Source: Mesostigma viride
Lineage: Eukaryota; Streptophyta; Mesostigmatophyceae; Mesostigmatales; Mesostigmataceae
Reading direction: 5' to 3'
DNA length: 64,000 nucleotides
Assembly (NCBI GenBank): GCA_009746045.1
Contig: RPFO01000027.1
Span: 4,712,177 to 4,776,176, forward strand
Shown here: one piece after another, positions 1 to 64,000 of the stretch
Layout of the letters: each line of letters opens with the position of its first letter
Numbering within the stretch: the stretch's first letter is position 1
Program-made: the position numbers and the translations under genes
Notes under the pieces: generated by a model
What the model was told of the DNA's origin: nothing
What the model saw: only the letters and a program-made list of their open reading frames with translations
The model's database searches: none

Positions 1-480
1 ACCCGAACCCGAACATACCCGAACATTTTACCGAACACGAACAATTCACTAAATAAATTAAAATAAGTGAGAAACTAGACATAGTTTGTTGTCACTTTTC
101 ATAATACGCAATAAATTAATAATGATTACGTAATCATTACCTAAACTAGTCCGGTCGTGCTTAGACAATTCTACTACCGTACAACAGCTTTGCTCTTGCC
201 AGCGTGTCGGCGGACTAATCTAGGCCGCTTTTTCATCAGAGAAGCGTTGCCTAGTCGGATCACTGGATGGTACTACAGGGATTCCGCCAGAAAATGTTCG
301 GTACCGGGTCAGAGGCGAACATGTTCGCCCGGTTCCCAGGGTGACCCGAATACGGACACGAACATGTTCTGAAGTTTCCAGGTGACCCGAACCCGAACAG
401 CACATGTTCGGCCGAACATTTTTGCCGACCCGAACACCGCACATGTTCGGTATTCGCCCGAACATGTCCGTGTTCGGTAT
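1..480. repeat. CGAACATG-rich palindromic repeat
   Basis: Positions 1-50 and 280-480 are crowded with the hexamer CCGAAC, its complement, and the palindrome CGAACATGTTCG or close variants; GCACATGTTCGG occurs twice near 400-450. The intervening 60-280 is AT-rich and unremarkable. No coding sequence is convincing. It could be part of a satellite or a transposon end; the window edge cuts it, so its extent is unknown. Confidence 0.6.
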
Positions 481-822
481 GCGGCGGATGTGCCAGCCCT
501 ACGCATAGGTACTCTTATTACGTAGCCATGCTCGCAGTTCGCGCGCATCAACCAAATTTTCAAACGTTGTTTTCAGAACGGCAGGTGGACACGTGGCAGT
601 AGCTTAGGCTTCTAGCTGGCCGGCCGTGGTGGGGCTGGGCAGTGGCCACGTCTTTTAATGCTTTCGCCTCTGTCATCCATATCCTGTCGCGGATATCTGC
701 AGTGCCCGATGAAAATTTATTGCAGTTAGCCTGCGTAACTGGGAAATGCCAATGAGAATACAATAATGGCAGCCCTCACCAGGGTACCCATAGCTTTTCT
801 GAGAACTTGTATTTAATATCCT

Positions 823-1060
823 TTGCTAGAAATGGGATTTGCCGCTGCCAGCATCGTGCGAAAGGCGGCGTTATGCAGTGCAGTAAGGTCGAATGGCAGT
901 GTCAGAATTCGAGAACCAAGGCAGCCTTTTCCCATCAGTGCTAGATGTAAGCTTGCAGTAGAGCTCGGGGGAACTGGAAACTCAAATCTGCGTCATAGGT
1001 CGGGCGGTCTAACTCTTTTAGCCACCCGGAATGCTTCGTGCCTGCAATGGAGCGCGCGAG
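823..1060 (+). CDS. possible 5' transit-peptide exon of the PHT4 gene
   Basis: An open frame from an ATG at 823 encodes an N-terminus rich in Ala, Ser and Arg and poor in acids (begins MLEMGFAAASIVRKAALCSA), which looks like a plastid transit peptide. A plausible donor (GAG|GTAATC) follows at 1060 in phase 1. A phase-compatible acceptor exists at 2067 (TGCCCAG), which would join it to the first transporter exon. No homology supports this; it is inference from composition, position and splice phase. The simple alternative is that the transporter starts at 2088 and this frame is chance. Around it, 480-820 and 1280-2080 hold no gene I can support. Confidence 0.25.
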
Positions 1061-2087
1061 GTAATCGCAAATCGACCCCAACTCTGTGCAAATCATCTAA
1101 TGGCAGCACGGGAGCCGCGGGCAGGTTTGTACGCAACCAGCTGCAGAAACATGTTCGTGTGGCAGCGGCTTGCTACTGTAATAGTACGTTCAAGGCCTTG
1201 GACATGCATGGTATTTACGTGCATATTTGCGTTCAGCTAAATGCTTACTTCCGGACTTCTTTGCCCACACCGGCATAAGATGCTGCTGTAATAAAGTCTC
1301 GACGACCATTCTCATACGATGCAGATGTGCGGTTAGTAGCGTTCCGCGTCGGTAGATGGCCTTTTTCAAATAGATGGCGAGCTTGGGACATGAGCACGCC
1401 CTGGCACGGCTATTTCCCTCTACCATAGTGATGGGAGCCGCGCCCCTTAAAGGAAGCTGCAAGGAATCAGGTCAAGCACAAAACTGGTCATGCTCTTCCC
1501 GAGACGCCCTGGGATGGAAAATTTCATTTTTTATTCATTTAAATTTCCAAGCCTGTAGGTGTGAACGTTACTTTTGAATACAGCATGTTATTATTTTTCA
1601 TTAGTTTTTTACACCGACCAAGACGAAAACAGAAAAATGGTCTGCTTCGTCAAGCCCTTATTGAAACTGTATTGAAGTCTCTCTCACTGCCTTCAACCAG
1701 AATTATTGCAGAAATCAATTTGGTGACACTAAGGTCCATTACTGAAGTCCTGGCTGAGTCTCTTTCACTGTCCAACGGCTTCGCATGGCAACGTCCTAAC
1801 GCTGCCTGCTCGCCCGGTTTCCACGCATCCCCCCTGGCATCATCCCTCATCTTGCAGGCCCCTGCCTCTACCCCATAACCACGACACCAACGCTCCCCAT
1901 AGGCCAGCTCTCTTTTCGTCCTTCTCAAAACCCCTGCTGTCCCTCCCTAGTTTACACATCCATCACTCTCGCTCTTTATGCTCTTGCGTTTTACTTGTGT
2001 CTAAATGTATTCTTCTGAGCACAGCCAACCCTCGGCTACCACGTCAACCGCGTCAGCTTCTGCCCAGTCGTCGCTTCTCACTCTTAC

Positions 2088-4824
2088 TTGTTGTTACCCT
2101 GTACTTCTGGTCTCTTCTACCCTTTACTTCTGCTCTCTGGTTGCGGTTCTGCTTCGGTGTGCAGCGAGCCCTCGGCAGCCTCTTCCACCACCTCCGTCTC
2201 CGCCGCTGTCTCCTCGGCCCCCCCCGTGGTTCCCCTCACCGCGCTCATGCTCCTCCTGTGCAACATGGACCGCATCTGCATGAGCGTGGCCATTCTGCCC
2301 ATGGCCGCCGAGTTTGGCTGGGGGGAGGCGGCGCAGGGCGTCATCCAGTCGGCCTTCCTGTGGGGCTATACTGCCACCCAGGTGAGCGGCAAGCGTCCAC
2401 TATCTACTGAATGAGTCGACACAGTGATCATTGCAGTTCACTAACAGTAGTAGTGTACTAATAGTAGTAAGTGTACTAATAGTAGTAAGTGTACTGATAC
2501 TAGTAGTGTACTAATAGTAGTACGTGGACTGATACTAGTAGTGTACTAATAGTAGTAATTGTACTGATTGTACCCAATGGGCGGCGCATCGCATGATCCA
2601 GTCGGCCTTCCTGGTGGGATGATACAGCCATGCAGGTGAGAAGAACTTATACACCTACAGTAGTCCTCTACAAGTCGGTACAGCGCTCTTTGACTGATGA
2701 TACCCCGTAGGCGGCGAAACGGGTCATCCCGTTGGTTGGCTTACACTGTTACCCTGCAGGTGAGCGGCACTGGGGGAAAGGCATCCCAGAGTGGAAGAAT
2801 GTTGCCTGTATCATAGTATCGTGATAGCATATATAATAAACAGTACTAGTGGCACCCGCTGGCTTCGCCCAGCCCAAGACAGGGTCCCTTTTTTTGGCAG
2901 TACTTCGCCCCGCTGCCCGCTGCCCGCTGCCCGCTGCCCGCTGCCCGCTGCCCGCTGCCCGCTGCCCGCTGCCCGCTGCCCGCTGCCCGCTGCCCGCTGC
3001 CCGCTGCCCGCTGCCCGCTGCCCGCTGCCCGCTGCCCGCTGCCCGCTGCCCGCTGCCCGCTGCCCGCTGCCCGCTGCCCGCAGCCCGCAGCTTGCAGCCC
3101 GCTGCCCGCTGCCCGCAGCCCGCAGCTTGCAGCCCGCTGCCCGCTGCCCGCTGCCCGCTGCCCGCTGCCCGCTGCCCGCTGCCCGCTGCCCGCTGCCCGC
3201 TGCCCGCTGCCCGCTGGAATAGTACGGTGCTCGCTTCGCTCGCGGATTGGTGCTCAGTACGGTGCTCGCTCGCTTCGCTCGCTCGCCGTACGGTGCTCGC
3301 TCGCTTCGCTCGCTCGCAGTAGGGTGCTCGCTCGCTTCGCTCGCTCGCTGGGATTGGTGGTTAGTGATTCCGGTTGTTTTGGATTGGCGGGGAAGTTGCG
3401 ATGCCTTGGATAGTGCGGGATTACCTTACATTGCTAAATTAATATATAGGATCTCAGTGGAATATATTCTCTACTGATAACATCGTATGGCCACGCAGGG
3501 CATCATCGAACCGGCGTGGCTATAGGCAGCGCCGATTAGACGATGACCTGCGTGGCTTATGTGTGCGTGGCCATAAGCCACACATAAGCCACGCATAAGC
3601 CACACATAAGCCACGCATAAGCCATGCGTTAGCCACGCATAAGCCACGCACAAGCCACGCATAAGCCACGCACAAGCCACGCATAAGCCACGCAGGGCAT
3701 CTCCTCGTCGCCGGGCGTGAATGGGCGGTTATTGGGCCACGCATGTGACCCGAGAGCACCCACTGAGAATGTCACCTATAGAGAATATCAACCATAGAGA
3801 ACGTCACCTCCATGAGATACACGAGCGAATGCTGTTGTATGGGGGATACAATGCAGGTGAGCCACACAGGTGAGCGAAAAATCAACTAGAATGAGGGAGT
3901 GAAATACAGCTAACATGCTGTCCTCTCTGGCAATGGTCTCTGGTCAGTAAGTCGTATTGTTTAGTGGTGATGCCTACCAACGCGCCAAGGCTCCTTCGTG
4001 GTGATGCATCTCAAAGCGCCACGCGGTCTGTACTTGGCTGGGCACCTGCTGCCGTTTTGTCCGCTTTCCCCCTCTTCCATGCCTGTCGGCGCACTCACAC
4101 TCCACACTTCCATGCCAGTTTGCGGGGGGCTTCATAGCCAACAAGTTCGGGGGCGAGGAAGGTGGTTGCGGTGGCCGTTGAAGGGCCAGTAGTAATGCAT
4201 TTATGATGTTGCTGCCACCCACCCACCCACTTACCCCCCACCCACCCCCCACCCACCCACCCCCCACCCACCCCCCACCCACACCCACCCACCCACCCAC
4301 CCACCCACCTGCCCGCCCGCCCGCCCGCCCGCCCGCCCGCCCGCCCGCCCGCCCACCCACCCACCCACCCACCCACCCACCCACCAATCAGTTTGTGGGC
4401 GGTTCCATGGCTGACAAGTTCGGGGGCGAGAAGGTACTCTTCTGGGGACTTCTCTGGTGGTCCCTGGCCACCGTCATCATGCCCATGGCGCTCAAGGTGT
4501 GTGTCGCGGATGGCAGCATGATTATGGTGGCGATTAACTTGTGCTGGATAACGGCAGCAACTATGGTATTTGACAAACAGCCTTGTGCCTGACATTAGCA
4601 CCCAAGAAGCATTGCATATGGAGCATCCTTGTTGAGCACCGTGCAGGAGAACCAGCAAGGGAGGTTATTCACGGTGCTCAACAAGGGACCAGGAGTATGG
4701 TGGGATGCCATCTTGGGCAAAAAAGAGAGTTAAAGAAGTTAAAGAAGATGTGGGAGTTAAAGGAAACCATTCTGTGTCATGGGGGAAAAAAGAAAATTTC
4801 CTAAAACACACACACACACACACG

Positions 4825-4907
<83 letters not shown>

Positions 4908-7900
4908 TCCTCATCCAGACGAAGCCATTATTTGGACGAGAGACTTTCCCCTACATCACCACCATCTTTGCTATGCGCTTTGTTTCCGCGGGCTCGTCTT
5001 CCCAGCGGCCAGAAGATCTCTTTCTCTTGTTAAACACAATCTCTATACTACTATACTAGTATACTTTCAAGAGCTTGTCACCCCCGCGACGAGAAGTTCT
5101 ATTTTCCTCGTGTCACCCTGAGGTCTCCGTCTCATGTTGACCTCATCTCTCTCGCCTCTTCGCGCCCCGTTCCCCGTGCTGCCCTCATTCTCTCTCGTCT
5201 CTTCGCGCCCCGTTCCCCGTGCTGCCCTCATTCTCTCGTCTCTTCGTGCTCCGTTCCCCGTGCTGCCCTCATTCTCTCTCGTCTCTTCGCGCCCCGTTCC
5301 CCGTGCTGCCCTCATTCTCTCTCGTCTCTTCGCGCCCCGTTCCCCGTGCTGCCCTCATTCTCTCTCGTCTCTTCGCGCCCCGTTCCCCGTGCTGCCCTCA
5401 TTCTCTCGTCTCTTCGCGCTCCGTTCCCCGTGCTGCCCTCATTCTCTCTCGTCTCTTCGCGCCCCGTTCCCCGTGCTGCCCTCATTCTCTCGTCTCTTCG
5501 CGCTCCGTTCCCCGTGCTGCCCTCATTCTCTCTCGTCTCTTCGCGCTCCGTTCCCCGTGCTGCCCTCATTCTCTCGTCTCTTCGCGCCCCGTTCCCCGTG
5601 CTGCCCTCATTCTCTCTCGTCTCTTCGCGCCCCGTTCCCCGTGCGGCCCTCATTCTCTCGTCTCTTCGCGCTCCGTTCCCCGTGCTGCCCTCATTCTCTC
5701 TCGCCTCTTCGTGCTCCGTTCCCCGTGCTGCCGTCACCTCATGTTGACCTCATCTCTTGATACTGCTACTAGTATTTTCATATAGGGTCGCCTTCTACCA
5801 GTATTTTTATATAGGGTCGCCTTCCATCTGCTGGCATCATCACTAACTCGCGTTCACAGGAGCCTTTATGATTGGGATTGTCCACCCCCACAGGCACCGT
5901 AGGCGCGCGTGTTCCTCGCACTGCGATCATCAACAACTCGAGAGACTCACAAGAGCTTTTCTTCTTTGGTTTGCCTCTCCCCTCCCCCCACAGGCACCGT
6001 TGGAACTCGTGTTCCCGGCGGTGGTGTTTGCGCGCGTCGTGGTGGGCCTGGGGGAAGGGGTGGCCATGCCGTCCGCCAACAACCTGATCGCCAGGTAACA
6101 ATTTGGCATGAAACTTTTCTCGCCTGGCATGAAACGGAGCATCATGGAATGCCCTCATGTCAGGTAATGATGAAGCTTTAAGAGACCACCTAATGGCCAG
6201 GTAATAATGAAGCTTTCAGAAATAGCCGCAGTGCAAGATATTTCATACAGAAGAGTGTGCACAGATGTTGCCATCCTTTCCCACGTGACAGAGGGCATGT
6301 ACAGGTACCAAAATGCTTGCCAACACACTCAACGCCCTGTAACGGGGTATGTACCAGCACCCTCACGACCATGTAACGTGGCGTAGTACTGCAGCAGCGC
6401 CCTCACCGTCAGTAGTCTGAATACTGGCCAACACCCTCAAGGCCGGGGATCGTCGTTGTTGTTTCTTGGTTTATTAACCAGCTGGATGCCGCCTTATTGC
6501 CTTATGCCGCCTTCTACTCGACAACTGACCGCTCCGTTTTTCCCCGTGACGAATGCGTCATGGGCATCTGCTGTGTATTTCTCGCTGTCGCGGCCAGCTG
6601 GATGTCCTTCACCCTAAACAGTATCCTTGCTGATGCAAATGCAAATGTAAACGTATTATGTACCATGTTTCCATATCCATCGCTCCTTACATTTTGTTGT
6701 TTCCCACCGCTGGTTCCGGTACCCCACCTTCGCCACTGTTTCCTGTTTCTGGCCAGCTGAATGCCCCCCCCCTGGGCGCTCGTGAGCACTTGGGTGCAGT
6801 CATGGCAAAATTTTCTCATCGAGGCCCCACTACTGTTGTTCCCATCATGGCTCTCTTTTCTCGTTGTTGTTGATGCAACCAGCTGGATGTCCTTGTGTGC
6901 TCCCTGTGTGACCACCGCTCCGAAAATGTTTTTGTTCCCCGCTTTTGCTCTCTGTCTCTCGTTGATGTGGCTAGCTGGATGGCGCCTGGGTTGCGGTTGC
7001 AAGCACTGGGGCGCGACCATGGCTACATTCCCTCATCATCCTCAAACTGTTCCACACTTCCTTTTGCCTCCTGGTCATACGACTGTTTCCTATAAATGTT
7101 TCCTGTTTAACGCCAGCTGGATGCCGCCCCGGTTGCGGTCGCAAGCACTGGGCGCGATCATGGCGGGGTTTCATGGGGGCACCATGGCGGGGCTGCTGTT
7201 GGCGCCACCCATCATGACCAGGTAAACATTCCCCCGTCTGGTAGCACACCAAGGCTTGGCAAGGCCACCCCCTTTTGTGAAAATGTTGCGCACACCGTTA
7301 AGACTCTTAAGCACGTCGAGCAGTGACTTCTTAACGTGGCTGCGCTTCTGTTGGTGCTGCCCATGATGTCCAGGTAGACCGTCTTTGTTGATACCAGCTT
7401 TAGCTGTTTAGTGCTCAACTGTCATGAGCACGGCTGTCAGGTACTCATGACCATGGCGGGGCTGCCGCTGGCGCTGCCTGTCGCATCTAGGTACTACTAT
7501 GTCTTTTTCATTCATGTTGCCCTTGATAATACGCTCATGTTGCCCTTGATAATATTAATATTAATACGCATTCATGTTGCCCTTGATAATACGCTCATGT
7601 TGCCCTTGATAGTATTAATATTAATACGCATTCATGTTGCCCTTGATAATACGCTCATGTTGCCCTTGATAGTATTAATATTAATACGCATTCATGTTGC
7701 CCTTGATAATACGCTCATGTTGCCCTTGATAGTATTAATATTAATACGCATTCATGTTGCCCTTGATAATACGCTCATGTTGCCCTTGATAGTATTAATA
7801 TTAATACGCATTCATGTTGCCCTTGATAATACGCTCGTACGAGTATGACAGTGGCCTCTTATCATGGCACGGATGTGGTTGGCGCCGCCCATCATATCCA

Positions 7901-10882
7901 CATATGCGTATGGTTAGTTCATTCATCTTATCCACTCATGTTTCTATTTCATGTGGTCACGGTCTTAATATCGTGTGTTTAGAATACACAGCCGTATGTG
8001 CACTCTAGTACGGTTCAATGTTGTCCCGTGACGCTGCGCGGCAGTGCAGCGGAGTTGTGCCTTGTCCCGTAGCGGCGAGGCCATCATCATGACCCAATGA
8101 TGATGAACTCGACTAGAACACACAGTGGGGTGGGCATGCATAGCAGGTGCGCGTAGCAGGTACCTGGCCATGACATGATCGGCCCGGTAATTACTCCAAG
8201 CGGATCCCCATTTGGCTGTGGCGGGGACGTGTGAGTGCAGCGCCCGTGAGATGGGCCTGAGGCTTGCCCTACTCGCTATCATCCCTACGTCAGTTCCCCG
8301 TTCCTGGTAGGTGCATGCACCCTTTTCTTATCATATATGCAGCCTATTCTTCTCATGCAGCCTGTTCTTATCATTATTTGCGCTCGAGGAATTGTGTTGT
8401 TATTATTTTGTTAGTAGCACTAGTTAACAGCATGTCCGGAAGCCACCTTTTCTTAGGGCCTTGCAAAGCCGAAGAATGTTTACATGGGCTTCCAGAGTAA
8501 ATGATAAAGAGCCAAAGCCGCGGAACATTCAAGAGCCAAAGCCGCAGAATGTTTACATGGGCGTCCAGAGTAAAGGATAAAGAGCCAAAGCCGCAGAACA
8601 TTCAAGAGCCAAAGCTGCAGAATGTTTACGCGGGCGTCCAGAGTAAATGATAAAGAGCCAAAGCCGCAGAACATTCAAGAGCCAAAGCCGCAGAATGTTT
8701 ACGCGGGCTTCCAGAGTAAAGGATAAAGAGCCAAAGCCGCAGAACATTCAAGAGCCAAAGCCGCAGAATGTTTACGCGGGCGTCCAGAGTAAAGGATACA
8801 AAGCCGCAGAACATTCAAGAGCCAAAGCCGCAGAATGTTTACGCGGGCGTCCAGAGTAAAGGATACAAAGCCGCAGAACATTCAAGAGCCAAAGCCGCAG
8901 AATGTTTACATGGGCGTCCAGAGTAAAGGATAAAGAGCCAAAGGGAAAGACTAAAATGCCCCAGTTCAGCCTTCACGCCTCTGTCACGGCCCCCCCTTGC
9001 CCTTGCCCGCCTCTGACCTCCACCCTGCAGGTTCGGCTGGCGGTCCCTGTTCGTGGTCTTTGGCGTGCTGGGCCTGCCCCTGCTGGTCGCCTGGAAGCTG
9101 TTCATACCCCCCCGGCAGGCGCCCGCTCCCACGTCCGCATCCTCCCTGCCTTCTAGTGACCACAAGGCGGCCGCGGCTGCCTCCCAGGCAGAACAACGGG
9201 ATAGTAATTCTGGCAGCAGTGGCGCATTGCAGGTCTCCGATGCAAAGGCCCCCAAGGAGGCAGCCGTGTCGACAGCGGCAGCCAGGGATGTGTCCCTGGG
9301 GGAGCTCCTCTCCAAGCCACCCGTGTGGGCAATCATCATCGCCAACTTTGTTAACCACTGGGGCTACTTCATCTTCCTCAGCTGGATGCCGTCGTACCTG
9401 TTCAAGGTACGTGGTAACATCGGTGCACCGGAAGACCCTTGCATGAGCACCCTTGCAAGGTCAATGGTAACCGGTGACCTTGCATGAAAGATGTCTTCAC
9501 GTGCTGTGCTAGAGTTTCACCATACTGGTACTACTGTTCCTTGTACTAGTACCACTTGTAGGATGGATTTCTGTCATACCCTGCTTCAGCCCCCCCCATA
9601 TTGCAACCGATTTAATTGACATCCTTATTGGACGTAAGACCACTCCCTCCTTGTTTGATGTAAGATGTCAGAACTTGGAACCATAGACAAACAAACGACT
9701 TTGCAGCCTCAATTTTCTCAACCAGGCGCTCGACTAATCACTGTCACCGTCCTAGTTTTACCTATGATTATTCCCGAACAGTTGAATCATCCTGAAACCT
9801 GGCCTTTCAAACCGCAAATCTCGACCAGGTGCTCAGCTTTAGCACGCCTGCTTGGACCCCCTGGCGTCGTAAAATCTTTCATCCTTAAAAAATCCCTCAA
9901 GTGCACCAGCATAAACCGCATCCCTGAGCCCTCAACCGTACCAACCAATGCACCAGTCTCGCTCTCTTTGTTTCACAAACACGTATCTGTCGTATGTGTT
10001 TTGCCATTTTGTTTTAACCGATCCAGGTGCTCGGCTTCAACGTCCGCCGCTCCGCCCTCTTCAGCGTGCTGCCCTGGACCGCGATGGCCCTCGTGGGCTA
10101 CGCCGTTGGATGGCTCGCCGATAAAGCCATCGCGTCGGGCGTGCCCATCGGCACCGTCCGCAAGACCACGCAGTCGATATCCTTCCTTGGGCCCGCGGCC
10201 TCGCTCCTGCTGCTGTCCGGCACAAAGGACCCTGGCTGGGCCGTGGGCTACCTGTGCCTCGCGCTAGGCTTGAGCGCGTTCAACAACGCGGGTGAGTGAT
10301 ACCCCGGTGCTGTGGGTATAATAACTATAGTGACCGTGGTGCTGTGGCTGGAGTGCGAGTCTGCGGTTTCTAATAGCTATGTTTCGTCTGCTTGGCTGCT
10401 CAGCAAGCTCTTGATTTTTTTTTTGAATGTAGCCTTTAAAATGCCTACGCGTTGGTGTGACTCCTGCTCTTTGCACGGAATTTGTGTGCTGGTTTAAAGG
10501 CATTAATGTTGCTTTAAGTAGGCCAATCCCGTTGTTGTGCTGAAATCCTGTGCTCCCCCCTTTCTCACTCCTTTCTCACTCCTTTCTCCGTCGTTTTTCC
10601 CTGCCATTTCTGTAACCCTGCCCTATTAAAACATCATTGGACTTGGCAGGTTTCCTGGCAAACATCCACGACATTGCACCACGTCACGCGGGCCGTATCT
10701 TTGGCTTCAGCAACACAGGCGGCTCCATTTCGGGGATCATTGGAACCGCATGCACGGGGGCAATTTTGGAGCTGACCGGCTCATGGAAGCCCATCTTTTA
10801 CGTGACCATCGCATTCTACCTGCTTGGGACCGCTGCATGGCTCAGCCTGTGCAGTGGAGAGCGGTTATTTGACACAAGCTAG
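2088..10882 (+). CDS. PHT4/ANTR-type plastid anion (phosphate) transporter, MFS, 7 exons
   Basis: Exons: 2088-2381, 4392-4496, 5994-6094, 7117-7221, 9031-9406, 10027-10291, 10650-10882 (TAG). All junctions are GT-AG and phases agree, giving 492 residues from the ATG at 2088. The product follows the plant PHT4/ANTR family (SLC17-like major facilitator) along its length: [17 protein letters not shown] in the first membrane segment, [14 protein letters not shown] in the fourth, [32 protein letters not shown], and a C-terminal [20 protein letters not shown] block. Family members move inorganic phosphate or organic anions, mostly across plastid membranes. A central loop (about residues 230-290) is longer than usual and rich in Ala and Ser. 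The true N-terminus is uncertain and may include an upstream exon. The substrate cannot be told from sequence. Introns are full of repeats and exon-edge copies. Confidence 0.9.
2445..2570. repeat. 17-18 bp tandem repeat, PHT4 intron 1
   Basis: About seven imperfect copies of a unit like AGTGTACTAATAGTAGTA run in tandem just downstream of the exon 1 donor. The unit repeatedly carries TACTAAT, which resembles a branch-point sequence. Confidence 0.8.
2908..3215. repeat. (CCCGCTG)n heptanucleotide array
   Basis: Over 40 copies of CCCGCTG, with two short interruptions by CCCGCAG/CTTGCAG variants near 3080 and 3115. It lies in PHT4 intron 1. All three frames are open across it, giving spurious proline-rich reading frames. 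Confidence 0.95.
3216..3350. repeat. GCTCGCTCGCTTCGCTCGCT tandem repeat
   Basis: Four copies of a unit of about 34 bp containing GGTGCTCGCTCGCTTCGCTC, directly after the CCCGCTG array in PHT4 intron 1. The CTCGCTTCGCTCG core can form short hairpins. Confidence 0.8.
3559..3695. repeat. AAGCCACGCAT minisatellite
   Basis: About twelve copies of an 11-12 bp unit (CATAAGCCACGC and variants) in PHT4 intron 1. Confidence 0.85.
4217..4385. repeat. (CCCA)n/(CCCG)n microsatellite next to an acceptor
   Basis: C-rich tetranucleotide arrays end seven bases before the acceptor AG of PHT4 exon 2 (exon starts 4392). They effectively form an expanded polypyrimidine-like tract. Confidence 0.95.
4805..4905. 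repeat. (CA)n microsatellite
   Basis: About fifty CA dinucleotides with rare interruptions, in PHT4 intron 2. Confidence 0.98.
5150..5742. repeat. 41-43 bp minisatellite, PHT4 intron 2
   Basis: About fourteen copies of a pyrimidine-rich unit containing CGCGCCCCGTTCCCCGTGCT followed by GCCCTCATTCTCTCTCGTCT. Units differ by a CT dinucleotide and by C/T changes. The array is flanked on both sides by ATGTTGACCTCATCTCT (near 5134 and 5741). Confidence 0.95.
7510..7845. repeat. 60-bp minisatellite, PHT4 intron 4
   Basis: Five and a half near-identical 60-bp units, each holding two copies of CATGTTGCCCTTGATA separated by AATACGCT or ATTAATATTAATACGCATT. Near-identity implies recent homogenisation or expansion. 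Confidence 0.97.
8465..8942. repeat. 66-73 bp minisatellite, PHT4 intron 4
   Basis: About seven units containing GAGCCAAAGCCGCAGAA twice, followed by TGTTTACGCGGGCGTCCAGA. Two later units have lost a 7-bp piece. It lies upstream of exon 5 (9031). Confidence 0.95.
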
Positions 10883-11068
10883 CCAAGGCAAATTGTGTGG
10901 AAATGAAGTGCGGACTCCAGCATTACTTTGTATCTGATTTATTTCACTCTGTGTCAACCGGTGGGGTTTCTCTAGGAACTCCAAATTGTGAGTATGCTTG
11001 CGTTGGAATGCAGTCAGGGAATCATGTATAGGGAATGGGGCTTTTCATTCATTCCATCCCATGTTCCT

Positions 11069-11650
11069 TAAGGCCCTTAACATCCCCTTTGGTTTGCACA
11101 TTAGTAATGAGGATTTGTACGCTGATTTGCCCTATGTTTCCCACATTATTAGGCACAGGCGCCTGGGCCTAGCCGGGCACCTGGCCCGCACAGATCAGGT
11201 AGATACATCAGATAGACTAGCTGGCACCAAGCCCGCCCAGCCTGGGCGATATGTCCTCACCTGGCGTGCCCCTGGCCGCGCGCGGCAGGGCCGCCACCCG
11301 TGGACATTTCGTGATAGACTCGGCATGGACATGTGCTACACTAGACGTGACGGGCTCACACCCGGGCAGCCTCCTGGTTTGTCTGTAATCTGGAGGCAGA
11401 TGGTACGCAAGGATAGATGGCAAGTAGTGATGAAGGAGACCATGCACCCCCAAGTCTGTGGGGGCTCCGCGTGTGACCGCGTATGGCATTCATAGCGATT
11501 CGGGCCGCGGTGCCCACACCCCTGTAACTAGGACCTAGATAGCTTACACCATCCATTCCATCCCATGTTCCCCTCCCACTGAGGACTTATGCTCACGTGA
11601 CGCAGTCACGTGTCTATTAATTAATTAATTAAGTAATTAATTAATTAATT
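11069..11650 (+). mobile_element. LINE-A 3' end, 5'-truncated copy 1
   Basis: Nearly identical to the reverse complement of 43096-43697, the 3' end of the minus-strand LINE-A. The frame to the stop at 11495 encodes the region after the reverse transcriptase, with RHRRLGLAGHLARTDQVD and a DRLGMDMCYTRRDG block. A 3' UTR follows with the hairpin CACGTGACGCAGTCACGTG, then a (TTAA)n tail that abuts repeat A. The copy is truncated at its 5' end, as is usual for target-primed reverse transcription. Confidence 0.9.
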
Positions 11651-12355
11651 GTGTGATTCGGACTAGTTATTTTGGGCCTAGGTTAATTAATTAATTAATT
11701 AGACTCGTGCTCCCGTTGGGGAGTCACGGAGCATTAACCCCGATGGATGGATGGATGGGTGCACACATTCCTACCGGTCTAATCTATCTACATTGGCTAC
11801 ATACTACATCTATCTAACAACATTCTAACTACAACATCTATCTAGCCTAGGTTGATGTATGCGATCTTCTAGGGGCCGGTGCAGTCGCGCCGCGCTGCGT
11901 ACTTTATAGCTGGTTGAGATCTTGCTTGTACTCATGCATATGCTTGGCTGGATTCTGTAGGCGAGGGTCGATGTCGACCCGAGGATCTTGTGTGGACTGT
12001 TTCGGAATTCTCTGGAAGGTCGGCGCCATGTCGGCGCCACTTGCCAGCTTGGTGGCAGGCAGCTAGGTGAAATTTGGTCCGAGGACGAGAGTCTCGTACG
12101 TCCTCTTGGTTTGATGAATGTTAAGTGCGATGAAGCCTACACATTGAACCTGGGGCAACTATCCATTTGTAAATTGTCTTGCTAGCCATTATAAGTGTGT
12201 ATTAATTAGCTTGGCATCAAGTCGCGGTGCCAGATATCTCACGACCCCAGTCGTGAAGCGCAATCTGCATTAGGCCACCTTGATTCTTCCTAATACCGGC
12301 ACAGTTGATCTTTCGCTACGTAGCTCAGGTTAGAGTGTAAATCTGGGGACGTAAC
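11651..12355 (+). repeat. repeat A copy 1, structured dispersed repeat with an insertion
   Basis: Matches 40934-41456 in the same orientation, from GTGTGATTCGGAC to GGGGACGTAAC. There is no coding frame. It holds a string of inverted repeats: GGTCGATGTCGACC, GGCGCCATGTCGGCGCC, GAGGACG...CGTCCTC, and CACGACCCCAGTCGTG. The copy is interrupted at 11691-11847 by an insertion. It could be a SINE-like element or a genomic copy of a structured RNA. Confidence 0.85.
11684..11847 (-). mobile_element. short LINE 3'-end insertion inside repeat A with 9-bp target duplication
   Basis: Compared with copy 2, copy 1 carries about 157 extra bases flanked on both sides by GCCTAGGTT, which occurs once in the uninterrupted copy. 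The insert starts with (TTAA)n on the left, as expected for the tail of a minus-strand LINE copy. Its other sequence resembles the LINE 3' region near 42080-42150 only loosely (TATCTA-rich). Confidence 0.7.
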
Positions 12356-12359
12356 ATGT

Positions 12360-13880
12360 GGCATGCCATGCATTATCCTGTACTTAGAGGATAAGAGGGT
12401 ATGCTCACGCACGTTCTGCATGTGAATTAGATTACTAACTCCGGTCGCGTGAAGAATGCCATACAGGTTTAGTTCTATAGCGGTAGATTGAGCGAGCTCA
12501 AGGCACGTGCATGCACATATCAAGGAGACAACCAGCGCAGGCCATGCACATATGCATGGATTCTAGTGGGGCCTTGAGCTACCTAGCGCATGCATGCAAT
12601 GGCATATAGCTTGAAGTAAACATGCCACTTTACTCAATTGATCAGGGCAACTCACGTAGATGCCGTATGCATCAAGGGACTCACATGACGGTACCCAAGA
12701 GGGCATACCATCGGTTAGCACTGACATAGAATAGTTGTCTCATAGAATATGCACGCATTCACTGAGTTCAGAGTTGTCTCACTTGATACAATAACAAAAG
12801 TTGCTGCAAAGTTTTGACGATGCACTACAAATGTGAACACTACCACATGCCATCTGACTGCTTAAAATTCATGCTCGCATCCATGTGTAGGTGGGCATGG
12901 TACTCCTAGGCTGTGACATGCCCCCAGGTATGGTACGCAAGTACTTACTTAGACGGGCACGATGCTTTTGTTTACTTGAACTTTACCATCCTGAATAATA
13001 AGCCATTGGAACGCAATGCATCCAGGAATAGCTGTCTCACTTAATAAGGTATGCCATGGGTTTCCTAAGAACATCAAAGTTATGGCAAGGATGATGCAAC
13101 CAACCGATCCTCTGCAAAGTTGCTAAAATTGGCTCGACACCACATTTACTGCTGGAATGATCAGACGCATGTGCGTCCCTGACCTACCATCTGTGGCATC
13201 CCACCAGTGGCGTTCTACCAGCAGCGTTCTACCAGTAGCATGCGGCCACTTGCACCCTCAAGTCAGAGGTATGATGTGAAATCATCGGCAGAAGTTGTCA
13301 CTTTATAGCACTTGTCAACAGAAAATGGTAACCAACATGCCTCTGTACAAGGCATGACAGTGCTCAGCTTAGGAGGGTAGCCAGTGCTCAGCTTACGAGG
13401 GTAGCGTAAGTGAGCTTACAGCATGCGCCCAAGAATGGGCATGGGCAACGCCCACGCACAGGCGGAAATGCTCTGAATGGCGCAGCTTCCGCATAGAAAA
13501 GGAAAGCAGCATGCATGTACTGTCACCAATGAGGTCGTTGCCTAACGGAGAATCCCAGCTGACGGCTGCAATGACTCCATGCCCTTACTGATGAGCTCCA
13601 GACGTAGGCGCCTCAGTGCTGCCATACTCAGTACAGGAGACCTCATCCCGAGGCACCTCCGTCTCCCACACCTCCATCTTTCTTTGGGGAAAGACAGGCA
13701 CGCCATAGAGCCGTATTGCCAACTGCCAAGAGGCTATCAGGTTAAAGTTCCTGAATTGCCCACCGCGTATTGCCCGCGTCCTTGCAGCTCACGCGCAGAT
13801 CCGCTGGCCTCTACCCTGCCTCCTGCAACCCCTGCCATGCCGTCCATTCAGGAAAGGGGTGCGTCGTCTCTCGGTTTCCC
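12360..13880. other. intergenic, no feature recognised
   Basis: About 1.5 kb with many GCATGC words and scattered short repeats, and no convincing coding frame on either strand. A 25-bp dispersed motif (core GCGCTGGTTGTCTCTTTGAT in reverse, one mismatch) lies at 12519-12545. Confidence 0.5.
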
Positions 13881-14207
13881 TTAGCCCTTCCATAGCAGAA
13901 TTGCGATATACCCCGCGGTGTATATGTGCAGCAAGTTCTTAACTTCGCAGGTAATCTCGAAGCTGAAGTACTCCCCTACGACGCAATGCCATGGAGCTCC
14001 AAACTTCTTGTCCATTTGCTCTTTCACAGTGCGGGCAGCCATTTCATAATTGCTGGAGTACTTTTCCACCGCAGTGATGACCATTTCTACGGCCTCAACG
14101 CGCACCTCCTCGATCATATCAGAGTGCTTGATGAGGGGATACTTCGCCATTTTTAGGTAGGCTTCCCGATCCGAGGGCACCACTTTGCTGTCCGCTTCGC
14201 CCGCCAT
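13881..14207 (-). CDS. DNAL4: axonemal dynein light chain, DNAL4/LC10 type
   Basis: A single-exon frame of 108 residues matches the DNAL4/LC10 branch of the LC8 superfamily along its whole length (human DNAL4 is about 105 residues). Visible signatures are PLIKHSDMIEEVRVEAVEM, an alpha-helical ITAVEKYSSNYEMAARTVKE block, MDKKFGAPWHCVVGE, and FEITCEVKNLLHIYTAGYIA. These proteins dimerise at the base of axonemal outer-arm dynein intermediate chains. I chose the ATG at 14207 because the protein then starts at the usual length; an in-frame ATG at 14231 would add eight residues. It is intron-less, unlike its neighbours, and head-to-head with IFT80. It could be an intron-less retrocopy, but the frame is intact and shows no poly(A) remnant that I can see. 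Confidence 0.92.
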   Translation of the reverse strand: MAGEADSKVVPSDREAYLKMAKYPLIKHSDMIEEVRVEAVEMVITAVEKYSSNYEMAARTVKEQMDKKFGAPWHCVVGEYFSFEITCEVKNLLHIYTAGYIAILLWKG

Positions 14208-15249
14208 TTTCCGCCTTGTTACGGCAAGCAATTACCGAGCACCCGGAGATCCTAACCCGAACTCTGTAGGACTGTCGGGTCGCAAAATTTACGGATTTTT
14301 CACGCTGAGGGACGAATTCTTATCGGCATTGCTCTGCTCATAGTTGCACATATGGTCAAAGCCGCCTAAGTCCCTGCATAGCCAACATTAAACTATAGTT
14401 GGAAGCAGTATGTCTCCCGTTTGGAACACGTTTTCCTGTAGAAATAACGTCAAATAGCTTGCGCCCTTCTGCCTGGCGGTGCTTAGAGTGTCTCGGTGCA
14501 ATGGTGGAATGCGTCCTCATGCAAGTTGGACGTCGTCTCCCGGTTCCTAAGAATAGCCGTCGTCTATGTAGCGAGCATGACAGGGAACCTTTTCTACTCC
14601 TGAAGTACGGATGCGCGTGAGGGAACTTATTTCATGGGCTGCTGTACTATAGTGCTGTCTACTGTACCAAGTAGTGTCTGGCCAGTTGGCCTGACCGGCC
14701 GTTTCTCAGGCTGTCCCAAGGGCGTTGTTAGTGTACAAACAAAGACAATACTGTACAGTACTGCAGCTGTACACCCGTTCTACCAGTGACCTGTTGTTGC
14801 GGCGTGGGACACCAACAAGAACAACAATGTTCAACAACAGTGACCTTAGAGTACGAACCGCTCGACCAGTTGAAAAATCGATAAAAATAGTCGCCATTTA
14901 CCTTGACCGCAGAGGTGGTACAGACAGGCCTAAAGGCGGGGAAGATGGGCAAGGTGGCCTGAAAAAGCTAGGCTGCCATTGAGGCGCACTTAATAACTTT
15001 TAGTTATGGCTTCCCATGATTGGAAATTTAAACTGCGCACTATGGCTGGAAATTCTGGCGCATGAGCTATGCTTTTCAGGTAGCGCGTAGCGAATGCCGC
15101 AGATGCGAAGGGGTGAATGTCTTTCCTCGGAGGGTTTAGACCCATAAGCGCATCTGGCGCAGTGGATGAGGCGGTGGGCAGGCTATGTTGAGCGTCTTCG
15201 GGAATAAACATTGAAGCACACGAATTAGGACGACGGGTGGCAAACCAAG
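14208..15249. promoter_or_regulatory. divergent intergenic region between LC10 and IFT80
   Basis: About 1.04 kb separates the start codons of two divergently transcribed ciliary genes, so it must contain both promoters. I see no clear RFX X-box. An inverted repeat CCAAC...GTTGG lies near 14381-14402. A CAACAA-rich remnant with GCGGCGTGGGACACCAAC lies at 14799-14830 and is also found beside the LINEs at 45 and 51 kb. Confidence 0.5.
14990..15211 (-). CDS. small ORF of unknown function, 73 residues
   Basis: A minus-strand frame begins at an ATG only 38 bp from the IFT80 start codon and ends in TAA. The predicted peptide (for example NPPRKDIHPFASAAFATRYL, ending WEAITKSY) has a protein-like composition without repeats. 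I recognise no family. It may be a real small gene, an exon, or chance within the divergent promoter region. Confidence 0.25.
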   Translation of the reverse strand: MFIPEDAQHSLPTASSTAPDALMGLNPPRKDIHPFASAAFATRYLKSIAHAPEFPAIVRSLNFQSWEAITKSY

Positions 15250-17908
15250 ATGAGGCTCAAAATCACAAAGCCGACCTCCAGTAACCGTATCCTTCTTGAT
15301 GCAGTGACATGCTTAGCTGTGCACGAGCATGCATGATATATTCAGGAATGCCATTGTTGTAGAATAGCCGTATCAAGAGGCACTCAGACAACGGAGTTTA
15401 TGTTATTATTACAGCTGACAACTCCGTTAGCTGCTAGCTACGGCGGAGAGATCGAGGCCGAAGGGAAGCTCCGCCGGCATTCCCAGACTAGCCCCACCGT
15501 TGCATTGCCGCGTCTTTGGGTACCTTTCAGCGTGGACGACATTTCCCTCTCCGCGTTTTATCTTGTTGCAAGACGCTTAGTATGTGCTTATTCGGCGGAA
15601 ATGCTTTGCGTGGGAGTGCTGCTGTTAGTCCGCGGGCTTGCGAGTTTGTTCTGGGAAGACGTCGTGTCGAATGCTTTGCCGGCATTGTTGTACTTGGCAG
15701 GGAATTTGGACTTTTTTCATGATGATAATCACGCAGTGTAAAGAAGTTTTAAAGCCGAGTTCAATAATCTAGGCCATTACCAGCTTTAGAATACTCTACC
15801 GCCGGTGGCAGCTGACTACCAATAGCCTCCGGTGCAATGCTTGCAGTAGTTTCATTGATGGCTTTTAAAAATCGATTATTTTGCCTTTTATGTTACGTTC
15901 ACACTTACACACTAGTGTGACGGAAGTGCTACATCCATGTTTAATCAGCGAAAACTTTCTGGTTAACGTTGGTAATACTTTGGCTCCGCCAAATCTCGAC
16001 CGCCAAGTCTTTCCAGGGTTATCCTTGACCGAAAGCACCGCCTTTTGCCTCGCAGACAAGGACTTGGTTGCTGCTGTTGGGTGGAGCGCCTCCAACGAGC
16101 TGTTTAGCTGCGGGGATGAGAAGAGCATCCAGAAATGGGACATGGAGGGGCAGCCGCTGGGCGAGGTGAGGCGGAGCGCTCGCGTGCATGCGCTGCCCAC
16201 AGAGAAGGCTGAGAATGAGTGCTGTGGTCGCTGCGTTAGATAGTGCTATGAATATTGCAGTAAGTACTGTTTCAAGCAGTGCAGTAGAAATGTCTTTTAC
16301 CGCTGTAGATCATGCTTTTAACATTGCACTTAGTGCTTTCAACAGTGCAGGAAGTAATTGCAGTAGAAATGTCTTGTGGGCAGTGCTGCAAGTAGCTTTG
16401 CGTGTGTTTGGCACTACTGGCAGCTGTTTTGGCATGCCAGGCCCCGGCAAGACTATGGCTAGCAAGGTGAGCAGCCTGCTGGGACCAGGTAGCCAAGGCA
16501 GAGGAGAGGAACGACATGGGTATCCTCGGGAGTGAGGTTTGGCTCAGCTAAGTGGTTTGGGGCAGGGCCAAGGAGGAGAGAAAGGGCTGTCTCGTTCAGC
16601 TGCCTGCACGTTTTCCTTATTCATTCCATGGATGGCTGTTCATTGTGTGTATAGTCACGTTTAGGGGGATGCTAGGAGCCGAGACAGTAAGCCAGAACAA
16701 GTGTTTTGACAAAGTATTCAGGATAAGACATACAGGCGGAGTTGTCAGCTTCTACCCTGATTCCAAGTCATTTTTGGCATCTTGAGCAGGAGATGATGCT
16801 TGGAGCATGGGGAACCGTAATGGATCAATGGACAGTGGTGTTTTGGACAGTATTTATTTTATTCACTTTTTTTTCCCAGGGGTTGGGGATCTCAGGGGAT
16901 GCGATGGCTTGAGGGGCGGGCTGGAGAGCAGGGTTTGGGGTGCAGGGGTGCCTGCTCTGAGATCTTTGGTGGATTGTGTTTTGTGTTGTCCAGTACGGGG
17001 TTGCCATAAGATTTTATAATAATATTTGGCCACGTGGGAGGGTGGTCTCTGGCGTGTCTGCGCAGTGCGAGCTAGCGAGCAGTGCGTCTGTGGATGGATA
17101 TTCATCCATGTATATAGCTCACCATATTTGTTATTTTTTAAATGCAGTGCTCAGGTTGCAGTGCTGGCAGCCACGGCAGTTGGCCATGTCTAGAGGCAAT
17201 CGTTTCCAAGTAATTTGCCCTTTGTTAGGCAATACTGGGCTTCAGAAGTGTGGGCTTGGGAACTAGGAAGAAACTTGTCTTATATATGCATGTCTGCATT
17301 CCTGTCTCTACATTGGGTGGCCGCTCTCATATCTCTCCTCTGCTCAGATGACATTTTGCAAGATGGCAAGTAAGTTACCTAGGTTATCACCACTGTTTGT
17401 TTCGGCCCCCCCCCTGCCCGCCCCCTTTCCCTCACCCTTTTTGTTTCTCCGTTGCTCTGTCCTCCCCTGCTCCCTCCCCACCCCAGCTGTGCAAGGACCT
17501 GGACGCGTACGTGACGGACATCCACTGGCTGCCCTGCGTGGCGGGCCAGCAGCCCACGTCCTCCGACGGCTTTGCCATCTCATGCACGGACGGTGAGCAT
17601 GACCGACGCATGCTCGCTGCTCAAGTAACACTCGCTGGTATCGACCGCCTGAATTGCTCACCGCTCAAGCAATACTTACTGCTAGCGACTGAACTAAATC
17701 GCTATAATGGCAACAGCAGATGTCCAGTGAGCAACCCACTAGAGACGTACTGGTCGTTGACGAGGTTTTGCATTACATAGCGATGCTCAGGGGCCACAAG
17801 GGAATGATGCTCCATCTGGAGCCTACTGTTGTATGTGCGCATGCATTTCCCTTTTTAGCTAGGCTGGCGCACAGGCACAGGCCTGGCTGGCTGGCAGTCA
17901 AATGCACA

Positions 17909-17942
<34 letters not shown>

Positions 17943-20900
17943 CTGGGCGACTGCATTGCCTTTTTTTGTGCTGTCTTGTGGTTTCCTGCCAATGCAGCAT
18001 TGAGTTAACCATTTGCTGCTTGCCACGTCGCTCTACCCAGTACCGTGACATGTTGTCGCATGGACTCTGTATGCACGCTATGCACATGCCTGGCATCCGC
18101 ATCCTCGCTTGCGATGTCGCATTGAGTGAGGGAGTTGCCTCACAAAGCCGTAGGTGCACGTGCCCTGCGCCTGCATGCTCACTTGCGATGTTGCATGGCG
18201 TGCGCGTGCCCTGCGTCTGCATACTCACTACCGCGAGGGGCATTCGCGGTCGCATGTGGCGTGCACGTTCCGGGCACCTGCAGGGACATTCCGTATCATC
18301 TCAAAGACGGGGCGGGAGGAGAAGAAGGTGGAGGCCCACCAGGGTGCCTGCATCTCTCTTCGGTGGAACCACGAAGGTGCGCAGGAAGGCCATGGAAAAC
18401 CTGAATTAGAATGCAATTATAAAATAATTACATATGTACAGTAAAAAAGAGCGTAGCAGACTGAGTCACGGTATAACAGCTTTCTTGTTCCTTTCTAGCT
18501 AAGAGGAACAGGCTGACGTGTCATGTGTAATTCCTAGTACGCTAACTGTCTCCAACGTGGGAGGATGGCTCTGCCTTGTAATTGGTAGAGTGCTATGTGT
18601 AACGCCCCGGGCGCAGTGAATCAATGTGCATTTGGCTGAACATGTCCTACTTGTGTACCTTGGCAGGGATAGGCCAGCTGGCGTGTGCCACAGCTGCCCC
18701 TGGCGATAGTGCGCAAGCGATTAGCTTGCTTTGCTGTGTGTATATACCTTTGGATCATGATCCTAGGGGTTTAAGATAGGGGTTTAAGATAGGGGGTTTA
18801 AGGTCCGACCTCGACAGCCACGGGGAGTTGGGTTCGGTTCAGAACAGCATCCTGACAATATCATGTGCACATAGTTTGCTACTGAAACCGATGCTGTTGC
18901 CTGGTTGGTGGAAATAGCTTTACGCTACTGGTTGTCATCCACACTACTAATATTGGGGATTACGTGACGTGGATGACACCCAGTATGAACAACTGTGTGT
19001 CATGTGGCTCCTGTTCTACTCTGTCATGGCTGCAATCGCGGTTCTGTACCAAGGTCCAATCAATAACCCTCGTTACTACCTGGATGAGCTCTCTGCTGTC
19101 TTGGCTCAGTCCTGTCCTCAAAAACGTGGAGTTTGCCTTCGTGTATATACGCGAACTCCAAAGAATCCAAATTCTGCCCTCACCGCATGCATCCCTCACT
19201 CCCATGCATCATGGCGTGCTTCATTCTCATGCGTCCCGCTGTCACCGTGGGGGAAAACGCGACGAGCCTTATCGAACGTGCCCTGTCCGGGAATTCATTC
19301 CTTTGGCCTTCCTTCCCCCCAACCTCACCCTGAACCCCAGGCACTGCGCTGGTGACCGTGGGTGAGGACGGCGCAGTCAAGGTCTGGTCCCGTAGCGGCG
19401 CGTTCCGGTCCACGCTGGCGCAGACAGGTGAGCGGTGGAGGTGTACATCGTGCAGGCCGATCGTCACGTTCGCAGGCCATGAATGCTGAGGCCATGGGGC
19501 ACAGGCCACATCTGCGTGTTCGCGGTCTTGTCGCTCCTCTTGTTTGCCGCGGTCCCATCGTGCTTGCTCCCCTTCACCCGCCCCCTCCTTGGTGGCCGCA
19601 CGCAGACAAGGCGGTGTACTCACACTCGCGCGTTGTTTGCATTACTCCCTTTCCTGGCCGTTACTCCTCTGCCCCCAGACAACGTGGTGTTCTGACGTTT
19701 CCCTCTGTTTGTTACCGTGCCATTACTCCTCTGCCCCCAGAGAACTCGGTGTACGCGGTCGCTTGGGGCTCAGACAGCGACCAGGTGCTCTTCTGCTCCG
19801 GCAAGGACCTCATCATCAAGCCGCTGCAGGTGAGCCATTAGGAAGCATGAATGTGGCCTTTCTGAAGCATGTACGAAGCATGGATGAACACAGCCAAGCT
19901 ACCGCCACGGATCCCGCTCTCTAGCCTTTCACCTTGCTCGATCACTTGCACAAGGCAGCTTCTCCTCTGGTGGCAGGGTTCCAATTCTACTATGGATTCG
20001 TCATGCCACGGCAACCAAGGCCCTGCACTCCCCCCTGGCCTGCCCTTGTGCCTCTGTCGGCCAGTGCCTTTCCCTTCCTGTTCTTCTTTCCTTTCTTCTT
20101 CCCTTCTCACCCCTGTGCATGCCTGTCAGCTCCCTCTTGGCCTTGCTTTGATCCTGCCCCCCATGGGTGCCTATCTTCTCTTCCCTCCCTTTCCCCTCTC
20201 TCTCCCTTCCCTCTCTCTTCTCTTTCTGTGCCCCATTCTCTTCCCTTTCTTTTCCCTTTCCCTTTCCCTTTCCCATTCCCTTTCCCTTTCCCTTTCCCTT
20301 TCCCTTTCCCTTTCCCTTTCCCTTTCCCTTTCCCTTTCCCTTTCCCTTTCCCTTTCCCTTTCCCTTTCCCTTCCCTTCCCCTTCCCCTTCCCCTTCCCCT
20401 TCCCCTTCCCCTTCCCCTTCCCCTTCCCTTCCCCTTCCCCTTCCCCTTCCCCTTCCCCTTCCCCTTCCCCTTCCCCTTCCCCTTCCCCTTCCCCTTCCCC
20501 TTCCCCTTCCCCTTCCCCTTCCCCTTCCCCTTCCCCTTCCCCTTCCCCTTCCCCTTCCCCTTCCCCTTCCCCTTCCCCTTCCCCTTCCCCTTCCCTTCCC
20601 CTTCCCCTTCCCCTTCCCCTTCCCCTTCCCTTCCCCTTCCCTTCCCCTTCCCCTTCCCCTTCCCTTCCCCTTCCCCTTCCCCTTCCCCTTCCCCTTCCCT
20701 TCCCCTTCCCCTTCCCCTTCCCCTTCCCCTTCCCCTTCCCCTTCCCCTTCCCCTTCCCCTTCCCCTTCCCCTTCCCCTTCCCCTTCCCTTCCCCTTCCCC
20801 TTCCCCTTCCCTTCCCCTTCCCCTTCCCCTTCCCTTCCCCTTCCCCTTCCCTTCCCCTTCCCCTTCCCTTCCCCTTCCCCTTCCCCTTCCCCTTCCCCTT

Positions 20901-23900
20901 CCCCTTCCCTTCCCTTCCCTTCCCCTTCCCCTTCCCTTCCCCTTCCCCTTCCCCTTCCCTTCCCCTTCCCCTTCCCCTTCCCCTTCCCCTTCCCTTCCCC
21001 TTCCCCTTCCCTTCCCCTTCCCCTTCCCCTTCCCCTTCCCCTTCCCCTTCCCCTTCCCCTTCCCCTTCCCTTCCCTTCCCCTTCCCCTTCCCCTTCCCCT
21101 TCCCTTCCCCTTCCCCTTCCCTTCCCCTTCCCCTTCCCCTTCCCCTTCCCTTCCCCTTCCCCTTCCCCTTCCCTTCCCCTTCCCCTTCCCCTTCCCCTTC
21201 CCCTTCCCCTTCCCCTTCCCCTTCCCCTTCCCCTTCCCCTTCCCCTTCCCTTCCCCTTCCCCTTCCCCTTCCCCTTCCCCTTCCCTTCCCCTTCCCCTTC
21301 CCTTCCCCTTCCCCTTCCCCTTCCCCTTCCCCTTCCCTTCCCCTTCCCCTTCCCTTCCCCTTCCCCTTCCCCTTCCCCTTCCCCTTCCCCTTCCCCTTCC
21401 CTTCCCCTTCCCCTTCCCCTTCCCCTTCCCCTTCCCCTTCCCCTTCCCCTTCCCCTTCCCCTTCCCCTTCCCCTTCCCCTTCCCCTTCCCTTCCCTTCCC
21501 CTTCCCCTTCCCTTCCCCTTCCCCTTCCCCTTCCCCTTCCCTTCCCCTTCCCCTTCCCTTCCCCTTCCCCTTCCCCTTCCCCTTCCCCTTCCCCTTCCCC
21601 TTCCCCTTCCCCTTCCCCTTCCCCTTCCCCTTCCCCTTCCCCTTCCCCTTCCCTTCCCCTTCCCCTTCCCCTTCCCCTTCCCCTTCCCTTCCCCTTCCCC
21701 TTCCCCTTCCCCTTCCCCTTCCCCTTCCCCTTCCCCTTCCCCTTCCCCTTCCCCTTCCCCTTCCCTTCCCCTTCCCCTTCCCTTCCCCTTCCCTTCCCCT
21801 TCCCCTTCCCCTTCCCCTTCCCTTCCCTTCCCCTTCCCCTTCCCCTTCCCCTTCCCCTTCCCCTTCCCCTTCCCCTTCCCCTTCCCCTTCCCTTCCCCTT
21901 CCCCTTCCCCTTCCCCTTCCCCTTCCCTTCCCTTCCCCTTCCCCTTCCCTTCCCCTTCCCCTTCCCCTTCCCCTTCCCCTTCCTTCCCTTCCCCTTCCCC
22001 TTCCCCTTCCCCTTCCCTTCCCTTCCCCTTCCCCTTCCCCTTCCCCTTCCCCTTCCCCTTCCCCTTCCCTTCCCCTTCCCTTCCCCTTCCCCTTCCCCTT
22101 CCCCTTCCCCTTCCCTTCCCCTTCCCCTTCCCCTTCCCCTTCCCCTTCCCTTCCCCTTCCCCTTCCCCTTCCCCTTCCCTTCCCCTTCCCCTTCCCCTTC
22201 CCCTTCCCCTTCCCCTTCCCCTTCCCCTTCCCCTTCCCCTTCCCCTTCCCCTTCCCCTTCCCCTTCCCCTTCCCCTTCCCTTCCCCTTCCCCTTCCCCTT
22301 CCCTTCCCCTTCCCCTTCCCCTTCCCCTTCCCCTTCCCCTTCCCCTTCCCCTTCCCCTTCCCCTTCCCCTTCCCCTTCCCCTTCCCCTTCCCCTTCCCCT
22401 TCCCCTTCCCCTTCCCTTCCCCTTCCCCTTCCCTTCCCCTTCCCCTTCCCCTTCCCCTTCCCCTTCCCCTTCCCCTTCCCCTTCCCTTCCCCTTCCCTTC
22501 CCCTTCCCCTTCCCCTTCCCCTTCCCCTTCCCTTCCCCTTCCCCTTCCCCTTCCCCCCCTTCCCTTCCCTTCCCCTTCCCCTTCCCTTCCCCTTCCCCTT
22601 CCCCTTCCCTTCCCCTTCCCCTTCCCCTTCCCCTTCCCCTTCCCCTTCCCCTTCCCCTTCCCCTTCCCCTTCCCCTTCCCTTCCCCTTCCCCTTCCCCTT
22701 CCCCTTCCCCTTCCCCTTCCCTTCTTCCCCTTCCCCTTCCCCTTCCCCTTCCCCTTCCCCTTCCCCTTCCCCTTCCCCTTCCCCTTCCCCTTCCCTTCCC
22801 CTCCCCTTCCCCTTCCCTTCCCCTTCCCCTTCCCCTTCCCCTTCCCCTTCCCCTTCCCTTCCCTTCCCCTTCCCCTTCCCCTTCCCTTCCCCTTCCCCTT
22901 CCCCTTCCCTTCCCTTCCCTTCCCCTTCCCCTTCCCCCTTCCCTTCCCCTTCCCCTTCCCTTCCCCTTCCCCTTCCCTTCCCCTTCCCCTTCCCCTTCCC
23001 TTCCCCTTCCCTTCCCCTTCCCTTCCCCTTCCCCTTCCCCTTCCCCTTCCCTTCCCCTTCCCCTTCCCCTTCCCTTCCCCTTCCCCTTCCCCTTCCCCTT
23101 CCCCTTCCCCTTCCCCTTCCCCTTCCCTTCCCCTTCCCCTTCCCCTTCCCTTCCCCTTCCCCTTCCCCTTCCCCTTCCCCTTCCCCTTCCCTTCCCCTTC
23201 CCCTTCCCCTTCCCCCCCTTCCCTTCCCCTTCCCCTTCCCCTTCCCCTTCCCCTTCCCCTTCCCTTCCCCTTCCCCTTCCCCTTCCCCTTCCCCTTCCCC
23301 TTCCCCTTCCCTTCCCCTTCCCCTTCCCCTTCCCCTTCCCCTTCCCCTTCCCCTTCCCCTTCCCTTCCCTTCCCCTTCCCCTTCCCCTTCCCCTTCCCCT
23401 TCCCCTTCCCCTTCCCCTTCCCCTTCCCCTTCCCCTTCCCCTTCGCCTCGGCAATGGTTACCTGGGCACCTCCCTTCTCGCGTGGGCAAGCCAGTGCCCC
23501 CCCCTTCCCTGTCGCCTTGTTTTAATCTCGCTCCTCATGCGTGCCTGTCGTCCGCCCTTTCCCCTCGCCTGGGCGCCCTTTCTCTCTGCTTGCCCTCTTC
23601 CCCCCGCATGGGCACCGCAGCCGTCCTCGAAACAGATCCAGTGGAAAGCGCACGACGCGCCCATCCTCAAGGTGGACTGGAACGCGATAAACAACCTAAT
23701 CGTGAGCGGGGGGGAGGACTGCCGCTACAAGGTGGGCTCGATTTGCTGGCGCACGCCCGCACGAGGCATGTGCGGGTCAGGTTCCATACAAACACGCATC
23801 GCGTAGCGTTCCATAAAAGCACGCATCATGAGCGATTTGATTCGTATCATGCACAACCCCACCACTTACTGATAAATTCATGACCATGTGATTCATGTCA

Positions 23901-26900
23901 GGCACAACCCCACCGCTTACTATTAAATGTATACCCTGGGCTGGCAATCGCACCCTTAGTGCGCGAAGGATGTTCGGGTGATGAATGCTCGTGTGAATGC
24001 CGAATGTTCCGTGCTTCCAGCGAAGAACAAACGGAAGCTCCCAGGGTCATGAGCTGGCCATGTCAGGGCGCTATGCCAGCCTTTGAGAGCCACCGCCTCT
24101 GCTACGACATCATCTTTCAATACATTTTTTGCTGTGCATATCCCTATTGCAGGCATGGGCACCTACAGCATGGAAGAGTCTGGCCATTGTTACTTATGTG
24201 CCATCGGAGAGTTTGACCATTGTCACCTCTGCGGCATTGCAGAATTTGACCATTGGTACCTCTCTGGCATTGGAGAGTTTAACCCATCTTTCCTCCCCTC
24301 CCGTTCCAGTGCCTGCCTACCACTCCTGTGTCCGCACGCACAGTCCCTTTCTTCCACGTCAGGTGAGAGATCCCCTCGGCCGCCCGCTGCCCCACAGACT
24401 AACGAGCCCTTTTCTGCATTGGCTGACCTATCCGCTTCCCTATTCATTGCCAGGTGTCGGACCGATGTGCCCCCCCCTGCTCTCCTTGAGCCTGACCATC
24501 CCTCTTTTACCGCCTCGACCCCCACCGTTGTGCGCTGTTGCTTGGCTCGCCACGTGGGACCTGTTCGGCCGCCTGCTCTTGCATAGACTAACAAACCCTG
24601 TTCTGCCTCTGCTGCTCTATTCGCTTCCCTATTCATGGCCAGGTGTGGGACCTGTTTGGCCGCCTGCTCTTCCAGAGCAACCCGCTCGACTACCCAGTGA
24701 CCAGCGTCGCGTGGTCCCCCACGGGGGAGCTATTCAGCGTGGGCTCGTTCAACTCACTGCGGCTGTGCGACCAGAACGGGGTACGGGATGAGCTTGACCG
24801 GGAGAGGGATGCGCTTGACTGGAAGAGGGATGCGCTTGACAGAGAGAGGGCGCGGGATTTTTTATTTTAGTACCTGTTTTTACTTTATCTTAGTTGCTGT
24901 TGATAACAGTGGCTCCTGTGGTTTTGCGCCGTAAATGGCTTCCCTCTTCCTCCACGAGCCAAGAATCCCTTGTGTGGCAGACAGACCCTGGCTTTTTTCT
25001 GCCCTCCCCCTGCCCCCCTCCTGCCAAAGTCTGGCCTTCCTCCCTCTTGCCCAATGCTGGTGTCCACCCCCCTCTCTCCCCCCATACATTCAAATCATCT
25101 CGGTCACACCCCTTGTTTTGTCTTCCGCATCATGTGCTTACCGTGCCATGTGTCTACTTCTTACTCGTCGTGCCCATGATACCCATTGCCCCCATGGGAC
25201 GTACGCCAAAGGTCGAGGCAGACAGGGGCACCCTTCCCGACCCCTTTTTTTACTTTCCATGTTTTGTGCCATCGCTTGTCCAACCTTCCCTTGGCCCGAC
25301 CTTTCCCCTTCCGTCTGACCTTTTCCCCCAGGATCCTCTCCTCTTACCTTTGCCGGCATTGCCAGCCCAAACCAGCAGCATGCAGCCTTCCCTAGCTAGC
25401 ATTGCCAACCTACAGCCTCCCCCCCTTCTTCCCAGTAAATGCACTGCAAGGCCAAGATGGACACGAGCTCCGTTCTCAACCCCCACTCCTTGCCTGTCAT
25501 TTGCCATCACGTTTGCCTGCACGAATCGTCTGGCCCACCTTTCCTGTTTGGTCTCCGCAGTGGATGTACTCCAAGGCCAAGACAGACACGGGCTCCATCC
25601 TGAACATGTCCTGGACGTCCGACGGGACCGAGGTGGCGGGCGCGGGCGGCAATGGCAGCCTGTGCTTTGGCCAGCTGATTGACCGCGTGGCCGAGACGAT
25701 GCGGATACGTGCGTCGCTCGAGGACAGCAAGACCATCCGCATCCAGGTGGGTGGATGGGTGGGGGTGGGGCAGGGAGCAAGCTTGTTTCTATATATAGCA
25801 AGAGTCAAGGCCATCCGCATCCAGGTGGGTGGGTGGGTGGGTGGGTGGGTGGGTGGGTGGGCGGGCGGGCAGGCGGGCGGGCGGGCGGGCCGGCGGGCGG
25901 ACGGGCGGGCGGGCGGGCGGGCGGGCGGGCGGGCGGGCGGGCGGGCGGGCGGGCGGGCGGGCGGGCGGCGGGCGGGCGGGCGGGCGGGCGGGCGGGCGGG
26001 CGGGGCGGGCGGCGGGCGGGCGGGCGGGCGGCGGGCGGGCGGGCGGGCGGGCGGGCGGCGGCGGGCGGGCGGGCGGGCGGCGGGCGGGCGGGCGGGCGGG
26101 CGGGCGGGCGGGCGGGGGGCGGGCGGGCGGGCGGGCGGGCGGGCGGGCGGGCGGGCGGGCGGCGGGCGGCGGGCGGGCGGGCGGCGGGCGGGCGGGTGGG
26201 TGGGTGGGTGGGTGGGTGGGTGGGTGGGTGGGTGGGTGGGTGGGTGGGTGGGTGGGTGGGTGGGTGGGTGTGGGGGGTAGGGAGCTTGGGGGGTAGGGGT
26301 AGGGAGCAAGCTCCCTACCCAGATCAGCGTATCTTTTTGTTAAGACTTCAGGAGTGCGCTGAAGACAGTGGGCACAGAGCAAGCGGACGAGGGCACACCG
26401 CTAGGATGTTCCATTCTATTCTAATATATTCTATTCTATTCTATTCTATTCTATTCTATTCTATTCTATTCTATTCTATTCTATTCTATTCTATTCTATT
26501 CTATTCTATTCTATTCTATTCTATTCTATTCTATTCTATTCTATTCTATTCTATTCTATTCTATTCTATTCTATTCTATTCTATTCTATTCTATTCTAAC
26601 GGCCGATGATGAGGATTGAGCGCATGACGGGTGCGTGCTTCTAAAGACAGCGCACACCCAGCGTGGATGTAACGTTCAATAAGGTGCTCTGATGGCCATG
26701 ACAGCGACAATTCATGGGGGGTTGAAAAGGTGACACTGATCCACAGTATAAATCTAGATCCATTGTCTGTTTTGTTTGAAATACCTGCGAGGCTTTTTCC
26801 CATCCCACCCCCTTGCTGCCTGTGACGACACAGCACGCTCAACGACCTGCGCACGGGGTAGCCCCCTGTGCAGCAACGTGGGTGGAAGCAAGCTACTATA

Positions 26901-29900
26901 CCCAAGTCTCTGACGGCATCCGGCCCATCCATCCACCCATTTATCTAGCCATCCTCTGCCCCTTTAAACCTTATGGCTGCCTGTGATGACACAGCACGCT
27001 CCACGACCTGCGCACGGGGTAGTCCCCTGTGCAGCAACGTGGGTGGAAGCAAGCTACTATACCCAAGTCTCTGACGGCAACCAGCCCATCCATCCACCCA
27101 TTTATCTAGCCATCCTCTGCCCCTTTAAACCTTATGGCTGCCTGTGACGACACAGCACGCTCCACGACCTGCGCACGGGGTAGTCCCCTGTGCAGCAACG
27201 TGGGTGGAAGCAAGCTACTATACCCAAGTCTCTGACGGCATCCAGCCCATCCATCCACCCATTTATCTAGCCATCCTCTGCCCCTTTAAGCCTTATGGCT
27301 GCCTGTGACGACACAGCACGCTCCACGACCTGCGCACGGGGTAGTCCCCTGTGCAGCAACGTGGGTGGAAGCAAGCTACTATACCCAAGTCTCTGACGGC
27401 AACCAGCCCATCCATCCACCCATTTATCTAGCCATCCTCTGCCCCTTTAAGCCTTATGGCTGCCTGTGACGACACAGCACGCTCCACGACCTGCGCACGG
27501 GGTAGTCCCCTGTGCAGCAACGTGGGTGGAAGCAAGCTACTATACCCAAGTCTCTGACGGCATCCAGCCCATCCATCCACCCATTTATCTAGCCATCCTC
27601 TGCCCCTTTAAACCTTATGGCTGCCTGTGACGACACAGCACGCTCCACGACCTGCGCACGGGGAAGCCCCCTGTGCAGCAACGTGGGTGGAAGCAAGCTA
27701 CTATACCCAAGTCTCTGACGGCATCCAGCCCATCCATCCACCCTTTTAACTATCCATCCCTGCGCCCTCTTGAAATTTTACGGCTGCCTGTGACGACACA
27801 GCACGCTCCACGACCTGCCCACGGGGAAGCCCCCTGTGCAGCAACGTGGGTGGAAGCAAGCTACTATACCCAAGTCTCTGACGGCATCCAGCCCATCCAT
27901 CCACCCTTTTAACTATCCATCCCTGCGCCCTCTTGAAATTTAACGGCTGCCTGTGACGACACAGCACGCTCCACGACCTGCGCACGGGGAAGCCCCCTGT
28001 GCAGCAACGTGGGTGGAAGCAAGCTACTATACCCAAGTCTCTGACGGCATCCAGCCACTACGCATTCTTCTAACTACGCACATTTACTCTTATATTGCCT
28101 TTTTCTTTCTTAAGAAATACCTTCAAAAGACCTGTCACTTGTTCGGGAGATTCTAGCAATCCCCTAAGCCCCCCAGCCCCCCCTCCGTTTCCCGGCCCCT
28201 TTTCCCATTTCCCCCCCCATGCCATACATCCTCCCTCCCCCCTCCTTTCCCGCTGGCCTTTCACTGAAAAACCTGCAATATATGCACAGACCCCCCACAC
28301 CCCCCCCGCCGCCCCACCCATCCTTTCCTACCTTTTTCCCCCTGCAGTTTATCCTCCCTCCCTCCCTCCTCCTTTCTCACTGGCCTTAATCCCCCCTCCC
28401 CCCTGCCAATGAAGAAAGAATGCGCTCCATGATCCCCCGCACGCGACAAGTGTGCGCCAAAACCATGATTGAGCTGTTATTTAAGTCTCTGATGGCGCCC
28501 TTGTAAGCGAACTTCCCCTTTTTATATTGTCCGTGAGCCTTTTGGGAATGGGGTTTGTTGTTACCATCCCCTGCCGATGAAGAAAAAATGCGCTTCATGA
28601 TTTCCCGCACGCGACATGCGTGTGCCCAAACCATGATTGAGCTGTTATTTAAGTCTCTGATGGCGCCCTCGTTAGGAAACTTCCCATGTGTTCATGATGT
28701 GGGCCATTTGATGAATGGGGCGTTGTTGTTACCCTTGTTTGTCCCGTTACCCCCATGCAAGTTTGAATGTGCCGTTCGCATTTGAGTACATCCTTCCGCA
28801 GTTTTTAGAGTCTTGTAAGACACCATCCACTCCTTTCTCAAATTTCTTACAACAATTTTTACCCCTCACGTTATTGCTATTGTTGTTCCGGCGCTTACTG
28901 TTATTATTTCTATTTTTGTCTGTTTCAACTACTCGTCCATCTCAGCCTTGAAGCTATCCTTTGAGCTCCATTCCCGTCAGTGAATCATTTCTATATTTTT
29001 GATACTTTTGATCGTTTCTATGCATCTCCCTTCCTGCCGATGAAGAGAAAACGCAGACAGACTTCCGCTCACGCATGCGTGGGCCCCAAAATGTGGATGA
29101 AACATTTAAGTCTCTGATGGCATTTTTTCCCCTATTTCCTGGATGCTTGTGCGCCTGGTCTCTCCAATACTTGAGAATCTTTGTGCACTTTCTTCGTAAC
29201 AGTGTGCCGTATCCCATGTGCAGCTAGCCATACGCAACAACGAAAGCCATCGCATCCAAACCCAGCCGGATGTGCTGGAAGATATGCCATCTTTGGCCTC
29301 TAGTTTCTTTCCTACCCCTTGGCCTAGGTTTCTTTCCTTACCCCCCCGACACAAGTAAAAAAAAAAAATAAAAAGATCCCTCTCGTTACAATCAGGTCGT
29401 GCTGAATGAGATGGTGGACCCCCGATGTTACTAACTCTTGGTGTACTTAACAACCCAACCTTTCGCCCCCTCCCCCTCCCACCAGGACGTGCTGAGCGAG
29501 ATGGTTGAGGACGTGGATGCGATTAGGATCTATCCTCCTCTTATCTTCCCTCTCAGTTCATGTACATTATCCCCACCCGCCAGGACGTGCTGAACGAGAC
29601 GGTGGAGGACCTGGACTTCCGGGACCGGGTAATCAACTTCTCGCTAGGCTACAGCCACCTGGTGGTGGCCACGTCCACGCAGTGCGTCATCTACAACACG
29701 TCCAACTGGAACACGCCGCACATGTTCGACGTGAGCACGCCCGTGCACCTGCTCGTCCAGGTAAGAGAGCTGTGCTGGTATGGATGCAATGGATGCGATG
29801 AGTACAATCAGTTCACAATGATGCCGTGATGCCATGGGTACAACGAAGGGGTGGGGCCCTGAGGGCACGAGGCTGGCGTTGGGAGGATGCGATAGCGTCG

Positions 29901-32900
29901 CAAGGCAAGCAACACAGGGTTACACTGACCAGCACCGTGACCAAGGAGTATCATGCTTTATGTTTGCGAGGCAAGAGCTCCTCACGTGCTTAGAATGCAA
30001 GTTTATACAGGGGCGAAATGTGCTATACTTGGCATGCTTTTTCATGGGGCAAATGCGTTGGTGTAGCGGTATAACTAACTTGGTCGTGGGACAGAATCTT
30101 TGAATCTGCTCGCATCGTCCCACAAAACTGGGAACCGGGTCGCTTTCGTGGTAGCCTTGTGAAGCGGTAGCCCACATCATCCGCCGAGCCCATCACACAA
30201 ACTTCACACACTTAGTCTCCCACCCATCTCCGGCCCGCCCATGTACCCAATTCTTCCACTGTTTACTCCCCTCCCTGGCCATCCAGACATCTGCCTTGTA
30301 CATACCATTGTTCAACTCTCTGCTGCTACTTGGCCCAGTGACGTGGTCAACATGTCCTGTGAAAGCCGTCTCATCTTCCACCCCCTTCCTCCACCCCTCA
30401 CTTATTCCCCCTGCACTGATGCCACATCCTGCAGTGGAGAAGCAACTATCTCATTCCCCCACCCCCCACCCCCTAACTCACCTCGTGGCAGTCGGAGAAG
30501 AACTTTCTGATGGTGGATAACGTCACCGGCCTGCGGCTTTTCTCGTACGAGGGTCGGCAGATTTGCAACCCCAAGTTCCAGGGTAAGGCCCTTCATGATT
30601 GCGGTTGATTCATGCCGCGTTCGCTATTCATCCACAAAGCTGTCAAGCTATATAGGTATTGTCCGCGTTTACGTGGTACGGGTGGGGTGGTGGTGGCTGA
30701 TCCAAATTGGCAACTCCCGCTTCCAGTGGGTACGGAGCGCGCTGGTATTGCACGCTGTGACTCTATCATGCTGCGAGGTTATATTAAAGTTGGATGACCT
30801 ACACGGGTGGGTGGCTTGTGGCAGATCTGGAGCCTCAAGTTCCAAGGTAAAACAAACCCTCGCGTTATCAACCCATGAAGCTGTCATGCAGCGACGTCCT
30901 CTCCTTATTATTACACTTAAATTTCATTTACAGCTGCTTGTTAGCTCCTGCATTGCCCTTGTTATGACGCTCTCATGTTGCCATCCTCACCTGCCACTGG
31001 CAGTCAGGCTCGTGCGTGCGTGGTGTCCACCTTCAGCGATCCTCACATTCAATCATATTCCGAACGGGTTTATGCCTGCTGTTGTCAGCGTCGCCTGCTA
31101 CGTACCCCAGGCCTGCGCGGGGACCTGCTGAATGCTCACGATCTTCCAATATGTTCCTATTGTCCCTGCTGCCCCCCTTTGTGCTATCCTTACTTCTTAC
31201 CCCAGGCCTACGAGTGGACCTGCTGAACGCGCAGAGTGTCACGCTGGCCAACGACATCCTGGCCGTGATCGACCGCTCCGACTCCAAGAGTGAGTAGACT
31301 GTCACAGGAACAAGCATTAGAGTCGAGCGTAAGGGGCAAGGAGTAGAGTGAGTGGAGTGTTATAGGGGCAAGGATTAGAATAAGTGGAGTGTTGTAGGGG
31401 CAAGGAGTAGAATGAGTGGCCTGCCTCCCCTTTGCCTGTCCTTCCGCCATCCCCTCCCCCCAGCCCTCTACCCATCTCTCATGTTGTCGGGTTTCATCCT
31501 CCCCCCCTCCCGCTTCGCTTGTCTCGTTCTCTCCCCCCCCCCCCCCCCCTCCCCAAAGCCATCCGTTTTTGACACGAAACCTCATATTTTGTTTCCTCCC
31601 CCTCCCCCTCCTGCTTCGCTTGTCCTTTCCTTATGCCCCCCCCCAAAAAAAACACGCACCCACCGCAGCTATCCGCTTCTTTGACACAGTCAGCGGCAAG
31701 CCGATGGGCGACCCGATCAGCCACAACCAGGAGGTGGTGGAGCTTGCCCTCAACAAGTGCGGCGCGAGCAGCGACCGCAAGCTGGTGTTCATCGACCGCA
31801 ACCGAGACCTGTACATCACACCCGTGCTGGTACGGCGCAATCGAACGTGCCATACGAGTATAAGTGCGCTGGTGGTCTCATTGATAGGTTGTTGGGTTGT
31901 CCAGGCATAAAACGAGCGCATGGCGGCGTCAGTTGTAACCTTAACGTCATGCACGTGCAGGTACGACGGACCGCCTGCAAGGCAGTGTTTCTGTGTGGAG
32001 CCGTGGCAGCTTGTGCCCCCCACCAGCGCGCAGTGGAGAGACGCGTCCAACGTGCATGCTAGCGTGCTCGCTCCAACACCACCTATACCATATACCTATC
32101 TACACCTATACCCTATACCTATCTACACCTATGCCCTATACCTATATATACCCGTGTGCTTGTGTGTGCATGTGCCCCCACATAATGTGTTGCATGTCTC
32201 TGCCCCCACCAGCGCCCGCAACTGTTCAAGCTGGGCACCATGTGCGACAGCGCGCAGTGGAACGACGCGTCCAACGTGCTGGCGGGCGTGATCGACCTCA
32301 AGCTGTCGGTGTGGTACTACCCAGACATTGTCTACGTGGACCGGGAGCTGTTGCCGCTGACCAAGTTTGTCAAGGACGTGAGGTGAGCTAAGGGGGAGGA
32401 TATAATAGGCTCGAATGTCATCAGGGGGCCTCCACTTCATTGATCCGGCGGAGCCCATTTTCGGAAGAACCAAAAGGTTCAAAGAAAGGGCGAAGCCAAT
32501 GTAGTAGACGCGCTGAGACGATTTCCATTGGTGTCTACAAGTTGGACGATGGATCTGGACGCAAAACTCCTGACTCTGCAGCTAGGATGGTACGACAAAA
32601 ACGGGATTGAAGGATTTCGGGGGAAATGCACGTCAAACTGTAACCCATCCATCCATCCATCCATCCATCCATCCATCCATCCATCCATCCATCCATCCAT
32701 CCATCCATCCATCCATCCATCCATCCATCCATCCATCCATCCATCCATCCATCCATCCATCCATCCATCCATCCATCCATCCATCCATCCATCCATCCAT
32801 CCATCCATCCATCCATCCATCCATCCATCCATCCATCCATCCATCCATCCATCCATCCATCCTGCCACCCACCCACCCACCCACCCACCCACCCACCCAC

Positions 32901-35248
32901 CCACCCACCCACCCACCCACCCACCCACCCACCCACCCACCCACCCACCCACCCACCCACCCACCCACCCACCCACCCACCCACCCACCCACCCACCCAT
33001 CTTCGCAAGCATAAGTCCTCGCCGCAGAGTCAGGAGTCTTTCGCCAAGATCCATCGTCCAATTAGTAGACGCCAAGGGAAATCGTCTCAGTGCGTCTACT
33101 ATAGTGGCTTCGCCCTTTCTTCGAACCCTTGGTTCTTCCGAAAATGGGCTCCGCCGAAGACCGTGTTAACGTGAAAGTTTGCACACATATTACTTGATAA
33201 CCTCGTGGCGCAGTCACGTGCTTATAATTAGTTTTATTTAATCATCAAGGGCGCGGGTTAGGGAAGGAAGGGGGAGGGGGGTGTAGGAAGGAGGGGTTGG
33301 TCAAGTTGAGGTCGACAGGGAGGGTTGTAAAATATATCTAGAAAAGAAAAATGAAAAGAAATAATAAAGCACTAAAACTAATAACTACTATAGAAAAACC
33401 TCCAGCTCACATTATCATGCGTTTCACTGTACTGTCAATGACCATAGGGCATGTATTTGCCTTCCCGTCGCCCTCATGTCTTTTGCATAGCAACGTTTTC
33501 AAGGGCCTCAAGTTGGTGCAGCCCTCTGGCTCCCAAAAGGTTCCTGTTTCTGCCCACAAACAGTCCTTTCGTAACCCCTGACACGATTCGTGATATCCCG
33601 ATTGCAGCGACCTTGCCAAGCCCCCCCCCCCCAATCCGGTCCTTAAGCTCACACCTGTTTATATTTCTGCGGGCGACTATGCTGGCTATGAATGCCCTGC
33701 CCACCCCAACAATTGATGTCCTGCCCACCCCAACGATGGATGCCCTGCCCGCCCCAATGATGCCTCACGCAACGACTTTGGCGAAGGGTCCCAAAATCCT
33801 TTCCTTGGGCTCGCGTATGCTTCCTGCTTCTGTCCACATGAATATATGCCAGGTAGATGCCAAATCTGTGCTAGTATGCTCCCGATCCTGTCCCTATCCT
33901 GTCCTGCACCTTGACTCACGACAACTTCACACGACAACCAACAGCACCTTTGGGAAGGGGCCCAAGATCCAGTCCTTGGGCTCGCTTATGTTTGGGCTTC
34001 CTGCTTCTGTCCGTGTGTATAGTGTTAGCCAGATATATGCTAATATGCCCCCAACCTACCTACCTCCTATGTCCCAATCTACCTCCCCCCCGCCACCTCT
34101 CGGCAACTTCACATGACCAACAGCGACTTTGGCAAGGGGCCCAAGATCCAGTCTTTCTTCGGGTCCCGTGTGACAGTCCGCCGCAGCGACGGCGCCGCGG
34201 TCACGTCCAACGTGTCGCCCTACCCGATCATGCTCTACCAGCACTGCCAGGCCAACCAGTGGGCCAAGGCCACGCGGCTCTGCCGCTTCATCAAGGTGAG
34301 CGCGTCGGCACGTGAGCCCGACGGTTGAGTGTAGCAGTGCCGCTCTGTCAAGGTGAGAGTGCGGGCAGCGTCGGTGTAGCGCTCCGCCTTCTCCCTCGTC
34401 CTTATGCTTTGCGTACACCATCATTATATTAGTAGTATATTTTGAATTTCTTTTAGCTATATATCTTTATGTATACTAGTATGTATACTATGGGGCGAAG
34501 TACATGTGCGCTGCTTTGTCAAAGGTGGCCATGTGAGCATGGGCTTGGGTCTCTGAACTACATGCCGCTTCATCGTGGTGAAGAATGGATGCATGATTGA
34601 TTGAATGAATCAATGAATGAATGAATGCATCACGGGGAAGACGCAAGCATATAACCTAGCACATGGAATCAACATCCTCGCAACCAACCAACCCTTGGGC
34701 ATGAGTGTCATTTGCTCTCACAGATGACTCCCAGCTAAGTGTCATCTGCTCCTGTGGCACTTTGGGCGTGTGGTGGGGGTGGCTATCGTGGCGGTTTCTA
34801 GGTGCCCTCCTTACCAAACCAATCACGGCCCTCCCAATTCCCACACCAGATGAACCACACTCCTTCCAACCTCCTCACCATACCAACCACGGTCCTCCCA
34901 ATATGGCTGCCCCCCCCCCCCCCCCAATAGGACCCCACGCTCTGGGCGTGCCTGGCCGCGATGGCGGTGGCAGCAAAGGAGCTGAGCACCGCAGAGACCG
35001 CGTTTGCTGCGATTGACGAGGTGGGTGTGGGTTGCTGTGCGGCGATTGACGAGGCGGGTGGGTGGCATCCTTGCATTCTTTCACTTGCATGGCATTTGCA
35101 TCTGTTCTTTTGTTTGCGAATGTTGCCTTGCATCAGACAGGCAAGCTGCACTAGATTCTTTCTGTACGCTTACGAAGGACAACATGTCCCCTTTCCCCAC
35201 TTCCCCCACACACACTCTCACTCACTCACTCTCTCTATATCCCCCCCC

Positions 35249-35285
<37 letters not shown>

Positions 35286-37667
35286 TACACACACACAATG
35301 TAGGCAGAAAAGCCTCACTGCCATCTTCGTTGATTTAAACAAACAAAACCTTTCAGCTGCACTACGTCCTCCCTATATGTTAACATATTGAATCGTTCCC
35401 CTGTCACCCACCCCACCCACCACCCAACCCCAGGTGGACAAGCTTTTACTCTATGGCTTCCTACGTCTCACAAAAGTCCCTTTTAAAGATTCCCCTTCCA
35501 CTGCCCCCCCCCCCCCTTCCCCTCCATACCCCCAGGTGGACAAGCTGCACTGCATCCGCCACATCATTCTCACAAAGGACTTTCTAATCCACTACCACGT
35601 CCCCCCCCCCCCCCCTACCCCAGGTGGACAAGCTGCACTACATCCTCCACATCAAGGAGATCCCGACGGAGGAGGGCCGGAACGCGGAGCTGGCGCTGCT
35701 GCGGCGCCGGCCCGACGAGGCCGAGTCCATCCTGCTGCAGGCCGGCCTCACGTTCCGCGCGATCAAGATGAACGTGAAGCTGTTCAACTTTGACCGGTGG
35801 GTTGTGGTGGTTCCAACTCTGACTGGTGGGTGGTGCCTTACGAAGCTGTAGTGGTTCAGGTGGTTGGACTAGCGAAGATGAACGTGAAGCTGTTCAACTT
35901 TGACCGGTGGGTGGTTGTGATGCGCTGGACCATTACCCGTGGGTGGTGGTGATGCGCTGTCGGTTCGGGTGGTTCCCCTCGCGAATGCTATCAACGGGAC
36001 AGCTATCACCTGCGCGATCATATGCGCTGGTTGTCTCTTTGATGTGTTTGAGTTCTCTCATGGATATATCCACGATATGTTGATGTTGACGATATATTGA
36101 GCGTCAAGCTCTGTTACTTCCAACGGTGGGCGGCAGCGCTGGTGTAAAGAATACATAGGAGGTGTTACGAGAGTCTATTGCTTGTTGTGCTGCAGATATA
36201 TATGAGCCAAGGTACCATGCAGATAAGTTGTCAAAAACAGGTAGTCGAGCTTCTGGTCTGATCTTGCCATCATGCTGATCTGTCCTCGCGGGTCTGGTCT
36301 GTGAGTGTGACATCCTTGTTTGTGACGTCTGCCAGCGCTCTGGAGCTTGCGATCGACCACTAGATGTTTTTTAGCTCGGTGGCGGCCATTCCCTCTCTCT
36401 CCATCCAGCCCAGCACTCACGCTATAGGGTCCTTCAGCACTCGCGCTGTATGGTCCTTCAGCACTCAAGCTGTAGGGTCCTTCAGCACTCACGCCCTGTA
36501 GGGTCCTTCAGCACTCGCGCTGTATGGTCCTTCAGCACTCGTGCTGTATGGTCCTTCAGCACTCATGCTGTATGGTCCTTCAGCACTCGCGCTGTATGAT
36601 CTCATCCTCCTCCCTGCGTGCATCCGCGTGCGTGCAACTTAATCCGCGTGCGTGACGTCTGTGTGTGTGACATCTGCCAGCGCGCTGGAGCTCGCGGTAA
36701 ACTACAAGACGCACGTGGACACAGTGCTGTGGTACCGCGGGCAGTACTTGGAGAGCGTGCGGCAGCCCGAGACCAACCAGCGCTTCCTTCAGTACTCGCA
36801 GCAGGTGAGGGGGGGATGAGAGAATTATGGTGGGTGATGCGACGAGGTCAGAATTAATGGAATGACATTACAGTGAAAGAGAGGGTGGGTGGATTCGTGG
36901 GGTTGGATTTGATTGGGTCGTGATGAGAGAGCATCTGGTGGATGGACGGGAGAGCATCTGATTATGGTGGGTGAGCATGATGTGTTAATCGATTAATGCA
37001 CAGCGAGGGGCAACAGCCAGAGACCAATCTGTGCTTTTTTTCCGGTACACACAGTAGGTGAGCGGCTGGGGGGTGGACAACATGTGGCTATACATCAACC
37101 AGGAGTGATTGTCCCTGGGAGGGGGGACAGTGAGGCGATAGGTTTGGACACTGGATGGGATATGGAGTAATTTGGGTTGAGGCGTGCCAGAGACTTGGCT
37201 TGGTTCTGCTGCAACCGCCCAAGGTGGCAGCAGAAGAACGGCGCATAGATGATGGTTCAAGAGGCTTGGTGGGTGATGCGCTGGTTGGCGTGCGGTGCTG
37301 CTAAGGACAACCCACTTGCATCCTCTTTCGCTCGCGGTGGTGTCACCAATCATTACCTGCTTACGTCCTCTTATGAACTGTGAGGTTGTGCTCTCTTCTC
37401 GTCTCTGTCATCTTGTCAATTTCCGACAATGTGCTATGAAGTTAGACAACTATGTGCTCTCTTGAAAATGTGGCAATGTTCTCGTTTATCGCAGTCTCAC
37501 TACACGGTTTATTGATGTTACCGTTCCTCAATCAATTTGTTATTTGTTGTTTACCTGTTGTTATCTTGGGACAGGTGGAGGTCGACCCCGAGAAGATCCG
37601 TGCCAAGATGCAGCAGGAGAAGGAGAAGGAGGCGGCCCGCCCAGGGGCCCGCCGGTACCTGGCTTGA
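15250..37667 (+). CDS. IFT80: intraflagellar transport protein IFT80, 19 exons, 763 aa
   Basis: Exons: 15250-15286, 16056-16165, 17487-17592, 18284-18376, 19341-19427, 19741-19829, 23621-23731, 24643-24780, 25561-25746, 29584-29760, 30492-30582, 31206-31289, 31669-31829, 32213-32382, 34124-34295, 34931-35020, 35624-35796, 36681-36804, 37575-37667 (TGA). All are GT-AG with matching phases; total 2,292 nt, 763 residues (human IFT80 is 777). The first exon is only 37 nt (MRLKI...); its last base completes the His before [18 protein letters not shown]. Two WD40 propellers (about residues 15-290 and 300-560) show [48 protein letters not shown] and [20 protein letters not shown]. The C-terminus is helical ([20 protein letters not shown]). 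IFT80 belongs to IFT complex B (peripheral IFT-B2) and is needed for anterograde transport and cilium assembly. Confidence 0.96.
16166..17486 (+). other. IFT80 intron 2, no further feature
   Basis: 1.3-kb intron. It contains loosely repeated AGTGCTTTC/GCAGTGC words at 16240-16400 with CAGTAGAAATGTCTT twice (about 16278 and 16357), a weak tandem duplication. No additional exon is needed: exons 2 and 3 join directly to give the expected spacing between the WD-repeat strands. Confidence 0.6.
17911..17944. repeat. (CAGG)n microsatellite
   Basis: Eight tetranucleotide units in IFT80 intron 3. Confidence 0.95.
20230..23446. repeat. 3.2-kb (CCCCTT)n polypyrimidine array in IFT80 intron 6
   Basis: The sense strand is uninterrupted pyrimidine for about 3.2 kb. 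It begins as CCCTTT hexamers (about 20246-20362), then runs as CCCCTT hexamers with CCCTT pentamers interspersed, and a few C6 runs and TTCTT variants. The opposite strand is (GGGGAA)n, with G-quadruplex and triplex (H-DNA) potential. All six frames are open, which produces giant spurious Phe-Pro/Ser-Pro or Gly-Lys/Gly-Arg reading frames. It ends 175 bp before exon 7. Confidence 0.98.
25820..26275. repeat. (GGTG)n/(GGCG)n microsatellite after an IFT80 donor copy
   Basis: G-rich tetranucleotides, GGTG then GGCG then GGTG, start at a duplicated copy of the exon 9 donor (25803-25830), whose sequence is already CAGGTGGGTGGGTGG. Strong G-quadruplex potential lies on the sense strand. Confidence 0.97.
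26407..26598. repeat. (ATTCT)n pentanucleotide array
   Basis: About 38 copies of ATTCT in IFT80 intron 9, essentially perfect. Confidence 0.98.
26805..28057. repeat. 161-163 bp satellite, eight tandem units
   Basis: Units begin at GGCTGCCTGTGACGACACAG: 26975, 27136, 27297, 27458 and 27619 are spaced 161 bp apart, then 27782 and 27945 are spaced 163 bp, with an earlier unit near 26813. Each contains CTATACCCAAGTCTCTGACG and CCATCCATCCACCC. Units are almost identical. Three diverged relatives sharing the AAGTCTCTGA(T/C)GGC end lie at about 28407-28500, 28567-28670 and 29038-29125. All are inside IFT80 intron 9. Confidence 0.95.
31311..31420. repeat. donor-like tandem repeat after IFT80 exon 12
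   Basis: Three units of about 33-40 bp containing GAGTGAGTGGAGTGTTATAG / GGGGCAAGGA follow the exon 12 donor (AAGA|GTGAGT). Each repeats a GTGAGT-like site. Confidence 0.75.
32447..33155. mobile_element. foldback element 1 with (CATC)n/(CCAC)n core, IFT80 intron 14
   Basis: Arms of about 140 bp (32447-32587 and 33015-33155) are inverted copies of one another at roughly 85-90% identity. The tips read GGCGGAGCCCATTTTCGGAA on the left and its complement on the right. Between them lie (CATC)n at 32643-32861 and (CCAC)n at 32862-33000. No transposase frame is present. The same tip sequence bounds a second element at 51610-52257. I found no clear target-site duplication. Confidence 0.85.
35250..35300. 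repeat. (CT)n(CA)n microsatellite
   Basis: Compound dinucleotide tract in IFT80 intron 16. Confidence 0.9.
36405..36600. repeat. 24-27 bp minisatellite, IFT80 intron 17
   Basis: About eight copies of GGTCCTTCAGCACTC(G/A)CGCTGTA in tandem, upstream of exon 18. Confidence 0.9.
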
Positions 37668-39130
37668 ACCAATGCAAGTATAAGTAAATTTGGTGACAAG
37701 GATTTGCCTGGCTTCAGGAGCTAGAATACATGGATACTACAAAGACCCCAGCAACATGCGAATATTTCCGGACAAACTGGTAATTTGCATGTCCGATGCC
37801 ACATGCTGCTCCCAAGCAAGCTGACTCCAAGCCAGCCAGGTTTGGGGTCACCCTCCTGGTACATAGATGTGTTGGGTACCGTGCGGGATGCCAGCCTGGA
37901 CGTAGGGTCTAGTCTTTGCGTGTGGGTTTCTGTGCCGGCAATGATAATCTCCTCAGTGCCATTCTAGGAAACTGTTACTAAGCGAGACAACTGTTCCTGG
38001 ACACATGGTGGTCCAACATCGTGTGCCGACTAGAGCAGTTGTCTGAGAGGAAAGGCGCGCAGATGGTTGGTGAGACGAATGAACCAATGCTGAGTGTGGC
38101 ATGCATACTCATGCGCATGACATATACGGGTGACGATGCGCTTCTGGGAAGCAGCGATATTGTGCCGCCATGCTGCCATATTTCTCCTTGATAATTCTGG
38201 ACAGAATGACCTATTATGTAACAAAAACTTCTCCCATGTGATATTTTTTTCCCGTGAACAGGCCGACGAGTAAGTAAGGACTTGCGTGTCATGCGCATGG
38301 GCATGCCACGGAGTACTACGCTAATCTCATACAAGTATCGTCTGCATCATGCCCCAACCACATTAAGTGAGACAACTATATAGTCACTAGAGGGGGATAT
38401 GATCCTCATCTGAGCTATCCTCTACTGTAATAGCAGACGAGGCGGTATTGTCACGGCTATCCTCAGGGGCAATAACCTCCACCCGCGGACTTCTAGCATG
38501 CTAGCAATCTTGGATGTCTGGATGACGCGGAGTTGCTATCTGCGACTCCAGACCTGGGCGAGTGAGTCGCGCCGGCTTGCCTTCGCGGGTGAAGTATATC
38601 CGTAGAAAAGTACCTCATCGGGTACTCCGTGGAATGCCTTCAGTGCGCATGTTCACGCACTTACGTCTTACTTACTTACTTATGCTAGCAATGGGCGGCG
38701 GGGCCCGTGGGGAGAAAACAGAAGCATGCCCCTCAGGAACGGGTGCTTATCGCAGACGGCAGCCCATTTCTCCTTGTCAATCATGTGGGCGCGGAGTACA
38801 GATAATCCCAGAAGCCCTGCATCCTCAAGCAATTGTGTCACATAGGTCGACGGGTTGCGCCACGTCGGTGCGGGGCGCGTGCAAGTTTGCCAGTGGGTTG
38901 CGACAGGACAAGGGGACCCTGCCATAGGAGGAGGTGTCTACCTGGTGTTACGTCCCGGCCCTTTTGGACGGACGTAACAATGGAATAAATTATGTAGTTT
39001 GACTTGTTGTCATAGTCCGTAGGACTTTGGGGCTCATTTCGGGACTTAATTTGGGAATTGTCCCTTGGTCAGGACTTTTGTATGGAACTATGACACATGC
39101 TGATATAATTTTCCGAATCTAAAACGCAAT
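37668..39130. other. intergenic region 3' of IFT80
   Basis: No gene is supported. An inverted repeat GTTACGTCC...GGACGTAAC lies at 38946-38978, and the phrase TGTTACGTCCC recalls the reverse of the end of repeat A. No canonical polyadenylation signal is obvious after the IFT80 stop. Confidence 0.5.
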
Positions 39131-40931
39131 ATATGACGAGCAAACGCCTGTCGACGCAACGCAGTTTGGCGGATGCGCTCGCCTTTGACAATGCGGCAGC
39201 TGAGGCTGCCGCCTCGCCAGATCCGGCAGGCAGCGGTGACACTAGTCGTGCACTGGTGGTCACCCAGCAACCTCCCGGCCTCAATGCCTCGCCATCGGCA
39301 TCGCCCGACCCTAAACGCGCCCGCTCAACCGACAAACCAGGAGGGTCTTCACGCCCCTCGGAACCGCGCTTTCGGCTCAAATCTTTCCAGGTCGATGATC
39401 ACGACTGGACCAACATGTCTCCGTCCGAGGCTCTGGACTGCCTCTTCTACGGGGACTACGCCTCGCTTTACGACCTGTGCATCCATCTCCACGCCACCCC
39501 GGACGCCTCCTCGTCACCGACGGCCGTCGCTGGCACAACGTCAGCATGGTTTTCGGCTCCCCCCGCCCCGTTCTCCAGCACGCCATCCTCAACTCCCTTC
39601 TCCAGCGCTCTGACGGCGAGATCTGGGCTCCATCCATCTCCGCCCCCACCCTCCGTTTCATCCTCATGGAAGCCTTTCAGCAGCACGTGACCCCCCTTGC
39701 TGCCGACGTCGCAGCAATGGGTGGCACGCTGACTGCTGAACTTCCTCACATTTCCACCGCCGCCGCATCCACCTCCACTGCCATTTCCGCCTCCACTGCC
39801 GACATCAAAGCCCAGCTCCTCGACATCGACCAACGCCTTCAAGCCACCGCCAACGCCCTTGAGAGCTTGCATGACACCGCCGGCCTCACCGCCCAGGCGG
39901 TGAAGGACATCGCCGCCCAGCCGGCGCCTGCTGGCCCGGCCGGCGATGCTCCCTCCACCTGGGCGGACTTGCTTAAGCAGCACACCACCTCCACCACCTC
40001 CACCATCTCGGCACAACTCAAGCAACAAGCCCTCGACTTTCGCGAGGAAGCCGACATCGCCCGGCGCAGCCACAATGTCATCGTCAAGCACTTCGACCAG
40101 CAGGCAGGTCAGACCTCCACGAGCCTTCTTGAGGCATTTAAGCGCGCCATTCTTGCCCCCATGTTACTCACTGGTGAGCTGGACATGTCGGCTGTCCGCC
40201 TCCCCCGCGCGCGGGGGAAGGCTGGCCCAGCACCCGTGCTCCTCACCTTTAAGTACATGGCGGACAAGCTGGCGTTCCTTAAATGCCGCAAGAAGCTCTC
40301 GGAGACTCGCTTCACGCTGGACGACGACTTGACCCTGGCCCAGCAACAGCGGCGACGCGAGCTATGGCCGACCTACCTTCAGCTCCGGCAGAGCGCAAGG
40401 GGGAAGCCGGTATACTGGAGGGGGGCGGTCATCCACGTTGACCACAAGCCCTGGCAGCCCCCTCCTGCCACCTCAGACTAGGAATATATATCACCAGTAG
40501 TGTAGATTAGTAAGGCTTAGCCTAGCATGTGGCCCACGCGCATGTGCGCCCATAATGGCCCCCAAGGATGTTGCCTTTAGAATTTAGCCAAGCCATGCCT
40601 ACTATAATGGGACCCCCATGGATGTTGCATTAAGAATTTGGCCATGCTATGCCATGCAGAGAGACGCTCTCTGTCGAGAAGCCATGCCCTAGCCCTTGTA
40701 TAGCCATGATGATCTTCCTCCCCCGTGCCAGGATCCCCTTCGCTGGGTTGAACCTGAGACAGCATGGTGGTGCAGGTGCCCTTGCGGCACCTAGAGCAAG
40801 TGTTGCTTACATTCCCACCCTTGCATGAAGTAGCCTAGGATGTATTGAAAGCCATATGCCCCTTCTCAGGGATATGTGCTACATTGACTCCCAACGGAGT
40901 GATGTTGATAATTAATTAATTAATTATGACA
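39000..40931 (+). mobile_element. ORF1-only non-autonomous LINE-like element
   Basis: The ORF1-like frame is followed by a 3' region (40800-40910) that matches the 3' ends of the neighbouring minus-strand LINEs: CCTTGCA(T/G)GAAGTAGCC, then GGGATATGTGCTACAT, then the hairpin ACTCCCAACGGAGT and an (AATT)n tail ending near 40925. The 5' boundary is a guess. Confidence 0.65.
39133..40481 (+). pseudogene. LINE ORF1-like protein with one frameshift
   Basis: Two overlapping frames make one protein of about 450 residues if a single frameshift near 39480-39530 is allowed. The N-terminus is Ser/Pro/Ala-rich. The middle (about 39720-40130) is Thr/Ala-rich with heptad-like helices suggesting a coiled coil. 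The C-terminus follows the L1 ORF1 RRM/C-terminal-domain pattern: VLLTFKYMADKLAFLKCRKK, then LDDDLTLAQQQRRRELWPTY, then YWRGAVIHVD. Such proteins bind LINE RNA. No reverse transcriptase follows on this strand. It could instead be a domesticated gene. Confidence 0.65.
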
Positions 40932-40933
40932 GT

Positions 40934-41456
40934 TTGTGTGATTCGGACCAGTTATTTTGGGCCTAGGTTGTTGTATGCGTGTATCTTCTAGGGGCCGGTG
41001 CAGTCGCGCCGCGCTGCGTACTTTATAGCTAGTTGAGATATTGTACTCATGCGTGGATTCTGTAGGCGAGGGTCGATGTCGACCCGAGGATCTTGTGTGG
41101 ACTGCACATTGCTTTGGAAGGTTGGCGCCATGTCGGCGCCCCTTGCCAGCTTGGTGGCAGACCTAGGTGAAATTGGTCCGAGGACGAGAGTCTCGTCCTC
41201 TTGGTTTGATGAATGTAAAGTGCGATGACGCCTTCATATTAAACCTGGGGCAACTATCCATTTGTAATTGGTATTGCTAGCCATTATAAGTGTGTATTAA
41301 TTCTAGCTTGGCATCAAGTCGCGGTGCCAGATATCGCACGACCCCAGTCGTGAAGCGCAATCTGCATTAGGCCACCTTGAATCTTCCTAATTCCGGCATG
41401 GTAGATCTTTCGCTACGTAGCTCAGACTAGGTGTGTCTGGGCTGGGACGTAACACC
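40934..41456 (+). repeat. repeat A copy 2
   Basis: Uninterrupted copy of the structured dispersed repeat at 11651-12355. Hairpins are preserved: GGTCGATGTCGACC, GGCGCCATGTCGGCGCC, GAGGACGAGAGTCTCGTCCT and CACGACCCCAGTCGTG. It starts just after the (AATT)n tail of the ORF1-only element and ends at GGGACGTAAC, where a LINE tail begins. Confidence 0.9.
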
Positions 41457-41990
41457 TGGTTGAATTGAATTGAATTGAATCGGAACATACCTCCGCTGGG
41501 AGTAAATGTAGCACATATCCCTGAGATCGAAGGGGCATATGGCTTAATTAATACATTCTGGGCTACTTCCTGCAAGGGTAGGGTATCTACCTGGTTGGCC
41601 GCCTGCAGGGCCCACATCGGTATTCACGTACCTGCTGGTCTGTCCGGGCAAGATGGTCGGCACTAGAGGAGGCGCGGCGGTGTCGGATGGTATGGGTGAC
41701 AAGAGGGAGCTCGCAGTAGAGCTCGGCCACTGAGGGTGCGGCGCTCTTAGTAGAGGACGCCGAGGATGTGACGGAGCATTCGAGTGACACTGCCGTCAAG
41801 CTGCTTGCTCAGCGCCTGGGGCCTGGCACTGGGTCCACGCCTCGCAGCCTGAGGAGGATGCTGAGGACAAGGGCCTTGAACAGAATGCGCTTGCGCCCGG
41901 CTCACTCAGGTAGCAACATGTCCAGAACCTGTCGAGGCGGCGGAGAACCTCCCAGGCCTGGCCAATGGATCGAATTGAATTGAATTGAAT
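41457..41990 (-). mobile_element. degraded LINE 3' fragment
   Basis: Minus-strand remnant of a LINE 3' coding end (a HTIRHRRASSSADHLARTDQ-like block), followed by CTTGCAGGAAGTAGCCCAGA, GGGATATGTGCTACAT, the hairpin CTCCCAGCGGAG and a (AATTC)n tail at 41457-41480. Frames are broken. Confidence 0.75.
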
Positions 41991-42028
41991 TGAATTGTAA
42001 CATAACTCCGTTGGGAGTATATTAAAAA
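41971..42028 (-). mobile_element. minimal LINE 3' tail insertion
   Basis: Only the terminal hairpin ACTCCCAACGGAGT, TATGTTAC and (AATTC)n remain, wedged between two other LINE ends: an extreme 5' truncation. Confidence 0.55.
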
Positions 42029-42029
42029 T

Positions 42030-42890
42030 TAAATTAAATTAAATTATAACATGCCGCCGTGGGGAGGTCATGTAGCACATATTCCATGATGGATGGGGTG
42101 GAGGAAGCCGCGTGATCGAACTATCCTAACTCTAAGCTATCTAGAAAATCCTAACTACACTACTCATCAAAACGCCTCCTCCGCTTGGGGGGAGGTGGCT
42201 TGCCCACAGGGTCGGGCGTGTGCGCCTTGACAATCTTCTTCCACCGCGTCTTGTCCTGCATGGCAGTCCAAAGACGGGAGAGAGAGTGGATGCGGTGCTC
42301 AAACTGGGCTGGGACCACTAGGTCGTCCAGCAACATCTGAACGTAGTTCGTTACAGGTTTCCCTACCCTTTAATTTGGGAATGTCCTCGGGGCCAGGCCA
42401 GGTCAGAATGTGCCGCCCTGGCTGGCCAAGCCGCTGGGGGCCGGCCAGACCGAGGGTGGTGTCGACCTGGCTGGTGCGGGCAAGGTGTCCTACAAACGCT
42501 ATCCTACGCTGGGCACCTAATCTCGTCCGAAACACGAGGCATGCCATGATACAAAGACTCTGATGACGGACGCTCCGAAAAACCTACGTTAAGGACCTGT
42601 CGGAGCATCCGGTAAACCGTGCCGTCTAGCCTAGCTGCCAGTTTGGGTGGTCCGAGGGTCCACGCCTCGGCGCCATACGTGAGCACCGTGAGGACGAGAA
42701 CCTTGAAGAGCATGCGCTTGCGGTGCCCGCCCAGGCCCTTCGAGCGCCAGTAGGGTGTGAGCGAACGGAGCTTGGCCCAGGCAAGGCCGATGCGGGTGTC
42801 CACATCGTCGGCGGTGTCAGGAAGCCAGCTCCCCAACAGCTTGAAGCGGTCGCGGAGCGGGACCTCCGTCCCGTCGAGCAGGCGCGGCAG
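42030..42890 (-). mobile_element. LINE 3' fragment with reverse transcriptase C-terminal region
   Basis: Reads RFKLLGSWLPDTADDVDTRI, then VLVLTVLTYGAEAWTLGPPK and RRIAFVGHLART, typical of the post-catalytic region of LINE reverse transcriptases. The frame is interrupted, and a basic tail (PPPPKRRRRFDE) lies near 42150. The 3' end has ATATGTGCTACAT, CTCCCCACGGCGG and (AATTT)n. Confidence 0.8.
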
Positions 42891-43095
42891 TTGGGAGTAT
42901 ATGTAGCACATATCTCGGAGAAGGGGTATATGGCATATAATACACTCTGGGCTACTTCCTGCAAGGCTACTAGGGTGTAAACTACACCTGCTCTGGGCCT
43001 GCACAAAGTGCACCTGCACACCACTATGACTCAGTATCCGAGCACCTAACGAAAGGTGCTGGCATAGGGGGGAAGATCAGCATGGCTATATACAA
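42891..43095 (-). mobile_element. LINE 3' UTR fragment
   Basis: Carries CTTGCAGGAAGTAGCCCAGA and ATATGTGCTACATATACTCC, then joins abruptly to the next LINE fragment at 42890 without its own tail. Confidence 0.6.
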
Positions 43096-45131
43096 TTAAT
43101 TAATTAATTAATTAATTAATCAATTAATTAATTAATTAATATACACGTGACTGCGTCACGTGAGCATAAGTCCTCAGTGGGAGGGGAACATGGGATGGAA
43201 TGGATGGTGTAAACTGTAAGCTATCTAGGTCCTAGTTACAGGGGTGTGGGCTCCGCGGCCCGAATCGCTATGAATGCCATACTTGGTCACACGCGGAGCC
43301 GGCCCCAACAGGCTTGGGGGTGGTCTCCTTCATCACTACTTGCCATCTATCCTTGCGCACCATCTGCCTCCATATTACAGACAAACCAGGAGGCTGCCCG
43401 GGTGTGAGCCCGTCACGTCTAGAGTAGCACATGTCCATGCCGAGTCTATCACGAAAAGTCCACGGGTGGCAGCCCTGCCGCGCGCGGCCGGGGGCACGCC
43501 AGGTGAGGACATATCGCCCAGGCTGGGCGGGCTTGGTGCCAGCTAGTCTATATCTGATGTATCTACCTGATCTGTGCGGGCCAGGTGCCCGGCTAGCCGG
43601 CTAGGCCCAGGCGCCTGTGCCTAAGAATGTGGGAAACATAGGGCAAATCAGCGTACAAATCCTCATTACTAATGTGCAAACCAAAGGGGATGTTAAGGGT
43701 CTTGCGCAGCATCTTGGTGACGGCGCCGTCGAGTCATTGCTCCAGCTCCTGCGTCAGTGTCCAGGTCTCGGCGACGTACTGAGGTCAGGATCGTCAGAAT
43801 GACGACCTTAAAGAGGTCACGCTTGACGATCCGGGGTAGGGCGGGGTTGCTCCACCAGCGGCGGTGGTCATGGAATTGCGCCCACGCCATGCCGATCCGT
43901 GTCGTCATGTCGTCCTCGCAGTCGGGAAGCCAACTGCCGAGCAGCTTGAAGCGGCCTGAAGGAGGGTAGTTGACCTCGGCATCGTCTAAGTGGCGGAGCG
44001 TGGGTGGGGGCCCTGCCATGCCGAGGGCCAGGGCCTCCGTTTTGGGGCTGATTTCTAGACCAACCGCCCGAGCCTCGAGCGCCAGGCAGTCCAGCCAAAG
44101 TTGGGCAGACTCCGGCTTCTCGATGAGCGTGATGTCGTCGGCATAAATGAGGTCAGCTAGTAAATTCTGCTTGTTAGTCGGCCCCCCTTCTCCAAGCTCG
44201 TTCGTGATCGCTAGGCCAGGGGCACGGCCTGTAATGCTAGCAAAGCGAGCATGTGCCTGGCGCATAACATTACAATATCCACTACAATAATAAACAGGTA
44301 CGGCGACAGGACGCAACCCTGCCAGACGCCGGTCTGCAGTGGGCATGGCGGGGTAATGCCGTGTTGAGTGCGCACCGAAGTGGTCGACCCCTCGTACAGC
44401 GTGCAGATTACGGTAATCAGGGGAGTGGGGACGCGAGCGCGAGCAAGTACAGCCCATAGAGCGTCCCAGAGGACAGAATCAAAAGCCTTGATGAAGTCGA
44501 CGAAGATCAGGATGGTGGCGGGAAACTCACCAGGTTGCAGGAGAGCGATTTCCTCGAAGAGACGAGGCGCGACGATGATGGCCATGACGGTGTTGCGCCC
44601 AGGACGAAAGCCCATTTGACTTTCCCCTAGGTGACAGTCGAGAGCAGAACGAAGGCGGTTGAGGATCATGCGCATGAACAACTTCTTGAGGGCGGCGCTC
44701 TGGATGCAGACTCCTCGGTAGTTGGCGGGGTCGTCAGGGGAACCTTTGTTTTTGTACAGCATAATACGGTAGCTGTGCTGCCACTCAGGAATCGGCGGCG
44801 CGTCGGCAAGCAGGATCTGGTTGCAGACGTCAAGCAGGAACCCCGTGAGCGCCGCACTCCCGGGGGATGGCCGCCACATACTGCGGAGGATAATGGTGTG
44901 GCCGCGCCGCTCTAATTTGGTGTCCCGGTCGGCAAAGGTCCGGGAGACCGCCTGGGCGGTGGTATTAGTTGCGATGTCCTGAATAGCATTGCTATAGCCG
45001 TGGCGGAGGGGCTCGGGGCCGCCTTCGCCACCTCCGCCTCCACTTTGTCCGCTCAGGCTAAGAGCGACGCGTGTGCGTATCAATGAAATCAGTCTGCGCG
45101 GCAGCAATACAATACTAATTACGCGATGCAT
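43096..45131 (-). mobile_element. LINE-A copy 2, reverse transcriptase with frameshifts
   Basis: Minus-strand non-LTR reverse transcriptase: YRIMLYKNKGSPDDPANYRG, MGFRPGRNTVM, FVDFIKAFDSV (motif A), GVWQGCVLSPYLF (motif B), and, after a frameshift near 44260-44290, LADLIYADDITLI (motif C, catalytic YADD) and RFKLLGSWLPDCEDDMTTRI. The frame is lost again near 43740, and the rest matches LINE-A copy 1, with the CACGTGAC hairpin and (TTAA)n tail at the left end. The endonuclease domain is missing, so the copy is 5'-truncated and inactive. Confidence 0.92.
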
Positions 45132-48100
45132 GCGCAGTCATCATCAGTAACATAATGACAGTGCCGTCCGCTCTCTGCCAACTGCATATACTGAACATAC
45201 TACAAAAGTATGAACATACTATAGAATAGCTCTGCTGCTCATGTGCGGCGTGGGACACAACAACTAGACTACTTTTACAAATAAATATTCAGCCACATGC
45301 GTCATAGAGTTGGGTACTAGCATCCGGCGCGGCGCATCACACCGGCCAGTACCCAGACTACAAATTCAAGCCAAACGGCTACCGTGGAACCAAACTAACA
45401 GAATTGAGCCGGACGTAAATGATTCGGTGAACAGCCGTTTGTCGAGTGCTCGGACGTAAATGATCACGGACGTGACAAAACAACCAGCGCAGGCCTGAAA
45501 TATGGAAGATCCAGACCATGGAAGCTTGAGCCTGCCTGATAATTTTATCTGTGATAATATCAATATATTCAAGATGATAGAGCCGCGTGCCAAATCAGAA
45601 TATCAATATATTCAAGATGATAGAGATGAATGGACTTCCAACGAAATTTGTAGTCTAAAACTACAATTGACATGGCAACATGGCATAGTGATCATCAGCG
45701 AAATACTGAGATGGCAGTTTCCAGCCACCGGGATACAGGCGCAACTCATCGGCAGCAAGGCACTGTACAGCAGGGAAGATAATATTCAGACAACGAACGC
45801 AACGCACTGCTGGCGCAGGCCTGCACAACTGCGTATAAAGCTGTTAGGTTTGCATCCTATCGCCTTTCTTAAAAGCTCAAGCGCTCGCAAGTATCAAAAG
45901 GGCGGCCACCAAGAGGGACTGATGTGGGAGCACGGCAGCATTATCTGGGGCTGCAATAGTAACTGCCGCTGAGTGGGAAAAGAAGGGCCACTGGACACTG
46001 CTTCACATTCCAGGATCAAGTCGCTCATCCTCCCAGCCATCCTGCGCCCAACTGGAAGCAGACCCCACAGGCCACCCTTTTGCTACCCTGCAGGCTGTGG
46101 GGAACACAAACACTTGTATCCCGCAGCATGATGGCACATAGCCTGAAAACCGCAACAACCCACCCGCACCATGTGCACTGGTCAGCAATATGGTGACCCC
46201 ATCCAGTTCAGTTTCACCAACTGAGCGAGCGATTGAAATTTTTTTTGTGTTCACTACTATGCCTTGCGAACAGACTAGATAAGAGTCTAACGGTGACCAA
46301 ATTTTAATGTGTGCTGAACATGAGCTGATCACATGGGCAGGCCGCCAGTTCCATCCCACAATGCTGCATGTTGAGAAAGAGGGGCCGTTTCGTGTTTTTC
46401 ACTCCCTGTGCACTTCGAATGTGAGGTGGCCAGTCGAGTGTGATGAATGCAACGGCAGAGAGGGAGGGGACGGGGCGAAGCCTAATAAAGAGGCGCAGCA
46501 GGGGACTTGCCTCTCACAGGGGATCCCATTCATTAATAGGATTTACTGAAAGGGACCCAAGACCACACAACAATTCCTACTATTCCTATACGTGAGAAAA
46601 CTATCCTTTACATGAAACCCAGAAGAAAAGAGAATACACTATACAGGGGAGCCAGTGTGACGGATTGCAGCATACTCCCATGGGCCACAATCCAGCAGAT
46701 CCCGTCCCCAGCGGCCAAGGCACACATAGCAGAGATGCGTACTGCGGTGGTCATCGAGAACGGATTCACTGCTTCCGGTAACAACCTCTTACCTGGTTAA
46801 GTGGGATGTTCGAACGTCACCGTGGGCTGATCGATGGGCTTGTACACTGTATAATAATCCCCAGGCCGGCATGCCGCATTAGGAACAGAGATCCATAATG
46901 ATACTAGTCATTTGGTGAGGGCTCATCGATAACCAGGTAATAATCTTATAATCGCCAGACATGCCGCATGACAGAGATCGATCCAAGAACTACTTGATAA
47001 GAACCGCATTCACGTGCTAGTCGGTGAGAACGTATCCATCACAGCAAGCGGACCCATTGGGGCCTCCGCCCCCGGGGCCTTCCTCTCATGGTATGCCTCC
47101 CAACTGGGCTGCAAGGATGTACAACTTAGTACATTCAACTTAGTATACTGTACTGGGTTGGATATACTATAGATATGACATGGTGCCAGGCTATGCTTCG
47201 GCCGACGGCCAACCCTGAACTGTCCGCCGCAGGCGAGCCACCAACGCGCTCTGGGGGTCCAACACCACCAGCAAGCGCTGGGTGCTTAACAACGCTCGTA
47301 TTACGTACATACATAGCAGCATGCGCCCTAGCGATGCAACCCCTTTCAACATTACCACGAATGCGGATAGCGACAAAGCAGCCAATGGGGGATGCAGGGG
47401 CCGGGAGAGGGGGGGGGGGCGGGCACAAATATAAGGCTTCAGCAGAAGGGGGGGGCGGGCATGAAAGAGGGAGATAAAGCTGTTGGAAAGGGGGTGGGGA
47501 GCTTAAACAAGGAATGAGCTGTTGGAAAGCGGGGAGGGGGGCATAGACAACAAGGAGCAAGCCTTAGGAAAGTGTGTGGTGGGGTGCATGAACAAATATG
47601 GAGCTGTTGTTGCAGCAGCGGCAGAAGACGTGCATGAAGCTGCGAATGTGAATTGGCTACACTGACACGGAGATGTGTGATTACTGATCTCTGCAGCGAT
47701 GCACCGCAGGCTACCGCTTCGACCCCTTTAGGTGAATTTCGCTTTTCTAGATCGCAAAAGGAAACAAGGAGATAGGCGGTGCTCACCCCGTACGCCAGTT
47801 GAGGTAGACCACTGACGATATGGCACGCTTGACGAGACAACAGGGCGCCTTCTACCGCAACGAGCCTGGAATGAGGTATCTTGTTATTTTGTCAACCTCT
47901 TCAGACCGTCGCGGTGGCCATCTAGGTCGGTAGCGTACGTAGAATGGTCCACGGGCGCCGAGCTTATTTGTAGCCATCAGATGGGATGTCCGCGGCGGGG
48001 GATGATATCCTGACAGGATCAGAGCGCAGTGATGACCGCTTTCGTGATTGCCATACCGACCTTGAATCTCGCCGTCGCCCTTCATCACAAGTCATCGCCT

Positions 48101-48290
48101 CGTCGGGCTACTCAGGTAAAACACGTGATCAATCTGCTTTTACGGGCACGAAAAGTTGGGTATGCCATGCTGTCACATTGAGAGTTTTTCCGGTGAAATG
48201 GGTGTTAGTTTATTTCCATATAACAGTTAAGGTGACCCAGGTATGCCAAAAATAGCCTGAAATGCCTAGTTGTGCCTAAATTGGGGTGCC
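45132..48290. other. no gene recognised between two LINEs
   Basis: Contains TCATGTGCGGCGTGGGACAC at 45239-45258 (shared with 51.4 kb), a tandem repeat of AATATCAATATATTCAAGAT at about 45556 and 45599, a diverged duplication at 46837-46925 / 46926-47030, and a G-rich stretch at 47400-47545. Open frames (for example 45502-45972 on the plus strand) resemble nothing I know. Confidence 0.5.
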
Positions 48291-48294
48291 CGCA

Positions 48295-51200
48295 TTAATA
48301 AGGCGCGCCCTGCGACCAAGGTAGCCAGTGTACTGTAGATATATCGTCATCCGGCATAAGTGTAAAGACCTGGTTCATGCCCATGAGTGCATGGAAGACT
48401 TCCAGTGGGCTGGGGGTGTCATTGTTAGGGCCCGGGTCCCATACTTTGTGTTGTTCCGTCGCCAGGAGCCAGTAACGACGCATAGCCAGGTTCCAAGAGG
48501 AGATAAACCGGCGGACCACGGCACCTCTCGTGTACGCGGCACGTAACGTGAATACGGTCTCGTTGCGAACTTGCCATATGGTGTGAAGCATCGTCGTGCG
48601 TAGCCATATCCATGCCATCTGGTTGGCTGTGAGGCTCGCGTCCCGTAATCCCGTGATGCCGAAAATAACCGTAGATAGTGTGACGGTGGTGGGGGGAGCT
48701 GTAATAGCCATCCACTTGGCCCATATACCCAGCAGCCATTGCCAAACCCCTGCGAGTTGGCAGTCCAGAAATCTGTGCTCAATTGTTTCATCTGGAAAGT
48801 TGCATAAGCACGCCGCCGCGTGGGAGTACCGGTGGTGCAGTTGGGAATTGACCCCGATGGCCCGATGCATAAGCAGGTGCTGGACGTCGGTGGCCCGCTT
48901 GTCAACCAATGGGTGATCAACTGCCAAGGTAATGTTCTTGATCCAGGTGTAGCCCGGCCACTCGGGGTGCCAGCGCAGGCGACCCGGGTGCATCCTATGA
49001 TTTTTATGTAGAAGTAGCCGGTATCCCCAGTCTGCCGTGTACTCGAAAAGGCACTTCGTCGTTGGGGTGCCGCCAGATGTGAGGACCCACCCAAATTCTA
49101 GCGGGTCTAGAGCAAGCGTGTCCAGGCGCCCCTTGCCAACATGTAGCCATGTGGTGTCGCGTATCACTGTGGTGGGGTCCAGGGTAACATGCACGCCTGT
49201 GACAGTGACCACGGGACCACTCGAATGCGGTGACATTGACATGCTGGAATGTAGGCGTACGATGTAATCAATTTGCCGAGAAGTCCTTGACCGTCTGGTG
49301 TCTCCTGGAGCAATTGTATGGTAACGCCGTCGACGCGACCGCAACGATGCAGCCCTTATGTACGGACGTGTCGCGATCCGGGTAATAGCTCACCCATTCC
49401 CCGATTTGTAGGGGTTTGCGCGGGTTGTCATGAGGGTATGCCATCCTGCGGGAATTGCTTGTAGAAGGTTGTCCCAAGCTGGTCGGCTGGGCATGTTTGC
49501 GATCCACGCGCTGATTTCCGTGTATGTCAGAGGCGATATCGGTCACCGTCAGCCGCGTATAAATCGATGATTCGCGTAACGGCGGGTGGCCGTCAAAAAG
49601 CCCTCATATGGGTTGCGGCCGCTTAAAACACCAAACACATTATGCTCACTATCGCGCAGCAAATCATTGAAATATAATGGTTGGCGTGCCACCTCTTCCC
49701 TCGTGGTAGGGTGAGCAATTCTGTCCGGTTTTAGGTTCTTAAACCTTTCCACATACGTGCCCAGTACCATGTAAGCCTTTGTACGAAGTGAGCGCACATG
49801 TAAGTATTGCTGCCCCCAAGTGCCATGATGTACCATTGGTGTGGGTATAGGTTGTGGCGAAAGCTTCTTGTGCCAACATACAACCAGGGTGTGCGTTTAC
49901 GCCTATGAAAGCGGTTAAGATCTGTTTGGTGTACACTGACCATAAACGCCACTCCATATTATGTAAGCCCAAGCCTCCTTGAACCCATGGCATATAGGAC
50001 ATGTCCCGATCGATCCATCCCGGCACCGTGTGTGTTATGATACCCTGCTGTTTCCAAACAAAATTGCTGCCGATTCGTTGGATGATCTTGGTGGTGTACT
50101 CGTTAGGTGGGTGACCTTGGCAGTAGTAGAGCACTTTGGAGAATAACATTTGGTTGGTGAGGAGGACCCTGCCCCGTAGGCTGAGACGGGGAACCGCTGC
50201 CCATCTTGATGCCGCTTGGAGCATGCCTGTGAGTTTGCCACTGTGTGTTGTGTTGTCATACAAAAAGGTGGGGTGTTCAGCAAGACGTCCATCCATAGTG
50301 CAGCCGATAGGGCAGTTGTGTAATAGGTGGTGACCGTCTGGCTGGACCCATGTCACAGGCAGATTAGGGAGTGATAAGCGGGGGGAGGATCCTCTCCCGA
50401 TGTGCAGCCCCGTGGACTTTTGCACGTTACACCGCTGTTGAGAGGCCATAGAGTATGTCGTGATATTCTCCATGATAGCATGCACATCGGTAGTGGAGGT
50501 ACAGACATTAGTGGTGTCATCAACATAAGCAGTTTGGAACAAACCTCGCGGTTTACCTTGGATGGGGAAGCCCCTGATCCTGTTGTCGCGAGCGTGCAAA
50601 AAGAACAGCCCGGCATGCGCAAGAAGAAACAGGAGCGGGGACATGCAGTCGCCTTGTGGGAGTGACCTAGAGCTAGTGCCTGTGCGTGAGAAGTGCCCGT
50701 TTAGGAGTAGGGTCCATGAGAGCGATTTAATCATACCGATGGTGACATACGTGAAAGTGCCACCAAATCCGAAACCGCGCAATGTCTTCTCGAGGTAGTC
50801 CCAACACATGCGGTCAAAAGCTTTTTTGAAATCCCAAAATAGTATGATGCCGAGTATGTTGTGGCGCCACGCTTTTTCCACTATGTCCATAAGCATGGTA
50901 TGCTATCGTTTATGTGTAGGTTAGCGCGGAAGCCGACTTGTTCCGGACCGATTAGGTCGTCGAGTACTGTGTAAATGCGTAGTTGTAGTATTTTACTGAT
51001 GATTTTGTACGCAATCGTGAGTAGTCGTATGGGACGGTAGTTTTGCCATTGAGTTTTAGACCCCTTTTTAAATATGAGGATTAGTGCGGTTTCTGCCCAG
51101 TTGCCAGGGACGATACCTGTGCGCCATACTTCGAGGACGCATTTGTAAAAGCCGGCAGAAAGGTCGGGCCAAAACTTCCTCCAAAATTCTACAGGGATGC

Positions 51201-51313
51201 CGTCCACGCCTGGTGCACTGCCGAGTTTGATTTTGAGCATAGCAGCCTGTGTCTCAGCTTGTGTGGGTGTCTGATCTAGTTCTTCCTGCTGCGTGGTGGT
51301 GAGGCGCCGTGGT
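48295..51313 (-). mobile_element. LINE-C, zf-RVT-type reverse transcriptase, 5'-truncated and frameshifted
   Basis: Minus-strand frames in order: 51240-50881 (APGVDGIPVEFWRKFWPDL, NYRPIRLLTIAYKIISKILQ), 50896-49739 (motif A LFWDFKKAFDRMCWDYLEK, motif B LPQGDCMSPLLFLL, motif C TAYVDDTTN), then 49836-49549, 49546-49268 and 49344-48295. The last ends in a zf-RVT-like block (RYSHAAACLCNFPDETIEHR, then FLDCQ). That architecture is typical of plant and algal L1-clade LINEs. At least two frameshifts or stops and the missing endonuclease make it defective. The catalytic motif is YVDD rather than the YADD of LINE-A, so the two are different families. Confidence 0.9.
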
Positions 51314-51339
51314 CACATTGAGAGTTTGTTGGTGTTGGT

Positions 51340-51445
51340 GTTGTTGTTGCCCACGCCGCACGTGGGCAGCAGAGATTTGAGTTTATTCCCGCGCCGGCAG
51401 GGTTGCGGCCGATAGATTCTCTGCTGCCCATGTGCGGCGTGGGAC

Positions 51446-51514
<69 letters not shown>

Positions 51515-51580
51515 GGGTTGCGGCGTGGGACACAACAACAACAACAACAACAAAAACAACAATATCTGCGAAGTACGTAG
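51340..51580. repeat. inverted repeat plus (AAC)n arrays
   Basis: The arm at 51340-51375 is the inverse of 51418-51455 (TCTGCTGCCCATGTGCGGCG followed by TGGGACACAACAAC). A (AAC)n array follows to 51513, then a second GGTTGCGGCGTGGGACACAA box and more AAC repeats. It abuts the truncated 5' end of LINE-C. Confidence 0.85.
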
Positions 51581-51609
51581 TATGGCCAATACGATTTCTG
51601 CTTAAATCA

Positions 51610-52257
51610 GGCGGAGCCAATTTTCGGAAGAACCTCTTTGGTCCATAATTGGCTAATAAAATACCGTAGTGGCTCTTATATCAGTACGCCTAATTATGTA
51701 CGAATCGACCCCGTACAGGCCGAAAAAAAACCTCCTTCCGGCCTCGTACATCCCAAGATATCACCCTTAGCTTCTACGATTTACTTATGAGGGGCACCCA
51801 TATGTTGTCCCTAGGGTACTGCCTCCCAAACTATATACCTACGATATACCCTTACGATATACCTACGTACACTAAGAAAAAATCCCCAAAACCCCGTACG
51901 CGTAACAAAAATCGCTAAAAGCCCTCGTACGATAATTAAGCGTACACATATAAGAGCCACTACGGTATACCCATTTCCCCGAAAAAAAAAAAATTTTCGG
52001 AAGAACCGTTAGGTTCGCCAGAATTGGCGAAGCTTATAAGGCCGTACACGTGAGAAAACATAGGAATAGGCAGGGAGCTACCATGGTCCGGATTCTCCCG
52101 ATTTCTGGCCTGCGCTGGTTGTCTCTTTGATAGGAATAGGCAGGGGAATAGGGGATGAAAATCCGTCAATCCATCCATCCATCCATCCATCCATCCACCG
52201 AATTTGTCCCGAATTTGCAAGCAGAAGGGTGAGGTTCTTCCGAAAATTGGCTCCGCC
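51610..52257. mobile_element. foldback element 2, same family as element 1
   Basis: Perfect 25-bp inverted tips begin GGCGGAGCCAATTTTCGGAA (51610-51634 and 52233-52257). A further inverted pair (about 44 bp) at 51659-51702 and 51925-51968 contains TACCGTAGTGGCTCTTATAT. A third, directly oriented arm piece (TTTTCGGAAGAACC) lies near 51993. The core carries a short (CATC)n at 52167-52198, as in element 1. No coding frame. Confidence 0.8.
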
Positions 52258-52802
52258 GTAGAGTTTCAACGGGCAAGTTGCAAACACCCACGTTACTTGA
52301 TATTGACTCTGAACAACGACAAGATCTGCGGTCTTTCGCCTAGTCGGACAGGCGTACATACATACGTCATACGCCCGTGGAAGGACACACGGAGTCACGG
52401 ACGTTCGCAGGCGAAATGATCCCCTGCCTTGTCGCTATGGAGCACGTGTCCATGGATCGGTCTCAAGACTCAAAAGCTCGCACGACCACGAGGTCACGGC
52501 GTTGCCATAGTCAAGGATCAAGATAGCACTTCTAGCCTCTCAACTCATATATTTTGTTGTGGGGACGGCGAATTCTCCTACGCCAAAGCGAAATGGAAAT
52601 TATTGATGCAGCCATGGCTGCTGAAGTAGTAACGAGGGGAGATGAGTGCGCGAGCGGCCATGGAATGCCGGAACGACATGCATTTGGCCTTCCTGCATTG
52701 CGTCACGGTCTGCACACGTGAGACCAGGTCCTTGTCCGCCACGGCATTACCGGCTCGTCTGAAATGGGGTCAACGACGTGCATTCACAGCAGACAACGCG
52801 CC

Positions 52803-55340
52803 ATGACGTGGTGGGCCCTCGTCCTGGCTCTCGGCGCAGTCGCCGTGCTCGGTCAGTCTGAACCACGCGGCAAACAGACTTGCACCCCCGACGGAAAGCC
52901 GAATGTGCTGGGACTCCCACCCGCTGCCTTGCCCGCTGCCATTCCGCCCTTCCTGCACGATTACGCAAAGTTCCACCAAGAGTCGATGGCCAAATTGGCG
53001 AAGAGCGCGAAAGGCAAAACCGCCCTCAAATTCCTCATCCACGCGTGTATACCGGGCACGTGTGGCATGAGCGACCGGTTGACAGGCATCGTGAGCGCAT
53101 TTTACCTCGCGGTGCTCACGCGCCGCGTGTTCATCATCCAGAGCGACGACTTCCCCCTCAAGGAGTCCCTGGAGCCTAACGCTGTCGACTGGCACACCTT
53201 GTCCTCGTGCCTCCCGCGCTACACGGACGGCCAGCAAACCGCCGTCCTCGACGCGTCCAGCTCGAAGTTCATGGTCGGCGGGACCACCCCCGGTCAAGGA
53301 TTCGCATTTGATGCCAGCCAGCTAATTTTAGACGCGGCCAATGACGCCCAGCGCATGCTCCACATCCATGCGAACCATCCGATCTGGAATCAGCTCCTCG
53401 ACTCCCCCGCAGCTGCCCAGCAAATGAACTTCTTGCAGCCGACGTCACCCACCCCCTGGGCCGCGCCCCCCGGCCCCCGTTTCGCGTGGGCGTGGCAGAT
53501 CCTCTTCCGGGTCTCGTTCTTGATGGCGCGTGACGTTGACCAGCAGAAGCGAGCGCTGGGGATCCCCACGGGGAGAGGGACCCCCTGGCTGGGTGTCAAC
53601 GCCCGCGCAGGCGAGGCGGGCGCCGCCGCATCCAGCCAGCAAGGAGGTGTGTTTGCGCTTCAGCTTCTGCTCTCGCGCTTGGTTGATGGAATAAGAAAGA
53701 AGCATCGCCGGGCTCCACTTCTGCTTCTGCTCTCGCGCTCGGTTGATGGAATAAGAAAGAAGCATCGCCGGCTCCACTTGTGCTTCTGCTCTCGCGCTTG
53801 GTTGATGGAATAAGAAAGAAGCATGGCCGGCTCCACTTCTGCTTCTGCTCTCGCGCTTGATTGATGGACTAAGAAAGAAGCATCGCGGGCTCCACTTGTG
53901 CTTCTGCTCTCGCGCTCGGTTGATGGAATAAGAAAGAAGCATCGCCGGGCTCCACTTGTGCTTCTGCTCTCGCGCTCGGTTGATGGAATAAGAAAGAAGC
54001 ATCGCCGGCTCCACTTCTGCTTCTGTTGCCAAAGGGTGACCAGATGGGGAGGGGAGGGGGAGGGGGAGGGGAGGGGGAGGGGGAGGGGAGGGGGGGGGGG
54101 GGGGAGGGGGAGGGGGAGGGGGAGGGGGGGAGGGGGAGGGAGGGGGAGGGGGAGGGGAGGGGGAGGGGAGGGGGAGGGGGAGGGGGAGGGAGGGGGAGGG
54201 AGTGGGGTAGGGGTAGGGGGAGGGGGTGGGGGTTGGGGTGGGGGAGGGGGAGGGGGAGGGTTCTAAATCTGGTTGTAAGTCTGGTTCTAAACCTAGTTCT
54301 GGTCTGATTCTAGTTCTGGTTCTTCCTACCTCGGATTCTGGTGTCTCCTTCCCCCCCTGCTGGTTCTTGACTCCTGTCTTACAGGTCCCCCTTCATCCTC
54401 CTGGTTCTGCGACACCCCCGACGAGGGCGCATCCGTCTTCTCCAACTGCACCGCCCAGCTCACGGCCGTGCTGTCCTCGACCCCCTTTGCCAAGAAGTCT
54501 ACCCCCGTGTTTGGCCAAGCCCGCATGGTCCCCATCTGGCTGTCCTCCGACCAGGACGATCTCGCTAAAAATATCCGGTCGCGGTTGCTGGCGGCCGGGC
54601 ACGAAGGCGCCGTCATTTCCCAGACGGTGTCCACACGGTCCGGAACAGGGACAACGCAAGTCAGCAACTTCCCTTATGATACTCAGGGGGCCCGCGCCGG
54701 CGACTTTGGTGCCGCCACCGGCCGGGCCCTACTCGCAAGCAAGGAGACTCAAGAGTGGGCGCACTTGCTGGACTATGATAAAGCCGCCCCAAAGTCCACC
54801 ATCGGGCGGACCCTGCTTGGCCATCATCATGCAGTTGTAGGCCACCACCCAGCGCTCCTTACGGCCATCCCAAAAAGTGATGCTGCCATTGGTCACGCCC
54901 CCCTCGGCCGGGCCCTTCTCGCCAGCAAAGAGATCCGAGCGGGGGGGGTAGGGGGCAAGAGGACGTCGGGTGGCAAGCAAGCCGTGACGGGTGACGGTGC
55001 CGCCCAGCTTGCTCTAGCTGGATCAGGGAGCGGTGATGGGAAGCAGAATGGTGCCGCGGGCCAGGTTCAAGGGGGAAGTGGGGACCTCCGGCTCGCCCTT
55101 CGAGAGATTCTGATTCTGGCAGACGCCACCTGCATCGTGGACAGCCTGTTGGGCGGGCTAGCCCCGCAGGTGTCCGAGTGGCTGTCGAGGGACTTGGCGA
55201 CGGGCGCCCGTTGCGTGGTATACGTGGAGGCGTGCGGGGGGGATCGAGTGTCGGCATTGGGGCGGGAGGGGGGCGAGGAGGGGGGAGGAACGATGGCGCA
55301 AGGGCGGAGGCGGCGCGAGAGAGCGGTGCCGAGCGGCCCG
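52803..55340 (+). CDS. predicted secreted fucosyltransferase-like glycosyltransferase
   Basis: Exons 52803-53646 and 54385-55340 join in phase 1. The first Met gives a signal peptide (MTWWALVLALGAVAVLG); an upstream in-frame ATG at 52764 is less likely. CGMSDRLTGIVSAFYLAVLT followed by RRVFII and FPLKESLEPN is the N-terminal pattern of O-fucosyltransferase/NodZ-like enzymes. LGVNARAGEA sits where the family has an H-x-R-x-G-D/E loop, VPIWLSSDQDDLAKNIRSRL resembles the donor-binding strand, and LREILILADATCIVDSLLGG the late ADA(x)VxS motif. Low-complexity inserts (residues about 440-520) separate these. The 3' end is uncertain: a GTACGT donor follows 55340 with no phase-matched exon found; without splicing, the frame stops at 55577. 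The gene may end here or continue into the next exon set. Confidence 0.6.
53655..54022. repeat. 60-bp minisatellite in the glycosyltransferase intron
   Basis: Six units containing TTCTGCTCTCGCGCTCGGTT and GATGGAATAAGAAAGAAGCA, starting nine bases after the exon 1 donor. Confidence 0.95.
54040..54262. repeat. (GGGGA)n purine tract
   Basis: G-rich purine array with G-quadruplex potential on the sense strand, in the same intron. Confidence 0.95.
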
Positions 55341-55552
55341 GTACGTAATCCGCTGTTTCTTAATCTTTTTATTTTCCCTTGCCTGAGGCTAGCATCATGT
55401 TTGCGTTGCCTGTGGCCAGCTTGTACGTGTAAATCAGTGAGTCTAAATTCATTCCTTACTCGATTCACTAAGGCCAGCTCGTGCCTGGGGAGTTGGTGGG
55501 ATGAGGGGGGCCGTGCGGACCGAAACGTGGGCGCTATTCGCAGACACGATGG

Positions 55553-55940
55553 CACGATGGCCAGCGTGGTGGGTTGATGGCAAGATGGCCATGGGTTGAT
55601 GGCATGATGGCCACCGCGGTGGGTTGATGGCAAGATGGCCATGGGTTGATGGTATGATGGCCACCGCGGTGGGTTGATGGTGTGATGGCCATGGGTTGAT
55701 GGTGTGATGGCCACCGCGGTGGGTTGATGGCAAGATGGCCATGGGTTGATGGCATGATGGCCACCGCGGTGGGTTGATGGCATGATGGCCATGGGTTGAT
55801 GGCATGATGGCCACCGCGGTGGGTTGATGGCATGATGGCCATGGGTTGATGGCATGATGGCCATGGATTGATGGCATGATGGCCACCGCGGTGGGTTGGT
55901 GGTGTGATGGCCATGGGTTGATGGCATGATGGCCACCGCC
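55553..55940. repeat. 26-bp minisatellite with CCACCGCGGTGG palindrome
   Basis: About fifteen units alternate GATGGCC(A)CCGCGGTGGGTT and GATGGCCATGGGTTGATGG. Every other unit holds the perfect 12-bp palindrome CCACCGCGGTGG. Confidence 0.93.
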
Positions 55941-56134
55941 ATTGTAGAACTCCTGTGGACCGGTACCGTGGTGCCCACCCTATGTGGGCCTTTGGTGGGC
56001 GCGATTTCGGTGACTGGGTTTTAGGCATCACGGCGCAAACTAGGCGTTGCAGTTGTTTATGGGGACAAAGTGGGATGTTTTGATGCCCAAAACTGGCTAG
56101 CTTTTGGGCATCATTACGCAAACTAGGCATGCTG

Positions 56135-56602
56135 GTGTTACGGCTTCGCAAGGCAACCCCGTATTCTATATATAGGGTGCCCAGGTCCTTTGCTAGGGAC
56201 TTCGGCTTCGCAAGGCAACCCCCTATTCTATATTTAGGATGCCCAGGTCCTTTGCTAGGGACTACGGCTTCGGGGGCAACCCCCTATTCTATATGTAGGG
56301 TGCCCAGGTCCTTTGCTAGGGACTATGGCTTCGCAAGGCAACCCCCTATTCTATATATAGGGTGCCCAGGTCCTTTGCTAGGGACTACGGCTTCGCAAGG
56401 CAACCCCCTATTCTATATATAGGGTGCCCAGGTCCTTTGCTGGGGACTACGGCTTCGCAAGGCAACCCCCTATTCTATATATAGGGTGCCCAGGTCCTTT
56501 GCTGGGGACTACGGCTTCGCAAGGCGACACCCTATTCTATATATAGGGTGCCCAGGTCCTTTGCTGGGGACTACGGCTTCGCAAGGCGACACCCTATTCA
56601 AG
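56135..56602. repeat. 62-64 bp minisatellite with internal hairpins
   Basis: About seven and a half units containing CCCTATTCTATATATAGGGT, itself a hairpin, then GCCCAGGTCCTTTGCT and ACTACGGCTTCGCAAGGC. Confidence 0.93.
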
Positions 56603-57447
56603 GATATTGTTGTGTATGGGGACACATTGGGATGTTTTGCTTTGTGCGGACTGAGATGAATCTAATGTATAATGGACTGATATAAGTGGGGGGTGTTCCC
56701 CAAGGCAAGGCAACACGAACGGAAACCAACCCCTTTGATAGGGATTCCCTTGCTTGTGACATAACTATTAACAGTCAGCGCGACAACATGCGACATTATT
56801 GGAAACCAACCACTTCTAAAGGGGTGGCCTTGCTTGTGACATTACTATCAACAGTTATAGCGACAACTGGCGGCGTGATTGGCAACCAACCCATTTGCGG
56901 GCTGCCTTGCGAAGCGGTAGGATCCGAAAGGTAGGATCGGGGCTTGATAGGCATGCGTGTGTATGACAGAGTCGTGGCCATGCTATATAACGTGGCGATA
57001 GTCCAAGCATGCCTGCATGCGCCCATGATAATTATACTATGCTTAAAGTTGTGTCGATTAACAATAACACGACAATGCAGTAGCCATACTCGGTTAGTTA
57101 TAGCATAAGTGTAAGCTGTATCAATAACAAAAACTTGAGGATACAATAGCCATACTCGTGTGTGTATGTAAGTCAGAGTCATTGCCACATGAATCGATGC
57201 ACGTATCTACTGGCCACGGCGCGCGCTGCTCCATTTCGCAACAGAGTCGTTAGGGTTGAAAGGCACCCATGGTTCCACCGCGGGTGGACCGGTGTGTGGG
57301 GACTCGACATTTTCACAATCTAACGGTAGCTAAGGTGGATATGTGGGGGCTATAGACCCACCACTTTCCAGGTCATGTGCCATTCGATGATGGTAATAGT
57401 GTCCGTCATAACTACGGTAGCAGTTATCGCAATAGTCACCATGATGG

Positions 57448-57692
57448 ATACTATACTATGTAACGATGGACACTATACTATGTAACGATGGACACTATAC
57501 TATGTAACGATGGACACTATACTATGTAACGATGGACACTATAATATGTAACGATGGACACTATACTATGTAACGATGGATACTATACTATGTAACTATG
57601 GACACTATACTATGTAACGATGGATACTATACTATGTAACGATGGATACTATACTATGTAATGATGGACACTATACTATGTAACGAGGGTCT
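57448..57692. repeat. 22-23 bp minisatellite
   Basis: About eleven copies of GATGGACACTATACTATGTA with AC, with GATGGATAC variants. The flanking 56640-57450 holds no gene I can support. Confidence 0.93.
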
Positions 57693-58215
57693 AATAGCCA
57701 CTGGCATTTTTTTCTTCCCCTGACCATCCCTGCTCCTGCATGATCACTCATCAAAGTCATGTGCTGTTTTTGCAACGTTAATGTCTGATGTGCTCATGGT
57801 CTCCCTGCTGTTGCAATCCTTACAACGTTGGGTGACCCTTGCTGTTGCTGACCCTTGTCGACCTTCCTTACTGCGTGCTGTTGCAAACCCCTCCCGCACC
57901 GGTGCCCTCTTCGTTGTCCTTCCTCATCCTCTCCTTTTCGTTGCCTATTCTTTTTTCTTCCTCATCCTCTTCTGCCCCTCTCGCCGATCCTTCCTCCCTC
58001 CCTACTGTCCTCTCCCTTCTTCCCCCCTCCCATTCCCTCCTCCCCTTCCTCCTCCCCTCCTCCCCCCTCACCCGCACACCCTCATTTTTTTCCCTTTTTT
58101 CTTTTTGTTTTCACACCCTCACCCCCCCGCACCCCCCTCCCCGTTACCCCACCCCACCCCCCACTCACATCCTTCCCCGGCATCCCCCTTCCCCCCCCCC
58201 CCCCCCCCCCCGCAG

Positions 58216-61200
58216 CCTGCCCCTCTACAGTCCCCCACGGCCACGAGCCCTGCCCAACCGACCTCAACATCGACCTCACCTTCCACGCGACCCTGTCCCC
58301 CCCCAGCTCCCTCCTGGGGCCCTCCACCTGGCACCCGTCCCCCTTCCACTCCAAGTTCGTCCAGCTGCTCGGCCTCAAGGACCCCTGCCGCGTCGACGTG
58401 ACTTTCGGTAGGCGCGACCGCGCCGAGGCCTTTGCGGCCGACCGTAGAGTCTCCGACGTCTACGTCACTGTGACGCTCCACGTGGACTCCGAGGGGCCCC
58501 GAGGGCGGGGCCTCGTAATCCGTCGGTTCAAGATGTTGGAACAGTCGGCGTTCCTGGGCGCGTTCGTGGCGGTTGTACAGCCGATGGTGGCAGATGCAAG
58601 CAGCAAAATGGAATTCCAGGGGGTGGACACAAAAGTGTACACGGGGCCGGCTCCGCCGCCAGCGGAAGTACAGGAACCAACGGCTGCTTCTGCATTAACG
58701 CAGCCGTCATCGTCGACACAGGCGGCCGCGCCGTCCCAGGCATCGCAACCGCTGATGGGCAGGCCCTCAAAGCCTCATTCCCAGCAGCACTCGGGCGCAC
58801 ACGCGCAGCAGACTGGCGGACCCTCACAAGTGGGGTCAGACCCCCAGGGGGCGGGAGCCGATCCCAAGAAAGAGCAGCCCGAACCCCAGAAGGGCAAGAA
58901 AAGCAAGGCGGCTGGTTCCCAAAAGCATCTAGGGGGGCAGATGACAGAATTGGGTCCCCAGGAGGCTGCTGCCGTGGCCGCAGCACCTACCGCGGCATCG
59001 GTGTTATCGGCCACCATATCCCTGCCCGCTGTCACACCGGCATTTCCGGCCCCTTTGCCCGTCGGTCCTTCCCTCGATCTGTCTCCTGGGGGGGGACCCA
59101 AAGAACCAGCAAAACGCGGCGGCAAGAAGAAAGGCCAGGGGGGGCAGGACAAGCAGGGGGGCCAGGACAAGCCCCCAAACGGCCCCACGGGCGGACAAGC
59201 CGTCGTGGATCCGAGTGGCCTCATGCAGGGGCAGCCGCACCGGTCGGCTGCGCCTTCCCCGTACATGGGATCTCATCAACACAGCCCGCAGGCTGGGATG
59301 GCGGGCATGGGGGCCATGCCAGCACCCGGCTCCTCCATACCGGGACGCAGGACACCCATATCCATGCCCACAGCCACTGCCGATTGGCAAACTGGGGGCA
59401 TGGGTGGCGCGGCGGTGCACGGCCAGGGCGGCCCGGTCGGCGGCGCGCATCCGTCACCGCCCCATCCTGGCGTCTCCCATAGTCCGTCATCATTGTCACA
59501 ACAGCAGGTGCCATCGGCATCGTCGCAGCCTGCGCCCGCATTGGTGTCGCAGACGCCAGCATCATCATCGGCGGCGGCGGCAGCGGCGAAACCCACGATG
59601 TCGGAACGCCAGCAACAGCAGCAGCAGCTACTCGCCACTTATTCCCAGAAACGGCTACAGGAAGCCAAGCAGCAGCAGGACGAGAAGGCACAGGAGAGGT
59701 TCCGACGGCTGCTGCCGGCCCAGCAAAGGGTTGGGGCCAGTCAGAGATCCGGCCCAAGACCCAATGGGGCGGTGGTCCTGAAGGCAACCGTGGTAGGGAA
59801 TACCGCGGTTGCCCTGCCGGCGACCTCATCGGGCCCTCTTGGCTCGAGTGCAACAAATGGGGGCGAGTTGACCGCGGGCGCTGGGGTGATTCCCGCAGGC
59901 GGTCCTGGCGGCGGTAACGGGGCATCCCCGCCGGCCACGGGGCCACCCCCGCAGGGCGCCATCATCCAGGGGTTGATCAAGGGGTTAGTGAACCGGGGGG
60001 CCGGCGGAGGGGCAAAGGGGCGCAAGTGGCGCGAGATGGCGTCCTCAGGCGGGTCACAACCCGGCCGTGGTGGTGGTAGTAGCGGTGCTAAGAAACCCAA
60101 AGGGGAGGGAGCGATTACTGCGCCAGGGCCAGCAGGTGTGGAGGCAACAACGGCGGCGAACCCAGCGGGGGGGGTGGCCCCTCTGGGAGCCAGCGACCCA
60201 GCCGCTGACTTCTGGGGGACGCAGATCAGTCAGCACACGCTGGCTTTGGCTTCCACGTTGGGGGAGGACGAGGATGATGACGAGGAGGGAAGCGACGGAC
60301 AAGCAGGGAGCGGAGCAGGAGCAGGAGCGGGAGCTGGGAGCAAGAGTTCTCCAAGGGAGCAGGGTGGCGGCTCCCCAGGGTCCCGCCAGGGTGGCGGTCC
60401 GTCAGGGACAGGGGGCGGTCGTCCCGCAGGCAAGGCTGTTGACACCAAAGGGGCCGCAGGGGGGTTCAAGGGCGTTCCTGGTCGTATTTACTGCTTCCTT
60501 TCGGATAACGACCTTCACGTGAACGTGCGGGTCGCGGAGCTAGACTCCAGTGATGGCAGCGCGGGTGGGGGGGGGAGGGGGGGACATCAAAGTGGATCTA
60601 CTGGGCGTGCTGTACAAGGGGACCACGGTTATCGTCTCGGCGCAATCACAGCCGTCGGCAGTCGGGTCGTCGCTGGTGGGGAGAGCCCGGGCGCGTGGCG
60701 CGGTGCTGGGTGCCATTACAGTGGATGGGGTAGGTGTCCCTGCGCTTTCCTCAATGGTTGATGTGGTGGATGCGCCGGGGCCGATGTTGCCACCTTTGTC
60801 TTCTGTCGTCCCGCGGCTTGGCGAGGCAATACCTTTTCAAAGGGGTTTGTTCAGTTATTGTTGACTGTTGTTATGATCCTTGTCATGGTTTGTTACTGCC
60901 GGTATGTGGGGTTGTACGTCATGGGACATGTGGGTGGGTACCATCACGGCGGACTTTCTAAGTTTTGTAGACGTAAGGTTTGAGCTATTTCTACTGTCCT
61001 CATATTTGTACTTATATAGCGATCCTCATGTTATATATGGCGATCACTAATTCTTGGGTTTACCACGTGAGGCGTGGTGCTGGATTCGGTTACGACAAAT
61101 AGAGTAGGTCAATCACTATTTTTGCTCGTAGGTCAATCACTATCTTTGCTCGTAGGTCAATCGCTATCTTGGTTAGAAGGTCAAGCACGATCCTTCTTAT

Positions 61201-62370
61201 CGGTTCGGATGGCCATGGTTGCAAATCCTTGGTACAGCGATGAGATACTTGGGTCCCTTCACCAGCTCAGGTGCGATGCTGGGATTGATCATTGCAAAGA
61301 ATGTGTGTTTGGTGACGATGCTGTCGTTGTTATCGATGGAACGGCTTATGTGTGTCGGGGTTTTATACTTTCGAGGTTTGCTTCATTGCAGGATGCCGAT
61401 ATTTGATCACAGACTGATATTCACAGTAGTTGTTACTCCAATATCGTAGTAGCAGCATGAAACGGTGGGGGGCTGCTATCGTAGTAAACCCTAGACGGCG
61501 CTTGTGTCCCCCTGTCAAAAGACCCAGATCGCCGATGAGTTCGAGGCCAAGTCGCTACTCTCCCAAGCCCTTGTTGTCCCCCGAATATCCACTAAACCCA
61601 CACGAGCAGGGCAAGCCCGAACAGATCCAAATCGCCGCCCGTGCGACTGTGCACTAAGTCTGATGTCAATGCCCTTGTTTAACTACAAGTAACCCTTAAA
61701 TAAGCCCGCACCTGTGGCCCCTTCGCAAGCAGATCCAAATCACCGCTGACTGGCTCCAACGCGGGCTAACGCAAACCTAAGCTCCCACCATGTTACTTGA
61801 AATTACCCCCCACCCCTGTCCCAATAACAACATATCCAAATCGCTGCCCAACTCCAATGCGCGCTAACTGATATAGATGCCCTCGTCATGCTATGTTTCT
61901 ATAACGATGAAACCCGCCCATAAACCCTGTCCCACCAACAACAGATCAAAGTCGCCAGCGACTCCAACGCGCGTGGCGTCTACGCGCGTTCCGGCCTGCA
62001 CGTGCGGCGCGAGCGGGGAAAGTTTGTCAACATCAAAATCCCCGAACCCCAGCTGAAGCTCCAGGTCGAGATTGTCCCCGCCACGCTGTGGCAGAAGGCA
62101 TCCAGGGGCGGGGGTGGTGCCGGCGCCAGTAACGACAAAGGCGACGGCCAGAATTACCTCAAGATCGGCGTGAAGGTTCAAAGTGAGTCCTCTCAAGACA
62201 GGCATGGCCTCCTGGGCCAGTTCCTGCGGTCAAGCACAGGGTTCACACCGTGGTTCAAGGCGCTGGGCCGGCTGTCCCGTCACGAGGGCGAGGTGGATCA
62301 TTACGTGACGACGGGCATTCTTAACCCCGACTGCAAGTACTCGCAGTTCCAGGCGCCGGCGCCGCGCTGA
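58216..62370 (+). CDS. large low-complexity protein with root-cap/VWD-like C-terminal region (5' end unresolved)
   Basis: The first supported exon starts after a long pyrimidine/poly-C tract and CCGCAG (58215) in phase 1, so an upstream exon is missing. About 130 residues form a folded-looking region (CPTDLNIDLTFHATL, FGRRDRAEAFAADRRVSDVYV). Some 600 residues rich in Pro, Gln, Ser, Gly and Ala follow. VPGRIYCFLSDNDLHVNVRV then marks a domain resembling the plant/algal root-cap/VWD-like family. A frameshift in the G-run at 60563-60583 must be passed to reach DIKVDLLGVLYKGTTVIVSA; this exon ends at 60729. The last exon, 61945-62370, ends with LLGQFL...EGEVDHYVTTGILNPDCKYS, again like that family's C-terminus. 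A structural extracellular role is inferred only from composition and domain resemblance. Confidence 0.6.
60730..61944 (+). other. intron with acceptor copies and a 24-bp repeat
   Basis: Holds a four-unit 24-bp repeat (GGTCAATCACTATCTTTGCT, 61105-61190) and at least three degenerate copies of the final exon's acceptor edge (near 61622, 61730 and 61827), before the real one at 61944. Confidence 0.7.
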
Positions 62371-63490
62371 TAAGTTATAAATATAGTTTTTATTCAACAT
62401 ATTGTGGATTGGAGCAACCGAACCAATGTGCTGATTGCAGTGGACGCGACGGGTAGACATGCGAGTAGTGCTATTTTTTCTTACTTATGGATAGATTAAG
62501 TGAGACAGTGAGATATTTATTTCTATTGCTATTGTCTAATTGGTGGTGAAGGTATTGTCGAGGCAAGCAGCAAATATATACTAAATGCTGCTAAGCGCTG
62601 GGACGCGAAAGTTTAAGTAGCTCCAACACGTATTCGAACTAGGACCTCTGGCCTGATTCCGCGGCTATATGGGTCTCCTGATCTTGATATGGGTCTCCTG
62701 ATCTGAAGGCATCCCAAGTTACAGCCCAACTGCGAAAAAACTCTATACCGGAGAGTTCTGCCAGTATGAGGAAATTGTGCTAGATATTCTACTTGAGCTA
62801 ATGGTGTGCAGGAGTACTTCACACCTCTCCACTCGATACCAAAGGTATCGAAAACTGAAACAGGTAGTATCGACAACGGCTGGATCTGAACACAAAATCC
62901 GGTTCAGGGGGAATGAATGAATAAATTAATTAATTAATTAATTAATTAATTAATTAATTAATTAATTAATTAAGGGGAGGGGACACCCCTAAAGGGCACT
63001 TTTCTGGAAACCATACCTATGCATGAGCTAAAAATCCAATTATGATTGGGGACCATAAATATGATAAAAAAAAAATTTTCCAGCCACTTGGGGGGGGTAC
63101 TAGCCCCCACCATACACCGGTAACACGCTAAAAATAGAAAAAGACGCTATTTTAGTCACATTTTTTCTAGGACAATGGGCAAACATATTGGGACCAAATC
63201 ATATATTTCCATATAGTTCCCTGACTTTTGAGAAAGTCTGCCTAATTTTGAGCACAAAATAACCATGTTTAGACACATTGATGGATTTCCCCGCAAAAAG
63301 GGTACTTTTTTAATCAAAAAAAAATAAAACAAATCATAAACACATGCAATAGTGCCAAATCATATATTTTCAAATATTACACGTTGGGAGACATGCAGCC
63401 CCAAATTTTCAGGTCATTCTGACAAGCGCAGCCCTATTTGATGGATATTCCTAGATCGCCACCTGACAGCGCCAGACACTAGCAAAATGC
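62371..63490. other. AT-rich intergenic region between convergent genes
   Basis: Contains (TTAA)n at 62924-62972, A-runs at 63068-63078 and 63314-63330, and a duplicated ATATGGGTCTCCTGATCT near 62667 and 62686. No coding frame is supported. Both flanking genes end here. Confidence 0.55.
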
Positions 63491-64000
63491 TCATTCATCA
63501 TCACTATAGGCGCCCCCAGGCTCGCAGTCTTGGCAGTACCACTCCCCCTTTGGCACAGTTTCGAGGGTGAGTCCCGTGCACAGCATGTGGGCCCCCTGCA
63601 CGCAATCGGTGCCACCACAGATGAGAAAGGGGTTGTGAGTTGTGTGTGTGGGGCCCCGCAGAACATGCACAGTCTAGCATCAACATCCATGTCATCCCCA
63701 TCCTCATCCCCTGCCCCCCCTTCCTCATAGTGCACCCCCTTGCTGTATGTGCAGCGGTCCTGCTTGCCCTCCTTCCAGTGCCTTTTCTTCTTCTCTAACT
63801 TCCTTTTCATCTTGCGCCGCTTCCAGTCATGCTGCCCCTTCAGCTGCTGCTGCCACTCCCTCTTGGTGATGATGGTCCCCAGCTGCGCCTCGACAGCGGG
63901 GGTCACTGTCACACCCAGTTCCTCTGCATCCTCTAGCCACCACTGTTCACCGTGCTGCACGTGCAGTATGCCCACCGCGCATGCACCTGGGTACAGCCCT
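63491..64000 (-). CDS. PHD-finger protein, C-terminal part, apparent frameshift
   Basis: The frame enters from beyond the window end and runs through a Lys/Arg-rich helical stretch (KRRKMKRKLEKKKRHW) and an acidic linker (DEDGDDMDVD) to CMFCGAP. After a CA-rich run near 63633-63650 the reading continues in another frame: HNPFLICGGTDCVQGAHMLC, then LETVPKGEWYCQDCEPGGAY and a stop at 63491. Together they supply the PHD pattern C-x2-C ... C-x4-C-x4-H-x2-C ... C-x2-C, which binds zinc and usually reads histone H3 tails. Whether the frameshift is real, an indel in the assembly, or a sign of a pseudogene is open. The N-terminal part and partner domains lie outside the window. Confidence 0.7.

Follow-up and report, generated by a model that had tools for sequence, protein, structure and literature searches.

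The stretch of DNA analysed here, 64,000 nucleotides from Mesostigma viride and referred to as the window, contains IFT80, a transporter gene and a third gene, and the first two were modelled as 19 IFT80 and 7 PHT4 exons, giving 24 introns, with an average length of 1143 bp, and 48 exon edges. The transporter is of the major facilitator type (Pfam MFS_1), with vesicular glutamate transporters and sialin as its best PDB sequence matches; the name PHT4 comes from a preliminary description of this DNA. The IFT80 protein joined from the window exons aligns over its whole length with Mesvir1/15773 (jgi, Mesostigma viride), with 100% identity in the best local alignment. Mesvir1/15773 is two residues longer than the first IFT80 model, and implies a different exon 1 donor, which was then adopted, and the model equals the Mesvir1 protein except near exon 1. 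Furthermore, the model aligns with solved IFT80 without duplicated stretches, and the coding sequences of IFT80 and PHT4 cross each of the copy arrays described below as one intron, suggesting that no intron was added by the copies. Between IFT80 and the transporter gene, the minus strand carries an apparently single-exon reading frame for a dynein light chain at 13881-14207 (Pfam Dynein_light, E=9e-25). Minus-strand reverse-transcriptase ORFs at 42504-50896, with RVT_1 matches at 44211-45131 and 49739-50896 and a zf-RVT match at 48295-49344 (minus strand) that is below its cut-off, are probably retrotransposon remnants. The third gene (52764-62371) is only roughly modelled, its frame probably being broken in a G run near 60570, and its first exon has a weak, sub-threshold xyloglucan fucosyltransferase match.

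Within the introns of these genes lie worn copies of the adjoining exon edges, often in series. Those found in the window are listed below with their alignment scores.

2580..2640, + strand: PHT4 exon 1 donor copy, GT kept; score 38, 82% identity over 61 columns; the real site follows 2381
2709..2769, + strand: second copy of the PHT4 exon 1 donor, GT kept; score 22
4092..4163, + strand: PHT4 exon 2 acceptor copy, AG kept; score 34; exon start 4392
5885..5915, + strand: PHT4 exon 3 acceptor copy, intron part homologous too; score 23; exon start 5994
6460-6493, 6737-6829 and 6970-7023, + strand: serial copies of the PHT4 exon 4 acceptor; scores 20, 38 and 39; exon start 7117
near 6598 and 6883, + strand: further copies of the PHT4 exon 4 acceptor, placed by eye
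7337-7379, 7450-7493 and 7863-7900, + strand: serial copies of the PHT4 exon 4 donor, GT lost in the last; scores 25, 22 and 22; the real site follows 7221
9822..9862, + strand: weak copy of the PHT4 exon 6 acceptor; score 16 only
19650..19690, + strand: IFT80 exon 6 acceptor copy, mostly intron side; score 27; exon start 19741
24358..24642, + strand: nested tandem units 5' of IFT80 exon 8 (start 24643), score 41; the exon-edge copy, of ~94 bp, is at ~24549, with 0.88 for its exon part (34 nt), and lies inside a block that recurs at ~188 bp, this larger repeat being recognised by eye
25190-25240 and 25427-25480, + strand: two copies of the IFT80 exon 9 acceptor; scores 21 and 30
25806..25826, + strand: IFT80 exon 9 donor copy; score 19, 95% over 21 nt; a G-rich 4-bp array follows
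29393..29517, + strand: two copies of the IFT80 exon 10 acceptor, 98 and 188 bp upstream of 29584; scores 20 and 33
30820..30850, + strand: IFT80 exon 11 donor copy; score 21
31098..31138, + strand: IFT80 exon 12 acceptor copy; score 27
31991..32070, + strand: copy of positions 9-81 of IFT80 exon 14; score 36; AG not kept in the extended alignment
33770..33990, + strand: two copies of the IFT80 exon 15 acceptor; scores 26 and 43
35355..35566, + strand: three copies of the IFT80 exon 17 acceptor, the two nearer ones with pyrimidine-rich tract and AG; scores 16, 26 and 41
35875..35919, + strand: IFT80 exon 17 donor copy in a ~110-bp tandem unit, exon bases identical at 32/32; score 41
36307..36364, + strand: IFT80 exon 18 acceptor copy; score 34
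36997..37087, + strand: IFT80 exon 18 donor copy; score 29
61726..61863, + strand: two copies of an acceptor edge of the third gene; scores 15 and 27 with intron flank; exon start 61945

In the exon-only test the acceptor copies of the third gene, with a score of 13, do not surpass the best of the 24 other introns, and none of the 6 edges of that gene reaches 15; it was left out of the edge tallies for the former reason.

The copies were assigned to their own edges by alignment against all introns. When tandem arrays were masked and each 60-nt exon edge was aligned to every intron, a ranking in which the initial guess of the IFT80 exon 1 donor was used, 7 of the 24 introns had their own donor edge as the best of 24, and 11 their own acceptor edge, with 1 expected in each case; own edges scored up to 36 and other edges at most 17, a value that a reversed own edge reached once. 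With a longer query that took in at most 100 bases of the exon and 30 of the intron, 30 nt being excluded, 17 of the 48 edges had a direct copy scoring at least 20 in their own intron; this score was reached by 7 of the 1104 cross-pairings (maximum 31, once, intron flank included), and 14 of the 24 introns have at least one edge copy at this level. The statement of the preliminary description that such copies occur in most introns holds at this threshold. Its 14 clear cases were also largely recovered: 12 score at least 17, the one at 9824 scores 16, and the one at 35030 falls in the excluded 30 nt, yet its own donor edge ranked first, with a score of 14, in the ranking. Absent from that description are several of the strongest cases, namely the acceptors of IFT80 exons 8, 15 and 17, the exon 17 donor and both edges of PHT4 exon 4, as well as the copies at 61726-61863 in the third gene. 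Edges and their most distant recognised copies enclose up to 5997 of 27442 intron bp, arrays included.

The specificity of the copies for exon edges was assessed with arrays masked, at a score of at least 20 and within 700 bp. Copies were found for 12/48 exon edges and 14/46 junction windows, and for 17/586 intron-interior and 3/271 intergenic windows. Exon-interior windows gave none out of 66 at 17 or more and one at 15 or more. The copies of exon edges are direct in orientation: reversed edges gave 0/48 at 20 or more and 3/48 at 15 or more in the same test, in which reversed windows reached 20 in 9/586 cases for intron interiors and 4/271 for intergenic DNA. The far edge of an exon, compared with the intron on the wrong side, gave 0/21 at 15 or more (exons of at least 115 nt only). 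A dispersed repeat or introner was also considered as the source and rejected on a single case, the IFT80 exon 17 donor copy, for which a genome search that skips simple repeats gave matches only beside its own exon. Spliced-RNA retrocopies are ruled out as well, because the copies bring intron flank with them, in agreement with the preliminary description, in which they had been regarded as DNA-level duplications.

An independent sample was drawn from chaperonin (PF00118) and dynein heavy chain (PF08393) exon matches in the same assembly; it comprises 20 stretches with 49 introns modelled between adjacent Pfam exon matches only, the exon ends being models from the Pfam matches and the splice matrix of the window rather than annotation. 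A splice and frame quality rule kept 44 of the 49 introns (L041_0, L051_2, L053_0, L053_1 and L054_2 were dropped). Two chaperonin loci (G000, C1641:60944-67934 and C887:341605-349664), with three exon matches of identical scores on opposite strands, represent either a duplication of recent date or two separately assembled haplotypes and were kept out of the counts. Own edges had copies in 13/88 cases against 41/3784 cross-pairings at a score of at least 15, and in 7/88 against 2/3784 at 20 or more; in 9 of the 44 introns the top-ranking donor edge was the intron's own, and in 4 the same was true of the acceptor, again with 1 expected for each. At 15 or more, the wrong-side intron gave 0/50, the reverse complement of the own edge 0/88 and the exon interior 3/390. 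An exon-plus-junction query found copies for 19/88 edges at 20 or more, in a setting without cross-pairing control. Six stretches (L038, L039, L040, L044, L052 and L055) contribute the 13 edges, and clear copy alignments include those in L052, L040, L044 and L055. A single dynein gene, L052, accounts for 6 of the 13 edges at 15 or more and for 4 of the 7 at 20 or more; without it the sample gives, by hand count, 7/78 and 3/78. The effect is not peculiar to the two genes of the window, and in this respect the suggestion that it occurs more widely in the genome holds, but it is uneven and rarer in the sample, and the regularity attributed to it was overstated: with arrays masked and at 15 or more, 16/48 edges have copies in the window and 13/88 in the sample, 6 of them in one gene.

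We consider that the worn exon-edge copies are, with a probability of about 80%, local tandem duplications that sometimes span a splice junction and whose inner copy decays neutrally. The introns of Mesostigma viride would undergo frequent local tandem duplication, with units of ~60-200 bp in the clearer cases, and a unit spanning a junction would give two copies of the exon edge, the splice site and the flanking intron. Only the outermost copy could serve without adding sequence to the mRNA, and purifying selection would keep it, while the inner copy would turn into intron and decay as neutral sequence; repeated duplication at one junction would yield serial copies. Exon edges would look like the source since the exon side barely changes and the intron duplicate changes on both sides, and owing to this constancy of the exon side old copies should be recognisable mainly against the exon. 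The duplications themselves may arise, for example, through break or nick repair. Support for tandem duplication comes from the excess of own-edge copies, their direct orientation and their confinement to the exon near the junction, from whole-unit homology in clear cases, the absence of codon-position bias, chance-level retention of splice dinucleotides and the abundance of direct duplications inside introns, and from neutral simulations that come close to the observations. Against it stand the excess of copies at the junctions of the window over a uniform neutral model, the pairs in which the intron part shows no homology, and the surprisingly free tolerance of duplicated splice sites.

The first of these results bears on an alternative that we regard as unlikely, in which splice junctions are duplication hot spots, due for example to R-loops, pyrimidine tracts or nucleosome edges, and the main engine of intron growth. 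The comparison of edges with intron interiors was made with each array cut to two copies, and this collapse of interior copy number affects the ratio. At a score of at least 20, copies were found for 12/48 edges and 71/779 interior windows in the window, a ratio of 2.74 (CI 1.45-7.00), and for 10/88 and 53/876 in the sample, a ratio of 1.88 (CI 0.86-6.03); the pooled ratio is 2.16 (CI 1.30-4.45). Uniform neutral simulations gave 0.6-1.35, so that both the window and the pooled ratios exceed the simulated range, as hot spots would predict, but the window had been chosen for its striking look, the confidence interval of the sample includes 1, and at 15 or more the sample ratio is 1.23 (CI 0.70-2.22). 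Hot spots could also account for the position of the best copies, since the highest score belongs to the copy closest to the exon in 7/7 multi-copy edges of the window, but in the sample this holds for just 5/10, ties included; an age gradient along the intron ('conveyor'), with the nearest copy the youngest, was accordingly rejected as not replicated. Furthermore, acceptors prevail among the copied edges of the window (12/17) and donors among those of the sample (16/19), so that no one junction feature stands out; the switch is possibly a matter of small numbers. A modest excess of copies at junctions is possible; in the independent sample it falls short of significance. Duplications in direct orientation are also frequent within introns (196/897 interior windows at 20 or more, arrays of period >12 unmasked), and a mode of growth centred on splice sites, as first proposed for this DNA, is not established. 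In simulations at the same rates, copies at 15 or more appeared at 1-9% of edges when junction-spanning events were accepted at 0.3 and at 8-35% at full acceptance; the 33% of the window and 18% of the sample in the same comparison suggest that junction-spanning events are tolerated about as well as interior ones.

Other arrays are present in the same introns. IFT80 intron 9 contains at 26815-28056 a young long-unit tandem array, a 161-bp unit repeated 7.7 times at 97%, and arrays of this kind may feed the duplication process. A 440-bp array of period 4 (GGGC/GGGT type) at 25827-26268 follows directly after the exon 9 donor copy, and the GTGGGT of the duplicated donor edge may have been its seed. 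A 3.2-kb (TTCCCC)n array in IFT80 intron 6 (20252-23448) has an extreme strand skew, with a GC skew of ~-0.95 in 20001-22000.

The second result bears on short templated insertions, in which break repair copying nearby sequence would place pieces of exon edges in introns without any tandem unit. We regard them as improbable as a general source of the copies, since whole tandem units are clear in several places. The ~110-bp unit at the IFT80 exon 17 donor repeats whole in the alignment, intron part included; the nearer copy of the exon 15 acceptor lies in a ~180-190-bp unit homologous over both intron and exon parts; and in the third gene three units of ~100 bp can be aligned. Successive sites in the hand-made list are spaced by 57 to 345 bp. 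The intron parts are more alike than any non-trivial cross pair in 9 of 25 hand-listed pairs (7 outright, and 2 in which the one partner that did better was the same segment) and show no homology by this test in the other 16, which is somewhat above what neutral tandem simulation gives and could be expected if pieces were inserted without a unit. Shuffling, applied to 30 pairs, is weak for long units; of the five pairs left out of the cross-pair test, four (IFT9A 2, PHT4A 4, PHT4A 5 and IFT17D 2) showed no homology by shuffling and IFT9D gave p=0.029. Against templated insertion, decay alone predicts much of the loss of the intron part. For 19 of the 25 pairs tallied by hand, homology was found in 2/3 with exon identity of at least 0.9, 4/11 at 0.8-0.9 and 1/5 at 0.7-0.8, and the simulation gave a detectable intron part in 28/32 (>0.9), 21/35 (0.8-0.9) and 3/20 (0.7-0.8) in a first setting and in 27/33, 19/31 and 5/17 in a second; the observed homology is somewhat below the simulated one in the middle class, observed and simulated pairs having been scored by different tests. 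Simulated detection falls with exon identity because both copies of the intron part decay, but only one copy of the exon part. These simulations, with uniform rates, random sequence and chosen parameters, give bounds rather than fits. Insertions are further disfavoured by the absence of reversed edges at the scores given above (20 or more in the window, 15 or more in the sample).

Under tandem duplication, the template of a serial copy may be the exon or another copy, and here the picture is mixed. Among 10 pairs of serial copies compared, 4 share more identical differences than expected by chance, one at the IFT80 exon 15 acceptor (4/4) and three at the PHT4 exon 4 donor (4 to 6); in the remaining six, one of which has just 9 sites, shared differences are not above chance.

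Once made, the copies decay as neutral sequence would. For this analysis copies were chosen on exon bases only, with 8 junction bases left out, and at a score of at least 14 there were 21 matches; the cross-pairing rate at this level, 65/1104, means that ~3 of 48 edges possibly match by chance. Nineteen of the 21 align through the junction (2 were unaligned), and thus include the splice site, and GT or AG is kept in 14 of these 19, near the expectation from ~82% identity squared. Divergence from the exon is 10-25% for most copies, and mismatches are spread evenly over the three codon positions (76/384, 73/375 and 84/367; p=0.53), which argues that no coding constraint acts on them.

These figures weigh on a further alternative, that selection preserves the copies as regulatory decoys or alternative splice sites. 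In its favour, many copies do look like strong splice sites, in line with the decoy sites suggested in the preliminary description: in a hand-made list of 27 scored copy sites that retain GT or AG, 20/27 score no lower than the 95th percentile of GT/AG sites in introns. Nothing suggests, however, that they are maintained by selection, since the dinucleotides are retained at about the rate that overall identity predicts and codon-position bias is absent, and use of the sites is predicted to shift the frame or add a stop in 25/27; we consider such a role very unlikely. Cells presumably splice past these decoys, and because 25/27 would shift the frame or add a stop, it is surprising that duplicated splice sites should be so freely tolerated.

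Finally, chance similarity or an assembly artefact has a negligible probability: some cross-pairings with intron flank do reach high scores, but exon-only own scores exceed cross-pairings in both window and sample, the cross-pairing, reverse-strand, wrong-side and exon-interior controls rule out chance, divergence of mostly 10-25% from the exon is not readily made by misassembly, and the same pattern occurs in other contigs.

Beyond tandem duplication with neutral decay as such, a bolder proposal seems rather unlikely, namely that exon edges are recurrent seeds of intron growth, with a roughly twofold junction bias and splicing that ignores strong inner decoys and would let them accumulate almost as freely as interior duplications; fossil edge and what grew with it would then account for much of the intron length around many exons, here up to the 5997 bp given above.

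The AGGT tandem duplication model of intron gain is associated with Rogers in 1989, Gao and Lynch in 2009 and Hellsten in 2011. A close precedent for our case is found in the potato RdRp gene, where a tandem duplication across an intron-exon boundary took up the 3' part of the intron, with its tract and splice site, together with the 5' portion of the exon that follows; an 83-bp tandem duplication within an intron is mentioned as well (Ma, Lan and Niu, 2016; PMC4974935). Being a junction-crossing tandem duplication, it is a direct precedent for one event, and the view that no such system had been described does not stand for the single event. In potato the mRNA retains the duplicated piece of exon and a new intron is formed (PMC4974935), whereas in Mesostigma no residues are duplicated in the IFT80 coding sequence, the intron absorbs the copy, and many edges are affected, often serially. 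In the AGGT model an exonic AGGT is duplicated and a new intron results (PMC3443670); there, too, local tandem duplication makes extra splice sites, but in Mesostigma an existing junction is duplicated and the intron lengthens. Similarly, tandem duplication of coding sequence in Drosophila is described as leading to novel intron positions (Lehmann, 2010; PMC2891723), and a duplicated exonic piece becomes intronic in both cases; in Drosophila this involves proto-splice sites within exons and new intron positions, while in Mesostigma old introns become longer. The part of the Mesostigma viride genome paper at hand (Liang, 2019; PMC6947507) reports long introns, with a mean of 1142 bp that the 24 introns of the window match closely (1143 bp), and attributes their length to repetitive elements, which make up 30.1% of intron space; no mention of exon-edge copies was found in it. 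A limited literature search over titles and abstract openings gave nothing like serial exon-edge copies in introns among the matches listed. What seems to be new is the frequency and serial decay of junction-spanning copies, the single event being already published (PMC4974935).

The introns of Mesostigma viride thus offer a readable record of intron lengthening without transposons, in which each copy is a fossil of a duplication and the exon is the fixed reference against which it can be read. If junction-spanning duplications are tolerated like interior ones, the spliceosome must choose the outer of near-identical sites. For those who annotate Mesostigma genes, many strong-looking intronic splice sites may be decayed duplicates.
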